Source of the DNA: Telluria beijingensis
GTDB taxonomy: Bacteria; Pseudomonadota; Gammaproteobacteria; Burkholderiales; Burkholderiaceae_D
Assembly: GCF_030770395.1 (NCBI RefSeq)
Contig: NZ_CP132480.1
Location: forward strand, 5,941,219-5,992,884
Direction of reading: 5' to 3'
DNA length: 51,666 nt
Part shown: positions 1 to 51,666 of the stretch, in pieces
Layout: every line of letters starts with the position of its first letter
How positions within the stretch are numbered: the first letter of the stretch is position 1
Notes under the pieces: model-generated
Databases searched by the model: none
What the model was told of the DNA's origin: nothing
What the model saw: the letters and a program-made list of their open reading frames with translations, nothing else
Translations under genes and position numbers: made by a program

Positions 1-57
1 TCTGTATGTGAACCAGTTCGGGGCAAGATTGTATGCGGGGATGAAAGGAGTGCAGGC

Positions 58-345
58 GTGAGAAGCATGGCTGACCTTCCGCAGACGTTTGTTACCGATC
101 CGGAGGCCGAGGCTTATGTCGCGGATCCCCATTCGACATGGCGTGTGAAGCTGGCATTCCGGGTCGATTTCACGAACGGCGGGTACGTCGAGGGAAGGGA
201 TTTTTTGCTCGATATACCTGGGCCGGATATTGCGGTCGAACGTGCGGCAGCGATCCTGGTGTCGTCCATGAATCTGTTGCGGGCGGGGCCGGTGACTATC
301 CAGGATCTGCAGGTCGTACGTCGTGGTGAGCACGACGATAGGTGA
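58..345 (+). CDS. hypothetical protein, 95 aa
   Basis: I do not recognise the family. The protein is small, acidic and soluble, without a signal peptide or membrane segment. It alternates predicted strands (around residues 28-52) with one helix (around 57-73). The GTG at 58 is preferred because AAAGGAG (44-50) lies 7 bases upstream; an ATG at 67 would leave that site too far away. The stop at 343-345 is followed directly by an rRNA-operon terminator on the opposite strand, so the gene converges on the 3' end of an rrn operon. Codon use matches the high-GC neighbours. Confidence 0.6.
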   Translation: MRSMADLPQTFVTDPEAEAYVADPHSTWRVKLAFRVDFTNGGYVEGRDFLLDIPGPDIAVERAAAILVSSMNLLRAGPVTIQDLQVVRRGEHDDR

Positions 346-355
346 GCCGGAAAGC

Positions 356-391
356 AAAAAACCCCACCAAGGTCACTTGGTGGGGTTTTTC
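356..391 (-). terminator. rRNA-operon terminator hairpin
   Basis: An 11-bp perfect stem (ACCCCACCAAG / CTTGGTGGGGT, loop 372-375) is flanked by A and T runs on both sides, so it can work in both directions. Read on the minus strand it follows the 3' tail of a 5S rRNA, which identifies it as the end of an rrn operon. Related hairpins with a CATG apex occur at 10041, 18611, 40306 and 40368. Confidence 0.85.
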
Positions 392-398
392 TTTATAA

Positions 399-417
399 CT
401 AGCCTGACGATAACCTA
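399..417 (-). rRNA. 5S rRNA 3'-tail fragment
   Basis: The minus strand reads GGTAGGTTATCGTCAGGCTAG, the usual 3' end of betaproteobacterial 5S rRNA, and then runs into the terminator at 356-391. Only about 20 bases remain; the rest of the 5S gene and all of 23S and 16S are missing. The same tail occurs at 40346-40367. The unrelated sequence that follows at 418 marks a break. Confidence 0.75.
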
Positions 418-421
418 CCGC
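414..421. other. sequence break 1: 5S tail joined to unrelated coding sequence
   Basis: To the left is an rrn 3' edge that should continue into 5S rRNA. To the right the sequence is in the middle of an unrelated open frame. I infer a contig join or rearrangement point here. Confidence 0.7.
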
Positions 422-498
422 TGGCCTTGCGCGTGAAGCGCAAGGTGAAACCGGCCCCGTCGAAGCAGGAATTCAACAGCAAAGTTAACTATGGATAG
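421..498 (+). pseudogene. 3' end of an unidentified gene, cut off at its 5' side
   Basis: An open frame enters from the break at about 418 and stops with TAG at 496-498. It encodes about 25 residues, ends in a basic stretch (RVKRKVKPAPSK) and finishes with NSKVNYG. It has no start codon of its own and looks like the C-terminus of a gene whose body is elsewhere. The family is not recognisable from so little sequence. Confidence 0.35.
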
Positions 499-500
499 CT

Positions 501-761
501 TTGCGTAAGTTTGAAGGAACGGTCTGCGAGCTGTCGCACCTGGACCGCGATCCGCGCTTCGCCGACAATCCGGCGGTCGCGGGGGCGCCGCATTTCCGTT
601 ATTACGCGGGGGCGCCGGTCGTCGACGACCAGGGTTTCGCGCTCGGCTCGCTGTGCGTGATCGATACCCGCCCACGCACGCTCGATGCGGTCCAGCGCCA
701 GATCCTGACGCGGCTGGCCGGACAGGCGGCGGAGATCGGGCGCCGCGGCCGCGGACGGTAG
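501..761 (+). pseudogene. GAF-domain fragment (sensor protein remnant)
   Basis: The frame holds the second half of a GAF domain of the kind found at the front of bacterial sensor kinases and diguanylate cyclases: LDRDPRFADNP, then HFRYYAGAPVVDDQGFALG, then LCVIDTRPR, and a closing helix. The first roughly 60 residues of the domain and any output domain are absent. The only in-frame start is TTG at 501, without a clear ribosome site. The frame stops at 761 after an arginine-rich tail that is unusual for the family. I read it as a degraded or truncated gene; a short single-domain protein is less likely. Confidence 0.5.
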
Positions 762-907
762 CGCCGCTGGCCGTGATCATCCAGGCAAGTGGTATTAGCG
801 TTCTGAAATCTCTGTTAGTTTTTAACTATTGAATAAGAAACTACGATAGCTTGTCATAAGCAGATTCGATTGGCCGCCGGCGGAGCTTTGCTGCACGATC
901 CGGCCCC

Positions 908-1537
908 ATGAACCACACCCACGATCGACACGGTCACCTGGCCGACCTGATCGCCGGCGCCGCCGCCGGCGATCGCGCGGCATTTCGCGAGCTGCACGCG
1001 CTGACCCACGACTACCTGTATCACACGGCCCTGCGGCTGCTGCGCCTGCCCAGCCTGGCGGAAGAAGCGCTGCAGGAGGCCTATCTCAGCATCTGGCTGC
1101 ACGCGGCCTCGTTCCGCCCCGGACAGGCCAGCCCGATGACCTGGCTGATCGCCATCGTCCGCAACCGCGCCCTCAGCGTATTGCGCAGCAATCGCAGCGG
1201 CATCGCTCCCCTGATCTGCGATGAGGACCCGGCGCTGCTGGTCGACATGGAAGAGGAAGAAGACGTCGATCCCGGCGCCCGGGTGTTCGATGCGCTGGCG
1301 CGCCTGCGCCTGGCGCATGCGATGACGCGGCTCGAACCGGCCCAGCGCCAGAGCATCGCGCTGGCCTATGGACAGGAATTGACGCATGCCGAAATCGCCA
1401 GCCATCTCGGGGTCCCATTGGGCACGGCGAAGAGCTGGCTGCGGCGCGGCCTGGAACGGCTGCGGATCGGCATGGACGAACCCGCGCGGCGGCAGCCGGT
1501 CAGGCCGGCGTCCACGCTCGCGGACTGCCGGCCATGA
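908..1537 (+). CDS. ECF-family RNA polymerase sigma factor
   Basis: This is an extracytoplasmic-function sigma factor of 209 aa. Region 2 (about residues 25-95) contains the helix ending in MTWLIAIVRNRALSVLR, and region 4 (about 145-190) has the helix-turn-helix LTHAEIASHLGVPLGTAKSWL. The two are joined by an acidic linker (MEEEEDVD). Such factors direct polymerase to a small regulon and are normally followed by an anti-sigma gene. None is present: the next gene is a convergent LysR regulator whose 3' end overlaps this one by 38 bases. The C-terminal tail beyond the region-4 helix is not conserved in the family as I know it. The target promoters and inducing signal cannot be read from the sequence. 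Confidence 0.85.
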   Translation: MNHTHDRHGHLADLIAGAAAGDRAAFRELHALTHDYLYHTALRLLRLPSLAEEALQEAYLSIWLHAASFRPGQASPMTWLIAIVRNRALSVLRSNRSGIAPLICDEDPALLVDMEEEEDVDPGARVFDALARLRLAHAMTRLEPAQRQSIALAYGQELTHAEIASHLGVPLGTAKSWLRRGLERLRIGMDEPARRQPVRPASTLADCRP

Positions 1538-2489
1538 CGTCCTGCATCTGCGCGCGCAACCACTGCAGTCCAGGGTCGCCGTCGCTGTTCGGATGCCAGG
1601 CCATGCACAGCGTGTAGGTCAGGAAGGGAAAGCCCAGTTCGACCACCTCGACACCCGCGTGATCGTATGGCGCGATGAAGGCCGGCACGGTGCACACCAG
1701 GTCGCTGTGGGCGACGGTCGCCGCGACGGCGCTGAAGTCGCGCACCGCCAGCGCGGTATGGCGCGAGTGGCCAAGGCGGTACAGTTGCTCGTCCATGAAG
1801 CCGTGCAGGCTGCTGTCGCGCGCCACGTTGACATGGTCGAGGGCGCAGTATTCTTCCAGGCCGACCGGCGCCGCGCCGCGCGGGTGACCCGCGCGCTGCA
1901 CCATCACGTAGGGCGTCGTGGTCAGCTCGCGGCTCGACAGGCCGGACGGCAGCAGGCAGGCGGTGCCGAAGCACAGGTCGACCTCCCCTTTTTCGAGCCG
2001 GCCCGCGAGGTCGGCGCCGTCCGGCGCGCTCAGGGTCAGGCGCAGGCCCTTGTTCGACAGCGCCAGCAGGCGACGCGCCAGTCCGGGAAGGATGACCGCG
2101 GCGCCCGTGTTATTGGCCACGATATGAAAGGTGCGCACCGCGGATGCGGGATCGAAATCGTCGGCGTCGAAGCGCACCGCCGCGTTCAGTCCCGCCAGCG
2201 CCGGTTGCAGGCGGCGGTGCAGCTTGAGCGCGAACGGCGACGGCGCCAGCCCCCGGCCACTTTCGGCCGGCACCAGCAGCGGGTCGCCGAACAGCTGGCG
2301 CAGGCGCGACAGCTGGGCCGACAGGGCCGGCTGGCTGACGTGCAGGCGCGCGGCGGCGCGCGTCACGCTGCACTCCTCGAGCAGGACGTTGAGCGACAGG
2401 AGCAGGGGCAGGTCGGCGCCGCGCAGGGACGGCGTGGCGCGCATCGGGGACCGGCGCTGTGGCTGGGACTGGGACTGGGGCTTGTGCAT
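1500..2489 (-). CDS. LysR-family transcriptional regulator
   Basis: The protein has an N-terminal winged helix-turn-helix (SVTRAAARLHVSQPALSAQL) followed by a periplasmic-binding-protein-like effector domain, the standard LysR plan. The ATG at 2489 gives 329 aa; an ATG at 2444 (314 aa) would put the DNA-binding helix at the usual distance from the N-terminus and is equally possible. Neither has a strong ribosome site. It lies 66 bases downstream of the SDR gene on the same strand, so the two may be cotranscribed. Its 3' end overlaps the convergent sigma factor by 38 bases. The effector is unknown. Confidence 0.85.
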   Translation of the reverse strand: MHKPQSQSQPQRRSPMRATPSLRGADLPLLLSLNVLLEECSVTRAAARLHVSQPALSAQLSRLRQLFGDPLLVPAESGRGLAPSPFALKLHRRLQPALAGLNAAVRFDADDFDPASAVRTFHIVANNTGAAVILPGLARRLLALSNKGLRLTLSAPDGADLAGRLEKGEVDLCFGTACLLPSGLSSRELTTTPYVMVQRAGHPRGAAPVGLEEYCALDHVNVARDSSLHGFMDEQLYRLGHSRHTALAVRDFSAVAATVAHSDLVCTVPAFIAPYDHAGVEVVELGFPFLTYTLCMAWHPNSDGDPGLQWLRAQMQDVMAGSPRAWTPA

Positions 2490-2555
2490 GGCTTGCGTTG
2501 GTTCCGAAGGTGGGCAGGAGCGCACGCCCCCACCCGCGTATTTACATGGGCGACA

Positions 2556-3335
2556 TCATACGGTAGGAATGGTCCCGCCATCGATGACGAATTCGGCGCC
2601 GTGGACCGAGGCCGCCAGCGGCGACAGCAGGAAGGCGACCAGTTCGGCGACTTCTTCGGGCTTGCCGGGGCGGCCGATCGGGATGCCGCCGAGCGACTCC
2701 ATCACCCGTTCGCGCGCCGCATCGACGCTGGCGCCGTCGTGCGCTGCCAGGCGTTCGAGAAAGGCGCGGGTCGCCGTGGTCTCGATGAAGCCGGGCGCCA
2801 CGGCGTTGACGCGGATGCCGCGCGGCCCGAATTCGTTCGCCAGCGACTTGCTGTAGCTGGCCAGGGCCGCCTTCGCCGCGGCATAGGCGACCGTCGATTC
2901 GTACAGGGGCAGGCGGCGCTGGATCGAGGTGATGTGCACGATCGCGCCCGCGCCGCGCGCCACCATCGCCGGCAGGAAGGCGCGGTCCACCCGCACCGCG
3001 CTCATCAGGTTGAGCTGGAGCTCCTGTTCCCACATGGCGTCGTCGAGCGCCAGCGCGCCGCCGCCCGGAGCCGAGGAGCCGCCGACATTGTTGACCACGA
3101 AATCCAGGTGGCCGAACTCGTCGTGGACCGTGTCGACCAGGCGCCGTGCGCCCTCGGCACTGGCCAGGTCGGCCTCGAGGTAGCGTACCGATGCCACCGG
3201 GTCGGAAGGCTGCCCGCGCGCCGGCGCGATCACGGTCGCGCCCCGCTCCGCCAGCACGCGCACGATGGCCGCGCCCATGCCCTTGGTGCCGCCGGTGACC
3301 AGGGCCCGCTTGCCGTCGAAGGAATAGGCGCTCAT
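2556..3335 (-). CDS. SDR-family oxidoreductase
   Basis: This is a classical short-chain dehydrogenase/reductase of 259 aa, a soluble NAD(P)-dependent enzyme. The Rossmann glycine motif TGGTKGMG is at residues 14-21, NNVG at 82-85, catalytic Ser137 and the YxxxK pair Tyr151/Lys155. The end (FVIDGG) is typical. Start at 3335 is chosen because GGAG lies 8 bases upstream (in CGCTGGAGATCAAGCC). It is divergent from a LysR gene starting at 3493, and a 17-bp palindrome lies between them, so that LysR probably regulates it. The substrate cannot be assigned; carbonyl-compound detoxification or lipid/steroid-type oxidation are both possible. Confidence 0.9.
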   Translation of the reverse strand: MSAYSFDGKRALVTGGTKGMGAAIVRVLAERGATVIAPARGQPSDPVASVRYLEADLASAEGARRLVDTVHDEFGHLDFVVNNVGGSSAPGGGALALDDAMWEQELQLNLMSAVRVDRAFLPAMVARGAGAIVHITSIQRRLPLYESTVAYAAAKAALASYSKSLANEFGPRGIRVNAVAPGFIETTATRAFLERLAAHDGASVDAARERVMESLGGIPIGRPGKPEEVAELVAFLLSPLAASVHGAEFVIDGGTIPTV

Positions 3336-3465
3336 GGCTTGATCTCCAGCGAATAGCGGGCGGCAGGTGGGGGTTAGTTGGTTCATGTGGTTTCTCCTCT
3401 GGGTTGGATACGTCCAGTGTAGGATGCGGCATCATGGCGAAAAAGACCCAAAAACGCTATGCTCC

Positions 3466-3482
3466 ATGAACCAGAGGTTCAT
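3466..3482. promoter_or_regulatory. 17-bp palindrome, likely LysR operator
   Basis: ATGAACC-AGA-GGTTCAT is a perfect 7-3-7 inverted repeat ending 10 bases before the LysR start at 3493, in the 157-bp divergent intergenic region shared with the SDR gene. Position and symmetry fit autoregulation by the LysR protein. The spacing is not the classical T-N11-A, so the assignment is an inference. Confidence 0.5.
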
Positions 3483-3492
3483 AATCAATGCC

Positions 3493-4413
3493 ATGAGCTC
3501 ACTCGAACTGATCCGCTTGTTCCTTGCGGTGGCGGAACACCGCAGCTTCACGCTCGCCGCCCGGCGGCTGGGCGTCAGCCCGACCGCCGTGAGCAAGGGG
3601 GTGCGCGCGCTGGAAGCAAAGCATGGCGTGACGCTGTTCGTGCGCACCACCCGCAGCGTCTCGCTCACCGATGCCGGCGCCGGCCTGCTCGCCGTGCTCA
3701 AGCCGGCGGTGGACCAGATCGAGGAAGCTTTCACGGGCCTGGAACGGTTCCAGCGCCGCCCCGCCGGCCGCCTGCGCCTGAGCGCGCCGCGCGCCTTCGG
3801 CTTCCTGGTGGCGCGGGAGCTGGTGCCGCGCATGCGCGCCGCTTATCCCGAGATCGGCTTCGACCTGTCGCTCGACGACGGCCTGGTCGACCTGGTGGCC
3901 GACGGCTACGACGCCGGCATCCGCCTCGGCCAGGCGGTGGCCCAGGACATGGTCGCCATCCGCCTCGGTCGCCCACTGGCGTGGTCGATCGTCGCGGCGC
4001 CGTGCTACTTCGCGCGCCATGGCGTGCCGACCGGGCCACGCGACCTGCTGCGCCACCGCGCCATCCGTTACCGCTTCACGACGTCCGGCGTGCTGCCGAC
4101 ATGGCTGTTGCGCGACGGCGATGGCGAGTTCCAGCTCGATCCCGGGGCCGACCTGTGCGCCAACGACACCCGCATGATCGCCGAGCTGGCGCGCGCCGGG
4201 CTGGGCATCGCGTATCTGCCCGACATCGAGATCGACGACGACCTGCGCCACGGCCGCCTGGTGCGGGTGCTGGCCTCGCATGTGCCCGCGACGTCAGGCC
4301 TGTACCTGTATTTCCCGATGCGCAGCCAGCACCAGCCCAAGATGCGGGCCCTGGTCGACGAGGCGTCGAAGCTGGCCGCCGAGGGGTTGCTCGACCTCGT
4401 CGACCGCGGCTAG
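3493..4413 (+). CDS. LysR-family transcriptional regulator, divergent to SDR
   Basis: A 306-aa LysR regulator with the N-terminal helix-turn-helix SFTLAARRLGVSPTAVSKGVR and a CrgA/DmlR-like effector domain (GRLRLSAPRAFGFLVARELV, then a degenerate ligand-binding fold). The start MSSLELIRLF is chosen because it gives the standard N-terminus of the family; upstream in-frame ATGs would add an unconserved leader. Divergence from the SDR gene at 2556-3335 suggests control of that gene, probably through the palindrome at 3466-3482. A convergent hydrolase gene starts 10 bases after the stop. Confidence 0.9.
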   Translation: MSSLELIRLFLAVAEHRSFTLAARRLGVSPTAVSKGVRALEAKHGVTLFVRTTRSVSLTDAGAGLLAVLKPAVDQIEEAFTGLERFQRRPAGRLRLSAPRAFGFLVARELVPRMRAAYPEIGFDLSLDDGLVDLVADGYDAGIRLGQAVAQDMVAIRLGRPLAWSIVAAPCYFARHGVPTGPRDLLRHRAIRYRFTTSGVLPTWLLRDGDGEFQLDPGADLCANDTRMIAELARAGLGIAYLPDIEIDDDLRHGRLVRVLASHVPATSGLYLYFPMRSQHQPKMRALVDEASKLAAEGLLDLVDRG

Positions 4414-4423
4414 CCGGTCCGGC

Positions 4424-5200
4424 TTATCTGGCGGCGGTCGCGGCGACCGCTTCCAGGATCACTTTCGCCACCTCCGCCGGGCGCGATTGCTGCGGCACGT
4501 GGCTCGCCTGCAGTTCGGAGGTCTTTGCGCCGATCTTGCTGGCCATCGCACGCTGCAGGCCGGGGTCGATCATGCGGTCACGGCTGCTGACGATGTACCA
4601 GGACGGTTTGGATTTCCACGCCACGGCCGACACCTTGTCGCTGAAGGCCCTGGACTGGATCGGGCCCTGGGTCGCGGCCATCACGGCGGCCTGCGCGGCC
4701 GGGACGTCCTGGGCGAAGTCTTCGCGCATCGCGGCGTCCGGCAGGCTCAGGAAGCCTTCCTTGTCGGCGACGAAGCGCTTGCTGCCGGGGGCGGCCGGGA
4801 AGCCTTCGCCAGTCTCGGCGGTCGACTTGCCGGCCTCCGGCGCGAACGCGGCCACGTAGACCAGGCTGCCCACCTTGGCGTGGTTGCCGGCCTCGGTGAT
4901 CACGGTGCCGCCCCAGGAGTGACCGACCAGCACCACCTTGCCCGGCTGGGTCTCGATCGCGCGCCGCGCCGCGGCCACGTCGTCGGCCAGCGAGGTCAAG
5001 GGATTCTGGATCGCGGTGACCTTCACGCCCTTGGCCTGCAGCAGCGGGATGACCCTGGCCCAGTCCGAGCCGTCGGCAAAGGCGCCGTGCACGATCACGA
5101 CCGAGGGTTTTTCCAAGGTATCGGCGGCGTGGGCGGTGACGCCGATGGCGGCCAGGGAGGCGGCGACGACGAGCGCTTTCAGGTGGTGTGTGACGGTCAT
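4424..5200 (-). CDS. secreted alpha/beta hydrolase
   Basis: A 258-aa serine hydrolase with a signal peptide at residues 1-25 (cleavage after AHA), so it is likely periplasmic. The fold is marked by the oxyanion HG at 38-39, the nucleophile elbow GHSWGG (Ser95), the acid in SSRDRMID and the C-terminal His in ASHVPQQSRP. It belongs to the EstC/pyrethroid-esterase-like or salicylate-esterase-like group of small hydrolases that carry VHGAF. AGGAG lies just upstream of the ATG at 5200. The region in front holds a 22-bp perfect palindrome, a probable operator. It is on the same strand as, and 98 bases downstream of, the ferredoxin reductase gene. The natural substrate is unknown. Confidence 0.85.
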   Translation of the reverse strand: MTVTHHLKALVVAASLAAIGVTAHAADTLEKPSVVIVHGAFADGSDWARVIPLLQAKGVKVTAIQNPLTSLADDVAAARRAIETQPGKVVLVGHSWGGTVITEAGNHAKVGSLVYVAAFAPEAGKSTAETGEGFPAAPGSKRFVADKEGFLSLPDAAMREDFAQDVPAAQAAVMAATQGPIQSRAFSDKVSAVAWKSKPSWYIVSSRDRMIDPGLQRAMASKIGAKTSELQASHVPQQSRPAEVAKVILEAVAATAAR

Positions 5201-5261
5201 GGTGTTCTCCTGTGGGGTGTTGGGTAAGTGAGTCCAGTATAGGGAACGCCTATCCACCCCG

Positions 5262-5283
5262 GTATCGGTCGATCGACCGATAC
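5262..5283. promoter_or_regulatory. 22-bp perfect palindrome, candidate operator
   Basis: GTATCGGTCGA followed immediately by its reverse complement TCGACCGATAC. It lies 62 bases upstream of the hydrolase start at 5200 and 16 bases beyond the reductase stop. A perfect palindrome without spacer or T tract resembles a TetR- or MarR-type binding site more than a terminator. No cognate regulator is adjacent. Confidence 0.5.
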
Positions 5284-5298
5284 GGTCCACCCGCACGG

Positions 5299-6396
5299 TC
5301 AGTCGAACACCGGCGTCTCGACCCCGAGCAGCTTGTGGATCTTGGGCGAGGTGGTCGTGTACACCATATGCGTCTTGCGGTCGGGGAAGACATGGGCCGC
5401 GACGCCGTAGGCCGCCAGCGCCGCTTCATGGAAGCCCGACAGGATCAGCTTCTTCTTGCCGTGATAGGTATTGATGTCGCCCACGGCGAAGATGCCCGGT
5501 TCGCTGGTCTCGAAGGTGCCGGTATCGTGTACCCGCAACTGGCGCATCTCCATGTCCAGGCCCCAGTCCACGATCGGTCCCAGCATCGGCAGCAGGCCGA
5601 AGAACACCATCAGGGCGTCGACCGGCACGCGCCGCGTGACGCCGTCGGCGCCCGCCACCTTGACTTCGGACAGTCGCCCGCCCTGCACGTCGAAGCCGGT
5701 GACCTGGCCCGACATGAACTGCATCTCGTGCGCCTCGCATAGCGCCTTCATCCTGGCGATCGAGGCCGGGGCCGCCCGGAAGCTGTCGCGCCGGTGCACC
5801 AGCACCACCGATGCCGCCTTGCCGACGAAGTCCAGCGCCCAGTCGAGCGCGGCGTCGCCGCCGCCGCAGATCACCAGTTGCCGGCCGTGGAAGCGCTCGG
5901 GACGCTTGACCCGGTAGAACAGCTGGCTGTCCTCGAAGCGCTCGATGCCGGCCACCTTCAGCTTGCGCGGCTGGAAGGCGCCGACGCCGGCGGCGATGAC
6001 GACCGTCTTCGCGATGAAGCGCGTGCCGGTCGAAGTCGCGAGGTCGAACCGGCGGTCGGCGCGCCGCTGCAGCAGCGTCACCTCCTGCCCCAGGTGGAAG
6101 GTGGGCGCGAACGGCGCGCTCTGGGCCAGCAGCTTGTCGGTCAGTTCGCGGCCGGTGAGGACCGGCGCCGCCGGGATGTCGTAGATCGGCTTGTCCGGAT
6201 ACAGCTCCACGCACTGCCCGCCCACCGCGCCCAGCGAATCGATCACGTGGGCGCGGATGTCGAGCAGCCCCAGTTCGAATACCTGGAACAGGCCGACCGG
6301 CCCGGCGCCGACGATCACGGCATCGGCGTCGATGGCGCCATCGCCGGCCTCGAATTCGGGCCGGAAGATGCCTGGCGCTTCTACTGGTTTGTTCAT
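5299..6396 (-). CDS. ferredoxin--NADP reductase, thioredoxin-reductase-like
   Basis: A 365-aa flavoenzyme of the TrxR-like ferredoxin(flavodoxin)-NADP+ reductase type (EC 1.18.1.2). The FAD-binding GAGPVG is at residues 30-35, the NAD(P)H-binding GGGDAALDW at 178-186 and the second FAD motif FAVGDINTY near the C-terminus. The CxxC redox pair of true thioredoxin reductases is absent, as expected. It moves electrons between NADPH and ferredoxin or flavodoxin in the cytoplasm. The promoter at 6461-6491 has a SoxR box in a 19-bp spacer, so induction by redox-cycling agents is likely. The ATG at 6396 follows AAAGGAAGCG. Confidence 0.92.
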
Positions 6397-6460
6397 ATCG
6401 CTTCCTTTCTGCTTGATAGCTGGAGGGCTGGCCGACGACAGGTCGGCCGCGGATCATCAC

Positions 6461-6491
6461 TTTATAAATCCTCAACTTCACTTGAGGTCAA
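6461..6491 (-). promoter_or_regulatory. SoxR-type promoter of the ferredoxin reductase gene
   Basis: On the minus strand TTGACC (-35, plus 6486-6491) and TATAAA (-10, plus 6461-6466) are separated by 19 bases. The spacer carries CCTCAAGTGAAGTTGAGG (6470-6487), a near match to the SoxR consensus with perfect 6-bp arms. The overlong 19-bp spacer is the hallmark of MerR-family activation. A small hairpin (6430-6448) lies in the untranslated leader. No soxR gene is in the window. Confidence 0.8.
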
Positions 6492-6614
6492 GTGGCAGAC
6501 GACTCTCCGGCGCAGATAAATCGGAACCATTCAGCAACAAACAAGGCACGCCACCCGCGAGCCGATTTACAATAGTGATTATTTCCCATCGGCAAGACCA
6601 CCTGCCCTGACCAG

Positions 6615-8834
6615 ATGAACAACATGATCCCGCCCGACGTCCAGGCCAAGCTCGCGCAGCGCCGCCAGGCCGTGCGCCGCAGTCCGCGCGACGCCAACGC
6701 CCATGCCCTGCTCGGCCTGGCCCTGCTCAAGGAATTGCAGCTCGAAGAAGGCGTCGGCGCGCTGCAGCGGGGGCTCGAGCTCGATCCCAAGCTGCGCGGC
6801 GTGCATGGCGTGCTGGCCGGCGCGCTGTTCGACCTGGGACGCTACGAGGCGGCGGTCGACTGCTACCGCAAGGCGCTGCGCTTCCAGCAGGCGGCCGACC
6901 TGCACCAGAACCTGGGCACGGCGCTGCTGCGCCTGGGACGCCTGGAAGAGGCCGAACCGAGCCTGCGCCGCGCGGCGGAACTGGCGCCCGGGGACGTCGA
7001 AACCCAGCTGGGCCTGGTGACGGTGCTGCTCGCCCTCGGCCGGCACGACGACGCGCGCGAGATCATGCAACTGGTGACGACGCTGACGCCGGACCAGGCG
7101 GATGCGCACTACCGGCTGGGACTGCTCCTGTGCCACATCAAGAACTGGGAGGCGGCGCTGGCCAGCATGGAGGCGGCGCTGGCCTGCGCGCCCGACCATC
7201 TCGAGGCGCAGCGCCACGTCGGCCTGTGCCAGCGCGAGCTGGGCCGCGCCGACGAAACGATCGCCGCGCTGGAGCGGGCCATGGCGCTCGCGCCCGACAA
7301 TCCGGTCCTGCTCGACGACCTGGTCTCCAGCTTCCAGAAGTTCAAGCGCTTCCGCGAAGCGATCGCCGTGGGCCGGCGGATCCTGGTGGACCGCCCGGCC
7401 AGCCAGCGCGCCCTGAGTTCGCTGGTGCACTGCCACTTCACGCTGGGAGAATGGGAAGATGCGCTGGCGGCGGCGCGCCTGACGCTCGAACGCGTGCCGT
7501 CGGCCGAGAACCACAGCATGCTGCTGTTCGTCCTGAGCCACTGCTGCAGCGACCCCGAGGAACTGACGCGCGAACACTTCGCCTTCGGCGAGCGCTGGGA
7601 GTCGGGACTGGTCGGGCAGCGCCAGCCGCACGGAAACGCGCGCGATCCGCGGCGCGTGCTGCGGGTCGGCCTGGTGTCGGGCGATATGTACGGCCACGCC
7701 GTGGCCCGCTTCGTGGCCCCGGCGCTCGAAGCGCTGAAGGACAGCACGCAAATCCGCTTCCACGTCTACTACAACAACCGGATCGAGGACCACGTCACGC
7801 GCGCCATGAAGAAGACGGTGAGCGTCTGGCGCAGCATCGTCGACCTGGACGACGCCGCGGCCGAGCGCCTGATCCGCGACGACGGGGTCGATGTCCTGGT
7901 CGACCTGTCCGGCCATTCGGCGCTCAACCGCCTGTCGCTGTTCGCGCGCAAGCCGGCCCCGGTGCAGGCGACCTGGATCGGCTACGCCGGCACCACCGGG
8001 CTGCGCGCGATGGACTATATCCTGTGCGACCGCTTCATGGTGCCCGGCGAGCGCTACGCCGACCAGTTCACCGAGAACATCGTCAAGCTGCCGCTGGGGG
8101 CGCTGTTCCTGCCGGAGCCGGTCTCGCCCCCGGTCAACCCGTCGCCGGCCATGCAGAACGGTTACCTGACCTTCGGCAGCTTCCACCGCGCCAGCAAGCT
8201 CGGGCGCGAGGTGATCGCGCAATGGGCTTCGCTGCTGCATGCGATCCCGGACGCCAGGATGCTGCTCGGCGGCCTGGAATCGGGCATCGACGACGTGCTG
8301 GTCGAGTGGTTCGCCGACGCCGGCATTCCGCGCGAGCGCCTGCTGCTGCGCCAGCGCACCTCGGTGCGCGAATACCTGAAGCAGCACTACGAGGTCGACG
8401 TCTGCCTCAGCCCCTTCCCCTACAGCGGCTCGACCACCATCGGGCATGCGCTGTGGATGGGCGTGCCGACCCTGGCCACGGTGGGCGCCACCAACCCGAG
8501 CCATACCTCGGTGCCGTTCATGGCCCATATGGGCCTGCACACCTTCATTACCGAGAGCCCCGAGACCTATGTCAAGCTGGGCGTGTTCCTGTCGCAGAAC
8601 CTGCCGGCGCTGGCCGCCATGCGCGCCACCATGCGCCAGCGCTTCCTCGATTCCATCCTCGGCTATCCGGGCATCGTCGGGGCCAGCCTCGAGCTGGCGC
8701 TGCGCCGCATGTGGGAGCGCTGGTGCGACGGCCTGCCGCCGGCGCCGCTGAGCGTGACGATGCAGGAACTGGCCGAGCTGCACCGGGTCGCACCGGAGGC
8801 GGACGGCACGGTCGAAGCGACGCCCGAAAAATAA
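6615..8834 (+). CDS. TPR-repeat glycosyltransferase, GT41 (O-GlcNAc-transferase-like)
   Basis: A 739-aa cytoplasmic protein. Residues about 20-300 are tandem tetratricopeptide repeats. From about 345 the C-terminal half is the GT41 catalytic region related to SPINDLY/OGT: the start RVLRVGLVSGDMYGHAVARF, DLSGHS near 430, PVQATWIGYAGTTG near 450-462 and PFPYSGSTTIGHALWMGVP near 600-615. Family knowledge says such enzymes transfer a sugar from a nucleotide-sugar donor to Ser/Thr. A flagellin gene starts 127 bases downstream on the same strand, and this arrangement suggests flagellin glycosylation. The start at 6615 is followed by another ATG at 6624; the first is kept by convention. Confidence 0.85.
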   Translation: MNNMIPPDVQAKLAQRRQAVRRSPRDANAHALLGLALLKELQLEEGVGALQRGLELDPKLRGVHGVLAGALFDLGRYEAAVDCYRKALRFQQAADLHQNLGTALLRLGRLEEAEPSLRRAAELAPGDVETQLGLVTVLLALGRHDDAREIMQLVTTLTPDQADAHYRLGLLLCHIKNWEAALASMEAALACAPDHLEAQRHVGLCQRELGRADETIAALERAMALAPDNPVLLDDLVSSFQKFKRFREAIAVGRRILVDRPASQRALSSLVHCHFTLGEWEDALAAARLTLERVPSAENHSMLLFVLSHCCSDPEELTREHFAFGERWESGLVGQRQPHGNARDPRRVLRVGLVSGDMYGHAVARFVAPALEALKDSTQIRFHVYYNNRIEDHVTRAMKKTVSVWRSIVDLDDAAAERLIRDDGVDVLVDLSGHSALNRLSLFARKPAPVQATWIGYAGTTGLRAMDYILCDRFMVPGERYADQFTENIVKLPLGALFLPEPVSPPVNPSPAMQNGYLTFGSFHRASKLGREVIAQWASLLHAIPDARMLLGGLESGIDDVLVEWFADAGIPRERLLLRQRTSVREYLKQHYEVDVCLSPFPYSGSTTIGHALWMGVPTLATVGATNPSHTSVPFMAHMGLHTFITESPETYVKLGVFLSQNLPALAAMRATMRQRFLDSILGYPGIVGASLELALRRMWERWCDGLPPAPLSVTMQELAELHRVAPEADGTVEATPEK

Positions 8835-8961
8835 ATTAAAAAATTTCCGCAAGGCACTTAATGCCGCAGTGAAACTGGTCGCCCTGTACCTGTGAGAGCG
8901 AGTGATGCTACTCGACACCTCCCGAACGATAGACTGAATTCACCGCTTACCAGGAGCTAAC

Positions 8962-9813
8962 ATGCTGAGCCTTCACACCAACCACGCCGCGCTGTCGGCA
9001 CAGAACTCGATCGCGCGCACCCAGAGCAACCTGTCGACCTCGCAAACCCGCCTGTCGACCGGCTACCGCATCAACTCGGCAATGGACGACGCCGCCGGCC
9101 TGCAGATCGCCTCGCGCCTGAAGGCACAGACTTCGGGCATGACCGTCGCCATGCGCAACACCCAGAACTCGACCGCGATGCTGCAGACCGCCGAAGGCGC
9201 GCTGGACGAAGTCTCGAACATGCTGATCCGCATGAAAGACCTGGCAACCCAGGCAGCCGACGCCTCGGCGACCGACGACGACAAGACCGCCATGCAGTCG
9301 GAATTCGACGCACTGGGCCTGGAACTGGCCAACGTCCTGAAGAACACCACCTTCGGCGGCTCGACCCTGCTGGTCGACGGCACCGTCGACGGCGAGATGA
9401 CCTTCCAGATCGGCGCCTCGTCGAGCGAAACCATGGAAATCGACCTGAGCGACGACATGTCGACCCTGGCGTCGGACGTCTCGGCCGCCACCGCCAACTA
9501 CTCGTCGGCCACCACCGGCACCGAGCTGACCTCGTCGGCCAACAGCACCATCGCCAACCTGGAAGACGCGCTGGCATCGGTCAACAAGGTCCGTTCGGGC
9601 CTGGGCGCCGCCGCCAACCGCCTGGAACACGTGTACAACAACCTGGCCAACATCAGCACCAACACCAAGGCCGCGACCGGCCAGATCATGGACGTCGACT
9701 TCGCCAGCGAGAGCGCGAACATGACGTCCAACCAGATGCTGCTGCAAGCCTCGACCGCCATGCTGAAGCAGTCGAACAGCATGTCGTCGATGGTGATGTC
9801 GCTGCTGCAGTAA
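8962..9813 (+). CDS. fliC: flagellin
   Basis: A compact 283-aa flagellin. The N-terminal D0/D1 region (about 1-140) has the canonical NQSNLSTSQTRLSTG-type helix, INSAMDDAAGLQIASRL and LIRMKDLATQAAD. The C-terminal D1/D0 region (about 195-283) has LGAAANRLEHVYNNLANIS and ends NSMSSMVMSLLQ. The central D2/D3 domains are nearly absent, leaving a short Ser/Thr-rich surface stretch, the likely target of the neighbouring glycosyltransferase. It is exported by the flagellar type III system and polymerises into the filament. CAGGAG sits 5 bases upstream of the ATG. A strong terminator follows at 9862. I could not find a convincing sigma-28 promoter in the 127 bases upstream. Confidence 0.95.
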   Translation: MLSLHTNHAALSAQNSIARTQSNLSTSQTRLSTGYRINSAMDDAAGLQIASRLKAQTSGMTVAMRNTQNSTAMLQTAEGALDEVSNMLIRMKDLATQAADASATDDDKTAMQSEFDALGLELANVLKNTTFGGSTLLVDGTVDGEMTFQIGASSSETMEIDLSDDMSTLASDVSAATANYSSATTGTELTSSANSTIANLEDALASVNKVRSGLGAAANRLEHVYNNLANISTNTKAATGQIMDVDFASESANMTSNQMLLQASTAMLKQSNSMSSMVMSLLQ

Positions 9814-9861
9814 TCGCCGCATAGCCGGACCTGGCCCGGGCCTCACCCCGGGCAAGCTTCG

Positions 9862-9890
9862 AAGGCCAGCCGCGCGGCTGGCCTTTTTCT
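9862..9890 (+). terminator. rho-independent terminator after flagellin
   Basis: A 10-bp stem AAGGCCAGCC / GGCTGGCCTT with loop GCGC, followed by a T tract. It lies 49 bases after the flagellin stop and should end the monocistronic flagellin transcript. Confidence 0.9.
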
Positions 9891-9908
9891 TTCCTGGAGC
9901 CGACCGCC

Positions 9909-10043
9909 ATGGCCATCCCGCCCCTCCTGCCTGCCCTGCCTCCCCCATCCGCGCCCGCGCTGCAGGTCGGCGCCGTGGCGGCCGCCCTGCCCGCCGCCCT
10001 CCTCGGCGGCGGCGACGGACCGCCGCTGCCGTTTTCGCGGCCA
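9909..10043 (+). pseudogene. 5' end of an unidentified gene, cut off at its 3' side
   Basis: An open frame starts with ATG at 9909, a few bases after CCTGGAG, and encodes about 45 residues rich in Pro and Ala (MAIPPLLPALPPPSAPALQV...). It then runs into the rrn terminator hairpin at 10041, after which the frame is meaningless. I read it as the beginning of a gene located downstream of flagellin whose remainder lies elsewhere. The product cannot be named. Confidence 0.4.
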
Positions 10044-10074
10044 AAACCCCACCATGTGATCATGGTGGGGTTTT
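10041..10074 (+). terminator. rrn-type terminator hairpin at break 2
   Basis: Stem ACCCCACCATG / CATGGTGGGGT, loop TGAT, followed by a run of T and GCTTTC. It is identical to the hairpins at 18611 and 40368 and to the minus-strand hairpin attached to a 5S tail at 40306, apart from one base there. By that comparison it is the 3' edge of an rrn operon reading rightward, but its left side is the truncated reading frame that begins at 9909. The break is therefore at about 10041. Confidence 0.75.
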
Positions 10075-10140
10075 TTGCTTTCAGAGCCTGAATGCGGGCT
10101 GCCTGCTTGCAGATCGAGAACGCATGCGCCGATCGAACGC

Positions 10141-10161
10141 GTGGATGGCAGAGCCATCCAC
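10141..10161. repeat. 9-3-9 inverted repeat
   Basis: GTGGATGGC-AGA-GCCATCCAC is a perfect hairpin just past the 3' end of the DUF1840 gene (10173). There is no T tract on either side, so it may be an RNA 3'-end stabiliser or a weak terminator. Confidence 0.5.
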
Positions 10162-10172
10162 CCCACGTCAAT

Positions 10173-10514
10173 TCAGACGCCCCACAAGATATCGGTCTTG
10201 TTATCGCGCGCCGAGCGCATCATTTCCAGCAACGGATACATGCGGGCAGAGAAGGTCACCACCTCGATCGGCTGGTGTTCATGGTCGTCTTCGTCGCGAT
10301 GATGCGCCTGGACGTCCTGCGCCACCTGGTCAGCGGCGTGGTTCTTGCGGCTCTCTTCCACCTCGGCCTCGACCAGCGGGATCACGCGTTCCGCTTCTGC
10401 CGCGGTGATGACACCGCGTTCCGGTTCCTTGTGCAGCAAGTCGAGAATGCGCTTGGCATGCTCCTGATACATCAGGACTTCTGGATAGGATCTGCATTTA
10501 AAGGTAATCAACAT
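10173..10514 (-). CDS. DUF1840 domain protein
   Basis: A 113-aa small cytoplasmic protein of the DUF1840 family, recognised by its opening MLITFKCRSYPEVLMYQEHAKRIL-type strand and helix and by the PIEVVTFSARMYPLLEMM end. The middle is a charged, His/Asp-rich linker (HHRDEDDHEHQ). Its function is unknown. The length is usual for the family. The ATG at 10514 has AGAGATAGCC upstream but no strong ribosome site. It precedes the ABC permease gene on the opposite flank but is separately transcribed. Confidence 0.8.
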   Translation of the reverse strand: MLITFKCRSYPEVLMYQEHAKRILDLLHKEPERGVITAAEAERVIPLVEAEVEESRKNHAADQVAQDVQAHHRDEDDHEHQPIEVVTFSARMYPLLEMMRSARDNKTDILWGV

Positions 10515-10592
10515 GGCTATCTCTTGGTTTTGTTAGTGATTCAACGATAGCACGACTGGCGCACCTTCACAGTGCGCTCGCTCGCACAAGGA

Positions 10593-12140
10593 TCAGCCCC
10601 GCTTGACCCGAAACAGCCAGGCCGCCGCCAGCACAAGAACGGCGAGCAGGCCGGCGCCCGCTACGCCGAGGCCTCCCGCTTCGGAGAGAGGCGCAAGCGT
10701 CGCCCCGGCCAGCAACCAGCCCAGCGCTCCCCACGCCAGGCTGTTGAACAGCTCGAGCATGTTCATCACGATCCCGCCCTTGCCGCGTCCCTTGAAATTG
10801 CTGCGCTGGCCGGGCCGGCCGGACCAGAACACGACCAGCCCCGCGCCCAGTACCGCGCCGCACACGACAAGGCACACCGCCAGCCCGGCAAGCGGCGCGC
10901 GCACGCCCAGCCACAGCAGCGGCACGGCCACCAGCGCCAGCACCGGCATGACGGCCGCCGCCAGCTTGGCGCGCCGCACCGTGCGCAGCGATGCGGGCGA
11001 CACCAGCAACAGGTCGGGCGCATCCTCGGCCGACAGCGCGATCCAGGCCAGCGCACCGGTCAGCGAACTGCAGAGCAGCGCCAGGCCGGCGCCGAGCGCC
11101 TGCACCTGGACCTCGGCGCGCTGGAAGATGATGAAGAACAGCGGCAGCAGGAACAGCAGTTGCAGCAGCACCTGCGACAGCAGATGCGGATCGCGCACGG
11201 TCAGGCGCCACTCCTTGACCGCGACGGTCCGGAACAGGCTGCGCCCGAAGCGAGGACGCAGCGCCGCCTCGGGCGCGGTCCTGGCGCGCGCCGCCGATGC
11301 CGCCAATTGCAGGCCGCGCGCGAAGAAGCGGTGGGTGCGGCGCGCCGTCAGCACGAATACCGCCGCCGCCGCCCCGGCCAGCAGCAGCATGGGAAGCGGC
11401 TCGCCCAGCACGGCGCGCGCCGGCAGCAGCAGCGGATTGTCCGCGATGCCATCCCGGCCCAGCAGGCCGCCCAGCATCTCGCGCGCGCGGCCCTGCGTTT
11501 CCCTGGACGACAGCGATTGCAGCTGCGAAGCGATCACCAGCAGCGCTCCGGCCAGCGCCCCGATCACCTGCGCCACCACGCGCGTGCGGCGCGCGCCCAG
11601 CACGCGCACCAGGCCGAGCGTGAGCAGCATCGCCACGCAGCTGCACAGCACCGCCACCGAGATCACGCCAGGATAGATGCCCAGCCAGCGCCATTGCCCC
11701 TGCAGCAGGCCGGCATGGGCGAACGGGGCCAGGAAGAACAGGTAGATGGCGGCGGTGCTGGCCGCCACGCCGGCCAGGCGCACGGTGAAAATGCTGTGCG
11801 AGGGCAGGGGCGACGACAGCAGCAGGTCGAGGTCGCTGCGCTCGAACAGCACCAGCACGCTCGACTTGATCGCGGACGACAGCATGAAGGTCGCGCCGGC
11901 CACCAGCATGGCCGCAATGGCGAGCAGAATGCGCGGATCGTCGCCCGGGATGGCGGCCGTCTTCTCCACCGTCACCCAGCCCAGCAGGTGCAGGGCGGCC
12001 CAGCCCATCAGCGCCAGGGCGAGGGCTGCATTGCCGGGCCGGCGCTTGCTGGCGCCCTCCTTGCCGCCTGCCGCATTGAACCAGGCCAGCCGCAGCTCGT
12101 GCCGCAGCAGCCAGCCGACACTGCCCGGCGCCGCCTTCAT
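10593..12140 (-). CDS. ABC-2 type transporter permease
   Basis: A 515-aa integral membrane protein with about ten to twelve hydrophobic segments, preceded by a cytoplasmic start (MKAAPGSVGWLLRHELRLAW). The pattern of two membrane halves joined by a cytoplasmic stretch (around residues 270-330) fits exporters of the ABC-2 superfamily. The ATG at 12140 overlaps the stop of the upstream ATPase gene as ATGA, a standard sign of translational coupling. With the ATPase and the lipoprotein it forms a three-gene operon read right to left. The substrate is unknown. Confidence 0.85.
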   Translation of the reverse strand: MKAAPGSVGWLLRHELRLAWFNAAGGKEGASKRRPGNAALALALMGWAALHLLGWVTVEKTAAIPGDDPRILLAIAAMLVAGATFMLSSAIKSSVLVLFERSDLDLLLSSPLPSHSIFTVRLAGVAASTAAIYLFFLAPFAHAGLLQGQWRWLGIYPGVISVAVLCSCVAMLLTLGLVRVLGARRTRVVAQVIGALAGALLVIASQLQSLSSRETQGRAREMLGGLLGRDGIADNPLLLPARAVLGEPLPMLLLAGAAAAVFVLTARRTHRFFARGLQLAASAARARTAPEAALRPRFGRSLFRTVAVKEWRLTVRDPHLLSQVLLQLLFLLPLFFIIFQRAEVQVQALGAGLALLCSSLTGALAWIALSAEDAPDLLLVSPASLRTVRRAKLAAAVMPVLALVAVPLLWLGVRAPLAGLAVCLVVCGAVLGAGLVVFWSGRPGQRSNFKGRGKGGIVMNMLELFNSLAWGALGWLLAGATLAPLSEAGGLGVAGAGLLAVLVLAAAWLFRVKRG

Positions 12141-12871
12141 GGCGTCGCCGTCAGCTGCAGGAACACGTCTTCCAGGCTGCCGCCCCGGGTGCGCGCGCGC
12201 AGTTCGTCGAGCGTGCCTTCGGCGATCAGGCGACCTGCGCGGATGATCCCGATGCGCTGCGCCAGCCGCTCCGCCACTTCGAGGATGTGGGTGGTCAGGA
12301 TGACCGTGCCGCCCTTGGCCACATGCGCCAGCAGCAGGTCCTTGACCTGGCGCGCCGCGGCCGCGTCCAGGCCGGTGAGCGGTTCGTCGAGGATCAGCAG
12401 TTCGGGCTCGTGGACCAGGGCGCCGGCCAGGGCCAGCTTCTGCTTCATCCCGCGCGAGAATCCTTCGGTCAATTCGTGCGCATGCCGGCTCAGGTCGAGC
12501 CAGTCGAGCAGCTCGCGCGCACGCGGCTCGGCGTCCTCCGCGCGCACGCCCCACAGACCGGCCACGAATTCGAGATACTCGAAGGGCTTGAGCTTCCCGT
12601 ACAACATCGGCTCGTCCGGCAGGTAGGCCATCCTGGCCTTGGCCGCGGCCGGCGCGCTGGCCAGGTCGATGCCGAGCACCTCGATGCTGCCGGCGTCTGG
12701 CGCCAGCAGGCCGGTGACCAGGCGCAACGTGGTGGTCTTGCCGGCGCCGTTAGGGCCGAGCAGGGCGTAGAACTCGCCACGGCGCACGGCCAGGTCAAGG
12801 CCATCGACGGCGGGGCGGCCGAAATCCTTGCGCAGGCCGGCAAGGCGTAGTGCTAGACGCGTGTCATCCAT
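12137..12871 (-). CDS. ABC transporter ATP-binding protein
   Basis: A 244-aa nucleotide-binding subunit that powers the permease encoded next to it. Walker A GPNGAGKTT is at residues 39-47, the signature FSRGMKQ at 138-144, Walker B LILDEP at 159-164, followed by the switch His in TTHIL. The signature FSRGM is a common variant of LSGGQ in ABC-2 exporters. It starts 6 bases after the lipoprotein stop and overlaps the permease start by 4 bases. Confidence 0.93.
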   Translation of the reverse strand: MDDTRLALRLAGLRKDFGRPAVDGLDLAVRRGEFYALLGPNGAGKTTTLRLVTGLLAPDAGSIEVLGIDLASAPAAAKARMAYLPDEPMLYGKLKPFEYLEFVAGLWGVRAEDAEPRARELLDWLDLSRHAHELTEGFSRGMKQKLALAGALVHEPELLILDEPLTGLDAAAARQVKDLLLAHVAKGGTVILTTHILEVAERLAQRIGIIRAGRLIAEGTLDELRARTRGGSLEDVFLQLTATP

Positions 12872-12877
12872 GCGGTG

Positions 12878-13429
12878 TCACTGGAGCGCAAACGAAGAAA
12901 GGAATTGTTCGACCTGCTCGGGCGGCGCGGCATCCGCGGGCCCGAGCACGATCACCTGGTAGAAGCGCTCGCCGCGCGCCGCGAACCTGCCATGCAGGCG
13001 CATCGGCCTGCCGTTGACCGCGCCCGCGGCATCGACGCGCAGGCCGTCCTGCGCCGCCGCCGGCGCTTCATCGACGCCGGCCCCGATATTGCGCAGCAGG
13101 GCCAGGCGCATCGCCGGCAGCGCTGCCTGCGCGCGCGCGGCATCGGGCGCGGTGGCGGCGCCGACGGCGAAGGTGGCGCCGTCGACTTCGGCGGCCGTCA
13201 TCGTCATCTCCACCCGCAGGCCCTCGACATCCACCGGCCGGGTGAAGGTAGCCGGCTTGGCCGGGAACAGCACCTTGTAGCGGCCATCCTGGCTCGTGTG
13301 CTCGCGCCAGTTGTAGGTGGGGTTGCAGCCGGCGAGCAGGAGCGCGGCCAGCAGGGCCGGGACGAAGCCGAAAAAAACCACAGGCATGCGCACGGGCATG
13401 CGCTGCAAGAGCAGGGTCGGTAGTCGCAT
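12878..13429 (-). CDS. lipoprotein, first gene of an ABC operon
   Basis: A 183-aa secreted protein with a lipobox LLAGC (Cys35) after a long hydrophobic leader. The mature part carries GRYKVLFPAKPATFTRPVDV and later HGRFAARGERFYQVIVLG, a small alpha/beta domain I cannot place in a named family. ATG at 13429 is chosen; an internal ATG (residue 15) would give a more typical leader length. It lies 6 bases upstream of the ATPase gene on the same strand, so it probably works with that transporter at the outer or inner membrane. Confidence 0.75.
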   Translation of the reverse strand: MRLPTLLLQRMPVRMPVVFFGFVPALLAALLLAGCNPTYNWREHTSQDGRYKVLFPAKPATFTRPVDVEGLRVEMTMTAAEVDGATFAVGAATAPDAARAQAALPAMRLALLRNIGAGVDEAPAAAQDGLRVDAAGAVNGRPMRLHGRFAARGERFYQVIVLGPADAAPPEQVEQFLSSFALQ

Positions 13430-13580
13430 GGCACGATAGTAGCAGCAGCGCTTACCTCGCCAGCCGTTTTTTGAAAGAGGGTAGCGTCGCCTGCGCCGGG
13501 TTCCATCGAAGGAGGGAGGACTTCGGCCCGTCCGGCGCATCTTGTCGTATCATTTTCCCGTTGCTGCTCCCAGGACCACC

Positions 13581-14531
13581 ATGAAACGCAGAATCGGATT
13601 CCTCTTCCCGCCCGGCTTCCAGGCGCTCGACCTGATGGCCACCACCGTGTTCGAGATCGCCAACGGCCTCGATGGCGGACCGTTCTATGACATGACCATG
13701 CTGTCCGAGCACGGCGGCGTGCTGGCCAGCTCGTCCGGCGTCGGCGTGTTCACCGACGCCTTCGACCGGCGCGACTTCGACACCCTGATCGTGGCCGGCG
13801 TCATGACGCCGCTGAGCATGAAGTCGAGCGCGCCGTTCCTGGCCTTCCTGCGCGAAGCCAGCGACGCGTCGCGCCGCACCGCCAGCATCTGCACCGGCGC
13901 CTTTATCCTGGCCGAGGCCGGCCTGCTCGACGGCCGCCGCGCCACCACCCACTGGGCGCTGGCGCGCGACCTGCAGCGTGCCTGTCCGAAGTCGCGCATC
14001 GAAGAAGACCGCATCTACATCAACGACGGCCGGGTCTGGACCTCGGCCGGCATGACCGCCTGCATCGACCTGTGCCTGGCGATGGTCGAGGCCGACCTGG
14101 GCAAGGACGCGTCGAAGCACATCGCGCGCCAGATGGTGGTCTATCACCGCCGCAGCGGCGGCCAGTCGCAGTTCTCGGCGCTGCTGGAGCTCGAGCCGAA
14201 ATCGGACCGCATCCAGCAGGCGCTCACCTATGCGAAGAGCCACCTGCGGCGGCCGCTGTCGGTCGACGAGCTGGCCGAGGCGGCCAACCTGAGCACGCGC
14301 CAGTTCAGCCGCAGCTTCCGCCTCGAGACCGGCCAGTCGCCTGCGCGCGCGATCGAGGTGCTGCGGGTCGAGGCGGCGCGCGCCATGATCGAGACCAGCA
14401 ATCACTCGATCGACGTGGTGGCGCGCGAGACCGGCTTCGCCGACCCCGAACGCATGCGGCGCGCCTTCCTGCGCGCCTTCGGCCAGCCGCCGCAGGCGAT
14501 CAAGCGCGCGGCGCGCGAGCAGGCGGCATAG
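13581..14531 (+). CDS. GlxA-type transcriptional regulator (DJ-1/PfpI plus AraC)
   Basis: A 316-aa regulator with an N-terminal DJ-1/PfpI (amidase-like) domain, residues 1-170, including the elbow SICTGAFILAEAGLL (Cys104) and TTHW (His124), and a C-terminal AraC DNA-binding domain, about 210-310, with two helix-turn-helix units (LSVDELAEAANLSTRQFSRSF and IDVVARETGFADPERMRRAF). The sensing domain in this family usually binds a small amine or amide. The start at 13581 follows CAGGACCACC. It is divergent from the lipoprotein-ABC operon, so control of that operon is possible. It converges with hipA. Confidence 0.9.
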   Translation: MKRRIGFLFPPGFQALDLMATTVFEIANGLDGGPFYDMTMLSEHGGVLASSSGVGVFTDAFDRRDFDTLIVAGVMTPLSMKSSAPFLAFLREASDASRRTASICTGAFILAEAGLLDGRRATTHWALARDLQRACPKSRIEEDRIYINDGRVWTSAGMTACIDLCLAMVEADLGKDASKHIARQMVVYHRRSGGQSQFSALLELEPKSDRIQQALTYAKSHLRRPLSVDELAEAANLSTRQFSRSFRLETGQSPARAIEVLRVEAARAMIETSNHSIDVVARETGFADPERMRRAFLRAFGQPPQAIKRAAREQAA

Positions 14532-14552
14532 GCGCTCACAGTGCCGCAGACG

Positions 14553-15806
14553 TCATTGTGCTGACCGCAACTGTGCGAGGTTATGTTGCAGACGCTGGCG
14601 CAACATCTGTTCCGAATGTGGATCCAGCCAATGTGCGACTTGCGCATAGCTATGCTCGATCCGGTTCAGCAAGGCGGTGAGGTAGGCGTCGGCTTCTTCC
14701 CAATTGCCGAATCCAAAGCGATGTACGTCCGCGAACAGCGCCTCACGCGATATATCGAATCGGCCCGTGGAAAGCTGCATGGTCAGGGTCGATGGGGTTT
14801 CGGCAGGATTTGGGACGACATCGAACGCCGGCGACAGGCGCCATCGTCCTTCGTTACCGGAATAAACGGCTGCATGATTACGTACATGGTCATCGTCATT
14901 GCCACACACTGCGTTGAACACCATGCGTCCGAACAGTTCATGGCGGTCCCCGGTCGGTGCGCCGATACGCCGTAGTTCTTCCGCCAGCCTTGGATAGCTC
15001 CATCTGTCGGTCTGCATCAGATTGTCCGGATACTCGGCCTGCAACAACGAGGCCGCGCTGATGCACATGGATCGCTGGCTGCCATGTCGGTCGTAGCGCA
15101 GGACACGTATCGCGCTCCGGCCTTTCTCCATTCGATGAAGTATGGTGTGTGCAAAGTTCAAGCCGCTGGCAGCTCCCCATTGCTGTCCGACGTGTTCAAG
15201 GACAGGAATGTCGGCAATGTCGGTGGCAATTTGTGGCTTGACTAACCAGAATTGTCCATCGTCGTCCTGTAGCGTTGCTTTAGGACGAGCGCCACCGACG
15301 CTTGCCGTCTGTACCAAGCGCCGCCGCAGTCGGATATCGACAGGCGGCAGTCGCTCATGTATCGCGCCCAGCTCTTCGACCAGCAATGACAATTGGGGCA
15401 GGCGGGGGCGTTGTAACTCCGCAATGGACGGCTTGCGGGCAGTGCCGACAGCGAGTGCCCCCCAGCGATCCGCATTGCTTGCCAACAGCAGGTAACGCGA
15501 CATCGGCGTGCCCGAAGGCAGATTGTGTTCGCGCTTCAGCAATGCCTGGCCCCATGCGTCAGGACAGGCATCGCGTAGCACATCGTGCAGGCCGCCATAA
15601 CGCATTGCTTCCCGGTCCATATCGGGAACGAAAGGCAGATTGACCGGATCGATCGACCAGCCATGCCCGGCATCGACATAACTTGGTGCGTATCGGAAAT
15701 ACCCTTTGCCGACGACAGGGCCGGACTGGTATCTGCCCACTGTCACCCATTCCCCATTATCGGGACGTTGGAGATAGACGTATAGAGGCTTAGAAATAGT
15801 CTGCAT
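14553..15806 (-). CDS. hipA: HipA-family toxin kinase
   Basis: A 417-aa Ser/Thr kinase toxin of a type II toxin-antitoxin pair. The family phosphorylates a tRNA synthetase or another target and induces dormancy. The Gly-rich ATP loop SVGGARPKA is at 169-177, the catalytic loop NDDDHVRN at 303-310 and the metal-binding SPAFD at about 325-329, so the active site looks intact. The small N-terminal subdomain is present and the length is close to E. coli HipA. The ATG at 15806 overlaps the end of hipB by 17 bases. The base composition is a little lower in GC than the neighbours, consistent with acquisition by transfer. Confidence 0.88.
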   Translation of the reverse strand: MQTISKPLYVYLQRPDNGEWVTVGRYQSGPVVGKGYFRYAPSYVDAGHGWSIDPVNLPFVPDMDREAMRYGGLHDVLRDACPDAWGQALLKREHNLPSGTPMSRYLLLASNADRWGALAVGTARKPSIAELQRPRLPQLSLLVEELGAIHERLPPVDIRLRRRLVQTASVGGARPKATLQDDDGQFWLVKPQIATDIADIPVLEHVGQQWGAASGLNFAHTILHRMEKGRSAIRVLRYDRHGSQRSMCISAASLLQAEYPDNLMQTDRWSYPRLAEELRRIGAPTGDRHELFGRMVFNAVCGNDDDHVRNHAAVYSGNEGRWRLSPAFDVVPNPAETPSTLTMQLSTGRFDISREALFADVHRFGFGNWEEADAYLTALLNRIEHSYAQVAHWLDPHSEQMLRQRLQHNLAQLRSAQ

Positions 15807-16125
15807 CTGCCGACCCTCGCTCTTGCCTGCTACGCCGGACCCGCCGATTTACTCCACCCTCCCATAATTTTGGGTCAAGTGGCGGCGCCACATCATCCAT
15901 GATCCCCAGGATGAGCATGGCAGTGAGATACGTGCCGGCTGCCGCCCCTGGATCGCCTAGTTCCAGGCGTCGTAGCGTCGCTTCCGAAACACCCATCCGT
16001 GAGCATAAATCCGCAACCATCAAGCGCTGGCTCAGGCGTTGAGTGCGAATACTGCGGCCCCATATGGTCAGGCGCTCCTGAACGAGCGTAGGCAATGCGG
16101 TGGATTCGGATAGTTTACGCGGCAT
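15790..16125 (-). CDS. hipB: HipB-like antitoxin, Xre helix-turn-helix
   Basis: A 111-aa DNA-binding protein with an Xre-type helix-turn-helix at about residues 36-57 (MVADLCSRMGVSEATLRRLELG). It is encoded immediately upstream of hipA and overlaps it by 17 bases, the standard antitoxin-first order. By family knowledge it neutralises HipA and represses the operon. The C-terminal tail is charged and likely unfolded. GGAGG lies 4 bases before the ATG. Four half-sites around the promoter (16134-16235) are its likely operators. Confidence 0.85.
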   Translation of the reverse strand: MPRKLSESTALPTLVQERLTIWGRSIRTQRLSQRLMVADLCSRMGVSEATLRRLELGDPGAAAGTYLTAMLILGIMDDVAPPLDPKLWEGGVNRRVRRSRQERGSADADYF

Positions 16126-16133
16126 CTTTCCTC

Positions 16134-16235
16134 CATAGATAACCTATTATAGTTCATAAGAAATTATCTATACCGGATGTAAAAAACAATAAAATGTATA
16201 GATAATGGCTTATGCGGTATAAAAGACTATCTATG
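16134..16235 (-). promoter_or_regulatory. hipBA promoter with nested operator half-sites
   Basis: This AT-rich stretch holds two nested inverted pairs. The inner pair is TTATCTATAC (16164-16173) and GTATAGATAA (16196-16205), perfect 10-bp arms. The outer pair is CATAGATAA (16134-16142) and CTATCTATG (16227-16235). A -10 box TATAAT lies on the minus strand at 16146-16151 between the first two sites; its -35 is weak. The arrangement fits cooperative binding of dimers of HipB that loop or coat the promoter. Confidence 0.7.
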
Positions 16236-16246
16236 ATGGCTTGATT

Positions 16247-17764
16247 TTAGTCATCGCGCAGCGCACGTCGATATCCGATCGCCTCCGCCACTTGCTTCGC
16301 CGTCACGTGTTCCGCCTCCGCAAGATCGGCAATGGTCCGCGCCACCTTGAGCACGCGGTGATAGGCGCGCGCCGACCAGTGCAAATGGCGCGCCGCATCG
16401 TGCAGCAGCCGTCGTCCCGCTTCGTCCGGCGCGCAATGGCGGTCGATCTCGCCCGGCCCCAACTGGCTGTTCGGCCGTCCCTGGCGCGCGACCTGGCGCG
16501 CATGCGCCTGCGCTACCCGCTGCGCGATCGCCGCACTGGGCTCTCCCCCGGCCTGCGCACCCATACTGTCGGGCGCCATGGCCGCCACCGGCAGCTGGAT
16601 GTCGATGCGGTCGAGCAGGGGGCCTGAGATGCGGCCCTGGTAGCGCAGCACGGCGTCCGGCGTGCAGCGGCACTTGCCGCTGGCGTGGCCAAGCCAGCCG
16701 CAGGGGCAGGGATTCATCGCCGCGATCAGCTGGAAGCGGGCCGGAAAATCCGCCTGGTGGGCCGCGCGAGAGATCGTGATCGAGCCCGATTCCAGCGGCT
16801 CGCGCAGCACCTCGAGCACGCGGCGGTCGAATTCGGGCAACTCGTCGAGGAACAGTACCCCGTGGTGGGCCAGCGACACTTCTCCCGGCCGCGGCAGGTT
16901 GCCGCCGCCGACCAGGGCCACGCCCGAGGTGGTGTGGTGCGGGCCGCGAAACGGCCGCTGGCGCCAGCGCTCGGGTGCGAAGCCGCCGGCCAGCGATTGC
17001 ACGGCGGCCGATTCGAGTGCCTCGGCCTCGCTCATCGGCGGCAACAGGCCCGGCAGGCGTGCCGCCAGCATGCTTTTGCCCGCGCCCGGCGGGCCGACCA
17101 GCAGGACGGAATGGGCGCCGGCGGCCGCGACCTCCAGTGCGCGCTTGGCATGCTGCTGGCCCTTGACCTCGGCGAAGTCCGGATAGCGCGGCGCGGGCGA
17201 CATGCCGGGGCCGTGATGCCGCGCCAGTTTCGGCGCATCGGGCGTGTTGGCGAAGTGCGCGCACACCTCGAGCAGGGTGCGCGCCGGGAGGATGGCTGCC
17301 GCCTCCACCAGCGCCGCTTCGTCGGCATTGGCCAGAGGCAGGATGAAGGCGCGCATCTCGGCGTCGCCATGACTGGCCATCGCGAATGCCATCGCCAGCG
17401 CGCCGCGCACCGGACGCAATTCGCCCGACAACGACAGCTCGCCCGCGAATTCGTAACGGTGCAGCGCGTCGTCGCGGATCTGGCGCGACGCGGCCAGGAT
17501 GCCCAGCGCGATGGGCAGGTCGAACCGGCCCGACTCCTTGGGCAGGTCGGCTGGCGCCAGGTTGATCGTGATGCGGCGCGCGGGAATATCGAAGCCGGAA
17601 TTTTGCAGCGCCGCCCGCACGCGGTCTTTCGCTTCGCGCACCTCGGTATCCGGCAACCCCACGATCGCGATGCCCGGCAGGCCGTTGGCCAGGTGGACCT
17701 CGACATTGACAGGCGGCGCTTCCATGCCGGCCAGGGCGCGGCTTCTGAGGACGGCGAGACTCAT
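16247..17764 (-). CDS. comM: ComM/YifB-family Mg-chelatase-like AAA+ ATPase
   Basis: A 505-aa AAA+ protein. The N-terminal ChlI-like domain (1-120) has the family start MSLAVLRSRALAGM. Walker A GPPGAGKS is at 224-231, Walker B FLDE at 305-308, and a four-cysteine cluster (Cys353, 355, 365, 367) forms the probable zinc site. ComM homologues act as hexameric helicases that promote branch migration in natural transformation. ATG at 17764 is chosen because the family N-terminus begins here; longer in-frame starts exist. It is divergent from the truncated ABC ATPase at 18002. Confidence 0.92.
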   Translation of the reverse strand: MSLAVLRSRALAGMEAPPVNVEVHLANGLPGIAIVGLPDTEVREAKDRVRAALQNSGFDIPARRITINLAPADLPKESGRFDLPIALGILAASRQIRDDALHRYEFAGELSLSGELRPVRGALAMAFAMASHGDAEMRAFILPLANADEAALVEAAAILPARTLLEVCAHFANTPDAPKLARHHGPGMSPAPRYPDFAEVKGQQHAKRALEVAAAGAHSVLLVGPPGAGKSMLAARLPGLLPPMSEAEALESAAVQSLAGGFAPERWRQRPFRGPHHTTSGVALVGGGNLPRPGEVSLAHHGVLFLDELPEFDRRVLEVLREPLESGSITISRAAHQADFPARFQLIAAMNPCPCGWLGHASGKCRCTPDAVLRYQGRISGPLLDRIDIQLPVAAMAPDSMGAQAGGEPSAAIAQRVAQAHARQVARQGRPNSQLGPGEIDRHCAPDEAGRRLLHDAARHLHWSARAYHRVLKVARTIADLAEAEHVTAKQVAEAIGYRRALRDD

Positions 17765-18001
17765 TGTTTGCTTCCCCATCAACACTGGAAAGGACCTATC
17801 GTAGAGCGCTCGCGCCGACATCTGTTGAGAGCGGACAGGCATGCGCACCCACCCGCTATGGCATACGCATACACCTCGGAAATCGTCGTCCATTCCCGCA
17901 TATCCACCGCCTGTCACATAAAACTGACATTGCATTGTATTAACGCTACATTATCTATAAGGAAATAAACGTCACCATCAACCGCCCAGGAGTAACCGCC
18001 G

Positions 18002-18610
18002 ATGCTATCGATCAAGCAGCTCAACAAGACCTATGCCAATGGCGTGAAAGCCATCAACGATGTCAGTCTCGAGATCCCGAACGGCATGTTCGGGTTGCTC
18101 GGGCCGAACGGCGCCGGCAAGTCTTCATTGATGCGCACCATCGCCACCTTGCAAGACCCCGATAGCGGCAGCATCCACTTCCACGGCCTCGACGTTCTGA
18201 ACGACAAGGAAAGCCTGCGCCGCCAGCTCGGCTACCTGCCGCAGGACTTCGGCGTCTACCCGAAAGTCAGCGCTGAAAAGCTGCTCAACCACTTCGCCGT
18301 GCTGAAAGGCTTGAGCGCGAAGGGCGAGCGCAAGGAAATCGTGGAGGCCCTGCTGCACCAGACCAATCTGTGGGAAGCGAGGAAGCGTGGCCTGGGCACC
18401 TATTCGGGCGGCATGCGCCAGCGCTTCGGCATCGCCCAGGCGCTGCTCGGCGCGCCGCGCCTGGTGATCGTCGACGAGCCGACCGCCGGCCTCGATCCCG
18501 ACGAGCGCAACCGCTTCCTGAACCTGCTGGCCAAGATCGGCGAGCAGGTGGTGGTGATCCTGTCGACCCACATCGTCGAGGACGTGACCGACCTGTGCCC
18601 GCGCATGGCA
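18002..18610 (+). CDS. ABC transporter ATP-binding protein, 3' part missing
   Basis: The first 203 residues of an ABC-2-type ATPase: Walker A GPNGAGKSS at 34-42, signature YSGGMRQ at 134-140, Walker B VIVDEP at 155-160 and switch His in STH at 188-190. The frame then runs into the rrn terminator hairpin and encodes about 24 meaningless residues before a stop. Members of the family normally continue for another 80-100 residues, and a permease gene normally follows. Both are missing because of the break at 18611. CAGGAG upstream supports the start at 18002. The nucleotide-binding core is complete but the C-terminal domain is lost. Confidence 0.85.
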
Positions 18611-18644
18611 AAAACCCCACCATGTGATCATGGTGGGGTTTTTT
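18611..18644 (+). terminator. rrn-type terminator hairpin at break 3
   Basis: The sequence is the same as at 10041-10074: stem ACCCCACCATG / CATGGTGGGGT with a T tract and GCTTTC. It interrupts the ABC ATPase frame at codon 204, which no natural terminator should do. I infer the left end of another block here, whose true left neighbour would be an rrn operon. Confidence 0.75.
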
Positions 18645-18753
18645 GCTTTCTACCTCATATAACCCATGCTTCAAGGGTAATTTAATACTAAGTCTCTTTA
18701 CCTACACCTTTGTATCTATACTGAGCCTTCCCTTGGTCTCATTATTGGATACG

Positions 18754-19797
18754 ATGACCTCTATTTCCACTTCGCTGCGCTCTGGCCTGGCAAGATCTAT
18801 AGCATTTGCAGCCCTGATGTTCTCCAGCGCCGCCATGGCGCAATCGCTACCTGCCAGCTGCGATATGGGAGAGCTGTCCACCATCCCGCTTGCATTCACC
18901 AACGACCTGCGTCCCCTGATGGAAGCCACCATCAACGGCAAGCCAGTTTCCGCCGTGGTGAATATCGGCTCCGCGCAAACCATCATCCTCAACAAGAAAA
19001 CACTGGAGCGGCTCGACATCAAGGTACGGCACGTCACCAGCACCCAATTCCAGGAAAGCAGGAGTCTGACGACAAATTTCGTTCCCCAAAATAACATCAC
19101 GCCAAGCGGCATGTTCATCGTCCGGGAAGGGCTGAATGTCTTCGTCGAACAATTGTCCGTTGGCCGGACCGAGCTGAAAGACAGCTGGTTCCTCGTCGAA
19201 GACTTCATGGACGACACTTTCGGCGCACGAGTCGGCGCAGGCAATCTGCTGCAAACAGATCTCGAGGTGTCGCTGGACAGCGGCTATCTCAAGTATTTCA
19301 AGCCAGACGGCTGTTTCAGGGAACACCTGGCGTATTGGGATCCTGAAGCCGTTGCAGTGCCAATCAATGTTGACCTGTACAAACGCGATCCGCGACCGAT
19401 CTTCAAGGTACTCATCAATGGCAAGGAGGTGTGGGCGTTGTTATCGACAGCGACACCGCACTCCTATTTCCCAGCCAGCGCCGCGGCGCGGCTGAATCTG
19501 GCGCCGACGACGGCTGGAGCCACGCGTGAGGAACCGCTGCCAGGACATGGTCGCGACAAGCCGGTCTGGAGCGTTCCAGTAGAGCAGATGTCGGTCGGCG
19601 GACTCGATGTCACGGACTTCAAGGTGCGCCTGATGGACCTGCCCCATTCGGGCGAGATATTGGTTCTTGGCACCGACTTCCTGCACCGCCACCGCGTGTA
19701 TATCGCCATGAGCCAAAGGCTGGTCTATTTCTCGACAATCAAGAACCCGATCATGAAGCGCGGCTCAGTGGAAGTCATTCCGCGCCCCACCGAGTAA
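18754..19797 (+). CDS. secreted retropepsin-like protein with degenerate active sites
   Basis: A 347-aa secreted protein with a signal peptide (residues 1-30, cleavage after AMAQ). It has two retropepsin-like folds, each with the usual strand-turn pattern, but neither keeps the catalytic DTG. The first reads VVNIGSAQT (68-76, Asp replaced by Asn70) and the second LLSTATPHSY (229-238, Asp replaced by Ser231 and Gly by Ala233). The rest of the double repeat, including GAGNLLQTDLEVSLDSG, is well kept. It may have become a binding protein. The start at 18754 gives the signal peptide; an upstream in-frame ATG gives a hydrophobic but less convincing leader. GC is lower than average here. Confidence 0.7.
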   Translation: MTSISTSLRSGLARSIAFAALMFSSAAMAQSLPASCDMGELSTIPLAFTNDLRPLMEATINGKPVSAVVNIGSAQTIILNKKTLERLDIKVRHVTSTQFQESRSLTTNFVPQNNITPSGMFIVREGLNVFVEQLSVGRTELKDSWFLVEDFMDDTFGARVGAGNLLQTDLEVSLDSGYLKYFKPDGCFREHLAYWDPEAVAVPINVDLYKRDPRPIFKVLINGKEVWALLSTATPHSYFPASAAARLNLAPTTAGATREEPLPGHGRDKPVWSVPVEQMSVGGLDVTDFKVRLMDLPHSGEILVLGTDFLHRHRVYIAMSQRLVYFSTIKNPIMKRGSVEVIPRPTE

Positions 19798-19938
19798 AGC
19801 GCCACCGACAACGTCCTCCGGACCACGTTTTCTGCATTCTGTCGGGCCGGTGTGCAGCTCGTCGCTTGCCCGACAGATGCCATCAGGCGCCATGAAAGAA
19901 TGGGTTTTTTCCATAACAACCCACTCCTTCACGATCCC

Positions 19939-20778
19939 ATGAACCTACCTTCGAGCCCCGGTCTCAAAACCACATTGTCCATTCTCTTTCTGTCGGGTTG
20001 CGTGTCGATGCCCACCGCAGTATCTGCCGCTCCCACGGCCAGCATCGATACGGTCGCGGGACGACAGATCGAATCGCTGACCATCAAGAACCCAGATGCC
20101 AACGCCCGTATCGTCTTCGAAAACGGATTGCGCGCGACGGTGAATGGATGGGACAAGGTGATCGATTCCCTGGCATCGGATGCATCGATCTACGCTTATA
20201 ACCGCCCCGGCTATGGCAACAGCCAGGAAACCGACACGTCGCGCGACGGCGGCACGATTGTCGAGGAACTCAGGCAAGCACTGAAGCACAAAGGCATCGC
20301 GCCCCCATACATTCTGGTGGGCCACTCGCTGGGCGGCCTGTACATGCAGCTGTTCGCAAAACGCTACCCGAATGAAGTCAGTGGCCTTGTCCTCGTCGAT
20401 CCATTATTGCCCGGTATCGTCAAGAAGTCGGAGGATTTCCCCTTCTGGACACGCGGCGCCAAGCGATTGTTCTTTTCGAGCACCGTCAACAAGGAGATCG
20501 ACGCCATTCACCAGACCAGCGAACAAGTGCTTTCGCTTGCCGCGATCGACGACAAGCCGATCGTTATGCTCATCAATAAACCGAAAGGCGCCACCGCGGT
20601 CGGTGTCGACTTTGGCGCATTCCACCAAGACCAGAAGACCAGGGACGCCGTGAGCGGGATGTATCCGAAGGCAAAACGGATCATCATCGATTCCGACCAC
20701 CAGGTGCAACGCCAGAATCCAGCCGAGGTCGTGGACGCGATCAAGACGATCATCGCGAAGCAGACTAAGGCAGATTAA
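19939..20778 (+). CDS. alpha/beta hydrolase, probable lipoprotein
   Basis: A 279-aa alpha/beta hydrolase with the nucleophile elbow GHSLGG at 128-133 (Ser130), a cap-less core (YNRPGYGNS at 87-95) and a C-terminal His254 in DSDHQVQ. The leader ends in LSGC (Cys21), a plausible lipobox, so the enzyme may be membrane-anchored. The start at 19939 is chosen over an in-frame upstream ATG at 19852 because it yields the export signal. It follows the retropepsin-like gene by 141 bases on the same strand. The substrate is unknown. Confidence 0.8.
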   Translation: MNLPSSPGLKTTLSILFLSGCVSMPTAVSAAPTASIDTVAGRQIESLTIKNPDANARIVFENGLRATVNGWDKVIDSLASDASIYAYNRPGYGNSQETDTSRDGGTIVEELRQALKHKGIAPPYILVGHSLGGLYMQLFAKRYPNEVSGLVLVDPLLPGIVKKSEDFPFWTRGAKRLFFSSTVNKEIDAIHQTSEQVLSLAAIDDKPIVMLINKPKGATAVGVDFGAFHQDQKTRDAVSGMYPKAKRIIIDSDHQVQRQNPAEVVDAIKTIIAKQTKAD

Positions 20779-20880
20779 TGGTCAGGAGAGTCCTACAGCG
20801 CTCCGACTAGTTCTCCTATACAGACACTCACCCATGGGGCGCATGATCGGATTTCTTGTTCAGCAAAGCGGAGGATCGCG

Positions 20881-21252
20881 ATGAAGTCGAAAGAGAAGGT
20901 CAAGGGCGGGGACAACCGCGCACGTGGTAGCGCAAAACCGAAGACATTGATGGTTGCCGAGGGCAGCCTGCAGTCGAGGGCGCCTGGCTATGTCATGCCG
21001 GGTGGGCTCGACACGCCTTTCCCGAAAGGTAATACCGGATCCATGCAATCCGCATCGACCGGACGCGGCCAGCGCGCCGGCGCCGGTTCGCAGACCGGCG
21101 GATGGAGCGCGCGTCAGCAGGCGCAGCGCATGCAGGCGCGCGGCGAGCAGGACCGGCTCGGCGAGTCGCGCCAATCCGGCAACGGCATGGGGCAGTACCA
21201 GCAAGGATCGCAGGAGTCGCCGTCCGAGGCAGGCAGCAAGCGCAAGCAGTAA
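20881..21252 (+). CDS. hydrophilic low-complexity protein, 123 aa
   Basis: I do not recognise the family. The protein is rich in Gly, Ser, Gln, Arg and Lys, with no predicted folded core: a basic start (MKSKEKVKGGDNRARG), a short more ordered stretch (PGYVMPGGLDTPFPKGN) and a Gln/Arg-rich tail ending GSKRKQ. Such composition suggests an intrinsically disordered, possibly nucleic-acid-binding or stress-related protein. CGGAGG at about 20870 supports the ATG at 20881. A strong terminator follows at 21275, so it is the end of its transcript. Confidence 0.65.
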   Translation: MKSKEKVKGGDNRARGSAKPKTLMVAEGSLQSRAPGYVMPGGLDTPFPKGNTGSMQSASTGRGQRAGAGSQTGGWSARQQAQRMQARGEQDRLGESRQSGNGMGQYQQGSQESPSEAGSKRKQ

Positions 21253-21274
21253 ACATCCAGGACGCCGACCATCT

Positions 21275-21297
21275 ACCCGGGCATGCCCGGGTTTTTT
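21275..21297 (+). terminator. rho-independent terminator
   Basis: ACCCGGGC-AT-GCCCGGGT followed by six T. It sits 22 bases after the stop of the small low-complexity gene and separates it from the DUF2868 gene. Confidence 0.9.
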
Positions 21298-21399
21298 ATT
21301 GCCGCTCTCGAGACCACGGTGCGGCAGGCCACTGCCAGCCAATGGGAATCTGGTGCACAATGCCTCTTACGACATTGTCATTTCACCCATAGGAGCAGC

Positions 21400-22878
21400 A
21401 TGAACGAACAGGTCGCACGCAACGTCGTGCTGGTGCGCGCCATCGAATATGCCGACGTCGGCCATACGGTCCTGAGCGACGACGACCGCAAATACGCGAC
21501 GCGCAGCGCGCGCGAACTGGCCGCCTGGCAGGCAGCCGACAAGCACGTGGCGGCGAACCAGGAGCACTTCCTGCAGCAGCGCGCCGAACAGATACTCAAG
21601 CGTCTCGGCGAACGCACGCCGGCCTTCGGCGCCTTCCACCGGCGCGCACCCGGCATGGGCGGCATCTGGCTCGCGCTGCCCTTCCTCGCCTTCATCGTCG
21701 GCGCGGCGCTCGACCGCATCGCCAACCCGCACCGCGTCGACCTGCTGTCGGCGCCGCTGCTGGCCATCGTCGCCTGGAACCTGCTCGTCTATCTCGGCCT
21801 GCTGGTGTGGGCCATCGTGCCCGCCGCACGCCGGCGCAAGAGCGGCACGCCGCTGCTGCGCCGCCTGAGCGTCGGCAAGGCGGTCGCGCCGCGCAAGCTG
21901 CCCACCGCGCTGGCCGAAGGCGTGGCCCATTACCTGGCCGATTGGGCCGTGCTGAGCGAACCGCTCACGCGCGCGCGCCTCGCCCGCACTTTCCACCTGG
22001 CGGCGGCCGGCTTCGCGCTCGGCGCCGTGGTGTCGCTGTATGCGCGCGGCCTGCTCACCGAATACGTCACCGGCTGGGAAAGCACCTTCCTCGACGCCCA
22101 GCAGGTGCACACCCTGCTGTCATGGCTGTTCACGCCGGCGCTGGCCGTATTCCCTTTCTTGCAGGGCTTTTCGCCCGCCGAGATCGAACAGCTGCGTTTC
22201 GGCGGTGCTGCCGGCCTGCCGGTCGGCGAGCGTTGGGTCCACCTGTACGGCGCGACCTTGCTGCTGCTGGTGATCCTGCCGCGCCTGGTGCTGGCCCTGG
22301 TCGCCGGCCTGCGCGCGCGTCACCTGAAGCGCAACTTCCCGCTCGATCTCGACCAGCCGTATTACCGCAAACTGGCCGACAGCATCGGCGCCGGCACGCC
22401 GGCCGTGCTGCGCGTGATCCCCTACAGCTACACGCTCGACGAGCCGCGCGACCGCGGCCTGTGGGCAATCACCGCCGCGGCCCTGGGCGGGCAGGCGAGG
22501 GTGCAACTGCTGCCGTCGATCGGCTATGGCGTCGAATTGAAAGATGCCCTGCGCGAGACGACCTTGAACGAGGCCGGCATCACCGTGACCACGGTGCTGT
22601 TCAGCCTTGCCGCCACGCCCGAGAAGGAAAACCACGGCGCGCTGCTCGACTACCTGGTCAAGCGGGTGCCGCGCGGCGTGGCCGTGCTGCTCGACGAATC
22701 GCCGCTGCTCGAGCGTATCGGCGAGCAGGTGGGCAGCGAGCGCGTCGCCGAACGCCATGCCTTGTGGCGCCAGTTCTGCAGCTTCCACGGCACGTCTGCC
22801 CATGTCGTCAACCTGCTCCAGCCCGACAAGCACCCGCTTGAATTGGGCGCGGGCCTGGCCCTGGCGGAGCTGCGATGA
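21400..22878 (+). CDS. DUF2868 membrane protein
   Basis: A 492-aa protein with a soluble N-terminal helical part (1-85), about four membrane segments (about 88-150 and 205-310) and a soluble C-terminal domain (about 330-492). It matches DUF2868 as I know it, always encoded just before a DUF3482 GTPase. AGGAG is 5 bases before the ATG at 21400. Its stop overlaps the GTPase start (ATGA), so the two are translationally coupled and probably form a membrane-bound GTPase complex. The physiological role is not known. Confidence 0.85.
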   Translation: MNEQVARNVVLVRAIEYADVGHTVLSDDDRKYATRSARELAAWQAADKHVAANQEHFLQQRAEQILKRLGERTPAFGAFHRRAPGMGGIWLALPFLAFIVGAALDRIANPHRVDLLSAPLLAIVAWNLLVYLGLLVWAIVPAARRRKSGTPLLRRLSVGKAVAPRKLPTALAEGVAHYLADWAVLSEPLTRARLARTFHLAAAGFALGAVVSLYARGLLTEYVTGWESTFLDAQQVHTLLSWLFTPALAVFPFLQGFSPAEIEQLRFGGAAGLPVGERWVHLYGATLLLLVILPRLVLALVAGLRARHLKRNFPLDLDQPYYRKLADSIGAGTPAVLRVIPYSYTLDEPRDRGLWAITAAALGGQARVQLLPSIGYGVELKDALRETTLNEAGITVTTVLFSLAATPEKENHGALLDYLVKRVPRGVAVLLDESPLLERIGEQVGSERVAERHALWRQFCSFHGTSAHVVNLLQPDKHPLELGAGLALAELR

Positions 22879-24407
22879 TCACGCCCGCAAAAATCCAGTT
22901 CGCGCTGGTCTCGCATACCAATAACGGCAAGACCACGCTGGCGCGCACCCTGGTCGGGATGGACGTCGGCGAGATCCGCGACGCCGCCCACGTGACCCAG
23001 ATCTCGGAAGGCTATCCGCTGCTCGCCACCGAAGAAGGCGACGCGCTGGTACTGTGGGACACGCCCGGCTTCGGCGACTCGGTGCGCCTGCACAAGCGGC
23101 TCGCGATGGCCGGCAATCCGATCGGCTGGTTCCTGCGCGAGGTGTTCGACCGCTACCGCGACCGCCCGTTCTGGCTCAGCCAGCAGGCGCTGCGCGCGGC
23201 GCGCGAAGAAGCGGACGTCGTGCTGTACCTGGTGAATTCGTCCGAATCGCCGCAGGACGCGGGCTATCTGCCATCCGAGATGAAGATCCTCGAGTGGCTC
23301 GGCAAGCCGGTGGTCGTGCTGCTCAACCAGGTCGGCCCACCACGCCCGGCGCACGAGGAACAGGCGGAGCCCAAGCGCTGGAAGCAGCACCTCGCGCAGT
23401 ATTCGGTGGTGAAAGACGTGCTGCCGCTGGATGCCTTCGCCCGTTGCTGGGTGCACGAACACGTGTTCTACGAATCGGTGGCGGGACTGATCGACGAAGC
23501 CAAGCGTCCCGCCTATGCGCGCCTGCTGGCCGCATGGGCCGAGCGCAATCGCGTGCGTTATGCGAGCGCGCTGAACATGAGCGCCGAGCAGATCGCGTCG
23601 GCGGCGCGCGACAGCGAGCCGCTGGGCGAAGAGCGCACCGGCATGCTGCGCACTGCCTTGAAGGCGGTCGGTATCGGCAAGGACGAGCAGCGCCGCCAGG
23701 ACCTCGCGATGGCGGCGCTGGTGCAGCGCCTGAACGACGGCATCAACCATGCGACCGCGCGCATGCTGTCGCTATACCGTATCGATCCCGGCCAGGCAGT
23801 GAACGTGAATGCGCGCGTACGCGAGAACTTCGCGGTGCGCGCGCCGGTGGACAAGGCGCAGGCGGGCCTTCTCGGCGCGGTGGTGTCGGGCGCGGCCACC
23901 GGCCTGTCGGCGGACGCGATGGCGGGCGGCCTGACCCTCGGCGCCGGCGCGCTGCTCGGAGCGATCGCCGGCGGCATCACGGCGGCTGGCGCCGCCTGGG
24001 GCTTCAACCAGGGCACGGACCGCAACCAGGCTAACGTCAAATTCGCCAGTCCCTTCCTGCACACGCTGCTGGCCAGTGCCATCCTGCGCTACCTGGCGGT
24101 GGCGCACTTCGGCCGTGGGCGGGGCAATTATGTGGAGAGCGAGGCGCCGCCGTTCTGGCAGGCCGAGGCCGAACAGGCCTTGACCGCCGCTGGTGTCAAC
24201 GGGGAGCGCCTGTGGCAGTCGGTGCGCGAAGCGCCGGACCTGGGCGCCGCCACGCGGCTGGTCGAGGCGGTGCTGGTGCCGGCGGTGACGGCGACGCTCG
24301 GGCGCCTGTATCCCGACGTCGCGCTGCCGGGCGCGCCAGTGCAGGCAACGCCGGCAGCGCCGACCTTGGACAAGGATGCGCTTACTGGAACTGGTACTGC
24401 GCGCTGA
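22875..24407 (+). CDS. DUF3482 GTPase
   Basis: A 510-aa GTPase. The G1 loop SHTNNGKT is at 13-20 (Ser in place of the first Gly of GxxxxGKT), G3 DTPGFG at 62-67 and G4 NQVG at 151-154 instead of NKxD. The C-terminal half is the DUF3482 region with a Gly/Ala-rich helical hairpin (LLGAVVSGAATGLSADAMAGG and the next stretch), probably membrane-inserting. It is coupled to DUF2868 by a 4-base overlap. The family resembles Era/dynamin-like membrane GTPases; the function is unknown. Its 3' end overlaps the convergent TonB receptor by 26 bases. Confidence 0.85.
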   Translation: MITPAKIQFALVSHTNNGKTTLARTLVGMDVGEIRDAAHVTQISEGYPLLATEEGDALVLWDTPGFGDSVRLHKRLAMAGNPIGWFLREVFDRYRDRPFWLSQQALRAAREEADVVLYLVNSSESPQDAGYLPSEMKILEWLGKPVVVLLNQVGPPRPAHEEQAEPKRWKQHLAQYSVVKDVLPLDAFARCWVHEHVFYESVAGLIDEAKRPAYARLLAAWAERNRVRYASALNMSAEQIASAARDSEPLGEERTGMLRTALKAVGIGKDEQRRQDLAMAALVQRLNDGINHATARMLSLYRIDPGQAVNVNARVRENFAVRAPVDKAQAGLLGAVVSGAATGLSADAMAGGLTLGAGALLGAIAGGITAAGAAWGFNQGTDRNQANVKFASPFLHTLLASAILRYLAVAHFGRGRGNYVESEAPPFWQAEAEQALTAAGVNGERLWQSVREAPDLGAATRLVEAVLVPAVTATLGRLYPDVALPGAPVQATPAAPTLDKDALTGTGTAR

Positions 24408-26499
24408 CGCCCATGATCCAGTTGCGGCCAGGCGCGGCTTCGTAGTAGCGGCGGTTGGTGTCGCCCACGATGACGGAACCGACGTAGTCGCGGTCGAACA
24501 GGTTGTTCAGGCGCGCGAACTGGCGCAGCTTCCAGCCGCCCAGTTGCTGGCTCGCCTGCACGCGCGCGTTGACGATCGCGTAGCCGGGCGCCGGCGTGGC
24601 GCTGTTGGTGTCCTCGGCATACACTTTGCTGTTGGCGACCGTCTCTAGCGCCGCGCCATAGCGGCCGGCCGCTTCCTTCCAGCCGAATTCACCGTAGAAG
24701 CTGGTCTTCGGCAGGCCGGGCAGGCGGCAGCCTTTCGGCACCGCGCCGAAGGCCTCGTCATACACCGCGTGCAGCATGCTCAGGGCCAGGCGCGCATTCC
24801 AGCTGGCGCCGAGTTCCGCGTCCAACGACAGTTCGCCACCCTGGCGCAGGGTGGCGCTGGCGTTGCGGTAGCTGGTGCGTCCGCCGGATGAGGCGTCGAC
24901 CACCAGTTCGTCCTTCGTCTTGACCTGGAACACCGCGGCGTTGACGCGCACGCCGCTCGCCACCATCGCTTTCACGCCGGCCTCGAGGTGTGTGCCGATC
25001 GCCGGATCGAGCGCGAAATTGAAGCCGCCGCCGGTGCCCGAATAGAACGATTCGTTCATGGTCGGTGTCTCGAAGCCGCGCGCCGCGCTGGCGTACACGT
25101 TCAGGCTCGGCGACACTTTATACAGCACGCCAACCAGCGGCGTGGTGTGGCGGAAGTCGGCGCCGCCGCTGTCGTCGCCGTTGGAGAGGAATCGGTCTTC
25201 GACGTCGAAGTCCACGCGGCTGTGGCGCACGCCGCCGCTCAACACCCAGCGCTCGCGTTCCCACTCCAGCTGGACATAGGGATCGACGCTGCTCACTTCA
25301 TTCTGTTCGTCGCGCCGCAGGTTGCCCTTGACGCCGAAGGTGTTGCCGACGAAGTTCTCGAAGCCCTGGCGCGCATCCTTCGAGCGCGCCAGTTCGAGGC
25401 CGGCCGTGGCGCGCATGGTGCCGCCCGCGACCTGGCGCACCGCGCGCCAGTTGGCGTCGACGCCGTAGAAATCGCGGTCGAAGTCGATCACGCCGCCCGA
25501 GTGGCTGGTCGGCGCCTGGAAGCCGCGCGAGAACGACTGGTACTGGATGACGCGGCGGTTGCCGCCATAGGCCGTCACCTGCAGGCGGTCGTCGCCGAAG
25601 CGCTGTTCATACGTGGCGCCGAACTGCTGGTGGTCGATGCTCTTGCGGGTGTCGTAGCGCTCGGCCAGCGTGCGCTGGGGCGTCTGCGTGTCGGTGGTGT
25701 CGATCTCGCCAGCGCGCGGGTCGCGCTGGTAGGTGGCCCAGGTCACGCCGAGCGGATCTTGCGTATCGTCCTGGCGCAGGCCACTCGCGGTGAGCACCAG
25801 GCGGCTGGTCGACGACGGTTCGACGACCAGCTTGGCGTAGGCCTGCTTGCGCGTCGCGGCGCTGTGGTCGCGGTAGCCATCGGTCTCGAAGCGCGAGGCG
25901 TCGAGCAGGTAGCCGATACCGCCGCTGCGGCCCGAGGCATTGGTGTCGAACTTGCGCTGGCCGTAGCTGCCGCCGGTGAAGCTGGCTTCGACCGTGGGCG
26001 TGTCGGTCGGCTCGCGCGTGAACAGCTGGACCACGCCGCCGGAGTGGTTGCCATACAGGGCGGACATGGGGCCGCGCAAGACTTCGATGCGTTCGGCGAG
26101 GTCGAGGTTGAAGGTCGCGGCCTGGCCCTGGCCATCCGGCATGGTGGCCGGGATGCCATCGGCCACCAGGCGCACGCCGCGCACGCCGAAGGCGGAGCGG
26201 GTGCCGAAGCCGCGCGAGGAAATCTGCAGGTCTTGTGCGTAGTTCTCGCGATTGCGCACCACGATGCCTGGCACGGCGACCAGGGCCTCCGAGGCGTTGA
26301 CGCGCAACTGGGTGTCGCCGATCTGCGCCGCATCGACAACGTCGATCGCGGCGGGCAGGTCGAAACTCGTGTGTTCGGCGCGGGTGCCGCTGACCACGAC
26401 CACGTTCATCGGGTCGCGGATGTCCTCGGCAAGGGCAGCGAAGGGCCAGCAGGCGCAGACGGCGGCGATCGTCGTACGGCGCAAGACGGTGTGGTTCAT
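24382..26499 (-). CDS. TonB-dependent outer-membrane receptor
   Basis: A 705-aa outer-membrane receptor. A signal peptide (1-24) is followed by a TonB-box-like stretch (VVVVSGTRAE), the plug (about 45-160, with SRGFGTRSAFGVRGVRLVADGIP and IEVLRGPMSALYG), and a 22-strand barrel ending in aromatic FQ, the usual outer-membrane insertion signal. The NAPGIVVRNR-type plug fits ferric-siderophore or ferric-dicitrate receptors, but the ligand cannot be assigned. No fur box is obvious in the upstream 140 bases. Energy comes from TonB-ExbBD, which are not in this window. Confidence 0.92.
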   Translation of the reverse strand: MNHTVLRRTTIAAVCACWPFAALAEDIRDPMNVVVVSGTRAEHTSFDLPAAIDVVDAAQIGDTQLRVNASEALVAVPGIVVRNRENYAQDLQISSRGFGTRSAFGVRGVRLVADGIPATMPDGQGQAATFNLDLAERIEVLRGPMSALYGNHSGGVVQLFTREPTDTPTVEASFTGGSYGQRKFDTNASGRSGGIGYLLDASRFETDGYRDHSAATRKQAYAKLVVEPSSTSRLVLTASGLRQDDTQDPLGVTWATYQRDPRAGEIDTTDTQTPQRTLAERYDTRKSIDHQQFGATYEQRFGDDRLQVTAYGGNRRVIQYQSFSRGFQAPTSHSGGVIDFDRDFYGVDANWRAVRQVAGGTMRATAGLELARSKDARQGFENFVGNTFGVKGNLRRDEQNEVSSVDPYVQLEWERERWVLSGGVRHSRVDFDVEDRFLSNGDDSGGADFRHTTPLVGVLYKVSPSLNVYASAARGFETPTMNESFYSGTGGGFNFALDPAIGTHLEAGVKAMVASGVRVNAAVFQVKTKDELVVDASSGGRTSYRNASATLRQGGELSLDAELGASWNARLALSMLHAVYDEAFGAVPKGCRLPGLPKTSFYGEFGWKEAAGRYGAALETVANSKVYAEDTNSATPAPGYAIVNARVQASQQLGGWKLRQFARLNNLFDRDYVGSVIVGDTNRRYYEAAPGRNWIMGVSAQYQFQ

Positions 26500-26644
26500 T
26501 CTTTCTCCAAAGATTGCGTAGCAAGCGCGCTGATAGGAAGCCTTGCTAATCAGCCAATGAATATACCTTGCAATAGAGAATTACGCGCGCACAGGATCAG
26601 TCGGGGCAAGCGGCACATTGATGCGGCCGTGTTTCGATAAGGCC

Positions 26645-26795
26645 TTGCGCACTCCTGTCGAGGTTTGCTATAGTGCGCCTCCGCTTCGGCACCGACCGAA
26701 ATTGTTAGCGTATTCAAGTGGTTACGAAGGCAAGGTCGGCAGAGAAATCTGAGACGAAGCGAAATGAGGGGTTGACGAAAAACGAAAAACACTTC
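26645..26795 (+). promoter_or_regulatory. rRNA-operon upstream region: complete P1, P2 cut at its -10
   Basis: P1 is TTGCGC (26645-26650) - 18 bases - TATAGT (26669-26674). P2 has TTGACG at 26772-26777 and a 17-base spacer ending CACTT, but its -10 position (26795-26800) reads CCGGCG instead of CATACT. The copy at 45274-45424 matches it closely over about 150 bases and stops at the same base. By comparison with the intact minus-strand copy at 34764-34881 this is an rrn promoter region severed before its -10. Confidence 0.75.
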
Positions 26796-27664
26796 CGGCG
26801 GCGCGCCGCCATCCGCTGCGGCGCGCGCGGCGCGTGCTGCTGGCCGAGGACAATCCGGTCAACGTCGAAGTGGCGCGGGCGATGCTCGAAAGCCTGGGCC
26901 TGGAAACCCATTGCGCCAGTAATGGCCAGGAAGCGCTGCATGCGGTGCACGAGGGCGGCTGGGACGCGGTGCTGATGGATTGCCAGATGCCGGTGATGGA
27001 CGGCTTCGCCGCCACCGGAGAAATACGGCGCCACGAGCGCGAAGCGGGCCGCGCGCGCACCCTGCCGGTGATCGCGATCACGGCCAACGCGCTGCAGGGC
27101 GACCGCGAAGCCTGCCTGGCGGCCGGCATGGACGACTACCTGTCGAAGCCCTTCACCCAGCAGCAGCTGGCGAACGTGATCGGACGCTGGGTGGCGTTGC
27201 CGGTGCTGGCCGAGCGCCACCATGACGACGTGCCGGAAGCCGCGCCGGCCATGGCGCCGCCCCGGGCGGCCACCATCGCGCCGACACCCGCGCCTGCCCC
27301 GCCCCAGGACGATCCGGTCGACCGCGCCGCCCTGCGCAAGATCCGCGCACTGAGCCGCGACGCCGGCGACGTGCTGGTACAGAAAGTCGTCAACGCCTAT
27401 GTCGGCGACACCCCGCGCCATCTGCAGGCGCTGCGCCAGGCCGTGGATGGGCGCGATGCCGACCAGCTGCGCCGCATCGCCCACAGCCTCAAGTCGGCCA
27501 GCGCCAATATCGGCGCGGCGCGCCTGGCCGTGCTGTGCCGCGATCTCGAACAACTCGGCCGCGCCGGCAGCATCGACGGCGCCGCATCCCTGCTGGCCGA
27601 CATGGAGCGCGAATACCAGTCGGTGCGCCAGTCGCTCCACGCCCTGCTCGAAAAGGAATCCTGA
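26796..27664 (+). CDS. hybrid sensor kinase, C-terminal receiver and HPt only
   Basis: An open frame enters from break 4 and encodes about 288 residues. It holds a receiver domain ([17 protein letters not shown], phosphoacceptor Asp in [12 protein letters not shown], conserved Lys in LSKPF), an Ala/Pro linker and a histidine phosphotransfer domain with [14 protein letters not shown]. This is the end of a multistep phosphorelay kinase whose sensor, HisKA and ATPase parts are missing. The GTG at 26834 is inside the receiver and is not a real start. The following REC-GGDEF-EAL gene begins 1 base after the stop, so the two probably form one signalling operon. Confidence 0.8.
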
Positions 27665-27665
27665 C

Positions 27666-29840
27666 ATGCCAGCTTCTCCTTCCACTCCGCGCGGGACGGT
27701 GCTCGTCGCCGACGACGATCCCGTCATGCGCCTCCTGATGCTCGAGATGCTGGCCCAGGTCGGCCTGAAAGGCATCGAGGCCGGCGACGGCCAGGAAGCG
27801 GCCGACCTGGCGCATGCACGCGTGCCCGACCTGGTCCTGCTCGACGTCGACATGCCGCGCATGGACGGCTTTGCCGCCTGCCGGGCGATCCGCGCCGCGG
27901 AACGGGACGGCGCCTGCGTGCCGATCGTCATGGTCACCGGCAGCGACGATGTCGAGGCCGTGACCCAGGCCTACGAGGCCGGCGCCACCGACTTCGTCTC
28001 GAAGCCGATCAACTGGCCGATCCTCGGCCACCGCGTGCTGTACGTGCTGCGCGCCAGCGACGCCATTGCCCGCCTGCGCATCGCCGACGCCCAGAACCGC
28101 GCGGTGCTCGAAGCGATCCCCGACACCTTCTTTCGCCTCGATGCGGACGGCTTCTATCTCGACTATGAGCCCGGGCATACGCGCGTGCGGCAGGAGCGTC
28201 CCGGACAGCTATGCCCCGGACGGCCGGGCGGCGCGCTGGCGGACGGCGCGCGCTACATCGGCAAGCACCTGGGCGACACCCTGCCGCCCGAGATCGCGGC
28301 GCGCATGCTGGAACAGATGAAGACCGTGCTCGCCACCCAGCAGGTGCGCTCGGTCGAGTACGAGCTGATCGAGTGCGGCGAGGTCCTGCACTTCGAGGCG
28401 CGGCTGGTCGCCACCAGCCCGTCCGAGGTGCTCGGCCTGGTGCGCGACATCAGCGAGCGCAAGCGCGCCGAAGAGCAGATCCGGCGCCTGGCCTATTGCG
28501 ACGGCCTCACCGGCATCCCGAACCGCCAGGCCTTCCTGGAGACGCTCGAACGCGAGCTGCAGCGGGCCAAGGTCGGCAACAAGAAGTTCGCGGTGCTGTT
28601 CATGGACCTGGATGCCTTCAAGCGCATCAACGATACGCTCGGCCACAATGCCGGCGACCAGCTGCTCAAGATGGTGTCGGAGCGCCTGCGCGAGACTACC
28701 CGGCCCAGCGACCTGGTGTCGCGCGGCGACGGTGTCGACCAGCGCGCCAACAATGCCGCCAACCTGGCGCGCCTGGGCGGCGACGAATTCACCATCCTGA
28801 TCCCCGACCTCGAGCGGGTCGAGCATGCGCTGAACGTCGCAACCCGGGTCAAGGAAGCGATGCGGCGCCCCTTCGTCATCGAGGGCAACGAGATTTTCGT
28901 CACCGCCAGCATCGGCATCTCGCTATTCCCCGAGGACGGCGACGACTGCGGCTCGCTGCTCAAATTCGCCGACACCGCCATGTACCACGCCAAGAACTGC
29001 GGCAAGAACAACGCCAAGCTGTACAGCTCTTCGCTGACCATGCAGATCATGAGCCACGTGAAGCTCGAGGTGGGCTTGCGGCGCGCGCTGCAGAACGACG
29101 AGCTGTACCTGGTCTACCAGCCGCAGCGCGACGTCGCCACCACCGAGATCGTGGGCGTCGAGGCGCTGGTGCGCTGGCGCCATCCCGAGCGCGGGCTGGT
29201 GCCGCCGACCGAATTCATCCCGCTGGCCGAGGAGACCGGACTGATCGTGCCGATCGGCGAATGGGTGCTGCGCACCGCCTGCCGCCAGGCGCGCGCCTGG
29301 CAGCGCCTGACGCGGCGCCTGCTGCGCATCGCGGTCAACCTGTCGGCCAAGCAGTTCAAGGACGAGAACCTGTCGCAGATCGTGCTGTCGGCCCTGAACG
29401 ACACCGGGCTCGAGCCGCGCCTGCTGGAACTGGAGCTGACCGAAGGCACGCTGATGGACGATGCGCGCGCCACCATGGTGACCCTGGAACAGCTGCGCGG
29501 GATCGGCGTGCACCTGTCGATCGACGACTTCGGCACCGGCTACTCGTCGATGAATTATCTAAAACGCTTCGACGTGCGGGCGCTGAAGATCGACCGCAGC
29601 TTCATCGCCGGCCTGCCGCAGGATTCCGAGAACGCCGCCATCACGCGCGCCATCATCGCCATGGCCCACGGCCTGAAGATGGTGGTGGTGGCCGAGGGCG
29701 TCGAAACCAACGAGCAGTTGCAGCTGCTCGAGGAACTGGGATGCGACATGGTGCAAGGCTACTACCTGGGTCATCCCTCGAACGCCGAGCAGATCACCGG
29801 GATGCTGCAGCATGCGCAGCAGGCCCTGCCTGCCAAATAG
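27666..29840 (+). CDS. response regulator with GGDEF and EAL domains
   Basis: A 724-aa cyclic-di-GMP protein. A receiver (1-125) has phosphoacceptor Asp60 and Lys113. A PAS-like region (140-265) follows, then GGDEF (275-455) with an intact GGDEF at 371-375, and EAL (465-720). The EAL catalytic set is complete: EAL 499-501, [36 protein letters not shown] and VQGYYLG. Phosphodiesterase activity is therefore likely. The GGDEF domain carries an extra segment of about 15 residues (354-368, [15 protein letters not shown]) just before RLGGDEF and lacks an RxxD inhibition site. It probably receives phosphate from the kinase encoded 1 base upstream. ATG at 27666. Confidence 0.93.
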
Positions 29841-29856
29841 GGCCCGCGGCGTCCAC

Positions 29857-29995
29857 CACGTCGTACCCGCGCAGGCGGGTACCCAAGTGCAGCAGGCCTG
29901 CGGCCCAAAAATTGACCTTCGATGACCGCTGGGGCGCGCAGAAGCATGAACATGCTGTGACTTCACTTGGATTCCCGCCTGCGCGGGAACGACGC
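29857..29995. repeat. REP-type inverted repeat pair
   Basis: Two oppositely oriented hairpins flank a 90-bp middle: GTACCCGC-GCAG-GCGGGTAC (29863-29882) followed by CCAAGT, and CACTTGGA then TTCCCGC-CTGC-GCGGGAA (29972-29989) followed by CGACG. The family also appears at 45489-45595. It fills the gap between the convergent EAL protein and penicillin acylase, where a paired REP element (BIME) commonly sits. Confidence 0.75.
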
Positions 29996-30032
29996 GCAAC
30001 CGCAAACGAAAGAAGTTAGCTTGCGTCCATGC

Positions 30033-32417
30033 TTACGGCACGAAGCGCAGCGTATGCGCGGTCGGCCCCGGCAACAAAGGCGCCGGCTTGCCCTCGACCC
30101 AGGCCGCGTGGTCCAGCAGGAAGAACGGCGACAGCGGATGCCCGCTCTGCCCGCCCGGCATATTGTACAAACCTTCTTCCTCGCGCCCCGGCGACACCGT
30201 CAGCCGTTCCGACTGGCCGAAGTTCGGCCCCGCCACGCGCGGCATGTGGGCGTCGCCCGCCAGCGGCTGGCGCGGCACGGCCAGCCAGGGACGCAGCGCG
30301 GGCACCGCCATGCTGATCGGGTGCGCGATGTCGGCCGTGTTGCGCTGGCCCCAGGTGGCCTCGGCCAGCGGGATGCCCGCATCGTCCAGCGCCGCAATGG
30401 CGCGGTCGACCGCCGCCAGCTGCAATTCCCGCCAGGACGCGTGGCCGGCCGGCAGCCAGCCCGCCGGCTGTTCGTCGAGCAGGCGCGCCGCCACCGCCGG
30501 CCAGCGCGTGCTGGCCGCGGCCACGCTGGCCCTGGGATCGACCTCCTTCAGGGCCGCGTTGACGCGGCCGTACAGCAGGTCGTGCACGGCCCACATGAAG
30601 TCGCGCGCCAGGCGGTAGCCGCTCGATTCCACGCTGGCGCGGCCGCTCCAGCTGGTTTCCAGCAGGCGCCGGAACTCGGCGCGCTGCGGATGGCCGTCGA
30701 GCGCGGACGCATCGAGCGCGGCCAGCGCGCGCTGGCGCCACTGGCCGACCAGGATCGCGCGGTCGTCGAGCGCGGCGTCGAAGGCGCGCCGCACGTCGAC
30801 CTTGCCCTCCATCGCCAATAAACCTTCGTGCAGCTGGCGGTTGCGCATGCCCAGGTCGTAGCCGCCGTCGCCCAGCAGCGCGTGGCCGGCGCCCATCAGC
30901 TGGCGGCTGTTGGCGGTCGTGATCTGGCCCTCGCCCGGATTGACGATGCGCGGGTGCTCGGCATATGGCAGCACGCTGCTCCAGGTCGACGCGTCGCCCG
31001 TGTGGCGCGGCAGCAGGCCGGCGATGGTCCAGCCGATATTGCCGTGCACGTCACCGGCGACGAAATTCTGGGCCGGAATGCCGTCGCTGGCGGCCGCCGC
31101 CAGCGCCTCGTCGACGTTCGCGACCGATTCGAGCTTGAGGTGGTTCATGTTCAGCGCCGCCGGGTCGTGGGCGATCCAGCGCAGCGCATAGCTGCGGCCG
31201 GCCACCGTGCGGATCGGTCCGAGCGAGGTCTCGCGCACGACCAGCGGCTCGGCCTCGGCGCCCTTCACGGCGATCGATTCGGTATGGCTGATTGGCGTCT
31301 CCCAGCCGCCCGGCAGGCCCACCTGGCCGGGACGCGCCGGGTCGAGACGCAGTTCGACCAGGTCGAGCGAATCGGCATAGCTGTTGGTGAAGGCCCAGGC
31401 CACCTGGCCATTGCTGCCGACGATGACCGACGGCGGCGCGCCGGGCAGGCTGACGCCCACCAGGCGGCGCTGGCCGCCGGGCGCACCCGGATCGGGGAAG
31501 CGCAGCGCGAGGCGGTACCAGATATTCGGCAGGCGCAGGCCCAGGTGCATGTCGTCGGCCACGATGGCGGCGCCAGTGCTGCTGCGGCTGCCGGCCAGCG
31601 CATAATTGTTGCTGCCGACCGAGTCGGTGACGTCCAGGCCGGCCAGCCGGACCGGCGCGCCGGCGTCCAGGGCGGCCGCGCCCCACCAGGCCGGGGCCCG
31701 CGCCGGCAGCGGGCCGGGCGCCGGCGCCTTGGCGCCATCGAGGGTGGTGTCGAAGGCGGTGGCCTCGGGCAGCAGGAAGGCCAGTTGCGCCGGGTCGCTG
31801 TGCTCGCGCAGCCAGCCGCGCGCCAGTTCGCGCGCCTGTTGGCCGCCCTGCAGGTCGATGTACATGGCCCACACTACCAGCAGCGAATCGGCCGCCGACC
31901 AGGGCCGCGGGGCGGCGCCGGTCAGCGCATACTCGAAGGGCCGCGCGCCGAGCGCGTCGAGGCCGGCGTTGACGCCCTGGGCGTAGCGTTCCAGCAGCGC
32001 ACGCTCGGCGGCCGGCAGGCGCGCCAAGGTCTCCCCGGCGCGGGCCCGGAAGCGATGCAGGCGGTGGCCGCGGTCGGTCGGCAAGGCCTTGGGGCCGAAC
32101 AGCTCGGCCAGCTCGCCGGCCGCCGTGCGGCGCAGCAAATCCATCTGGAAGAAGCGCTCCTGGCCGTGGACGAAGCCGGTCGCATAGGCCACGTCCTGCC
32201 GGCTGGCGCCGCTGATCAGGGGCACGCCGCCGGCATCGCGCTCGACCGTCACCGGGCCCGCCAGGCCGGCCACCCGGCGCTCGCCGTCGAGCTGGGCCAG
32301 GCTGGCGCGCAGGAACAGCCAGGCCGCCAGCACGGCCAGCAGTACGAGCGCCAGCAGTGCGCCGGTCCCGCGCAGGGTCCAGGTCTTCCATCGGGATTTG
32401 CCCACGGTCTTGCCCAT
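30033..32417 (-). CDS. penicillin acylase family N-terminal nucleophile hydrolase
   Basis: A 794-aa enzyme with an N-terminal membrane anchor (about 16-37) rather than a cleaved signal. The domain matches penicillin amidases: RDAGGVPLISG and YATGFVHGQERFFQMD at about 60-93, a linker of about 25 residues, then GSNNYALAG at 268-276 with Ser269 the nucleophile exposed after autoproteolysis, giving alpha and beta chains. It hydrolyses amides such as penicillins, acyl-homoserine lactones or acyl peptides; which is unknown. AAGGAG precedes the ATG at 32417. It is divergent from a small lipoprotein gene. Confidence 0.9.
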   Translation of the reverse strand: MGKTVGKSRWKTWTLRGTGALLALVLLAVLAAWLFLRASLAQLDGERRVAGLAGPVTVERDAGGVPLISGASRQDVAYATGFVHGQERFFQMDLLRRTAAGELAELFGPKALPTDRGHRLHRFRARAGETLARLPAAERALLERYAQGVNAGLDALGARPFEYALTGAAPRPWSAADSLLVVWAMYIDLQGGQQARELARGWLREHSDPAQLAFLLPEATAFDTTLDGAKAPAPGPLPARAPAWWGAAALDAGAPVRLAGLDVTDSVGSNNYALAGSRSSTGAAIVADDMHLGLRLPNIWYRLALRFPDPGAPGGQRRLVGVSLPGAPPSVIVGSNGQVAWAFTNSYADSLDLVELRLDPARPGQVGLPGGWETPISHTESIAVKGAEAEPLVVRETSLGPIRTVAGRSYALRWIAHDPAALNMNHLKLESVANVDEALAAAASDGIPAQNFVAGDVHGNIGWTIAGLLPRHTGDASTWSSVLPYAEHPRIVNPGEGQITTANSRQLMGAGHALLGDGGYDLGMRNRQLHEGLLAMEGKVDVRRAFDAALDDRAILVGQWRQRALAALDASALDGHPQRAEFRRLLETSWSGRASVESSGYRLARDFMWAVHDLLYGRVNAALKEVDPRASVAAASTRWPAVAARLLDEQPAGWLPAGHASWRELQLAAVDRAIAALDDAGIPLAEATWGQRNTADIAHPISMAVPALRPWLAVPRQPLAGDAHMPRVAGPNFGQSERLTVSPGREEEGLYNMPGGQSGHPLSPFFLLDHAAWVEGKPAPLLPGPTAHTLRFVP

Positions 32418-32587
32418 CCAGTGTCTCCTTATTAGGGGGCGTATTCTGCCAGAAAATTGCCAAAAAAACCCTAAAGGCGACAGGGTCGTCCCGCGAAATC
32501 TGGCGTGTGCGTTTGATATCGCACACGGCAGGGCTGGCGCTGGTGCTATGCTGGAGTTACGCTGCTCCAGCAGCAAAAGGAGTCATC

Positions 32588-32908
32588 ATGCAAGATACCG
32601 TCAATCGGGCAAGAATGCCTGTCATCGTGCGCGTGTCCGCCGCTATCGGGCTGGCCGTGCTGGCCGCTGCCTGTTCCACGCCGCAAGAAAAATCCGCGCG
32701 CGCCCAGGCCGAGATGTCACAGCTCATGAATATCTATGGGCCGGCGTGCAGCCAGCTCGGCTATAGCGCGAACACCGATCCGTGGCGCGAGTGCGTGCTG
32801 CACCTGGGTACCCGCGAGGAATTGCAGCGCATGGGCAATGGCGCCGGCATGTATGGGGGTTGGGGTCCACGCTACCGCGGTGGCGGCTACTGGGGCCCGT
32901 ACTGGTAA
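32588..32908 (+). CDS. small lipoprotein
   Basis: A 106-aa exported lipoprotein with a lipobox LAAAC (Cys29). The mature part has two further Cys (ACSQLGYS and RECVLHL) that may form a disulfide and ends in a Gly/Trp/Tyr-rich tail (YGGWGPRYRGGGYWGPYW). AAGGAG lies 7 bases upstream of the ATG at 32588. It is divergent from the acylase gene and converges with recR. The function is unknown. Confidence 0.75.
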   Translation: MQDTVNRARMPVIVRVSAAIGLAVLAAACSTPQEKSARAQAEMSQLMNIYGPACSQLGYSANTDPWRECVLHLGTREELQRMGNGAGMYGGWGPRYRGGGYWGPYW

Positions 32909-32914
32909 TCCGTC

Positions 32915-33505
32915 TCAGGCGCTACGCCGGTCGAGCATGGCGCGCGCGATCGTGCCGGCATCGACGTATTCCAGTTCGCCACCCACCGGCACCCCGCGCG
33001 CCAGGCGGCTGACCTTCAGGCCGCGCGCCTTGAGCATCTCGCTGATGTAGTGGGCGGTCGCTTCGCCCTCATTGGTGAAATTGGTTGCGAGCACGACTTC
33101 GCCGACGACGCCATCGGTGGCGCGGTTGACGAGCTTGTCCAGGGCCAGGTCGCGCGGGCCGATGCCGTCCAGCGGCGACAGGCGGCCCATCAGCACGAAA
33201 TAGAGGCCGCGCCAGGTGAGCGTCTGCTCGATCATGATCTGGTCGGCCGGGGTTTCGACCACGCACAGCAGGCTGTGGTCGCGCTCCGGGTCGGCGCACA
33301 GCTCGCAGATCTCGATGTCCGAAAAGGTATTGCATTTGGCGCAGTGGTGCACCGTGTCGACGGCTTGATAGAGCGCGCGCGACAGTTGCGCGGCGCCTTC
33401 GCGGTCATGCTGCAGCAGGTGGAAAGCCATGCGCTGGGCCGACTTGGGGCCCACGCCCGGCAGGCGGCGCAGCGATTCGATGAGAAATTCGAGCGAGGTC
33501 GACAT
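32915..33505 (-). CDS. recR: recombination protein RecR
   Basis: RecR (196 aa) acts with RecF/RecO to load RecA on gapped DNA. Helix-hairpin-helix [17 protein letters not shown] is near the N-terminus, a C4 zinc site [16 protein letters not shown] follows, then a Toprim domain ([17 protein letters not shown]) and the Walker-like C-terminus. ATG at 33505 is chosen since the family starts [10 protein letters not shown]...; a longer in-frame start has no homology. It follows ybaB and the dnaX fragment on the same strand in the usual dnaX-ybaB-recR order. Confidence 0.96.
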
Positions 33506-33552
33506 GTGGGATGTCTTGCCAGCGTATGCCGGCAAGACCTTTATTCAATGGC

Positions 33553-33882
33553 TTAGAAAGGCATCTTGAAGCCGGGCGGCAGGCCTGGCATGCCGGCGGT
33601 CAGGCCACTCATCTTTTCGGCGGCGGTGGCTTCGGCCTTGCGCACGGCGTCGTTGAACGCGGCCGCGACCAGGTCTTCCAGCATGTCGCGGTCGTCGCCC
33701 AGCAGCGATGGATCGATGGTGACGCGCTTGACGTCGTTCTTGCAGGTCATGACGACCTTCACCAGGCCGGCGCCCGACTGGCCTTCGACTTCGATCTGAG
33801 CCAGCTGCTCCTGCGCCTTCTTCATATTGTCCTGCATGGCTTGCGCCTGTTTCATCAAGCCTGCGAGCTGGTTTTTCATCAT
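33553..33882 (-). CDS. ybaB: YbaB/EbfC nucleoid-associated protein
   Basis: A 109-aa DNA-binding protein, a small homodimer that binds duplex DNA. The opening [38 protein letters not shown] and the Gly/Pro-rich end ([11 protein letters not shown]) are standard. ATG at 33882 follows GGAG; a TTG 15 bases upstream is not likely to be used. It lies between the dnaX remnant and recR, the conserved arrangement. Confidence 0.94.
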
Positions 33883-33929
33883 GGTGGTGTTCTCCAAAAG
33901 TCGGATGGGTTGTTATTCACGCGGCCTGG

Positions 33930-34709
33930 TCAGGCGACCTTGACCGAGCCGGGCACGACGAACGCGTCGAAGCGTCGCTCGAGTTCCTGCACGAAGGGAT
34001 CGGCGGCGACGATGGATTCGGCCAGTCGCTGGCGTTCTTCGCGCGCCGCTTTCTGTTCGGCCCCGGCGGTGTACCACACCGGGCCGATCTCGGACTCCAC
34101 GCTCACGCGGAAGTCGGGGAAGTGTTCTTGCAGCGCGGCCGCCAGTTTCTCGCTATTGCCGCTGGCGCGCAGCGTGTCGACCGGCACCCGCAATTTGAAG
34201 GTGACGGCGCGCTCGTGCACGACGCAGGCGACCAGCTCGGTCTGCAGCGCCAACTGCTGGGCCACGCCACGCAGCGGCAGGCTGCCGGCCAGTTGCGGCC
34301 AGTTGCCATCCCAATCGATCTGCGGCACCGGCGTGACGACATAGGCATGCGGCGGCGCGGCCGGCGCGCGCACCTGGGGCGCGGGCGCGACCACGGCCGG
34401 CGCCTCGGCGGCGACGGCGGTATCGTCCGAGAATTCGGTGACCCAGGACGGCACATCGTCTTCCATCTGCTGCTGCGGCTGCTGGCGGGCCTGCATTGCC
34501 GGTTGCGGCTGGGCCACGGCCTGCGCCTGGCCGCCATCCCATGGCGGTGGCGCGGCTACGGCCCGGGCCTGTGGCGCGGACGGCATGGCGGCCGCCGGAC
34601 CGGGGGCCGACGGCGCCGAAGGCGGCACAGGCACGGGCGCCGGCGCGCTGGCAGCCGCCGCGGGCAGTTCGGCGCCTGGCCGCTTGGGCGGGGTGCGAAT
34701 GCCCGTGCT
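33930..34709 (-). CDS. dnaX: DNA polymerase III subunit gamma/tau, C-terminal part only
   Basis: An open frame of 260 codons without a credible start holds the Pro/Ala/Gln-rich linker and the C-terminal tau region (IDWDGNWPQLAGSLPLRGVAQQLALQTELVACVV and PDFRVSVESEIGPVWYTAG) of DnaX. The clamp-loader ATPase (first about 380 residues with P-loop, zinc site and SRC) is absent. The upstream edge (34709) runs into an rrn leader where a TGA breaks the frame. Because dnaX is essential, the 5' part must lie elsewhere. It is followed by ybaB and recR in normal order. Confidence 0.85.
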   Translation of the reverse strand, partial: STGIRTPPKRPGAELPAAAASAPAPVPVPPSAPSAPGPAAAMPSAPQARAVAAPPPWDGGQAQAVAQPQPAMQARQQPQQQMEDDVPSWVTEFSDDTAVAAEAPAVVAPAPQVRAPAAPPHAYVVTPVPQIDWDGNWPQLAGSLPLRGVAQQLALQTELVACVVHERAVTFKLRVPVDTLRASGNSEKLAAALQEHFPDFRVSVESEIGPVWYTAGAEQKAAREERQRLAESIVAADPFVQELERRFDAFVVPGSVKVA

Positions 34710-34711
34710 TC

Positions 34712-34881
34712 ATCTGCTGCGTTGCTTCGAATCGTTTTGTTCGTCAACAGCAGAGAAGAGAGAGTATGAAGTGTTTCGCTATCTTCGTCAACCCCTCTTT
34801 TTCTTTCGCTTTTCGCTGTCTTGGAGACTGCGTCTGCGTTGGAAGAACGAGACTATAACAAAACGATGACACATCCTGCAA
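34712..34881 (-). promoter_or_regulatory. rRNA-operon P1 and P2 promoters and leader start
   Basis: On the minus strand P1 is TTGCAG (34876-34881) - 18 bases - TATAGT (34852-34857), and P2 is TTGACG (34787-34792) - 17 bases - CATACT (34764-34769). The leader that follows (TCTCTGCTGTTGACGAACAAAACGATT and on) resembles the start of a betaproteobacterial pre-16S leader and breaks at about 34711 into the dnaX linker. It is the only copy in the window with both promoters whole. Confidence 0.75.
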
Positions 34882-34950
34882 GCCCTTCCTTATGCCTCTT
34901 GCATCAGCAACGATAGCCAGCCACTATCAAACTCTTCAATTTAATTCTCT

Positions 34951-34983
34951 TTGAACTATCAGCGAGAATGATTATCATTTGTC
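34951..34983 (+). promoter_or_regulatory. promoter overlapped by a Fur-box-like site
   Basis: TTGAAC (34951-34956) and TATCAT (34973-34978) are 16 bases apart. A Fur-like site (34964-34983) with the perfect core ATGATTATCAT (34968-34978) covers the -10. By my count it agrees with the 19-base Fur consensus at about 14 positions. The gene controlled is DUF2061 at 35019, so iron-responsive expression is an inference. Confidence 0.55.
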
Positions 34984-35018
34984 TCTACAGTCATCAAACG
35001 AAGTGAAGAGGTAAGGTC

Positions 35019-35429
35019 ATGGTCATCGCAGCGAAGAAAGCTAGCCAGGTCATCACCCACATGGCGATCGCATTCACGATCGCCTACGCCATGACCGGCT
35101 CGGTTGTGTTCAGCGGCCTGGCCATCATCATCGAACCAGTGATCAACGTCCTCCTCCTTCCTTTCCATGAGAAAGCCTGGGCTGTCGTTCGTGCACGAGC
35201 GAGTTCCGAGCGCGAGCGCTACATGAGGATTGCCGGCGAAAAGCTCAGCCAGACGCTGATGCACATGGGCGTGGCCTTCGCCGTCATCTACGGCGCGACC
35301 GGCTCGCTCGCCTTCGGTGGCCTGGCCGCCATCCTGGAGCCTGTGTGTAATGTGCTGCTGCTCCCGATCCATGACCGGTTCTGGGACAAGCTCGCACTGC
35401 GCATCAATAATGGAATGCACGCCGCCTGA
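35019..35429 (+). CDS. DUF2061 membrane protein, tandem repeat
   Basis: A 136-aa protein with two repeats of the DUF2061 pattern, each with two membrane segments: KASQVITHMAIAFTIAYAMTG ... AIIIEPVINVLLLPFHEKAW and KLSQTLMHMGVAFAVIYGATG ... AAILEPVCNVLLLPIHDRFW. The two halves are clear duplicates. It is probably a four-helix inner-membrane protein. The function is unknown. GAGGTAAGGTC precedes the ATG at 35019. A candidate Fur site lies in its promoter. It converges with the DUF3999 gene. Confidence 0.8.
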   Translation: MVIAAKKASQVITHMAIAFTIAYAMTGSVVFSGLAIIIEPVINVLLLPFHEKAWAVVRARASSERERYMRIAGEKLSQTLMHMGVAFAVIYGATGSLAFGGLAAILEPVCNVLLLPIHDRFWDKLALRINNGMHAA

Positions 35430-35462
35430 ACCGATCACGCCAGTCGCCCTAGCCCGCCAGGT

Positions 35463-36911
35463 TCAAGCCGGCGGCGGCTCGGATGCGCCGTCTTTGAGCT
35501 GGCGGAACAAATGCCAAGCCATCGCCCCCAGTGCCAGGACGCCTCCAACCAGTAGCGCCCACAGCCAGCCGCGTTTGCTTCCTGGCGCGCTACCGGCGAT
35601 GTCATCCGCGGATTTTCCGGACGACTGCTGTCGTATCAAGTCGCCCGGCCTGGCCGCATCGAGCGCCGCCAGCTCACGGGCACTGAAACCTGGCGCGACT
35701 TGGGGTAGGTCGACGTACGCCGCGCTCGCGCCGGTGCGACCGAAGGCGAGACTGTAAGGGGGCTTCCCGCTAGCGACGAACACCATGCTTGAGGGTGTCC
35801 AGCCCAAGCGCAAGCCAGGCAGCTCGGCGACATCGACCTGGGGTCGCATGACCCATTGGGAAGCGTGCGTCGCGGGGATGTCCACGTCCCCCGAGGCCCG
35901 CCGGCGCCCGTCTTGGATCATCTGATAGAAGGTCACACTCAACACGGACTGCAACTGCAGCTGCACCGCGGTCCGACTTCCCGCCTCTCTCCTGCGGACG
36001 GCCTGGTACTGGCCAAGCTGCACCGGCATGACGATGTTCTGGCCCTTGAATACCAGTCCCAGCGATCGCGTGGGAATCGCCACAGGCGCCGTGTAGACCA
36101 GGTCTCGCCCCTCGGTGCCCCGCACTCCTTGCAGGACAATGGTCTCGACATGACGCGCCTTCTGCTGCGCCACGACATACTCGACATGAATCGCGGAAAA
36201 CAGGATTGGCTTGCCGTCGAGCCAGCGGATGCGGGCGTAGCGAAACGGTCGCGGTGCAAATTCGATGCGGTGTTTCTGCACGCTCGCGCCCTGGTCGTTG
36301 ATCAGCCAACTCACCGCAGCCTCGGCCAACTCATCCCAGCTCTGCAGGTCGTCGCTGACGTCGAGTGCCACCCAGGCGTTGTAGTTCCCCACTCCCGGTG
36401 GCAGGGTCAGGGCGAGCCCGCCCACCGGCGCCGCCGCATCGACTTGCGCCCCGCGCGCCGCCGGCTGCAGGTCCAGGACCAGGCTCACCAGCGCATCACT
36501 GACTTCGCGCGTCGGCGCCGTCACCGAAATGACGGCGCCGTCGGTCCCGGTCCGGATCTGCAAGCTGTCGTGCACACGCTCGGCATCACGGGCGGGACCA
36601 TGCACGGGAAAGACGGCGGCCGGCGTGCTCGGTCTGTTCACGACTGGCGGAGCAGCCAGGTCGACCAAGGCAAACGGCATCGACGCACCGGCGGCATCGA
36701 ACACCCGCAGGTCGTTCAGTTCCGGCGAGCGCGCATGCAGGTAGACCTCGCGTGGCACCCGCAGCTGCACGACAGCTTGATTGGTCTCGACACCGAGAGG
36801 GAGAATGTGCGAATAGCCGGCCGGTGCATCATCCGGGCTGGCGACGGCAACCGAAGCAGGGAGGGCCAACAAAACAACGGCGATCGCGCGGCGGCAAGGA
36901 AATTCGCTCAT
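35463..36911 (-). CDS. DUF3999 protein
   Basis: A 482-aa exported protein with a signal peptide (1-25, cleavage near VAVAS) and a C-terminal membrane helix (about 443-465) followed by a short cytoplasmic tail. The long middle part is beta-rich with carbohydrate-binding-like repeats (VYLHARSPELNDLRVFDAAG and QSWDELAEAAVSW). This is the DUF3999 family, found together with DUF2339. ATG at 36911 follows GGAGAACACC. It starts 20 bases after the DUF2339 stop and is probably in the same operon. The role is unknown; a cell-envelope or polysaccharide-related function is a guess. Confidence 0.85.
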   Translation of the reverse strand: MSEFPCRRAIAVVLLALPASVAVASPDDAPAGYSHILPLGVETNQAVVQLRVPREVYLHARSPELNDLRVFDAAGASMPFALVDLAAPPVVNRPSTPAAVFPVHGPARDAERVHDSLQIRTGTDGAVISVTAPTREVSDALVSLVLDLQPAARGAQVDAAAPVGGLALTLPPGVGNYNAWVALDVSDDLQSWDELAEAAVSWLINDQGASVQKHRIEFAPRPFRYARIRWLDGKPILFSAIHVEYVVAQQKARHVETIVLQGVRGTEGRDLVYTAPVAIPTRSLGLVFKGQNIVMPVQLGQYQAVRRREAGSRTAVQLQLQSVLSVTFYQMIQDGRRRASGDVDIPATHASQWVMRPQVDVAELPGLRLGWTPSSMVFVASGKPPYSLAFGRTGASAAYVDLPQVAPGFSARELAALDAARPGDLIRQQSSGKSADDIAGSAPGSKRGWLWALLVGGVLALGAMAWHLFRQLKDGASEPPPA

Positions 36912-36931
36912 GGTGTTCTCCAGTTCAGCTC

Positions 36932-39900
36932 TCAAGCGGAAACAGTTGACGGCGCGCCCTGCGCTCCTTTCGGATAAGGGGCGAGGTAGCCGACCAGCAG
37001 CAGCAACAGTCCAACACCAATGAAGGACACGACGCGCGCGATGCTGCCGCCGTTGGCCAGGTCGATCAGAAACAGCTTCACTACTACGAATACGAGCGCA
37101 AGCGCTCCACCCGACCAGGCGCGCCGCATCATCCTGCGTGCGGACACGCGCATGAGCACCAACGCACTCGCACTCCATACCAGGGAAAGCATCGCCTGCA
37201 CGGCCTGCGACGCGGCAAGTGCGTCGATGCGGTAATCGATGCCGCCGTAATGGGCAGCGCTGCGCAACAGGATGAGATTGAACCAGACATAGGCCGCTAT
37301 CGCGCCACCGATCTTCAGTCGATGCAGCAGCACTTCGTGCGCCACTGCCCCGCTGGCGAACTGGCGCAGCGCGCTCGCCCACAACATCAAGACAAAGCCG
37401 GTGGTCAGGTCGAGCGGGTTCAGTAGCGGCAGATAAGGCAGGGGGGCCATCGCACCGTCATGCCTCACATTCCAGAAGACGGCCAGCATCGCCATCAACA
37501 TCGTGCCAGCGGGGATCACGACCGTGCGGTACCAATCGGCCAGCGGCGCACTTGGCCACTTGTTCGCCAGGCTGCGGCGCAACAGGCAGACGAGGGCCAG
37601 CATCATGATCCAGCTCGGTAAATAATTGCTCCAGGCGGCATCGCTAACCCAATCGGCTTGTGCTGCGAGAAGAGGGTCGGCCGGCCCGGCGAGCCAGCGA
37701 TCGATCAGGATGGCGCCGGCCGGCCATATGGCCAGCCATGGCCCGGCGGTGCGCAGTGCATGCAGGAGTTTGAGCAGGTTCCTCCCGATCTCCAGGCCGC
37801 CGGCAGGCCAGCGCAGCATCGCATACTCGCCACCCGCCCACAGGATGGCCCAGGCGATCCAGCCCGCCGCTTCAGGCAGCGCATGCCTGGCATACAGCGA
37901 CTGCAAGGAAGCTGCCGTGACCAAAGCCAGCATTCCCCAGCAGGCGCTCGCGAACCAGCGCAGCTGCGGCCAGGCCAGGCGCGGTCCGAGCCGTATGCCC
38001 GCCATCGCCGTGACCGTGACCGCCGCCGCATACAACGCGGTCCAGCGCGCATACTGGCTGCCCAAGCCTGCCGGCAGATAGTCAACCATCCTGCCCGCGG
38101 CAATGTTGATGACCGGGCCGAACCACCAAATGCCGGCCCACAGCAGAAGCACCGATGCGATCCCGGTTTTGGCGTGCGTGGAGTCGGACGGTTCGACATC
38201 GGCGCGCTGTAGCATGCGACTGGTTGCGAATGCCGCGGCGGCCAGCATGAAGACGCCCAATAGCGGCTGCTCTTCGCTTGGCTCGAGCATGTCGACGAAC
38301 GACCATCCCGGCGCGCAGACGATGCCCACGGCGGCGGCGCCTGCGACCTGCGCCGCCAGGGCCAGCCCGCGCGCCATCGGCCACGCCATACGGACGCCGA
38401 TCGCGTACAACAGCACGGCCGTGAACAAGGCGCCGACCACCAGCCAGTTCGCCAGGGCGCCGCCGGCAGTACGGACGATCGCTTCGCTCCAGCACGCGCC
38501 AAGCAGTGCGACGGCGGCCAGCAGCAAGCCCACGCTGGCAAGCTCCGGCAGGCAGTCTTCATCTCCTCCATGCTTGCGCAAATTGGCTGCGATGATGAAG
38601 GCACTGCCGCCGAGCAGCAGGAATCCCAGCCATAGATTGGCTGCGAGCGCAGTGTCCGCATCGAGCTTCGTCGTGGCAGCGATGAAGCTTACCCAGGCGC
38701 CCGCTTGCAAGAACAGCCCGAAAACCCAGGCAAGCCGGCGGTGGTTGCGCAGGCCGAACCACACGAAGCCGGCGCCCTCCACGGCCCACGCGGCCGAGGT
38801 CCAGCGCGCATCGAGCGCAAAGGGGATGGCAAGCGTGCCGAAGATGATACCGACCACGGCGAAGGTCTCGACCATCAACCTTACGCGCTCTTGCCCGCTG
38901 CGCCACAAGGCAATGCCGAGGGCCAGATAGAAGCCGCCGAGGCCCAGCGCGGTAAAGGCAAGACCGAATTCCATCTCCTTGACCAGGCCGACCTGGAATC
39001 CAAAGGCGAGCAGCGGCGTGCCCAGGACCAGCGTGATATCGACGGAATCGTTCTTGCGGGTCTTCTCCCGGGTCGCGAACACGAGTGGGATAGCAACGTA
39101 GCACAGGAAAAACAGGATCAGGAAGGCCTGGGCCGATGGGTAATGGTCCGGGGTGTAGCGTAGTCCACCCCAAGCAGCGCCGATGATGAAAGTGAATACG
39201 AAGCCCAGCAGATTGAGCGGATGCCATGAACGCATGAAGGCCAGTGCGAACACGCCGGCGTTGAGCAACGCGTAATAGGTGAAGAGTGCGATATGGTTGT
39301 CGCTTCCGCCGCTCGCCAGCAGCACGGGAGATGCGAAGCCGCCCGTGATGCCGAATGCCGCAAGCCAGGGCGCTTCTTGCAAGACCGCCAGCAGGCAGGT
39401 GAAAGCCGTGAGGAACACCAGCAGTGCGAACGCGAAACCGGAAGGTATCAGCGCGTAGAGTTGGTAGGCACTGAAGATCACCAGCATCAGGATGGCAATC
39501 GCGGTGCCCTGGATCGGAAGGGCGAGTTCCCTGCGCGTCAGGCGCAGGCGCCATCCCCAGGCCAGCAGTCCGAAGTCGGCCAGGACCACGGCGGCCAGGC
39601 GCAACTCGATTGGAATGGTGAAGGTCGTGGCGACATACTTGAGAAGGAAGCCGATGCCGATGAAAAGAATCACGAGACCAAGCTTGGCGACCAGGTTGCC
39701 GGTGAGGAGCCAAGTCTTTGCGGCGATGAGCCAGCGTGGCGGTGGTTCCAGGTAAGGATCCGGAACTGGTTCTTCCCGGACTGTGGATGCAGCTTCGGTG
39801 CTGACGGGGATGATCAGTTCGGGCACAGGCCTTGTCGTTTGGGATTGCAGTGGCGGGCTTGCAATGCTGTCGTCCTGTATTGGTTCAGGCAGATTCGCCT

Positions 39901-40123
39901 TGGCGATATGGGACTGTGGCGTCGCAACCGGCACTACACCGGTGCGTTGCTGCGTGGGCGCCATAGGAGATGGTGGCGTCGTGAACCGGTGCACCCGCTC
40001 GTTCAAGGCCTCGAGCCGTCTCTCCAGTTCGGCGATTCTGCTCGCTTTGCTCAATCCCACGAGCCAGGCAACGAGAAACGGATAACCCAGGATTGCCAGT
40101 ACCGCGAAGCCGAGCTCATGCAT
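36932..40123 (-). CDS. DUF2339 polytopic membrane protein
   Basis: A 1063-aa protein with an N-terminal membrane anchor (5-23), a coiled-coil stretch (about 27-47, SRIAELERRLEALNERV), a Pro-rich linker (to about 130) and then roughly 25-30 membrane-spanning segments. This matches DUF2339, whose function is not known. The paired DUF3999 gene follows on the same strand, 20 bases away. Start at 40123 has GAGG 5 bases upstream. Expression may be helped by readthrough from the neighbouring rrn 3' edge, since in this block the gene is codirectional with the rrn operon. Confidence 0.85.
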   Translation of the reverse strand: MHELGFAVLAILGYPFLVAWLVGLSKASRIAELERRLEALNERVHRFTTPPSPMAPTQQRTGVVPVATPQSHIAKANLPEPIQDDSIASPPLQSQTTRPVPELIIPVSTEAASTVREEPVPDPYLEPPPRWLIAAKTWLLTGNLVAKLGLVILFIGIGFLLKYVATTFTIPIELRLAAVVLADFGLLAWGWRLRLTRRELALPIQGTAIAILMLVIFSAYQLYALIPSGFAFALLVFLTAFTCLLAVLQEAPWLAAFGITGGFASPVLLASGGSDNHIALFTYYALLNAGVFALAFMRSWHPLNLLGFVFTFIIGAAWGGLRYTPDHYPSAQAFLILFFLCYVAIPLVFATREKTRKNDSVDITLVLGTPLLAFGFQVGLVKEMEFGLAFTALGLGGFYLALGIALWRSGQERVRLMVETFAVVGIIFGTLAIPFALDARWTSAAWAVEGAGFVWFGLRNHRRLAWVFGLFLQAGAWVSFIAATTKLDADTALAANLWLGFLLLGGSAFIIAANLRKHGGDEDCLPELASVGLLLAAVALLGACWSEAIVRTAGGALANWLVVGALFTAVLLYAIGVRMAWPMARGLALAAQVAGAAAVGIVCAPGWSFVDMLEPSEEQPLLGVFMLAAAAFATSRMLQRADVEPSDSTHAKTGIASVLLLWAGIWWFGPVINIAAGRMVDYLPAGLGSQYARWTALYAAAVTVTAMAGIRLGPRLAWPQLRWFASACWGMLALVTAASLQSLYARHALPEAAGWIAWAILWAGGEYAMLRWPAGGLEIGRNLLKLLHALRTAGPWLAIWPAGAILIDRWLAGPADPLLAAQADWVSDAAWSNYLPSWIMMLALVCLLRRSLANKWPSAPLADWYRTVVIPAGTMLMAMLAVFWNVRHDGAMAPLPYLPLLNPLDLTTGFVLMLWASALRQFASGAVAHEVLLHRLKIGGAIAAYVWFNLILLRSAAHYGGIDYRIDALAASQAVQAMLSLVWSASALVLMRVSARRMMRRAWSGGALALVFVVVKLFLIDLANGGSIARVVSFIGVGLLLLLVGYLAPYPKGAQGAPSTVSA

Positions 40124-40305
40124 GGTCGCCTCAACATGAATTGGTGTATTGGTGGGATCGGTACGGTCCACTTAGCCAGTCGATGCAGCGTGCTGGCTGT
40201 AGAAGAATATTAAAAGCCAGAAACAACTCAGGAGGGGAATCGGGCTTTTCGTTGCGCTTGGTCAAGGGACTAAGGGCATGGGGATTTGTGCGCGGAAAGC
40301 AAAAA

Positions 40306-40345
40306 ACCCCACCATGATCACATGGTTGGGTTTTTCTTTATAACT
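40306..40345 (-). terminator. rRNA-operon terminator, minus strand
   Basis: Stem ACCCCACCATG / CATGGTTGGGT (one mismatch, a G-to-T change) with loop ATCA, then the TTATAAAGAAAA linker that in the minus direction follows 5S rRNA. It marks the 3' edge of an rrn operon that would lie to the right. The 181 bases between the DUF2339 start (40123) and this hairpin hold no gene or motif that I can name. Confidence 0.8.
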
Positions 40346-40367
40346 AGCCTGACGATAACCTACTTTC
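40346..40367 (-). rRNA. 5S rRNA 3'-tail fragment
   Basis: The minus strand reads TGAAAGTAGGTTATCGTCAGGCT, the 3' end of 5S rRNA. The next base to the right belongs to a second terminator pointing the other way (40368), so all rRNA genes expected between the two are absent. The tail extends about 5 bases further into 5S than the copy at 399-417. Confidence 0.78.
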
Positions 40368-40399
40368 AACCCCACCATGTGATCATGGTGGGGTTTTTT
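40368..40399 (+). terminator. rrn-type terminator hairpin at break 6
   Basis: Stem ACCCCACCATG / CATGGTGGGGT, loop TGAT, T tract and GCTTTC, identical to the copies at 10041 and 18611. It faces the hairpin at 40306 across only the 5S tail: two rrn 3' edges joined tail to tail with nothing between. From 40400 to 40604 there are two small hairpins (TGTCATT/AATGACA near 40428-40450 and ACGCAAT/ATTGCGT near 40449-40465) and a TATAAT at 40517-40522, possibly the promoter of the chemoreceptor, with no clear -35. Confidence 0.75.
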
Positions 40400-40604
40400 G
40401 CTTTCAAGCGCCAAAATCCTCTGTCATTTCGTACTGGAATGACACAACGCAATAACATTGCGTACAAAAAATCATGCTTTCCGTCCAGAATCAATCGTAC
40501 ACGGTAAGTAGTTTCCTATAATTCCTTGTTACCCATATATTTGTTCTTGTCGGAATGTTAATCCGACAGGTATTTCTTTTGCCTGACCATTTAAAAAGAA
40601 TTCC

Positions 40605-42182
40605 ATGCGATCACTATCCGCACTCAGCACCCGAGCCAAACTTGGCCTCGGTTTTGGTCTAGTTGGCATCCTGATCGTTGTGCTTGCGATCTTCGCCTGG
40701 CGCGAACTGGCCCATGTGAGCGATGAGCTTGCCACGCAAAATGCCGTCCGCACAACCAAGCTCGAGCGGCTGTACGAGCTGCGCGAATCGCTCGCGCAAA
40801 CCGGTCTCGCAGCCCGTAATGCCTATATCTTCCCAAATGCCGCCGATGCCAGGCGAGAGCTCACCCTGCTCGACGAGCACAAGGCCCGCTATCTCGACAA
40901 GCTGCATGCGTTGACGCCGCTGTTCGCGGGAAATGCCGACTTCGCCACCATGCGCGATGGCCTGCTGCGCATGGCAGACGAACTGAACCGCCCACGTCGT
41001 TACCTTGATGCTGGTCAAATGAACGACTTCGGCACCTTCCTGGTCAATGAGTGCAGCCCCCTGCGTCGTCAGAACGTGATCGATATCGATCGTGTCATCA
41101 CGAGTGTGCAGCAGGAGGTAGACGCCGGCACGCGCCAGGCCGAGGAATCGATCGCCGCCGCCCAGGCGACGATCGTCGCCGTCACGCTCGCCGCGGTCGG
41201 CCTGAGCGTATTGATCGGAGCCGCAATTACTGCCCACTTGCTGCGCCAGCTGGGCGGCGAGCCGGTGGAGGTCAACCGTATCGCTTCCGCCATCGCCTCC
41301 GGCGACCTGACCGTCGACGTGAGCGTACGCCATGATGACGAAGCAAGCGTCATGCATGCGATCCGCGAAATGCAGAACAGCCTGCAGAGCATTGTCGCGC
41401 AAGTGCGCGGCGGCACCGATATGATTGCGACAGCGTCGCGAGAGATTAGCGCCGGCAATGACGACCTGTCCGCACGCACCGAGCAGCAGGCCAATTCGCT
41501 CGGCCGCACCGCGAATTCGATGAAGGAGCTGACCGCCGTCGTCGAACAGAACACCCTGCATGCGCGTCATGCCAACACGCTCGCAGCCTCGGCCAGTGTC
41601 GTGGCCAGCAAGGGCGGCGCCGTGGTCTCCGCCGTGGTCGACACCATGCAAGAGATTAATGAATCCGCGCGCAAGATCGCGGACATCATCAGCGTCATCG
41701 ACGGTATCGCGTTCCAGACGAATATCCTGGCCCTGAACGCGGCGGTGGAGGCGGCGCGCGCCGGCGAACAAGGCCGTGGCTTTGCCGTCGTTGCCAGCGA
41801 AGTACGCAACCTGGCGCAGCGCTCGGCGACTGCCGCCAAGGAGATTTCGGCATTGATCGGCGTCTCGGTCGCGAAAGTGGATGCCGGCTCAAAACTGGTG
41901 GAGCAAGCCGGCGCCACGATGGACGACATCGTGACGAGCGTGCGTCACGTCAGCGGCATCATCGCCGAGATCACTGCCGCGAGCGAAGCCCAGCATGCCG
42001 GCATCCAGCAAGTGAACCGTGCGGTAGATCAAATGGACGAGGCAACCCAGCAGAATGCCGCCCTGGTCGAAGAGGCGGCCGCGTCCGCGGCAGCGCTCAA
42101 GGAGCAAGCAGGCAGGCTGTTGCGCACCGTGCGCGTGTTCCGGATCGGCGCCGAAAGTGGCCCGCTGCGAATCGCGGGCTGA
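40605..42182 (+). CDS. methyl-accepting chemotaxis protein
   Basis: A 525-aa chemoreceptor. TM1 is at about 11-31, a periplasmic four-helix-bundle sensor at about 32-188, TM2 at about 189-212, HAMP after it, then the cytoplasmic signalling hairpin with tip [23 protein letters not shown] (about 368-390). It senses a ligand and controls CheA. The start at 40605 has only a weak ribosome site. In Massilia-type genomes such receptors often have a C-terminal tail with no CheR pentapeptide, as here (ends LRIAG). The ligand is unknown. It opens a block whose left neighbour was an rrn operon. Confidence 0.93.
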
Positions 42183-42203
42183 GCCGGTAATCCCTACACG
42201 GCC

Positions 42204-42662
42204 TCAGCCGGCGCTATCGTTCAGGCTCTTGCGCAGATTCACCAACTGGTCGCGCAAGGCCGACGCTTCGTCGACCGAACACTGGGTTGCGCACAACACC
42301 GCCGGCATCACGCTAGCGGCTTCTTTCCTCAAGGCGTTGCCGGCGTCGGTCAGGCTGATGATCACCTGGCGTTCGTCGCTGCGCGCGCGGTTACGCTGCA
42401 CCAGGCCCTGGGCTTCCATACGCTTGAGCAAAGGCGTCAAGGTCGCCGAGTCGAGGAACAGGCGTTCGCCGATGTCGGACACGGTCAATTGATCTTGTTC
42501 CCACAAAACCATCATCACAAGATATTGCGGATACGTGAGCCCGAGCTTGGGCAGCAGGCCGCGGTATACCCGCATCATTGCCAGCGACGTCGAGTAAAGG
42601 GCAAAGCACAGTTGCTCGTCGAGCATGGGCGCGGCAGGGGCAGTAGAGGCGTTCGTGTTCAT
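42204..42662 (-). CDS. ohrR: OhrR-like MarR-family redox regulator
   Basis: A 152-aa winged-helix regulator. The OhrR signature [12 protein letters not shown] carries the peroxidatic Cys19, and further Cys at 124 and 128 near the C-terminus match the 2-Cys type of OhrR, which forms a disulfide on organic hydroperoxide. The wHTH ([25 protein letters not shown]) is about 58-85. In most genomes it controls ohr; here the divergent gene is an aldehyde dehydrogenase. A partly symmetric site (42688-42705) lies 25 bases upstream of the start. Confidence 0.85.
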
Positions 42663-42687
42663 GCATCCAATATAGGTCGCACACTAG

Positions 42688-42705
42688 ATAATTGCAAGCG
42701 ATGAT
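42688..42705. promoter_or_regulatory. candidate OhrR/MarR operator
   Basis: ATAATTGC-AA-GCGATGAT is an inverted repeat with two mismatches in 8-bp arms. It lies between the MarR gene (start 42662) and the divergent aldehyde dehydrogenase (start 42905). A second small inverted repeat ATGAG-TG-CTCAT is at 42873-42884, 20 bases before the dehydrogenase start. Confidence 0.4.
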
Positions 42706-42904
42706 TAACGCTTATGCCCGGCGTCAAGGCTGATGGTGACTAGGGAGTGTGCGGGCACTTACATTGCCGTATCTCTGCAATACGGGAAGTTGTCCGATTG
42801 ACGTCGGACTGGCAGGATCAGGCAAGAGCTCGGCAGGAATCGTCTACCTCTCTCATCAACATGCGTCCTATGATGAGTGCTCATTATTTGCGCGGAGGAT
42901 CCCC

Positions 42905-44335
42905 ATGAAACTGATCGACACTATCTATATCAAGGGACAATTCATCAAGCCGCATGGCAGCGAGCGTTTCAGCCTGGTCGACCCGGTCACCGAGGAGGAG
43001 GCCGCGCAAGTCATCCTGGCGGACGAGGTCGATGCGGAAAATGCGATCGCCGCCGCGAGCGTCGCATACCGTGAGCTCGCCGGCGCTTCACGTGAACAGC
43101 GCATGGACTGGCTCGCACGCCTGCACCACGTGGTCGCAGATGCCGAAGAAGAATTGGTCGCGACAATGATCGAAGAATACGGCGGCCCCCACGCCATTTC
43201 GCGCGCGACGTCGAGGCGGGCCGCCGCCTCGTTCGACCAGGCACGTAGCCTGCTCGCCGACTACCCGTTCGAGCGTCAGGTCGCCAGCGCGCGCGTGCGC
43301 ATGGAGGCACTGGGCGTGGTTGGCCTGATCACGCCATGGAATGCGAATTACGGCATGATCTGCAGCAAACTCGCAATGGCGATCGCCGCCGGCAGTTCGG
43401 CAGTGATCAAGCCGAGTGAATTGAGCGCACGGCAGACAGATCTGCTGACCCGTGTACTGCACCGTGCCGACCTGCCGCCAGGGCTATTCAATATCCTGAC
43501 TGGCCGCGGCGACGTGGTTGGCGCCGCCTTCGTTCGCCACCCGGGCATCGCGAAGATCTCGTTCACCGGCTCCACCGCGGTCGGCAAGTCGATCGTGCGC
43601 GGCTGCGCCGATACGCTCAAGCGCGTCACCCTGGAGTTGGGCGGCAAATCGCCCACGGTCCTGCTCGACGATGCGGACTTCGGCAAGGCCATGCCACTGA
43701 TCGCGGCGGCCGCCACCATCAACAGTGGCCAGGCCTGCCTGGCGGGGACACGCCTGCTGGTGCCACGGGCGCGGTTGCAGGAGGTCGAGCAAGGTATCGT
43801 CGCGACGTTCGCAGCCCTGACGGTGGGCGATCCACGCGACCCGGCAACCCGGATCGGGCCCATGGTCAGCGCTACCCAGTATCAGCGTGTACAAGGATAC
43901 ATCCGCAAGGGTATCCAGGAGGGCGCCACGCTGCTGCTGGGAGGCACAGGTTTGCCCGAGGGTTTGGAGCGGGGTTACTTCGTGCGGCCTACGGTCTTCA
44001 GTAATGTGAGCAACGACATGACCATCGCAAGAGAAGAAATCTTCGGGCCGGTGCTGTCGGTGATTGCCTACGACGATGAAGAAGACGCCATTGCTATCGC
44101 GAACGATACGATCTATGGCTTGCACGCCAATGTGTTCTCGGGCGACGTGGCGCGCGCCAATCGGGTCGCCCGTCGCATCCAGGCAGGTCGTGTTTTTATC
44201 AATGGCTTGTATGACGAGCCGATGGCGCCGTTCGGTGGATTCAAGCAATCCGGTCTCGGACGTGAATTCGGCGTATTCGGGTTGGAAGAATATCTTGAAC
44301 CGAAAACCTTGCTGGGCTATGAACAATCGCTCTGA
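42905..44335 (+). CDS. aldehyde dehydrogenase
   Basis: A 476-aa NAD(P)-dependent aldehyde dehydrogenase that oxidises an aldehyde to its acid. The catalytic set is complete: Asn146 in PWNAN, Lys169 in IKPSE, FTGST at 220-224, Glu244 in LELGG and the nucleophile Cys278 in GQACLAG. The C-terminal PFGGFKQSGLGREFG is typical of the betaine/benzaldehyde-type group. GGAGGATCCCC precedes the ATG at 42905, and the in-frame upstream extension is not conserved. An AraC regulator gene overlaps its end by 17 bases, and an OhrR-type gene is divergent. The substrate is unknown. Confidence 0.93.
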   Translation: MKLIDTIYIKGQFIKPHGSERFSLVDPVTEEEAAQVILADEVDAENAIAAASVAYRELAGASREQRMDWLARLHHVVADAEEELVATMIEEYGGPHAISRATSRRAAASFDQARSLLADYPFERQVASARVRMEALGVVGLITPWNANYGMICSKLAMAIAAGSSAVIKPSELSARQTDLLTRVLHRADLPPGLFNILTGRGDVVGAAFVRHPGIAKISFTGSTAVGKSIVRGCADTLKRVTLELGGKSPTVLLDDADFGKAMPLIAAAATINSGQACLAGTRLLVPRARLQEVEQGIVATFAALTVGDPRDPATRIGPMVSATQYQRVQGYIRKGIQEGATLLLGGTGLPEGLERGYFVRPTVFSNVSNDMTIAREEIFGPVLSVIAYDDEEDAIAIANDTIYGLHANVFSGDVARANRVARRIQAGRVFINGLYDEPMAPFGGFKQSGLGREFGVFGLEEYLEPKTLLGYEQSL

Positions 44336-45239
44336 ACCTGAGTTGCTCCGGCTGCTGCTGGCGGCGGTAAGCCAGCGCTACGCCGAGGCGGGCGGCATCG
44401 ATGACCTGCCGACGGCGCTGCCCTGGCTGGGACTGGTCCGGCGCCGGGCCCCGACGCCGATCGGACGCGGCATGCTGGAACCGTCGATGTGCCTGATGCT
44501 GCAGGGCGAGAAGCAGATGCTGGTCGGTGAGCGCATACTGCGCTATGCGCCGGGTTGTTATGTGCAGGCGGGCACGGCAATGCCGGTATCGGGCCAGGTC
44601 ATGCGCGCTACCGACGACGAGCCCTACTATGGCATCCGCGTCGATCTCGACCTGAAGGAACTCGCATCCTTCCTGCTCGAGATGCGGATCCCGATGCCGC
44701 CCCAGGATGACGACCCGCCATTCGTCAGTGTCGAGACGGCGGGGAAGGCGTTGCTGGAATCCCTGGAGCGCCTGCTGCGGCTGCTTGACCGGCCGTCGGA
44801 CTTGCCCGTCCTCGGCCACCTGCTCAAGCAGGAAATCCTGTATCACCTGGTGACGGGGCCTGGTGGGCCTACCCTGACACGCGGCCTGATGGGCGGTCGG
44901 CACGAGTCCGCCGTCAACAAGGCGATCGGCTGGATCCGTGAGCATTTCGATGCACCATTGCGAATTGCCGAACTGGCCGAAGAGGTGCACCTGAGCCCAT
45001 CTGTCCTCCACCGCCGCTTCAAGGCGGCGACGATCATGAGTCCGCTCCAGTACCAGAAGCAGGTGCGGCTGTTGGAAGCGCGCAAGCTCTTGATGAGCGG
45101 CGGCGCCGAGGCGGCCAATGTCGCCTTCCAGGTGGGATATGAAAGTCCATCGCAGTTCAGCCGCGAGTACCGCCGCCTGTTCGGCGCCTCGCCGTTGCAG
45201 GATGCAGAACAATTACGCGGCGTGGCGCCGGCGCCATGA
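44319..45239 (+). CDS. AraC-family transcriptional regulator
   Basis: A 306-aa regulator. The N-terminal part (about 20-190) has the AraC_N (PF06719-like) pattern GRGMLEPSMCLMLQGEKQMLVGE. The C-terminal DNA-binding domain (about 200-300) has LRIAELAEEVHLSPSVLHRRF and VAFQVGYESPSQFSREYRRLFG. The ATG at 44319 overlaps the end of the aldehyde dehydrogenase gene by 17 bases, so the two are translationally coupled. The family often controls an adjacent alcohol or aldehyde metabolism gene. Confidence 0.93.
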   Translation: MNNRSEPELLRLLLAAVSQRYAEAGGIDDLPTALPWLGLVRRRAPTPIGRGMLEPSMCLMLQGEKQMLVGERILRYAPGCYVQAGTAMPVSGQVMRATDDEPYYGIRVDLDLKELASFLLEMRIPMPPQDDDPPFVSVETAGKALLESLERLLRLLDRPSDLPVLGHLLKQEILYHLVTGPGGPTLTRGLMGGRHESAVNKAIGWIREHFDAPLRIAELAEEVHLSPSVLHRRFKAATIMSPLQYQKQVRLLEARKLLMSGGAEAANVAFQVGYESPSQFSREYRRLFGASPLQDAEQLRGVAPAP

Positions 45240-45273
45240 TTTGCCATCGCAGAACAATATTATTGCTGAGCAC

Positions 45274-45424
45274 TTGCGCGACGGGGTAGGGCTTTGCTAT
45301 AGTTCGCGTCCGCTTCGGCATGACCGAAAAATGTTAACGTAATCAAGTGGTTACGCTAGCAAGATCGGCAGAGAAATCTGAGGCGAAGCGAAATGAGGGG
45401 TTGACGAAAAACGAAAAACACTTC
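45274..45424 (+). promoter_or_regulatory. rRNA-operon upstream region: complete P1, P2 cut at its -10
   Basis: P1 is TTGCGC (45274-45279) - 18 bases - TATAGT (45298-45303). P2 has TTGACG at 45401-45406 and a 17-base spacer, then the sequence leaves the rrn promoter at 45424 exactly as at 26795. It matches the 26645 copy closely; the last 40 bases before the break are identical. Confidence 0.75.
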
Positions 45425-45425
45425 G

Positions 45426-45470
45426 GCCAGCTACGACGAGGAATATGATCGCACGATACTGAACACGTAA
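45426..45470 (+). pseudogene. possible 3' end of a gene, cut off at its 5' side
   Basis: A frame enters from break 7 and stops at TAA 45468-45470 after about 14 residues (ASYDEEYDRTILNT). With so little sequence this is only a guess. It is given because each other break cuts a coding region. Confidence 0.2.
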
Positions 45471-45488
45471 GCTTTCGTTAGCTGAAAA

Positions 45489-45595
45489 ACGTCGTCCCCG
45501 CGCAGGCGGGGACCCAAGTATCAAGCGCTCCACTTCAGGATATCGAAGTGGCTGAGCCAGCAAACTTGGGTCCCCGCCTGCGCGGGGACGACGTG
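45489..45595. repeat. REP-type inverted repeat pair (BIME)
   Basis: Two hairpins in opposite orientation: GTCCCCGC-GCAG-GCGGGGAC (45494-45513) and GTCCCCGC-CTGC-GCGGGGAC (45570-45589), with outer ACGTCGT/ACGACGT arms and CCAAGT/ACTTGG just inside. A third hairpin CACTTC/GAAGTG lies in the middle (45531-45550). The whole 107 bp can fold into one long palindrome. It lies just past the 3' end of the DPP-like gene and shares its core with 29857-29995. Confidence 0.85.
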
Positions 45596-45608
45596 CGTAT
45601 TGCAGTGA

Positions 45609-47828
45609 TCAGTTCGGCTGCGTGCCGCCCAACTGCTTCTTGAAGTAGGCCTCGATCAAGCCATACACGTGGCGCTGGTTGGTGCGGCCCGAAATGCCAT
45701 GCTTGGCGCCCGGATAGGTCATCAGGTCGAACTGCACATTGCGCTTCACGAGCTCGTCGATCAGCAGGGTGGTGTTCGAGAACAGCACATTGTCGTCGGC
45801 CATGCCGTGGATCAGCAGCAGGTGCGATTTCATGCCGTCCAGGTGGGCGAACACGCCGCTGCGTTTATACGCTTCCGGATCGCCCTTCGGCGTGCCGCCC
45901 ACGTAGCGCTCGGTATAGTGGGTGTCGTACAGCGCCCAGTCGGTCACCGGCGCCACCGACACGCCCATTGCGATCTTGTCCGACGCCGCCGACAGCAGGC
46001 GCAGCGTCATGAAGCCGCCATAGCTCCAGCCGAACACGCCCACGCGCTTCGGATCGACGAAGCTCTGCTTGGCTAGCCAGTCGATGCCGGCCACCTGGTC
46101 TTCGACTTCATGCTGGCCCAGATTGTTGTGCAGGACGTCGGTGAACTGGCGTTCGCGGCGGCCCGAGCCGCGGTTGTCGAGGCGGAACACCACGAAGCCC
46201 TGCTGCGCCATGTACTGGTCAAAATAATTGCCCCATGCACGGGTCACGCGCTGCGAGTGCGGGCCGCCATAGGTGAACAGGAACACTGGGTAGCGCTTGT
46301 TGGCATCGAAACCGGCCGGCTTGATGATCGAATAATGCAGGGTCTGGCCATCGGCCGCCTTCAGGGTGCCGAACTCGGTCGGCAGGTGCGCATCCAGGTG
46401 GCGGGTGTACGGATGCTTGTCGTCGAGCGCGTTCTTTTCGATCCACTCGACCATGCTGCCGTCGGCGCGGCGGATCGATACCTGCGGCGGGGTGTTCGGG
46501 TTCGAGTAGGTGTCGACGAACAGCTTGCCGTTGCCGGCGAAGGCGGCTTCGTGCCAGCCGTCGCCCTGGGTGATGCGGGCCGGCTTGTCGGCGCCGCGGC
46601 CGTCCAGCGCCAGCGCATAGGTCTGCTTGTCGATCACGGCGTCGCGGTTCGACGAGACATACACCTTGCCGGCGCCTTCGTCGACCGCCAGGATGCCGTC
46701 CACGCCCCAGTTGCCGCGCGAGATCGGGTGCAGCAGCTTGCCATTCAGGTCATACAAATACAGGTGCTTGTAGCCGCTGCGTTCGGAAGCCCAGATGAAG
46801 GCCTGGCGATTCTTGAGGAAGCGCAGGTCGTTGTGGACCTCGACCCAGGTCCTGGAATTCTCGGAGAACAGTGGACGCTGGGCCAGCGTGGCGACGTCGA
46901 CCGCCACCAGGTCGAGGCGCTTCTGGTCGCGCGTCTGGCGCTGGTAGACCAGGGTCTTGCCGTCGGCGCTGAAGTCGGCGCGCACCAGGTAGACGTCCTT
47001 CTCCGCGCCGAGGTCGATCTTGCGCTGGACGCCGGTGGCCGGATTGACGACCATCAGTTCGATCGCCACGTTCGGGTCGCCCGCGGCCGGGTAGTGCTGG
47101 TCGATCACCTCGGTGCGGTCGGCGAAGATCTCGAAGCGGCGCACCACCGGCACCGGCGCCTCGTCGTAGCGGCGGTAGGCGATGTGGGAATCGTCCGGCG
47201 CCCAGTAGTAGCCGGTGGTCTGGCTCATCTCTTCCTGCGCGATGAACTCGGCGGCGCCGTTGTGCACGGTGCCCTTGCCGTCGGTGGTCAGCTGGCGCTC
47301 GGCGCCGGTGGTCAGGTCGATCACCACCAGGTTCTGGTCACGCACGAAGGACACATAGCGGCCGCGCGGCGAGATCTTCGGATCGGTGACGTTGCCCGAC
47401 GCTACCTTGCGCGCGGCTTCCGGCCTGGCGGCGTCCACCAGGTACAGGTCACCGCCGATCGGCACCAGCAGCTGCTTGCCGTCGGGCGACCAGTAATAGC
47501 TCAGGATGCCCGACAGGCCGGCGGTACGCGCGCGTTCGCGGCGCGCTTTTTCTTCGAGCGACAACTCTTCGTTGGGCACCAGCTGCTTGGAATCGACCAG
47601 GCGTTGGGTGGCCTTGCTCTTCGTGTTGTATTCCCACAGGTCGAGACGGTACTGGTCGTCGGCGCGCGGGCGCAGGAAGGTCACGCGTTCGCCATCCGGC
47701 GACACGCGCAGGTTGCGCACGCTGGCGCCGGCCAGCGAGGCTTCGCCGTAGATGCGGTCCAGGGTCAGGCGTTCGGCCATGGCGGGAGAGGCCGCCAGGG
47801 CGGCCAAAAGGAGGAGAAGAGGGCGCAT
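45609..47828 (-). CDS. dipeptidyl peptidase IV-like S9 serine peptidase
   Basis: A 739-aa secreted peptidase with a signal peptide (1-18), an N-terminal beta-propeller (to about 480) carrying the Glu pair motif AQEEMSQTTGYYW that binds the substrate amino terminus in DPP-IV, and a C-terminal alpha/beta-hydrolase catalytic domain. The triad is Ser602 in GWSYGG, Asp678 in GMADDN and His710 in GAKHG. It probably removes N-terminal X-Pro or X-Ala dipeptides in the periplasm. The start at 47828 is the natural one. A REP pair follows its stop. Confidence 0.93.
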   Translation of the reverse strand: MRPLLLLLAALAASPAMAERLTLDRIYGEASLAGASVRNLRVSPDGERVTFLRPRADDQYRLDLWEYNTKSKATQRLVDSKQLVPNEELSLEEKARRERARTAGLSGILSYYWSPDGKQLLVPIGGDLYLVDAARPEAARKVASGNVTDPKISPRGRYVSFVRDQNLVVIDLTTGAERQLTTDGKGTVHNGAAEFIAQEEMSQTTGYYWAPDDSHIAYRRYDEAPVPVVRRFEIFADRTEVIDQHYPAAGDPNVAIELMVVNPATGVQRKIDLGAEKDVYLVRADFSADGKTLVYQRQTRDQKRLDLVAVDVATLAQRPLFSENSRTWVEVHNDLRFLKNRQAFIWASERSGYKHLYLYDLNGKLLHPISRGNWGVDGILAVDEGAGKVYVSSNRDAVIDKQTYALALDGRGADKPARITQGDGWHEAAFAGNGKLFVDTYSNPNTPPQVSIRRADGSMVEWIEKNALDDKHPYTRHLDAHLPTEFGTLKAADGQTLHYSIIKPAGFDANKRYPVFLFTYGGPHSQRVTRAWGNYFDQYMAQQGFVVFRLDNRGSGRRERQFTDVLHNNLGQHEVEDQVAGIDWLAKQSFVDPKRVGVFGWSYGGFMTLRLLSAASDKIAMGVSVAPVTDWALYDTHYTERYVGGTPKGDPEAYKRSGVFAHLDGMKSHLLLIHGMADDNVLFSNTTLLIDELVKRNVQFDLMTYPGAKHGISGRTNQRHVYGLIEAYFKKQLGGTQPN

Positions 47829-47880
47829 TGATGTCTCTTGAGGATTATTAATTTACAGCAATCGCGAGACGATACCAGAG

Positions 47881-49290
47881 TCAGCGGGCCTGCGCCATGG
47901 CGCCATCGCGGATCTTCCGGCGCGCCAGCTTCTCGAATTGCCAGGTCAGCAGCACCGCCGCCACCGTCAGCGCCACCACCAGGCCGATCCAGAAACCGGT
48001 GGCCTGCATCGGCTCGCTAGGTGTCCACGGGAACCAGGCCGGCGCCAGGCCCAGGATGCAGCCGAGCGGCAGCGACAGGCCCCAGAACGACAGCAGCTGG
48101 ATCACCATCGGCGGGCGCGTCACCTGGTAGCCGCGGATGGCCGAGGCGGTGGCGACCTGGGTCGAATCGGACAGCTGGAACAGGGCCGCGAACAGCAGCA
48201 GGTGGGCGGTCACCTGCTGCACCGCCGGGTCGGAGGTGTACATCGCCGCGATCTCCCAGCGGAACAGGGCGATGCCGATCGCCGCCAGCACGCCGAAGCT
48301 GACCGAGACGCCCACGCCCACCCAGCCCACGAAGCGCGCCCGCACCGGGTCGCCTTCGCCCATCGCCTGGCCGACGCGGGTGAGCATGCCGATCGCGAAG
48401 CTGAGCGGCACCATGAACACCAGCGAGGCGAAATTGAGCGCGATCTGGTGCGAGGACACCTGCACCACCCCATAGCGCGCCACCAGCAGGCTGATCAGGC
48501 CAAAAGCGCTGACCTCGGCAAAATAGGTGACGCCGATCGGCAGGCCCAGGCGCAGCTGGGCGCCAATTTCTCGGGTGTCCGGGCCTTCGTAGCGGTCGAA
48601 GGGGTAGGTGAGGCGGTAGGCGGGCGCGCGCGTGATCCACCACAGCATGGCGCCCAGCATCAGCCACAGGGCGCTGGCGGTGGAAATCGCGCAGCCGACC
48701 GCCCCCAGTTGCGGGAAGCCGAATTTGCCGTACACCAGTACCCAGGCCACCAGGGTATTGAACAGCAGGCCGAGGATGGCGATCCACATGATCGGCTTGG
48801 TCTGGTTGATGCTGGTGGTGTAGCCGTACAGCGCGCGGTAGACCCCGAAAGCCGGCATGCCGACGCTGATCACGTGCAGGAACAACGAGGCGCGGTCGGC
48901 TACATGGCCGTCCATGCCGATGTGGTCGAACAGCAGCGTGCACAGGTTGGCGAACAGGCAGCCGACCAGGCCGACCAATAATCCCTTCCACATGGCCTGG
49001 CGCACCGAATGCGGCACCCGGTCGTGGCGCGCGGCGCCGATCTCGTGCGCGACCACGGTATTGATCGCCATCATGGTGCCCATCACCGTGACCAGCACGA
49101 TCGACCACACCGCCGTGCCCAGCGACACCGCGGCCAGCTCGTCAGCGCTGACGTGGCCGGTGAGGGCGACGTCGACCACGCCCATGCCCACCGTCGCCAG
49201 CTGGCCGACCAGGACCGGCCATGACAGGCGCCACAGGGTAGCGATCTCGGTGCGGACGGGCGTGGCGGAAGGGGCGGCGATCGGGTTCAT
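47881..49290 (-). CDS. MATE-family efflux transporter
   Basis: A 469-aa multidrug exporter with twelve membrane segments in two halves of six (about 15-235 and 240-455). The N-terminal PVLVGQLATVGMGVVDVALTGH and the pattern of charged residues in TM7 are typical of NorM-type MATE proteins that use a Na+ or H+ gradient. It is divergent from the tssF 5' fragment (start 49444). The ATG at 49290 is unambiguous. The substrate is unknown. Confidence 0.93.
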   Translation of the reverse strand: MNPIAAPSATPVRTEIATLWRLSWPVLVGQLATVGMGVVDVALTGHVSADELAAVSLGTAVWSIVLVTVMGTMMAINTVVAHEIGAARHDRVPHSVRQAMWKGLLVGLVGCLFANLCTLLFDHIGMDGHVADRASLFLHVISVGMPAFGVYRALYGYTTSINQTKPIMWIAILGLLFNTLVAWVLVYGKFGFPQLGAVGCAISTASALWLMLGAMLWWITRAPAYRLTYPFDRYEGPDTREIGAQLRLGLPIGVTYFAEVSAFGLISLLVARYGVVQVSSHQIALNFASLVFMVPLSFAIGMLTRVGQAMGEGDPVRARFVGWVGVGVSVSFGVLAAIGIALFRWEIAAMYTSDPAVQQVTAHLLLFAALFQLSDSTQVATASAIRGYQVTRPPMVIQLLSFWGLSLPLGCILGLAPAWFPWTPSEPMQATGFWIGLVVALTVAAVLLTWQFEKLARRKIRDGAMAQAR

Positions 49291-49443
49291 GGTGCGGCAA
49301 CGTGAAGAGGGGAACCCGTGATTTTACTGACTTATTGTCAAGCCCGGTACCGGCGCTTGCTTCCCGTCGTTAATGTTGTGACTTCGCAAGACAAGTTTCC
49401 GCGATCTGCACCACCGTAGAGCGACAAGCTGAGGAGGGTCGCG

Positions 49444-49935
49444 ATGGAAGAACTGCTGCCGTACTACGAGCGCGAACTGGTCTACCTGAACACCGTTGGC
49501 CGCGAGCTCGCCCACCAGTATCCGCGCCTGGCGGCCGAGTTGGGCCTGGGCCCCGAAGGCAGCGAAGACCCCCATATCCGGCGCCTGATCCAGGCCTGCG
49601 CGCTGCTCAATGCGCGTACCGCGAAAAAGCTCGACGACGACTATCCGGAACTGACCGAAGCCCTGCTGGGTAGCCTGTATCCGCACTTTTTGCATGGCAT
49701 GCCGAGCTGTTCGATCGTCCAGGTCGGCGGCGCCGACCCGCAGGCCCGGGCCGGCAAGATCGAGCAGGTGCAGGAAGTCGCCCGCGGCACCGAAATGAGT
49801 TCGCTGGCCGCGCGCGGGGCGCCCTGCGTGTTCCGCACCACGGCCGGCCTGGCGCTGGCGCCGGTGGCGGTGGCGCGCGCCTGGTTCGAGCCGGTGGCCC
49901 ACGTGCCGCCGCGCATCCGGCTGCCGCCGCGCGCG
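49444..49935 (+). CDS. tssF: type VI secretion baseplate protein TssF, 5' part only
   Basis: The first roughly 164 residues of TssF/VasA, a baseplate subunit of the type VI secretion system: [62 protein letters not shown] and [16 protein letters not shown]. TssF proteins have about 580-620 residues. GAGGAGGG is just upstream of the ATG at 49444. The sequence leaves the family at about 49935 and enters the antisense strand of a hybrid kinase. In normal operons tssF follows tssE and is followed by tssG; neither is here. Confidence 0.9.
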
Positions 49936-49975
49936 GCGGCCTGCGTCCCGCCCGGACGCGGGCGGCGCCGGCGCG
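49930..49975. other. sequence break 8: tssF joined to hybrid kinase
   Basis: The tssF frame continues past the break as nonsense to about 50409, and the kinase frame continues leftward past it as nonsense to about 49324, which is why both look longer than they are. No rrn sequence lies here. A GC-rich stretch (GCCGCCGCGCGCGGCGGC) at the join may have allowed a random overlap or a simple end-to-end joining. Confidence 0.7.
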
Positions 49976-51666
49976 CGGCTGGCGGGCGGCAGCGGGCGGC
50001 CTTCGAGGCGGGCCGGATCGATCCACTTGAGCAGGGTGCAGAACAGCAGGTCGGGATCGATCGGCTTGGTCACATGGTCGTTCATGCCGGCCAGGCGGCT
50101 CAGCGCGCGGTCGCTGGCCAGCGCGTGGGCGGTCATGGCAACGACCGGCAGCTCGCGCAGGCGCGGGTCCTGGCGGATCTCGCGGGTGGCCGTCAAGCCG
50201 TCCATCTCGGGCATCTGGATGTCCATCAGCACCAGGTCGTAGTCGCCTTCGCGCGCCATGCGCACCGCTTCCAGGCCATTGAAGGCGACGTCCACCTGCA
50301 TGCGGGCGGCGGCCATGAAGTCGAGCGCCACTTCGCGGTTGTTGGCATTGTCTTCGGCCAGCAGGATGCGCGCGCCATCGAGGCGCGGCAGGTCGGCCAT
50401 GGCCGGTAAATAATTTTCCATTGTGTCATTTGGGCCCAGCTGCGGGTGCAGGACCTGCAGCAGACTGTGGTAAAGCAGCGCGGGGCCGACCGGCTTGTGG
50501 AGGAAGGCGTCGACCGGCAGTTCGCCTTCCTCGGCCAGCACGGTCTCGCGGGTACAGGCCGAGATCATCAGGATCGCGGGCGGCGGCGGGTGTCCCGGCC
50601 CCTGCGCGTCCTGGCGGATGCGGCGGATGGTCTCGATGCCGTCCAGGCCCGGCATCAGGTAGTCCATCAGCACGATCTGGTACGGCGTGCCGGCATCAAC
50701 GGCGCGCGCCAGCAGGGCCAGGCATTCCTCGCCCGAAGCGGCGGCGTCCGCGCGCACCCCGAGCGTCTCGAGCATCTCGGACAGCGCGGCGCGGGCGGTG
50801 GCGCTGTCGTCGACCACCAGCGCGCGCACGTCGAGCAGCAGGGCGCGGCGCACCGCGCTGGCGGCGGACTGGCCCTCGGCCACCCCGAGCGGGACGGTGA
50901 AGGTGAAGCGGCTGCCCTGCTGGGGCGCGCTCTGGACCGAGATCCTGCCGCCCATGAGTTCGACCAGCTGGCGCGAGATCGACAGTCCGAGCCCGGTGCC
51001 GCCGTACTTGCGGGTGGTCGAGCTGTCGGCCTGGCTGAACGACTGGAACAGGCGGCCCACCGCCTCCGGCGTCATGCCGATGCCGGTGTCGGTCACCGAG
51101 AATGCCAGCGTGACCTGGCCGTCGGCGCTGGCCACGGTGTCGACCGCGACCACGATCTCGCCGCGCTCGGTGAACTTGACGGCATTGCCGGTCAGGTTGA
51201 TCAATACCTGGCCGAGGCGCAGCGGGTCGCCCACCAGGCCGTGCGGCACGCCGGGGCCGACCCGGAAGATCAGCTCGATGCCCTTGGCCTCGGTCTTCAC
51301 TCCCAGGAGGCTCGACAGGTGCTCGAGCATCTCGTCGAGGTCGAACGGCACCTGCTCGATGTGCAGCTTGCCGGCCTCGATGCGCGAGAAGTCGAGGATG
51401 TCGTTGATGATGCCCATCAGGTGTTCGCTCGCGCCCAGGATCTTGCCGAGGTAGTTGCGCAGGGCCGGCGGCGGCTCGCTCATCAGGGCCAGGCGGCTCA
51501 TGCCGATGATGGCGTTCATCGGGGTGCGGATCTCGTGGCTCATATTGGCCAGGAATTCGGACTTCATGCGGGTGCTGGCTTCGGCGCGCAGCATCTGGTC
51601 GCGGATCGCCTTGGTGCGCAGGCCGAGGATACGCATGAAGACCAGCATGTCGAAGGTGCTGCCGAA
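49945..51666 (-). CDS. hybrid sensor histidine kinase, cut at both ends
   Basis: About 574 codons of a hybrid kinase on the minus strand. The 5' end runs off the window at 51666, with a hydrophobic stretch ([15 protein letters not shown]) that is probably the end of a transmembrane segment. HisKA with [10 protein letters not shown] follows, then HATPase ([27 protein letters not shown]), a first receiver (phosphoacceptor Asp in [11 protein letters not shown]) and a second receiver ([11 protein letters not shown], Lys in VTKPI). The frame leaves the family in an Ala/Pro linker near 49960; an HPt would be expected next and is lost. It is unrelated by position to the receiver-HPt fragment at 26796. 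Confidence 0.9.

Follow-up and report, generated by a model that had tools for sequence, protein, structure and literature searches.

A stretch of DNA in which one sequence is replaced by an unrelated one at eight places raises the question of whether the order of its parts exists in the bacterium or arose when the genome record was put together. The window, by which we mean the whole stretch analysed (51,666 bases), corresponds to C1:5941219-5992884 of a 6,017,275-base (6.02 Mb) genome that is recorded as one contig, with a completeness of 100 and a contamination of 0.06. It is bounded exactly by single Ns at C1:5941218 and C1:5992885. The closest named relatives are Massilia species (best identity 87%, one protein compared), and this one-protein match suggests that the organism is close to Massilia. 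A literature search for the strain or for any described case yielded, in the portions of the sources that were available, nothing on the present genome.

Genomes compared

The window was compared with 12 relatives, eight of them of the same genus, and with the genome itself. Follow-up of the junction sides was done with the same-genus genomes G001-G005, G007 and G008. G006 (83% complete, 540 contigs) entered the first comparison only, as did the same-order genomes G009-G012, which have no bearing on the junctions. G002 and G008 were omitted from the control segment and from several further comparisons, and one comparison comprised G004, G005 and G007 only.

Eight breaks in the window

From the letters alone, the first-pass annotation had placed breaks at 418, 10041, 18611, 26795, 34711, 40368, 45424 and 49945, and had read the window as contigs laid end to end in order of length. 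All eight breaks proved to be real. The blocks between them (no strand assigned) and the features at their ends are as follows.

1-418, right end of B0 (block C1:5930406-5941636), whose terminus is an rrn 3' edge with the terminator and the start of 5S
419-10042, B1, 9624 bases; opens with 41 bases identical to C1:5842055-5842095, where a multi-copy stretch starts
10043-18609, B2, 8567 bases; rrn terminator at the start, ABC-transporter ATPase gene at the end
18568-18609, plus strand, 42 bases shared exactly with the first bases of B9 (C1:5995632-5995673)
18610-26795, B3, 8186 bases; rrn terminator at the start (first 41 bases equal C1:1-41), 16S leader at the end
26755-26795, plus strand, 41-base end of the 16S leader, identical to 45384-45424, with no 16S after it
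26796-34710, B4, about 7916 bases; starts within a gene with receiver and Hpt domains
34711-40367, B5, about 5656 bases; reversed rrn leader at the start, rrn 3' edge at the end
40368-45424, B6, 5057 bases; rrn terminator at the start, 16S leader at the end
45425-49940, B7, about 4517 bases; opening 41 bases also present at C1:6016213 and, in reverse, at C1:5731116; ends inside tssF
49941-51666, left part of B8 (block of about 4472 bases), which continues past the N at 5992885 as far as C1:5995631
49324-51648, minus strand, chimeric 774-aa open reading frame across J7, in which the kinase part of B8 is fused to an antisense reading of the tssF end of B7

Among the matches listed, same-genus matches end no more than 7 bases from seven of the eight breaks on at least one side. 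The refined edges and the nearest listed match ends to the left and right are:

J0, edge 418/419; match ends 418 and 419
J1, edge 10042/10043; match ends 10036 and 10173
J2, edge 18609/18610; match ends 18609 and 19177
J3, edge 26795/26796; match ends 26793 and 26796
J4, edge within 34705-34715; match ends 34705 and 34715
J5, edge 40367/40368; match ends 39723 and 40613
J6, edge 45424/45425; match ends 45422 and 45613
J7, edge within 49938-49943; match ends 49938 and 49943

A weak exception is one G004 match that starts at 49917 and thus crosses J7 by about 25 bases. J5 is bracketed by the matches of relatives to about 0.9 kb only, and its exact placement rests on two rrn terminators that lie in opposite orientation in its sequence. 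The claim that coding frames are cut at the breaks also held, since reading frames across the joins are truncated or chimeric: J2 interrupts the ABC-transporter ATPase gene, J7 cuts tssF after about 165 of 608 profile positions, and the left end of B4 lies inside a gene.

Repeats at the block ends

The edges of rrn operons reported at some of the breaks were confirmed. The 16S leader stops at 26795 and at 45424, where other DNA takes over; genome-wide it has two copies within 3 mismatches, at window positions 26766 and 45395, each with unrelated DNA after it. The terminator hairpin occurs at window positions 362, 10047, 18615, 40307 and 40370 and also at base 1 of the record. Another copy adjoins a 5S gene (C1:5930278-5930390), and because the hairpin adjoins 5S where it is complete, it is identified as the rrn terminator. 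At gathering thresholds Rfam found no RNA family in the window. A search of the genome for SSU rRNA returned none, an absence weakened by a 2,507-N run at C1:6006591 that is unreadable; of 14 control genomes, 9 gave a positive result in the same search. Near the end of the record lies roughly half of a 23S gene. The best Rfam match of this half gene (L017:12081-13593) is the archaeal LSU model, yet it matches relatives at 98-99%, so the archaeal assignment is probably an effect of model scoring.

Other unit ends were seen to lie in repeats as well (rrn, tuf and other duplicated ends), except at the left side of J1, the right side of J3, the left side of J4 and J7. The 1,196-base block C1:6012828-6014023 contains one EF-Tu gene (tuf) and nothing else, and its two terminal 41-mers equal C1:5073783-5073823 and 5189762-5189802, reversed. 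By eye, two edges resemble tRNA-Ser. A 36-base repeat shared with window positions 40328-40363 terminates exactly at 418, the end of B0.

Of the 16 terminal 41-mers at the window junctions, eight are exactly duplicated, compared with 22 of 3000 random 41-mers. This count takes only the eight window junctions, which the first-pass annotation had placed independently, with a deviation of at most 2 bases wherever there is a 41-mer; edges outside the window, such as 5917007, 5930406, 5995632 and 6016213, were excluded because they had been located by duplicated 41-mers themselves. When the final 336 kb of the record were scanned together with its first 20 kb, 16 maximal exact repeats had a length of 41 bases and 7 a length of 42, against a total of 2 for all lengths from 43 to 49. 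Over a wider 1.16 Mb the corresponding numbers are 22, 7 and 10; here 8 of the 29 rows of 41- or 42-base repeats were judged by reading to lie within diverged repeat copies and not at edges. A further 49 repeats of length 37 in the 1.16 Mb belong mostly to one tandem array. Such an array, with a 40-base period and one 37-base word at 23 places, is located at C1:5554814-5555770. For J4 and J7 no duplicated 41-mer was found in the fifth of the genome that was searched, and their partner ends may lie in the remaining four fifths.

Lengths of the blocks

The seven complete blocks of the window were confirmed to decrease strictly in length (9624, 8567, 8186, 7916, 5656, 5057 and 4517 bases). When the series was extended outside the window, the order held on both sides, with blocks of 19477, 13399 and 11231 bases to the left and of 4472, about 3968, about 3188 and 2226 bases to the right. 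Together these are 14 strictly decreasing blocks, from 19,477 to 2,226 bases, spanning C1:5897530-6005013. If lengths are exchangeable, the chance of such an order is 1/14!, or 1.1e-11. The uncertainty of the edges (about 40 bases for B9/B10, 10 for J4 and 5 for J7) leaves the order unaffected.

Farther to the left, other 41-mer edges give units of 116,020 bases (C1:5073783-5189802) and 65,040 bases (5666117-5731156), provided that no further join lies inside them. A continued order beyond the series needs unlocated joins in 5731157-5842054 (110,898 bases) and 5842055-5897529 (55,475 bases). Past 6005013 the order is not traceable: 6005014-6011491 (6,478 bases, with an N run) and 6014024-6016212 (2,189 bases) need further joins, and further pieces near the end of the record measure 1,336, 1,196 and 1,063 bases.

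Gene order in related genomes

A search for the blocks in related genomes had been proposed as a check on the joins, and in no testable case were the flanks of a junction neighbours. In all seven junction-by-relative cases in which both flanks were listed on one contig the flanks were separated, by 28 kb to 1.39 Mb. The flanks of J1 lie about 0.54 Mb apart in G005 and 0.53 Mb apart in G007, and those of J7 1.33 and 1.39 Mb apart in the same two genomes. In G007 the distances are 28 kb for J2, with the order reversed, 1.07 Mb for J3 and 0.7 Mb for J6. In the remaining relatives with both sides listed the sides are on different contigs, which is weaker evidence because those assemblies, too, break at rrn edges.

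A control segment (C1:3000001-3019990) is collinear in G004; in G001, G003, G005 and G007 collinearity begins at about base 3660 and is interrupted only by one 2.3-kb segment found elsewhere. Within blocks, parts of B1 (2560-5285, 5299-6339 and 6650-10004) match separate places in relatives, and the first gene of B3 (19189-19781) is 2.3 Mb away from the rest of B3 in G007, despite which no join was detected inside B1 or B3. Natural differences in gene order therefore exist too, and non-adjacency in relatives is by itself not proof of a false join.

For one block the true neighbour can be named. B2 and B9 (C1:5995632-) form one contiguous stretch in G004:C77 and G007:C7, overlapping by the same 42 bases; owing to this overlap and the contiguity in two relatives, the true right neighbour of B2 is B9, which lies 36 kb away in the record. 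In G007, B3 (1451-1461 kb) and B2 (1433-1439 kb) are both on the minus strand, with 5S beside B2, and these positions suggest the order B3 - rrn - B2. A search for the leader in two G007 stretches (L113 and L114) found none. G007 is an imperfect yardstick, as it has single Ns in its rrn regions. These Ns (G007:C7:1439339 and 1462447) stand beside 5S genes in stretches with no SSU match, and the rrn operons of G007 look collapsed too.

Variation in gene order among relatives, together with the many junctions that are rrn edges, could also be expected of a real chromosome in which rrn operons and other repeats have recombined many times. Such recombination leaves whole operons, however, whereas here leaders and terminators abut unrelated DNA. 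The window contains no rRNA and so lacks the intact operon expected at each point of recombination, and the 41-base duplicates at the ends and the order of lengths would be unexplained. We consider this explanation very improbable.

Equally improbable, in our judgement, is that only some of the joins are false and that J4 and J7 are real, as might be argued from the lack of a 41-mer duplicate for either in the searched fifth of the genome. Against a real J7 stand the truncated tssF and the distances between its flanks in G005 and G007. At J4 the right side is a reversed rrn leader, and none of the six relatives for which both sides are listed (G001, G003, G004, G005, G007 and G008) has the two flanks on the same contig. 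A mobile island or cassette array with units bounded by a conserved hairpin, which the near-identical hairpin at several edges might bring to mind, seems very unlikely, since the hairpin is the rrn terminator and is seen beside 5S in relatives as well (L020 and further matches), and since, as speaks against an island, the genes of the blocks have counterparts scattered across relatives, those of the penicillin amidase and tssF blocks at 70-90% identity.

Single-N joins

In C1:4881219-6017275, 19 of 21 single-N sites are flanked on both sides by exact duplicates of 89-229 bases; other N runs there are 100, 123 and 2,507 long. At the left edge of the window, positions 1-164 are an exact copy of the 164 bases before the N (C1:5941054-5941217). 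Single Ns are also present within B0, B8, B10 and B11. Because blocks contain single-N joins with duplicated sides, the sorted units are scaffolds and not bare contigs. The single Ns themselves would be scaffold gaps, with one N written where the gap estimate was zero or less, and the joins they mark inside blocks probably link true neighbours, in contrast to the silent joins between blocks.

Origin of the joins

It is all but certain that the window consists of length-sorted scaffolds of a short-read draft laid end to end, with joins that are artefactual. The concatenation proposed in the first-pass annotation thus stands, supported by the separated flanks in relatives, the duplicated 41-mers at block ends and the length order on both sides of the window; its term contigs has to be refined to scaffolds with single-N joins. 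Very likely the entire 6.02-Mb record was silently concatenated in this way, in order of length and without spacers.

We infer the following course of events. A short-read assembler of the de Bruijn type, with k=41, would have halted contigs at repeats, namely rrn operons, duplicated tuf, tRNA-like and other multi-copy sequences. A scaffolding step may then have linked some contigs by N runs, with a single N for gaps estimated at zero or below. Sorted from longest to shortest, the scaffolds would have been written consecutively without spacers, and the window would be part of the tail of short scaffolds in this row.

These steps have known counterparts. Contigs from a de Bruijn assembler end at repeats and overlap their neighbours by about k bases; the same is found here, with a shared length peaking at 41 and no difference seen. 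Scaffold joins with a negative gap are marked by one N, and here the same bases stand on each side at 19 of 21 sites, but within blocks. Concatenating draft contigs into a pseudo-molecule is a known practice, and the record shares with such pseudo-molecules the single record made from many pieces, the non-biological order, the false neighbours and the chimeric reading frames at joins. It differs from the usual ones in having no linker or N spacer at the silent joins, for which reason gap-based checks miss them.

Consequences for users of the record

The joins being artefacts, the remaining interest is a warning to users of the record and a cheap test. Genes facing each other across a join do not lie side by side in the bacterium itself, and neighbourhoods, operons and fused reading frames there are false. 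If this is true for the whole record, it gives false gene order, operons and fusion proteins at many points, although it satisfies completeness and contamination checks and counts as one contig; a species-representative genome with a completeness of 100% would not be caught by the usual checks. Work on synteny or replicon structure and the training of genome-order models on this record would be misled. The signature consists of exact repeats that peak at one length, leaders without 16S and shrinking blocks; other single-contig records can be tested for it at little cost, and an exact-repeat peak with members at hidden ends could expose similar records in reference collections.

Other features of the blocks

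In B2, a HipA-like gene (PF07804, window 14553-15806) lies in a segment that is missing from G007 between otherwise contiguous matches. Window positions 45489-45596, in B7, form an inverted repeat, nearly identical pieces of which occur at C1:5774509, 5810260 and 5889709; it is a dispersed REP-like element. The hybrid-kinase unit of B8 (window 49942-51666 plus C1:5992886-5995631) has two neighbouring matches in each of G003, G004 and G005. In the same three genomes the right end of B8 matches just upstream of its left end, and on this ground the unit may be a tandem array that was collapsed or cut.
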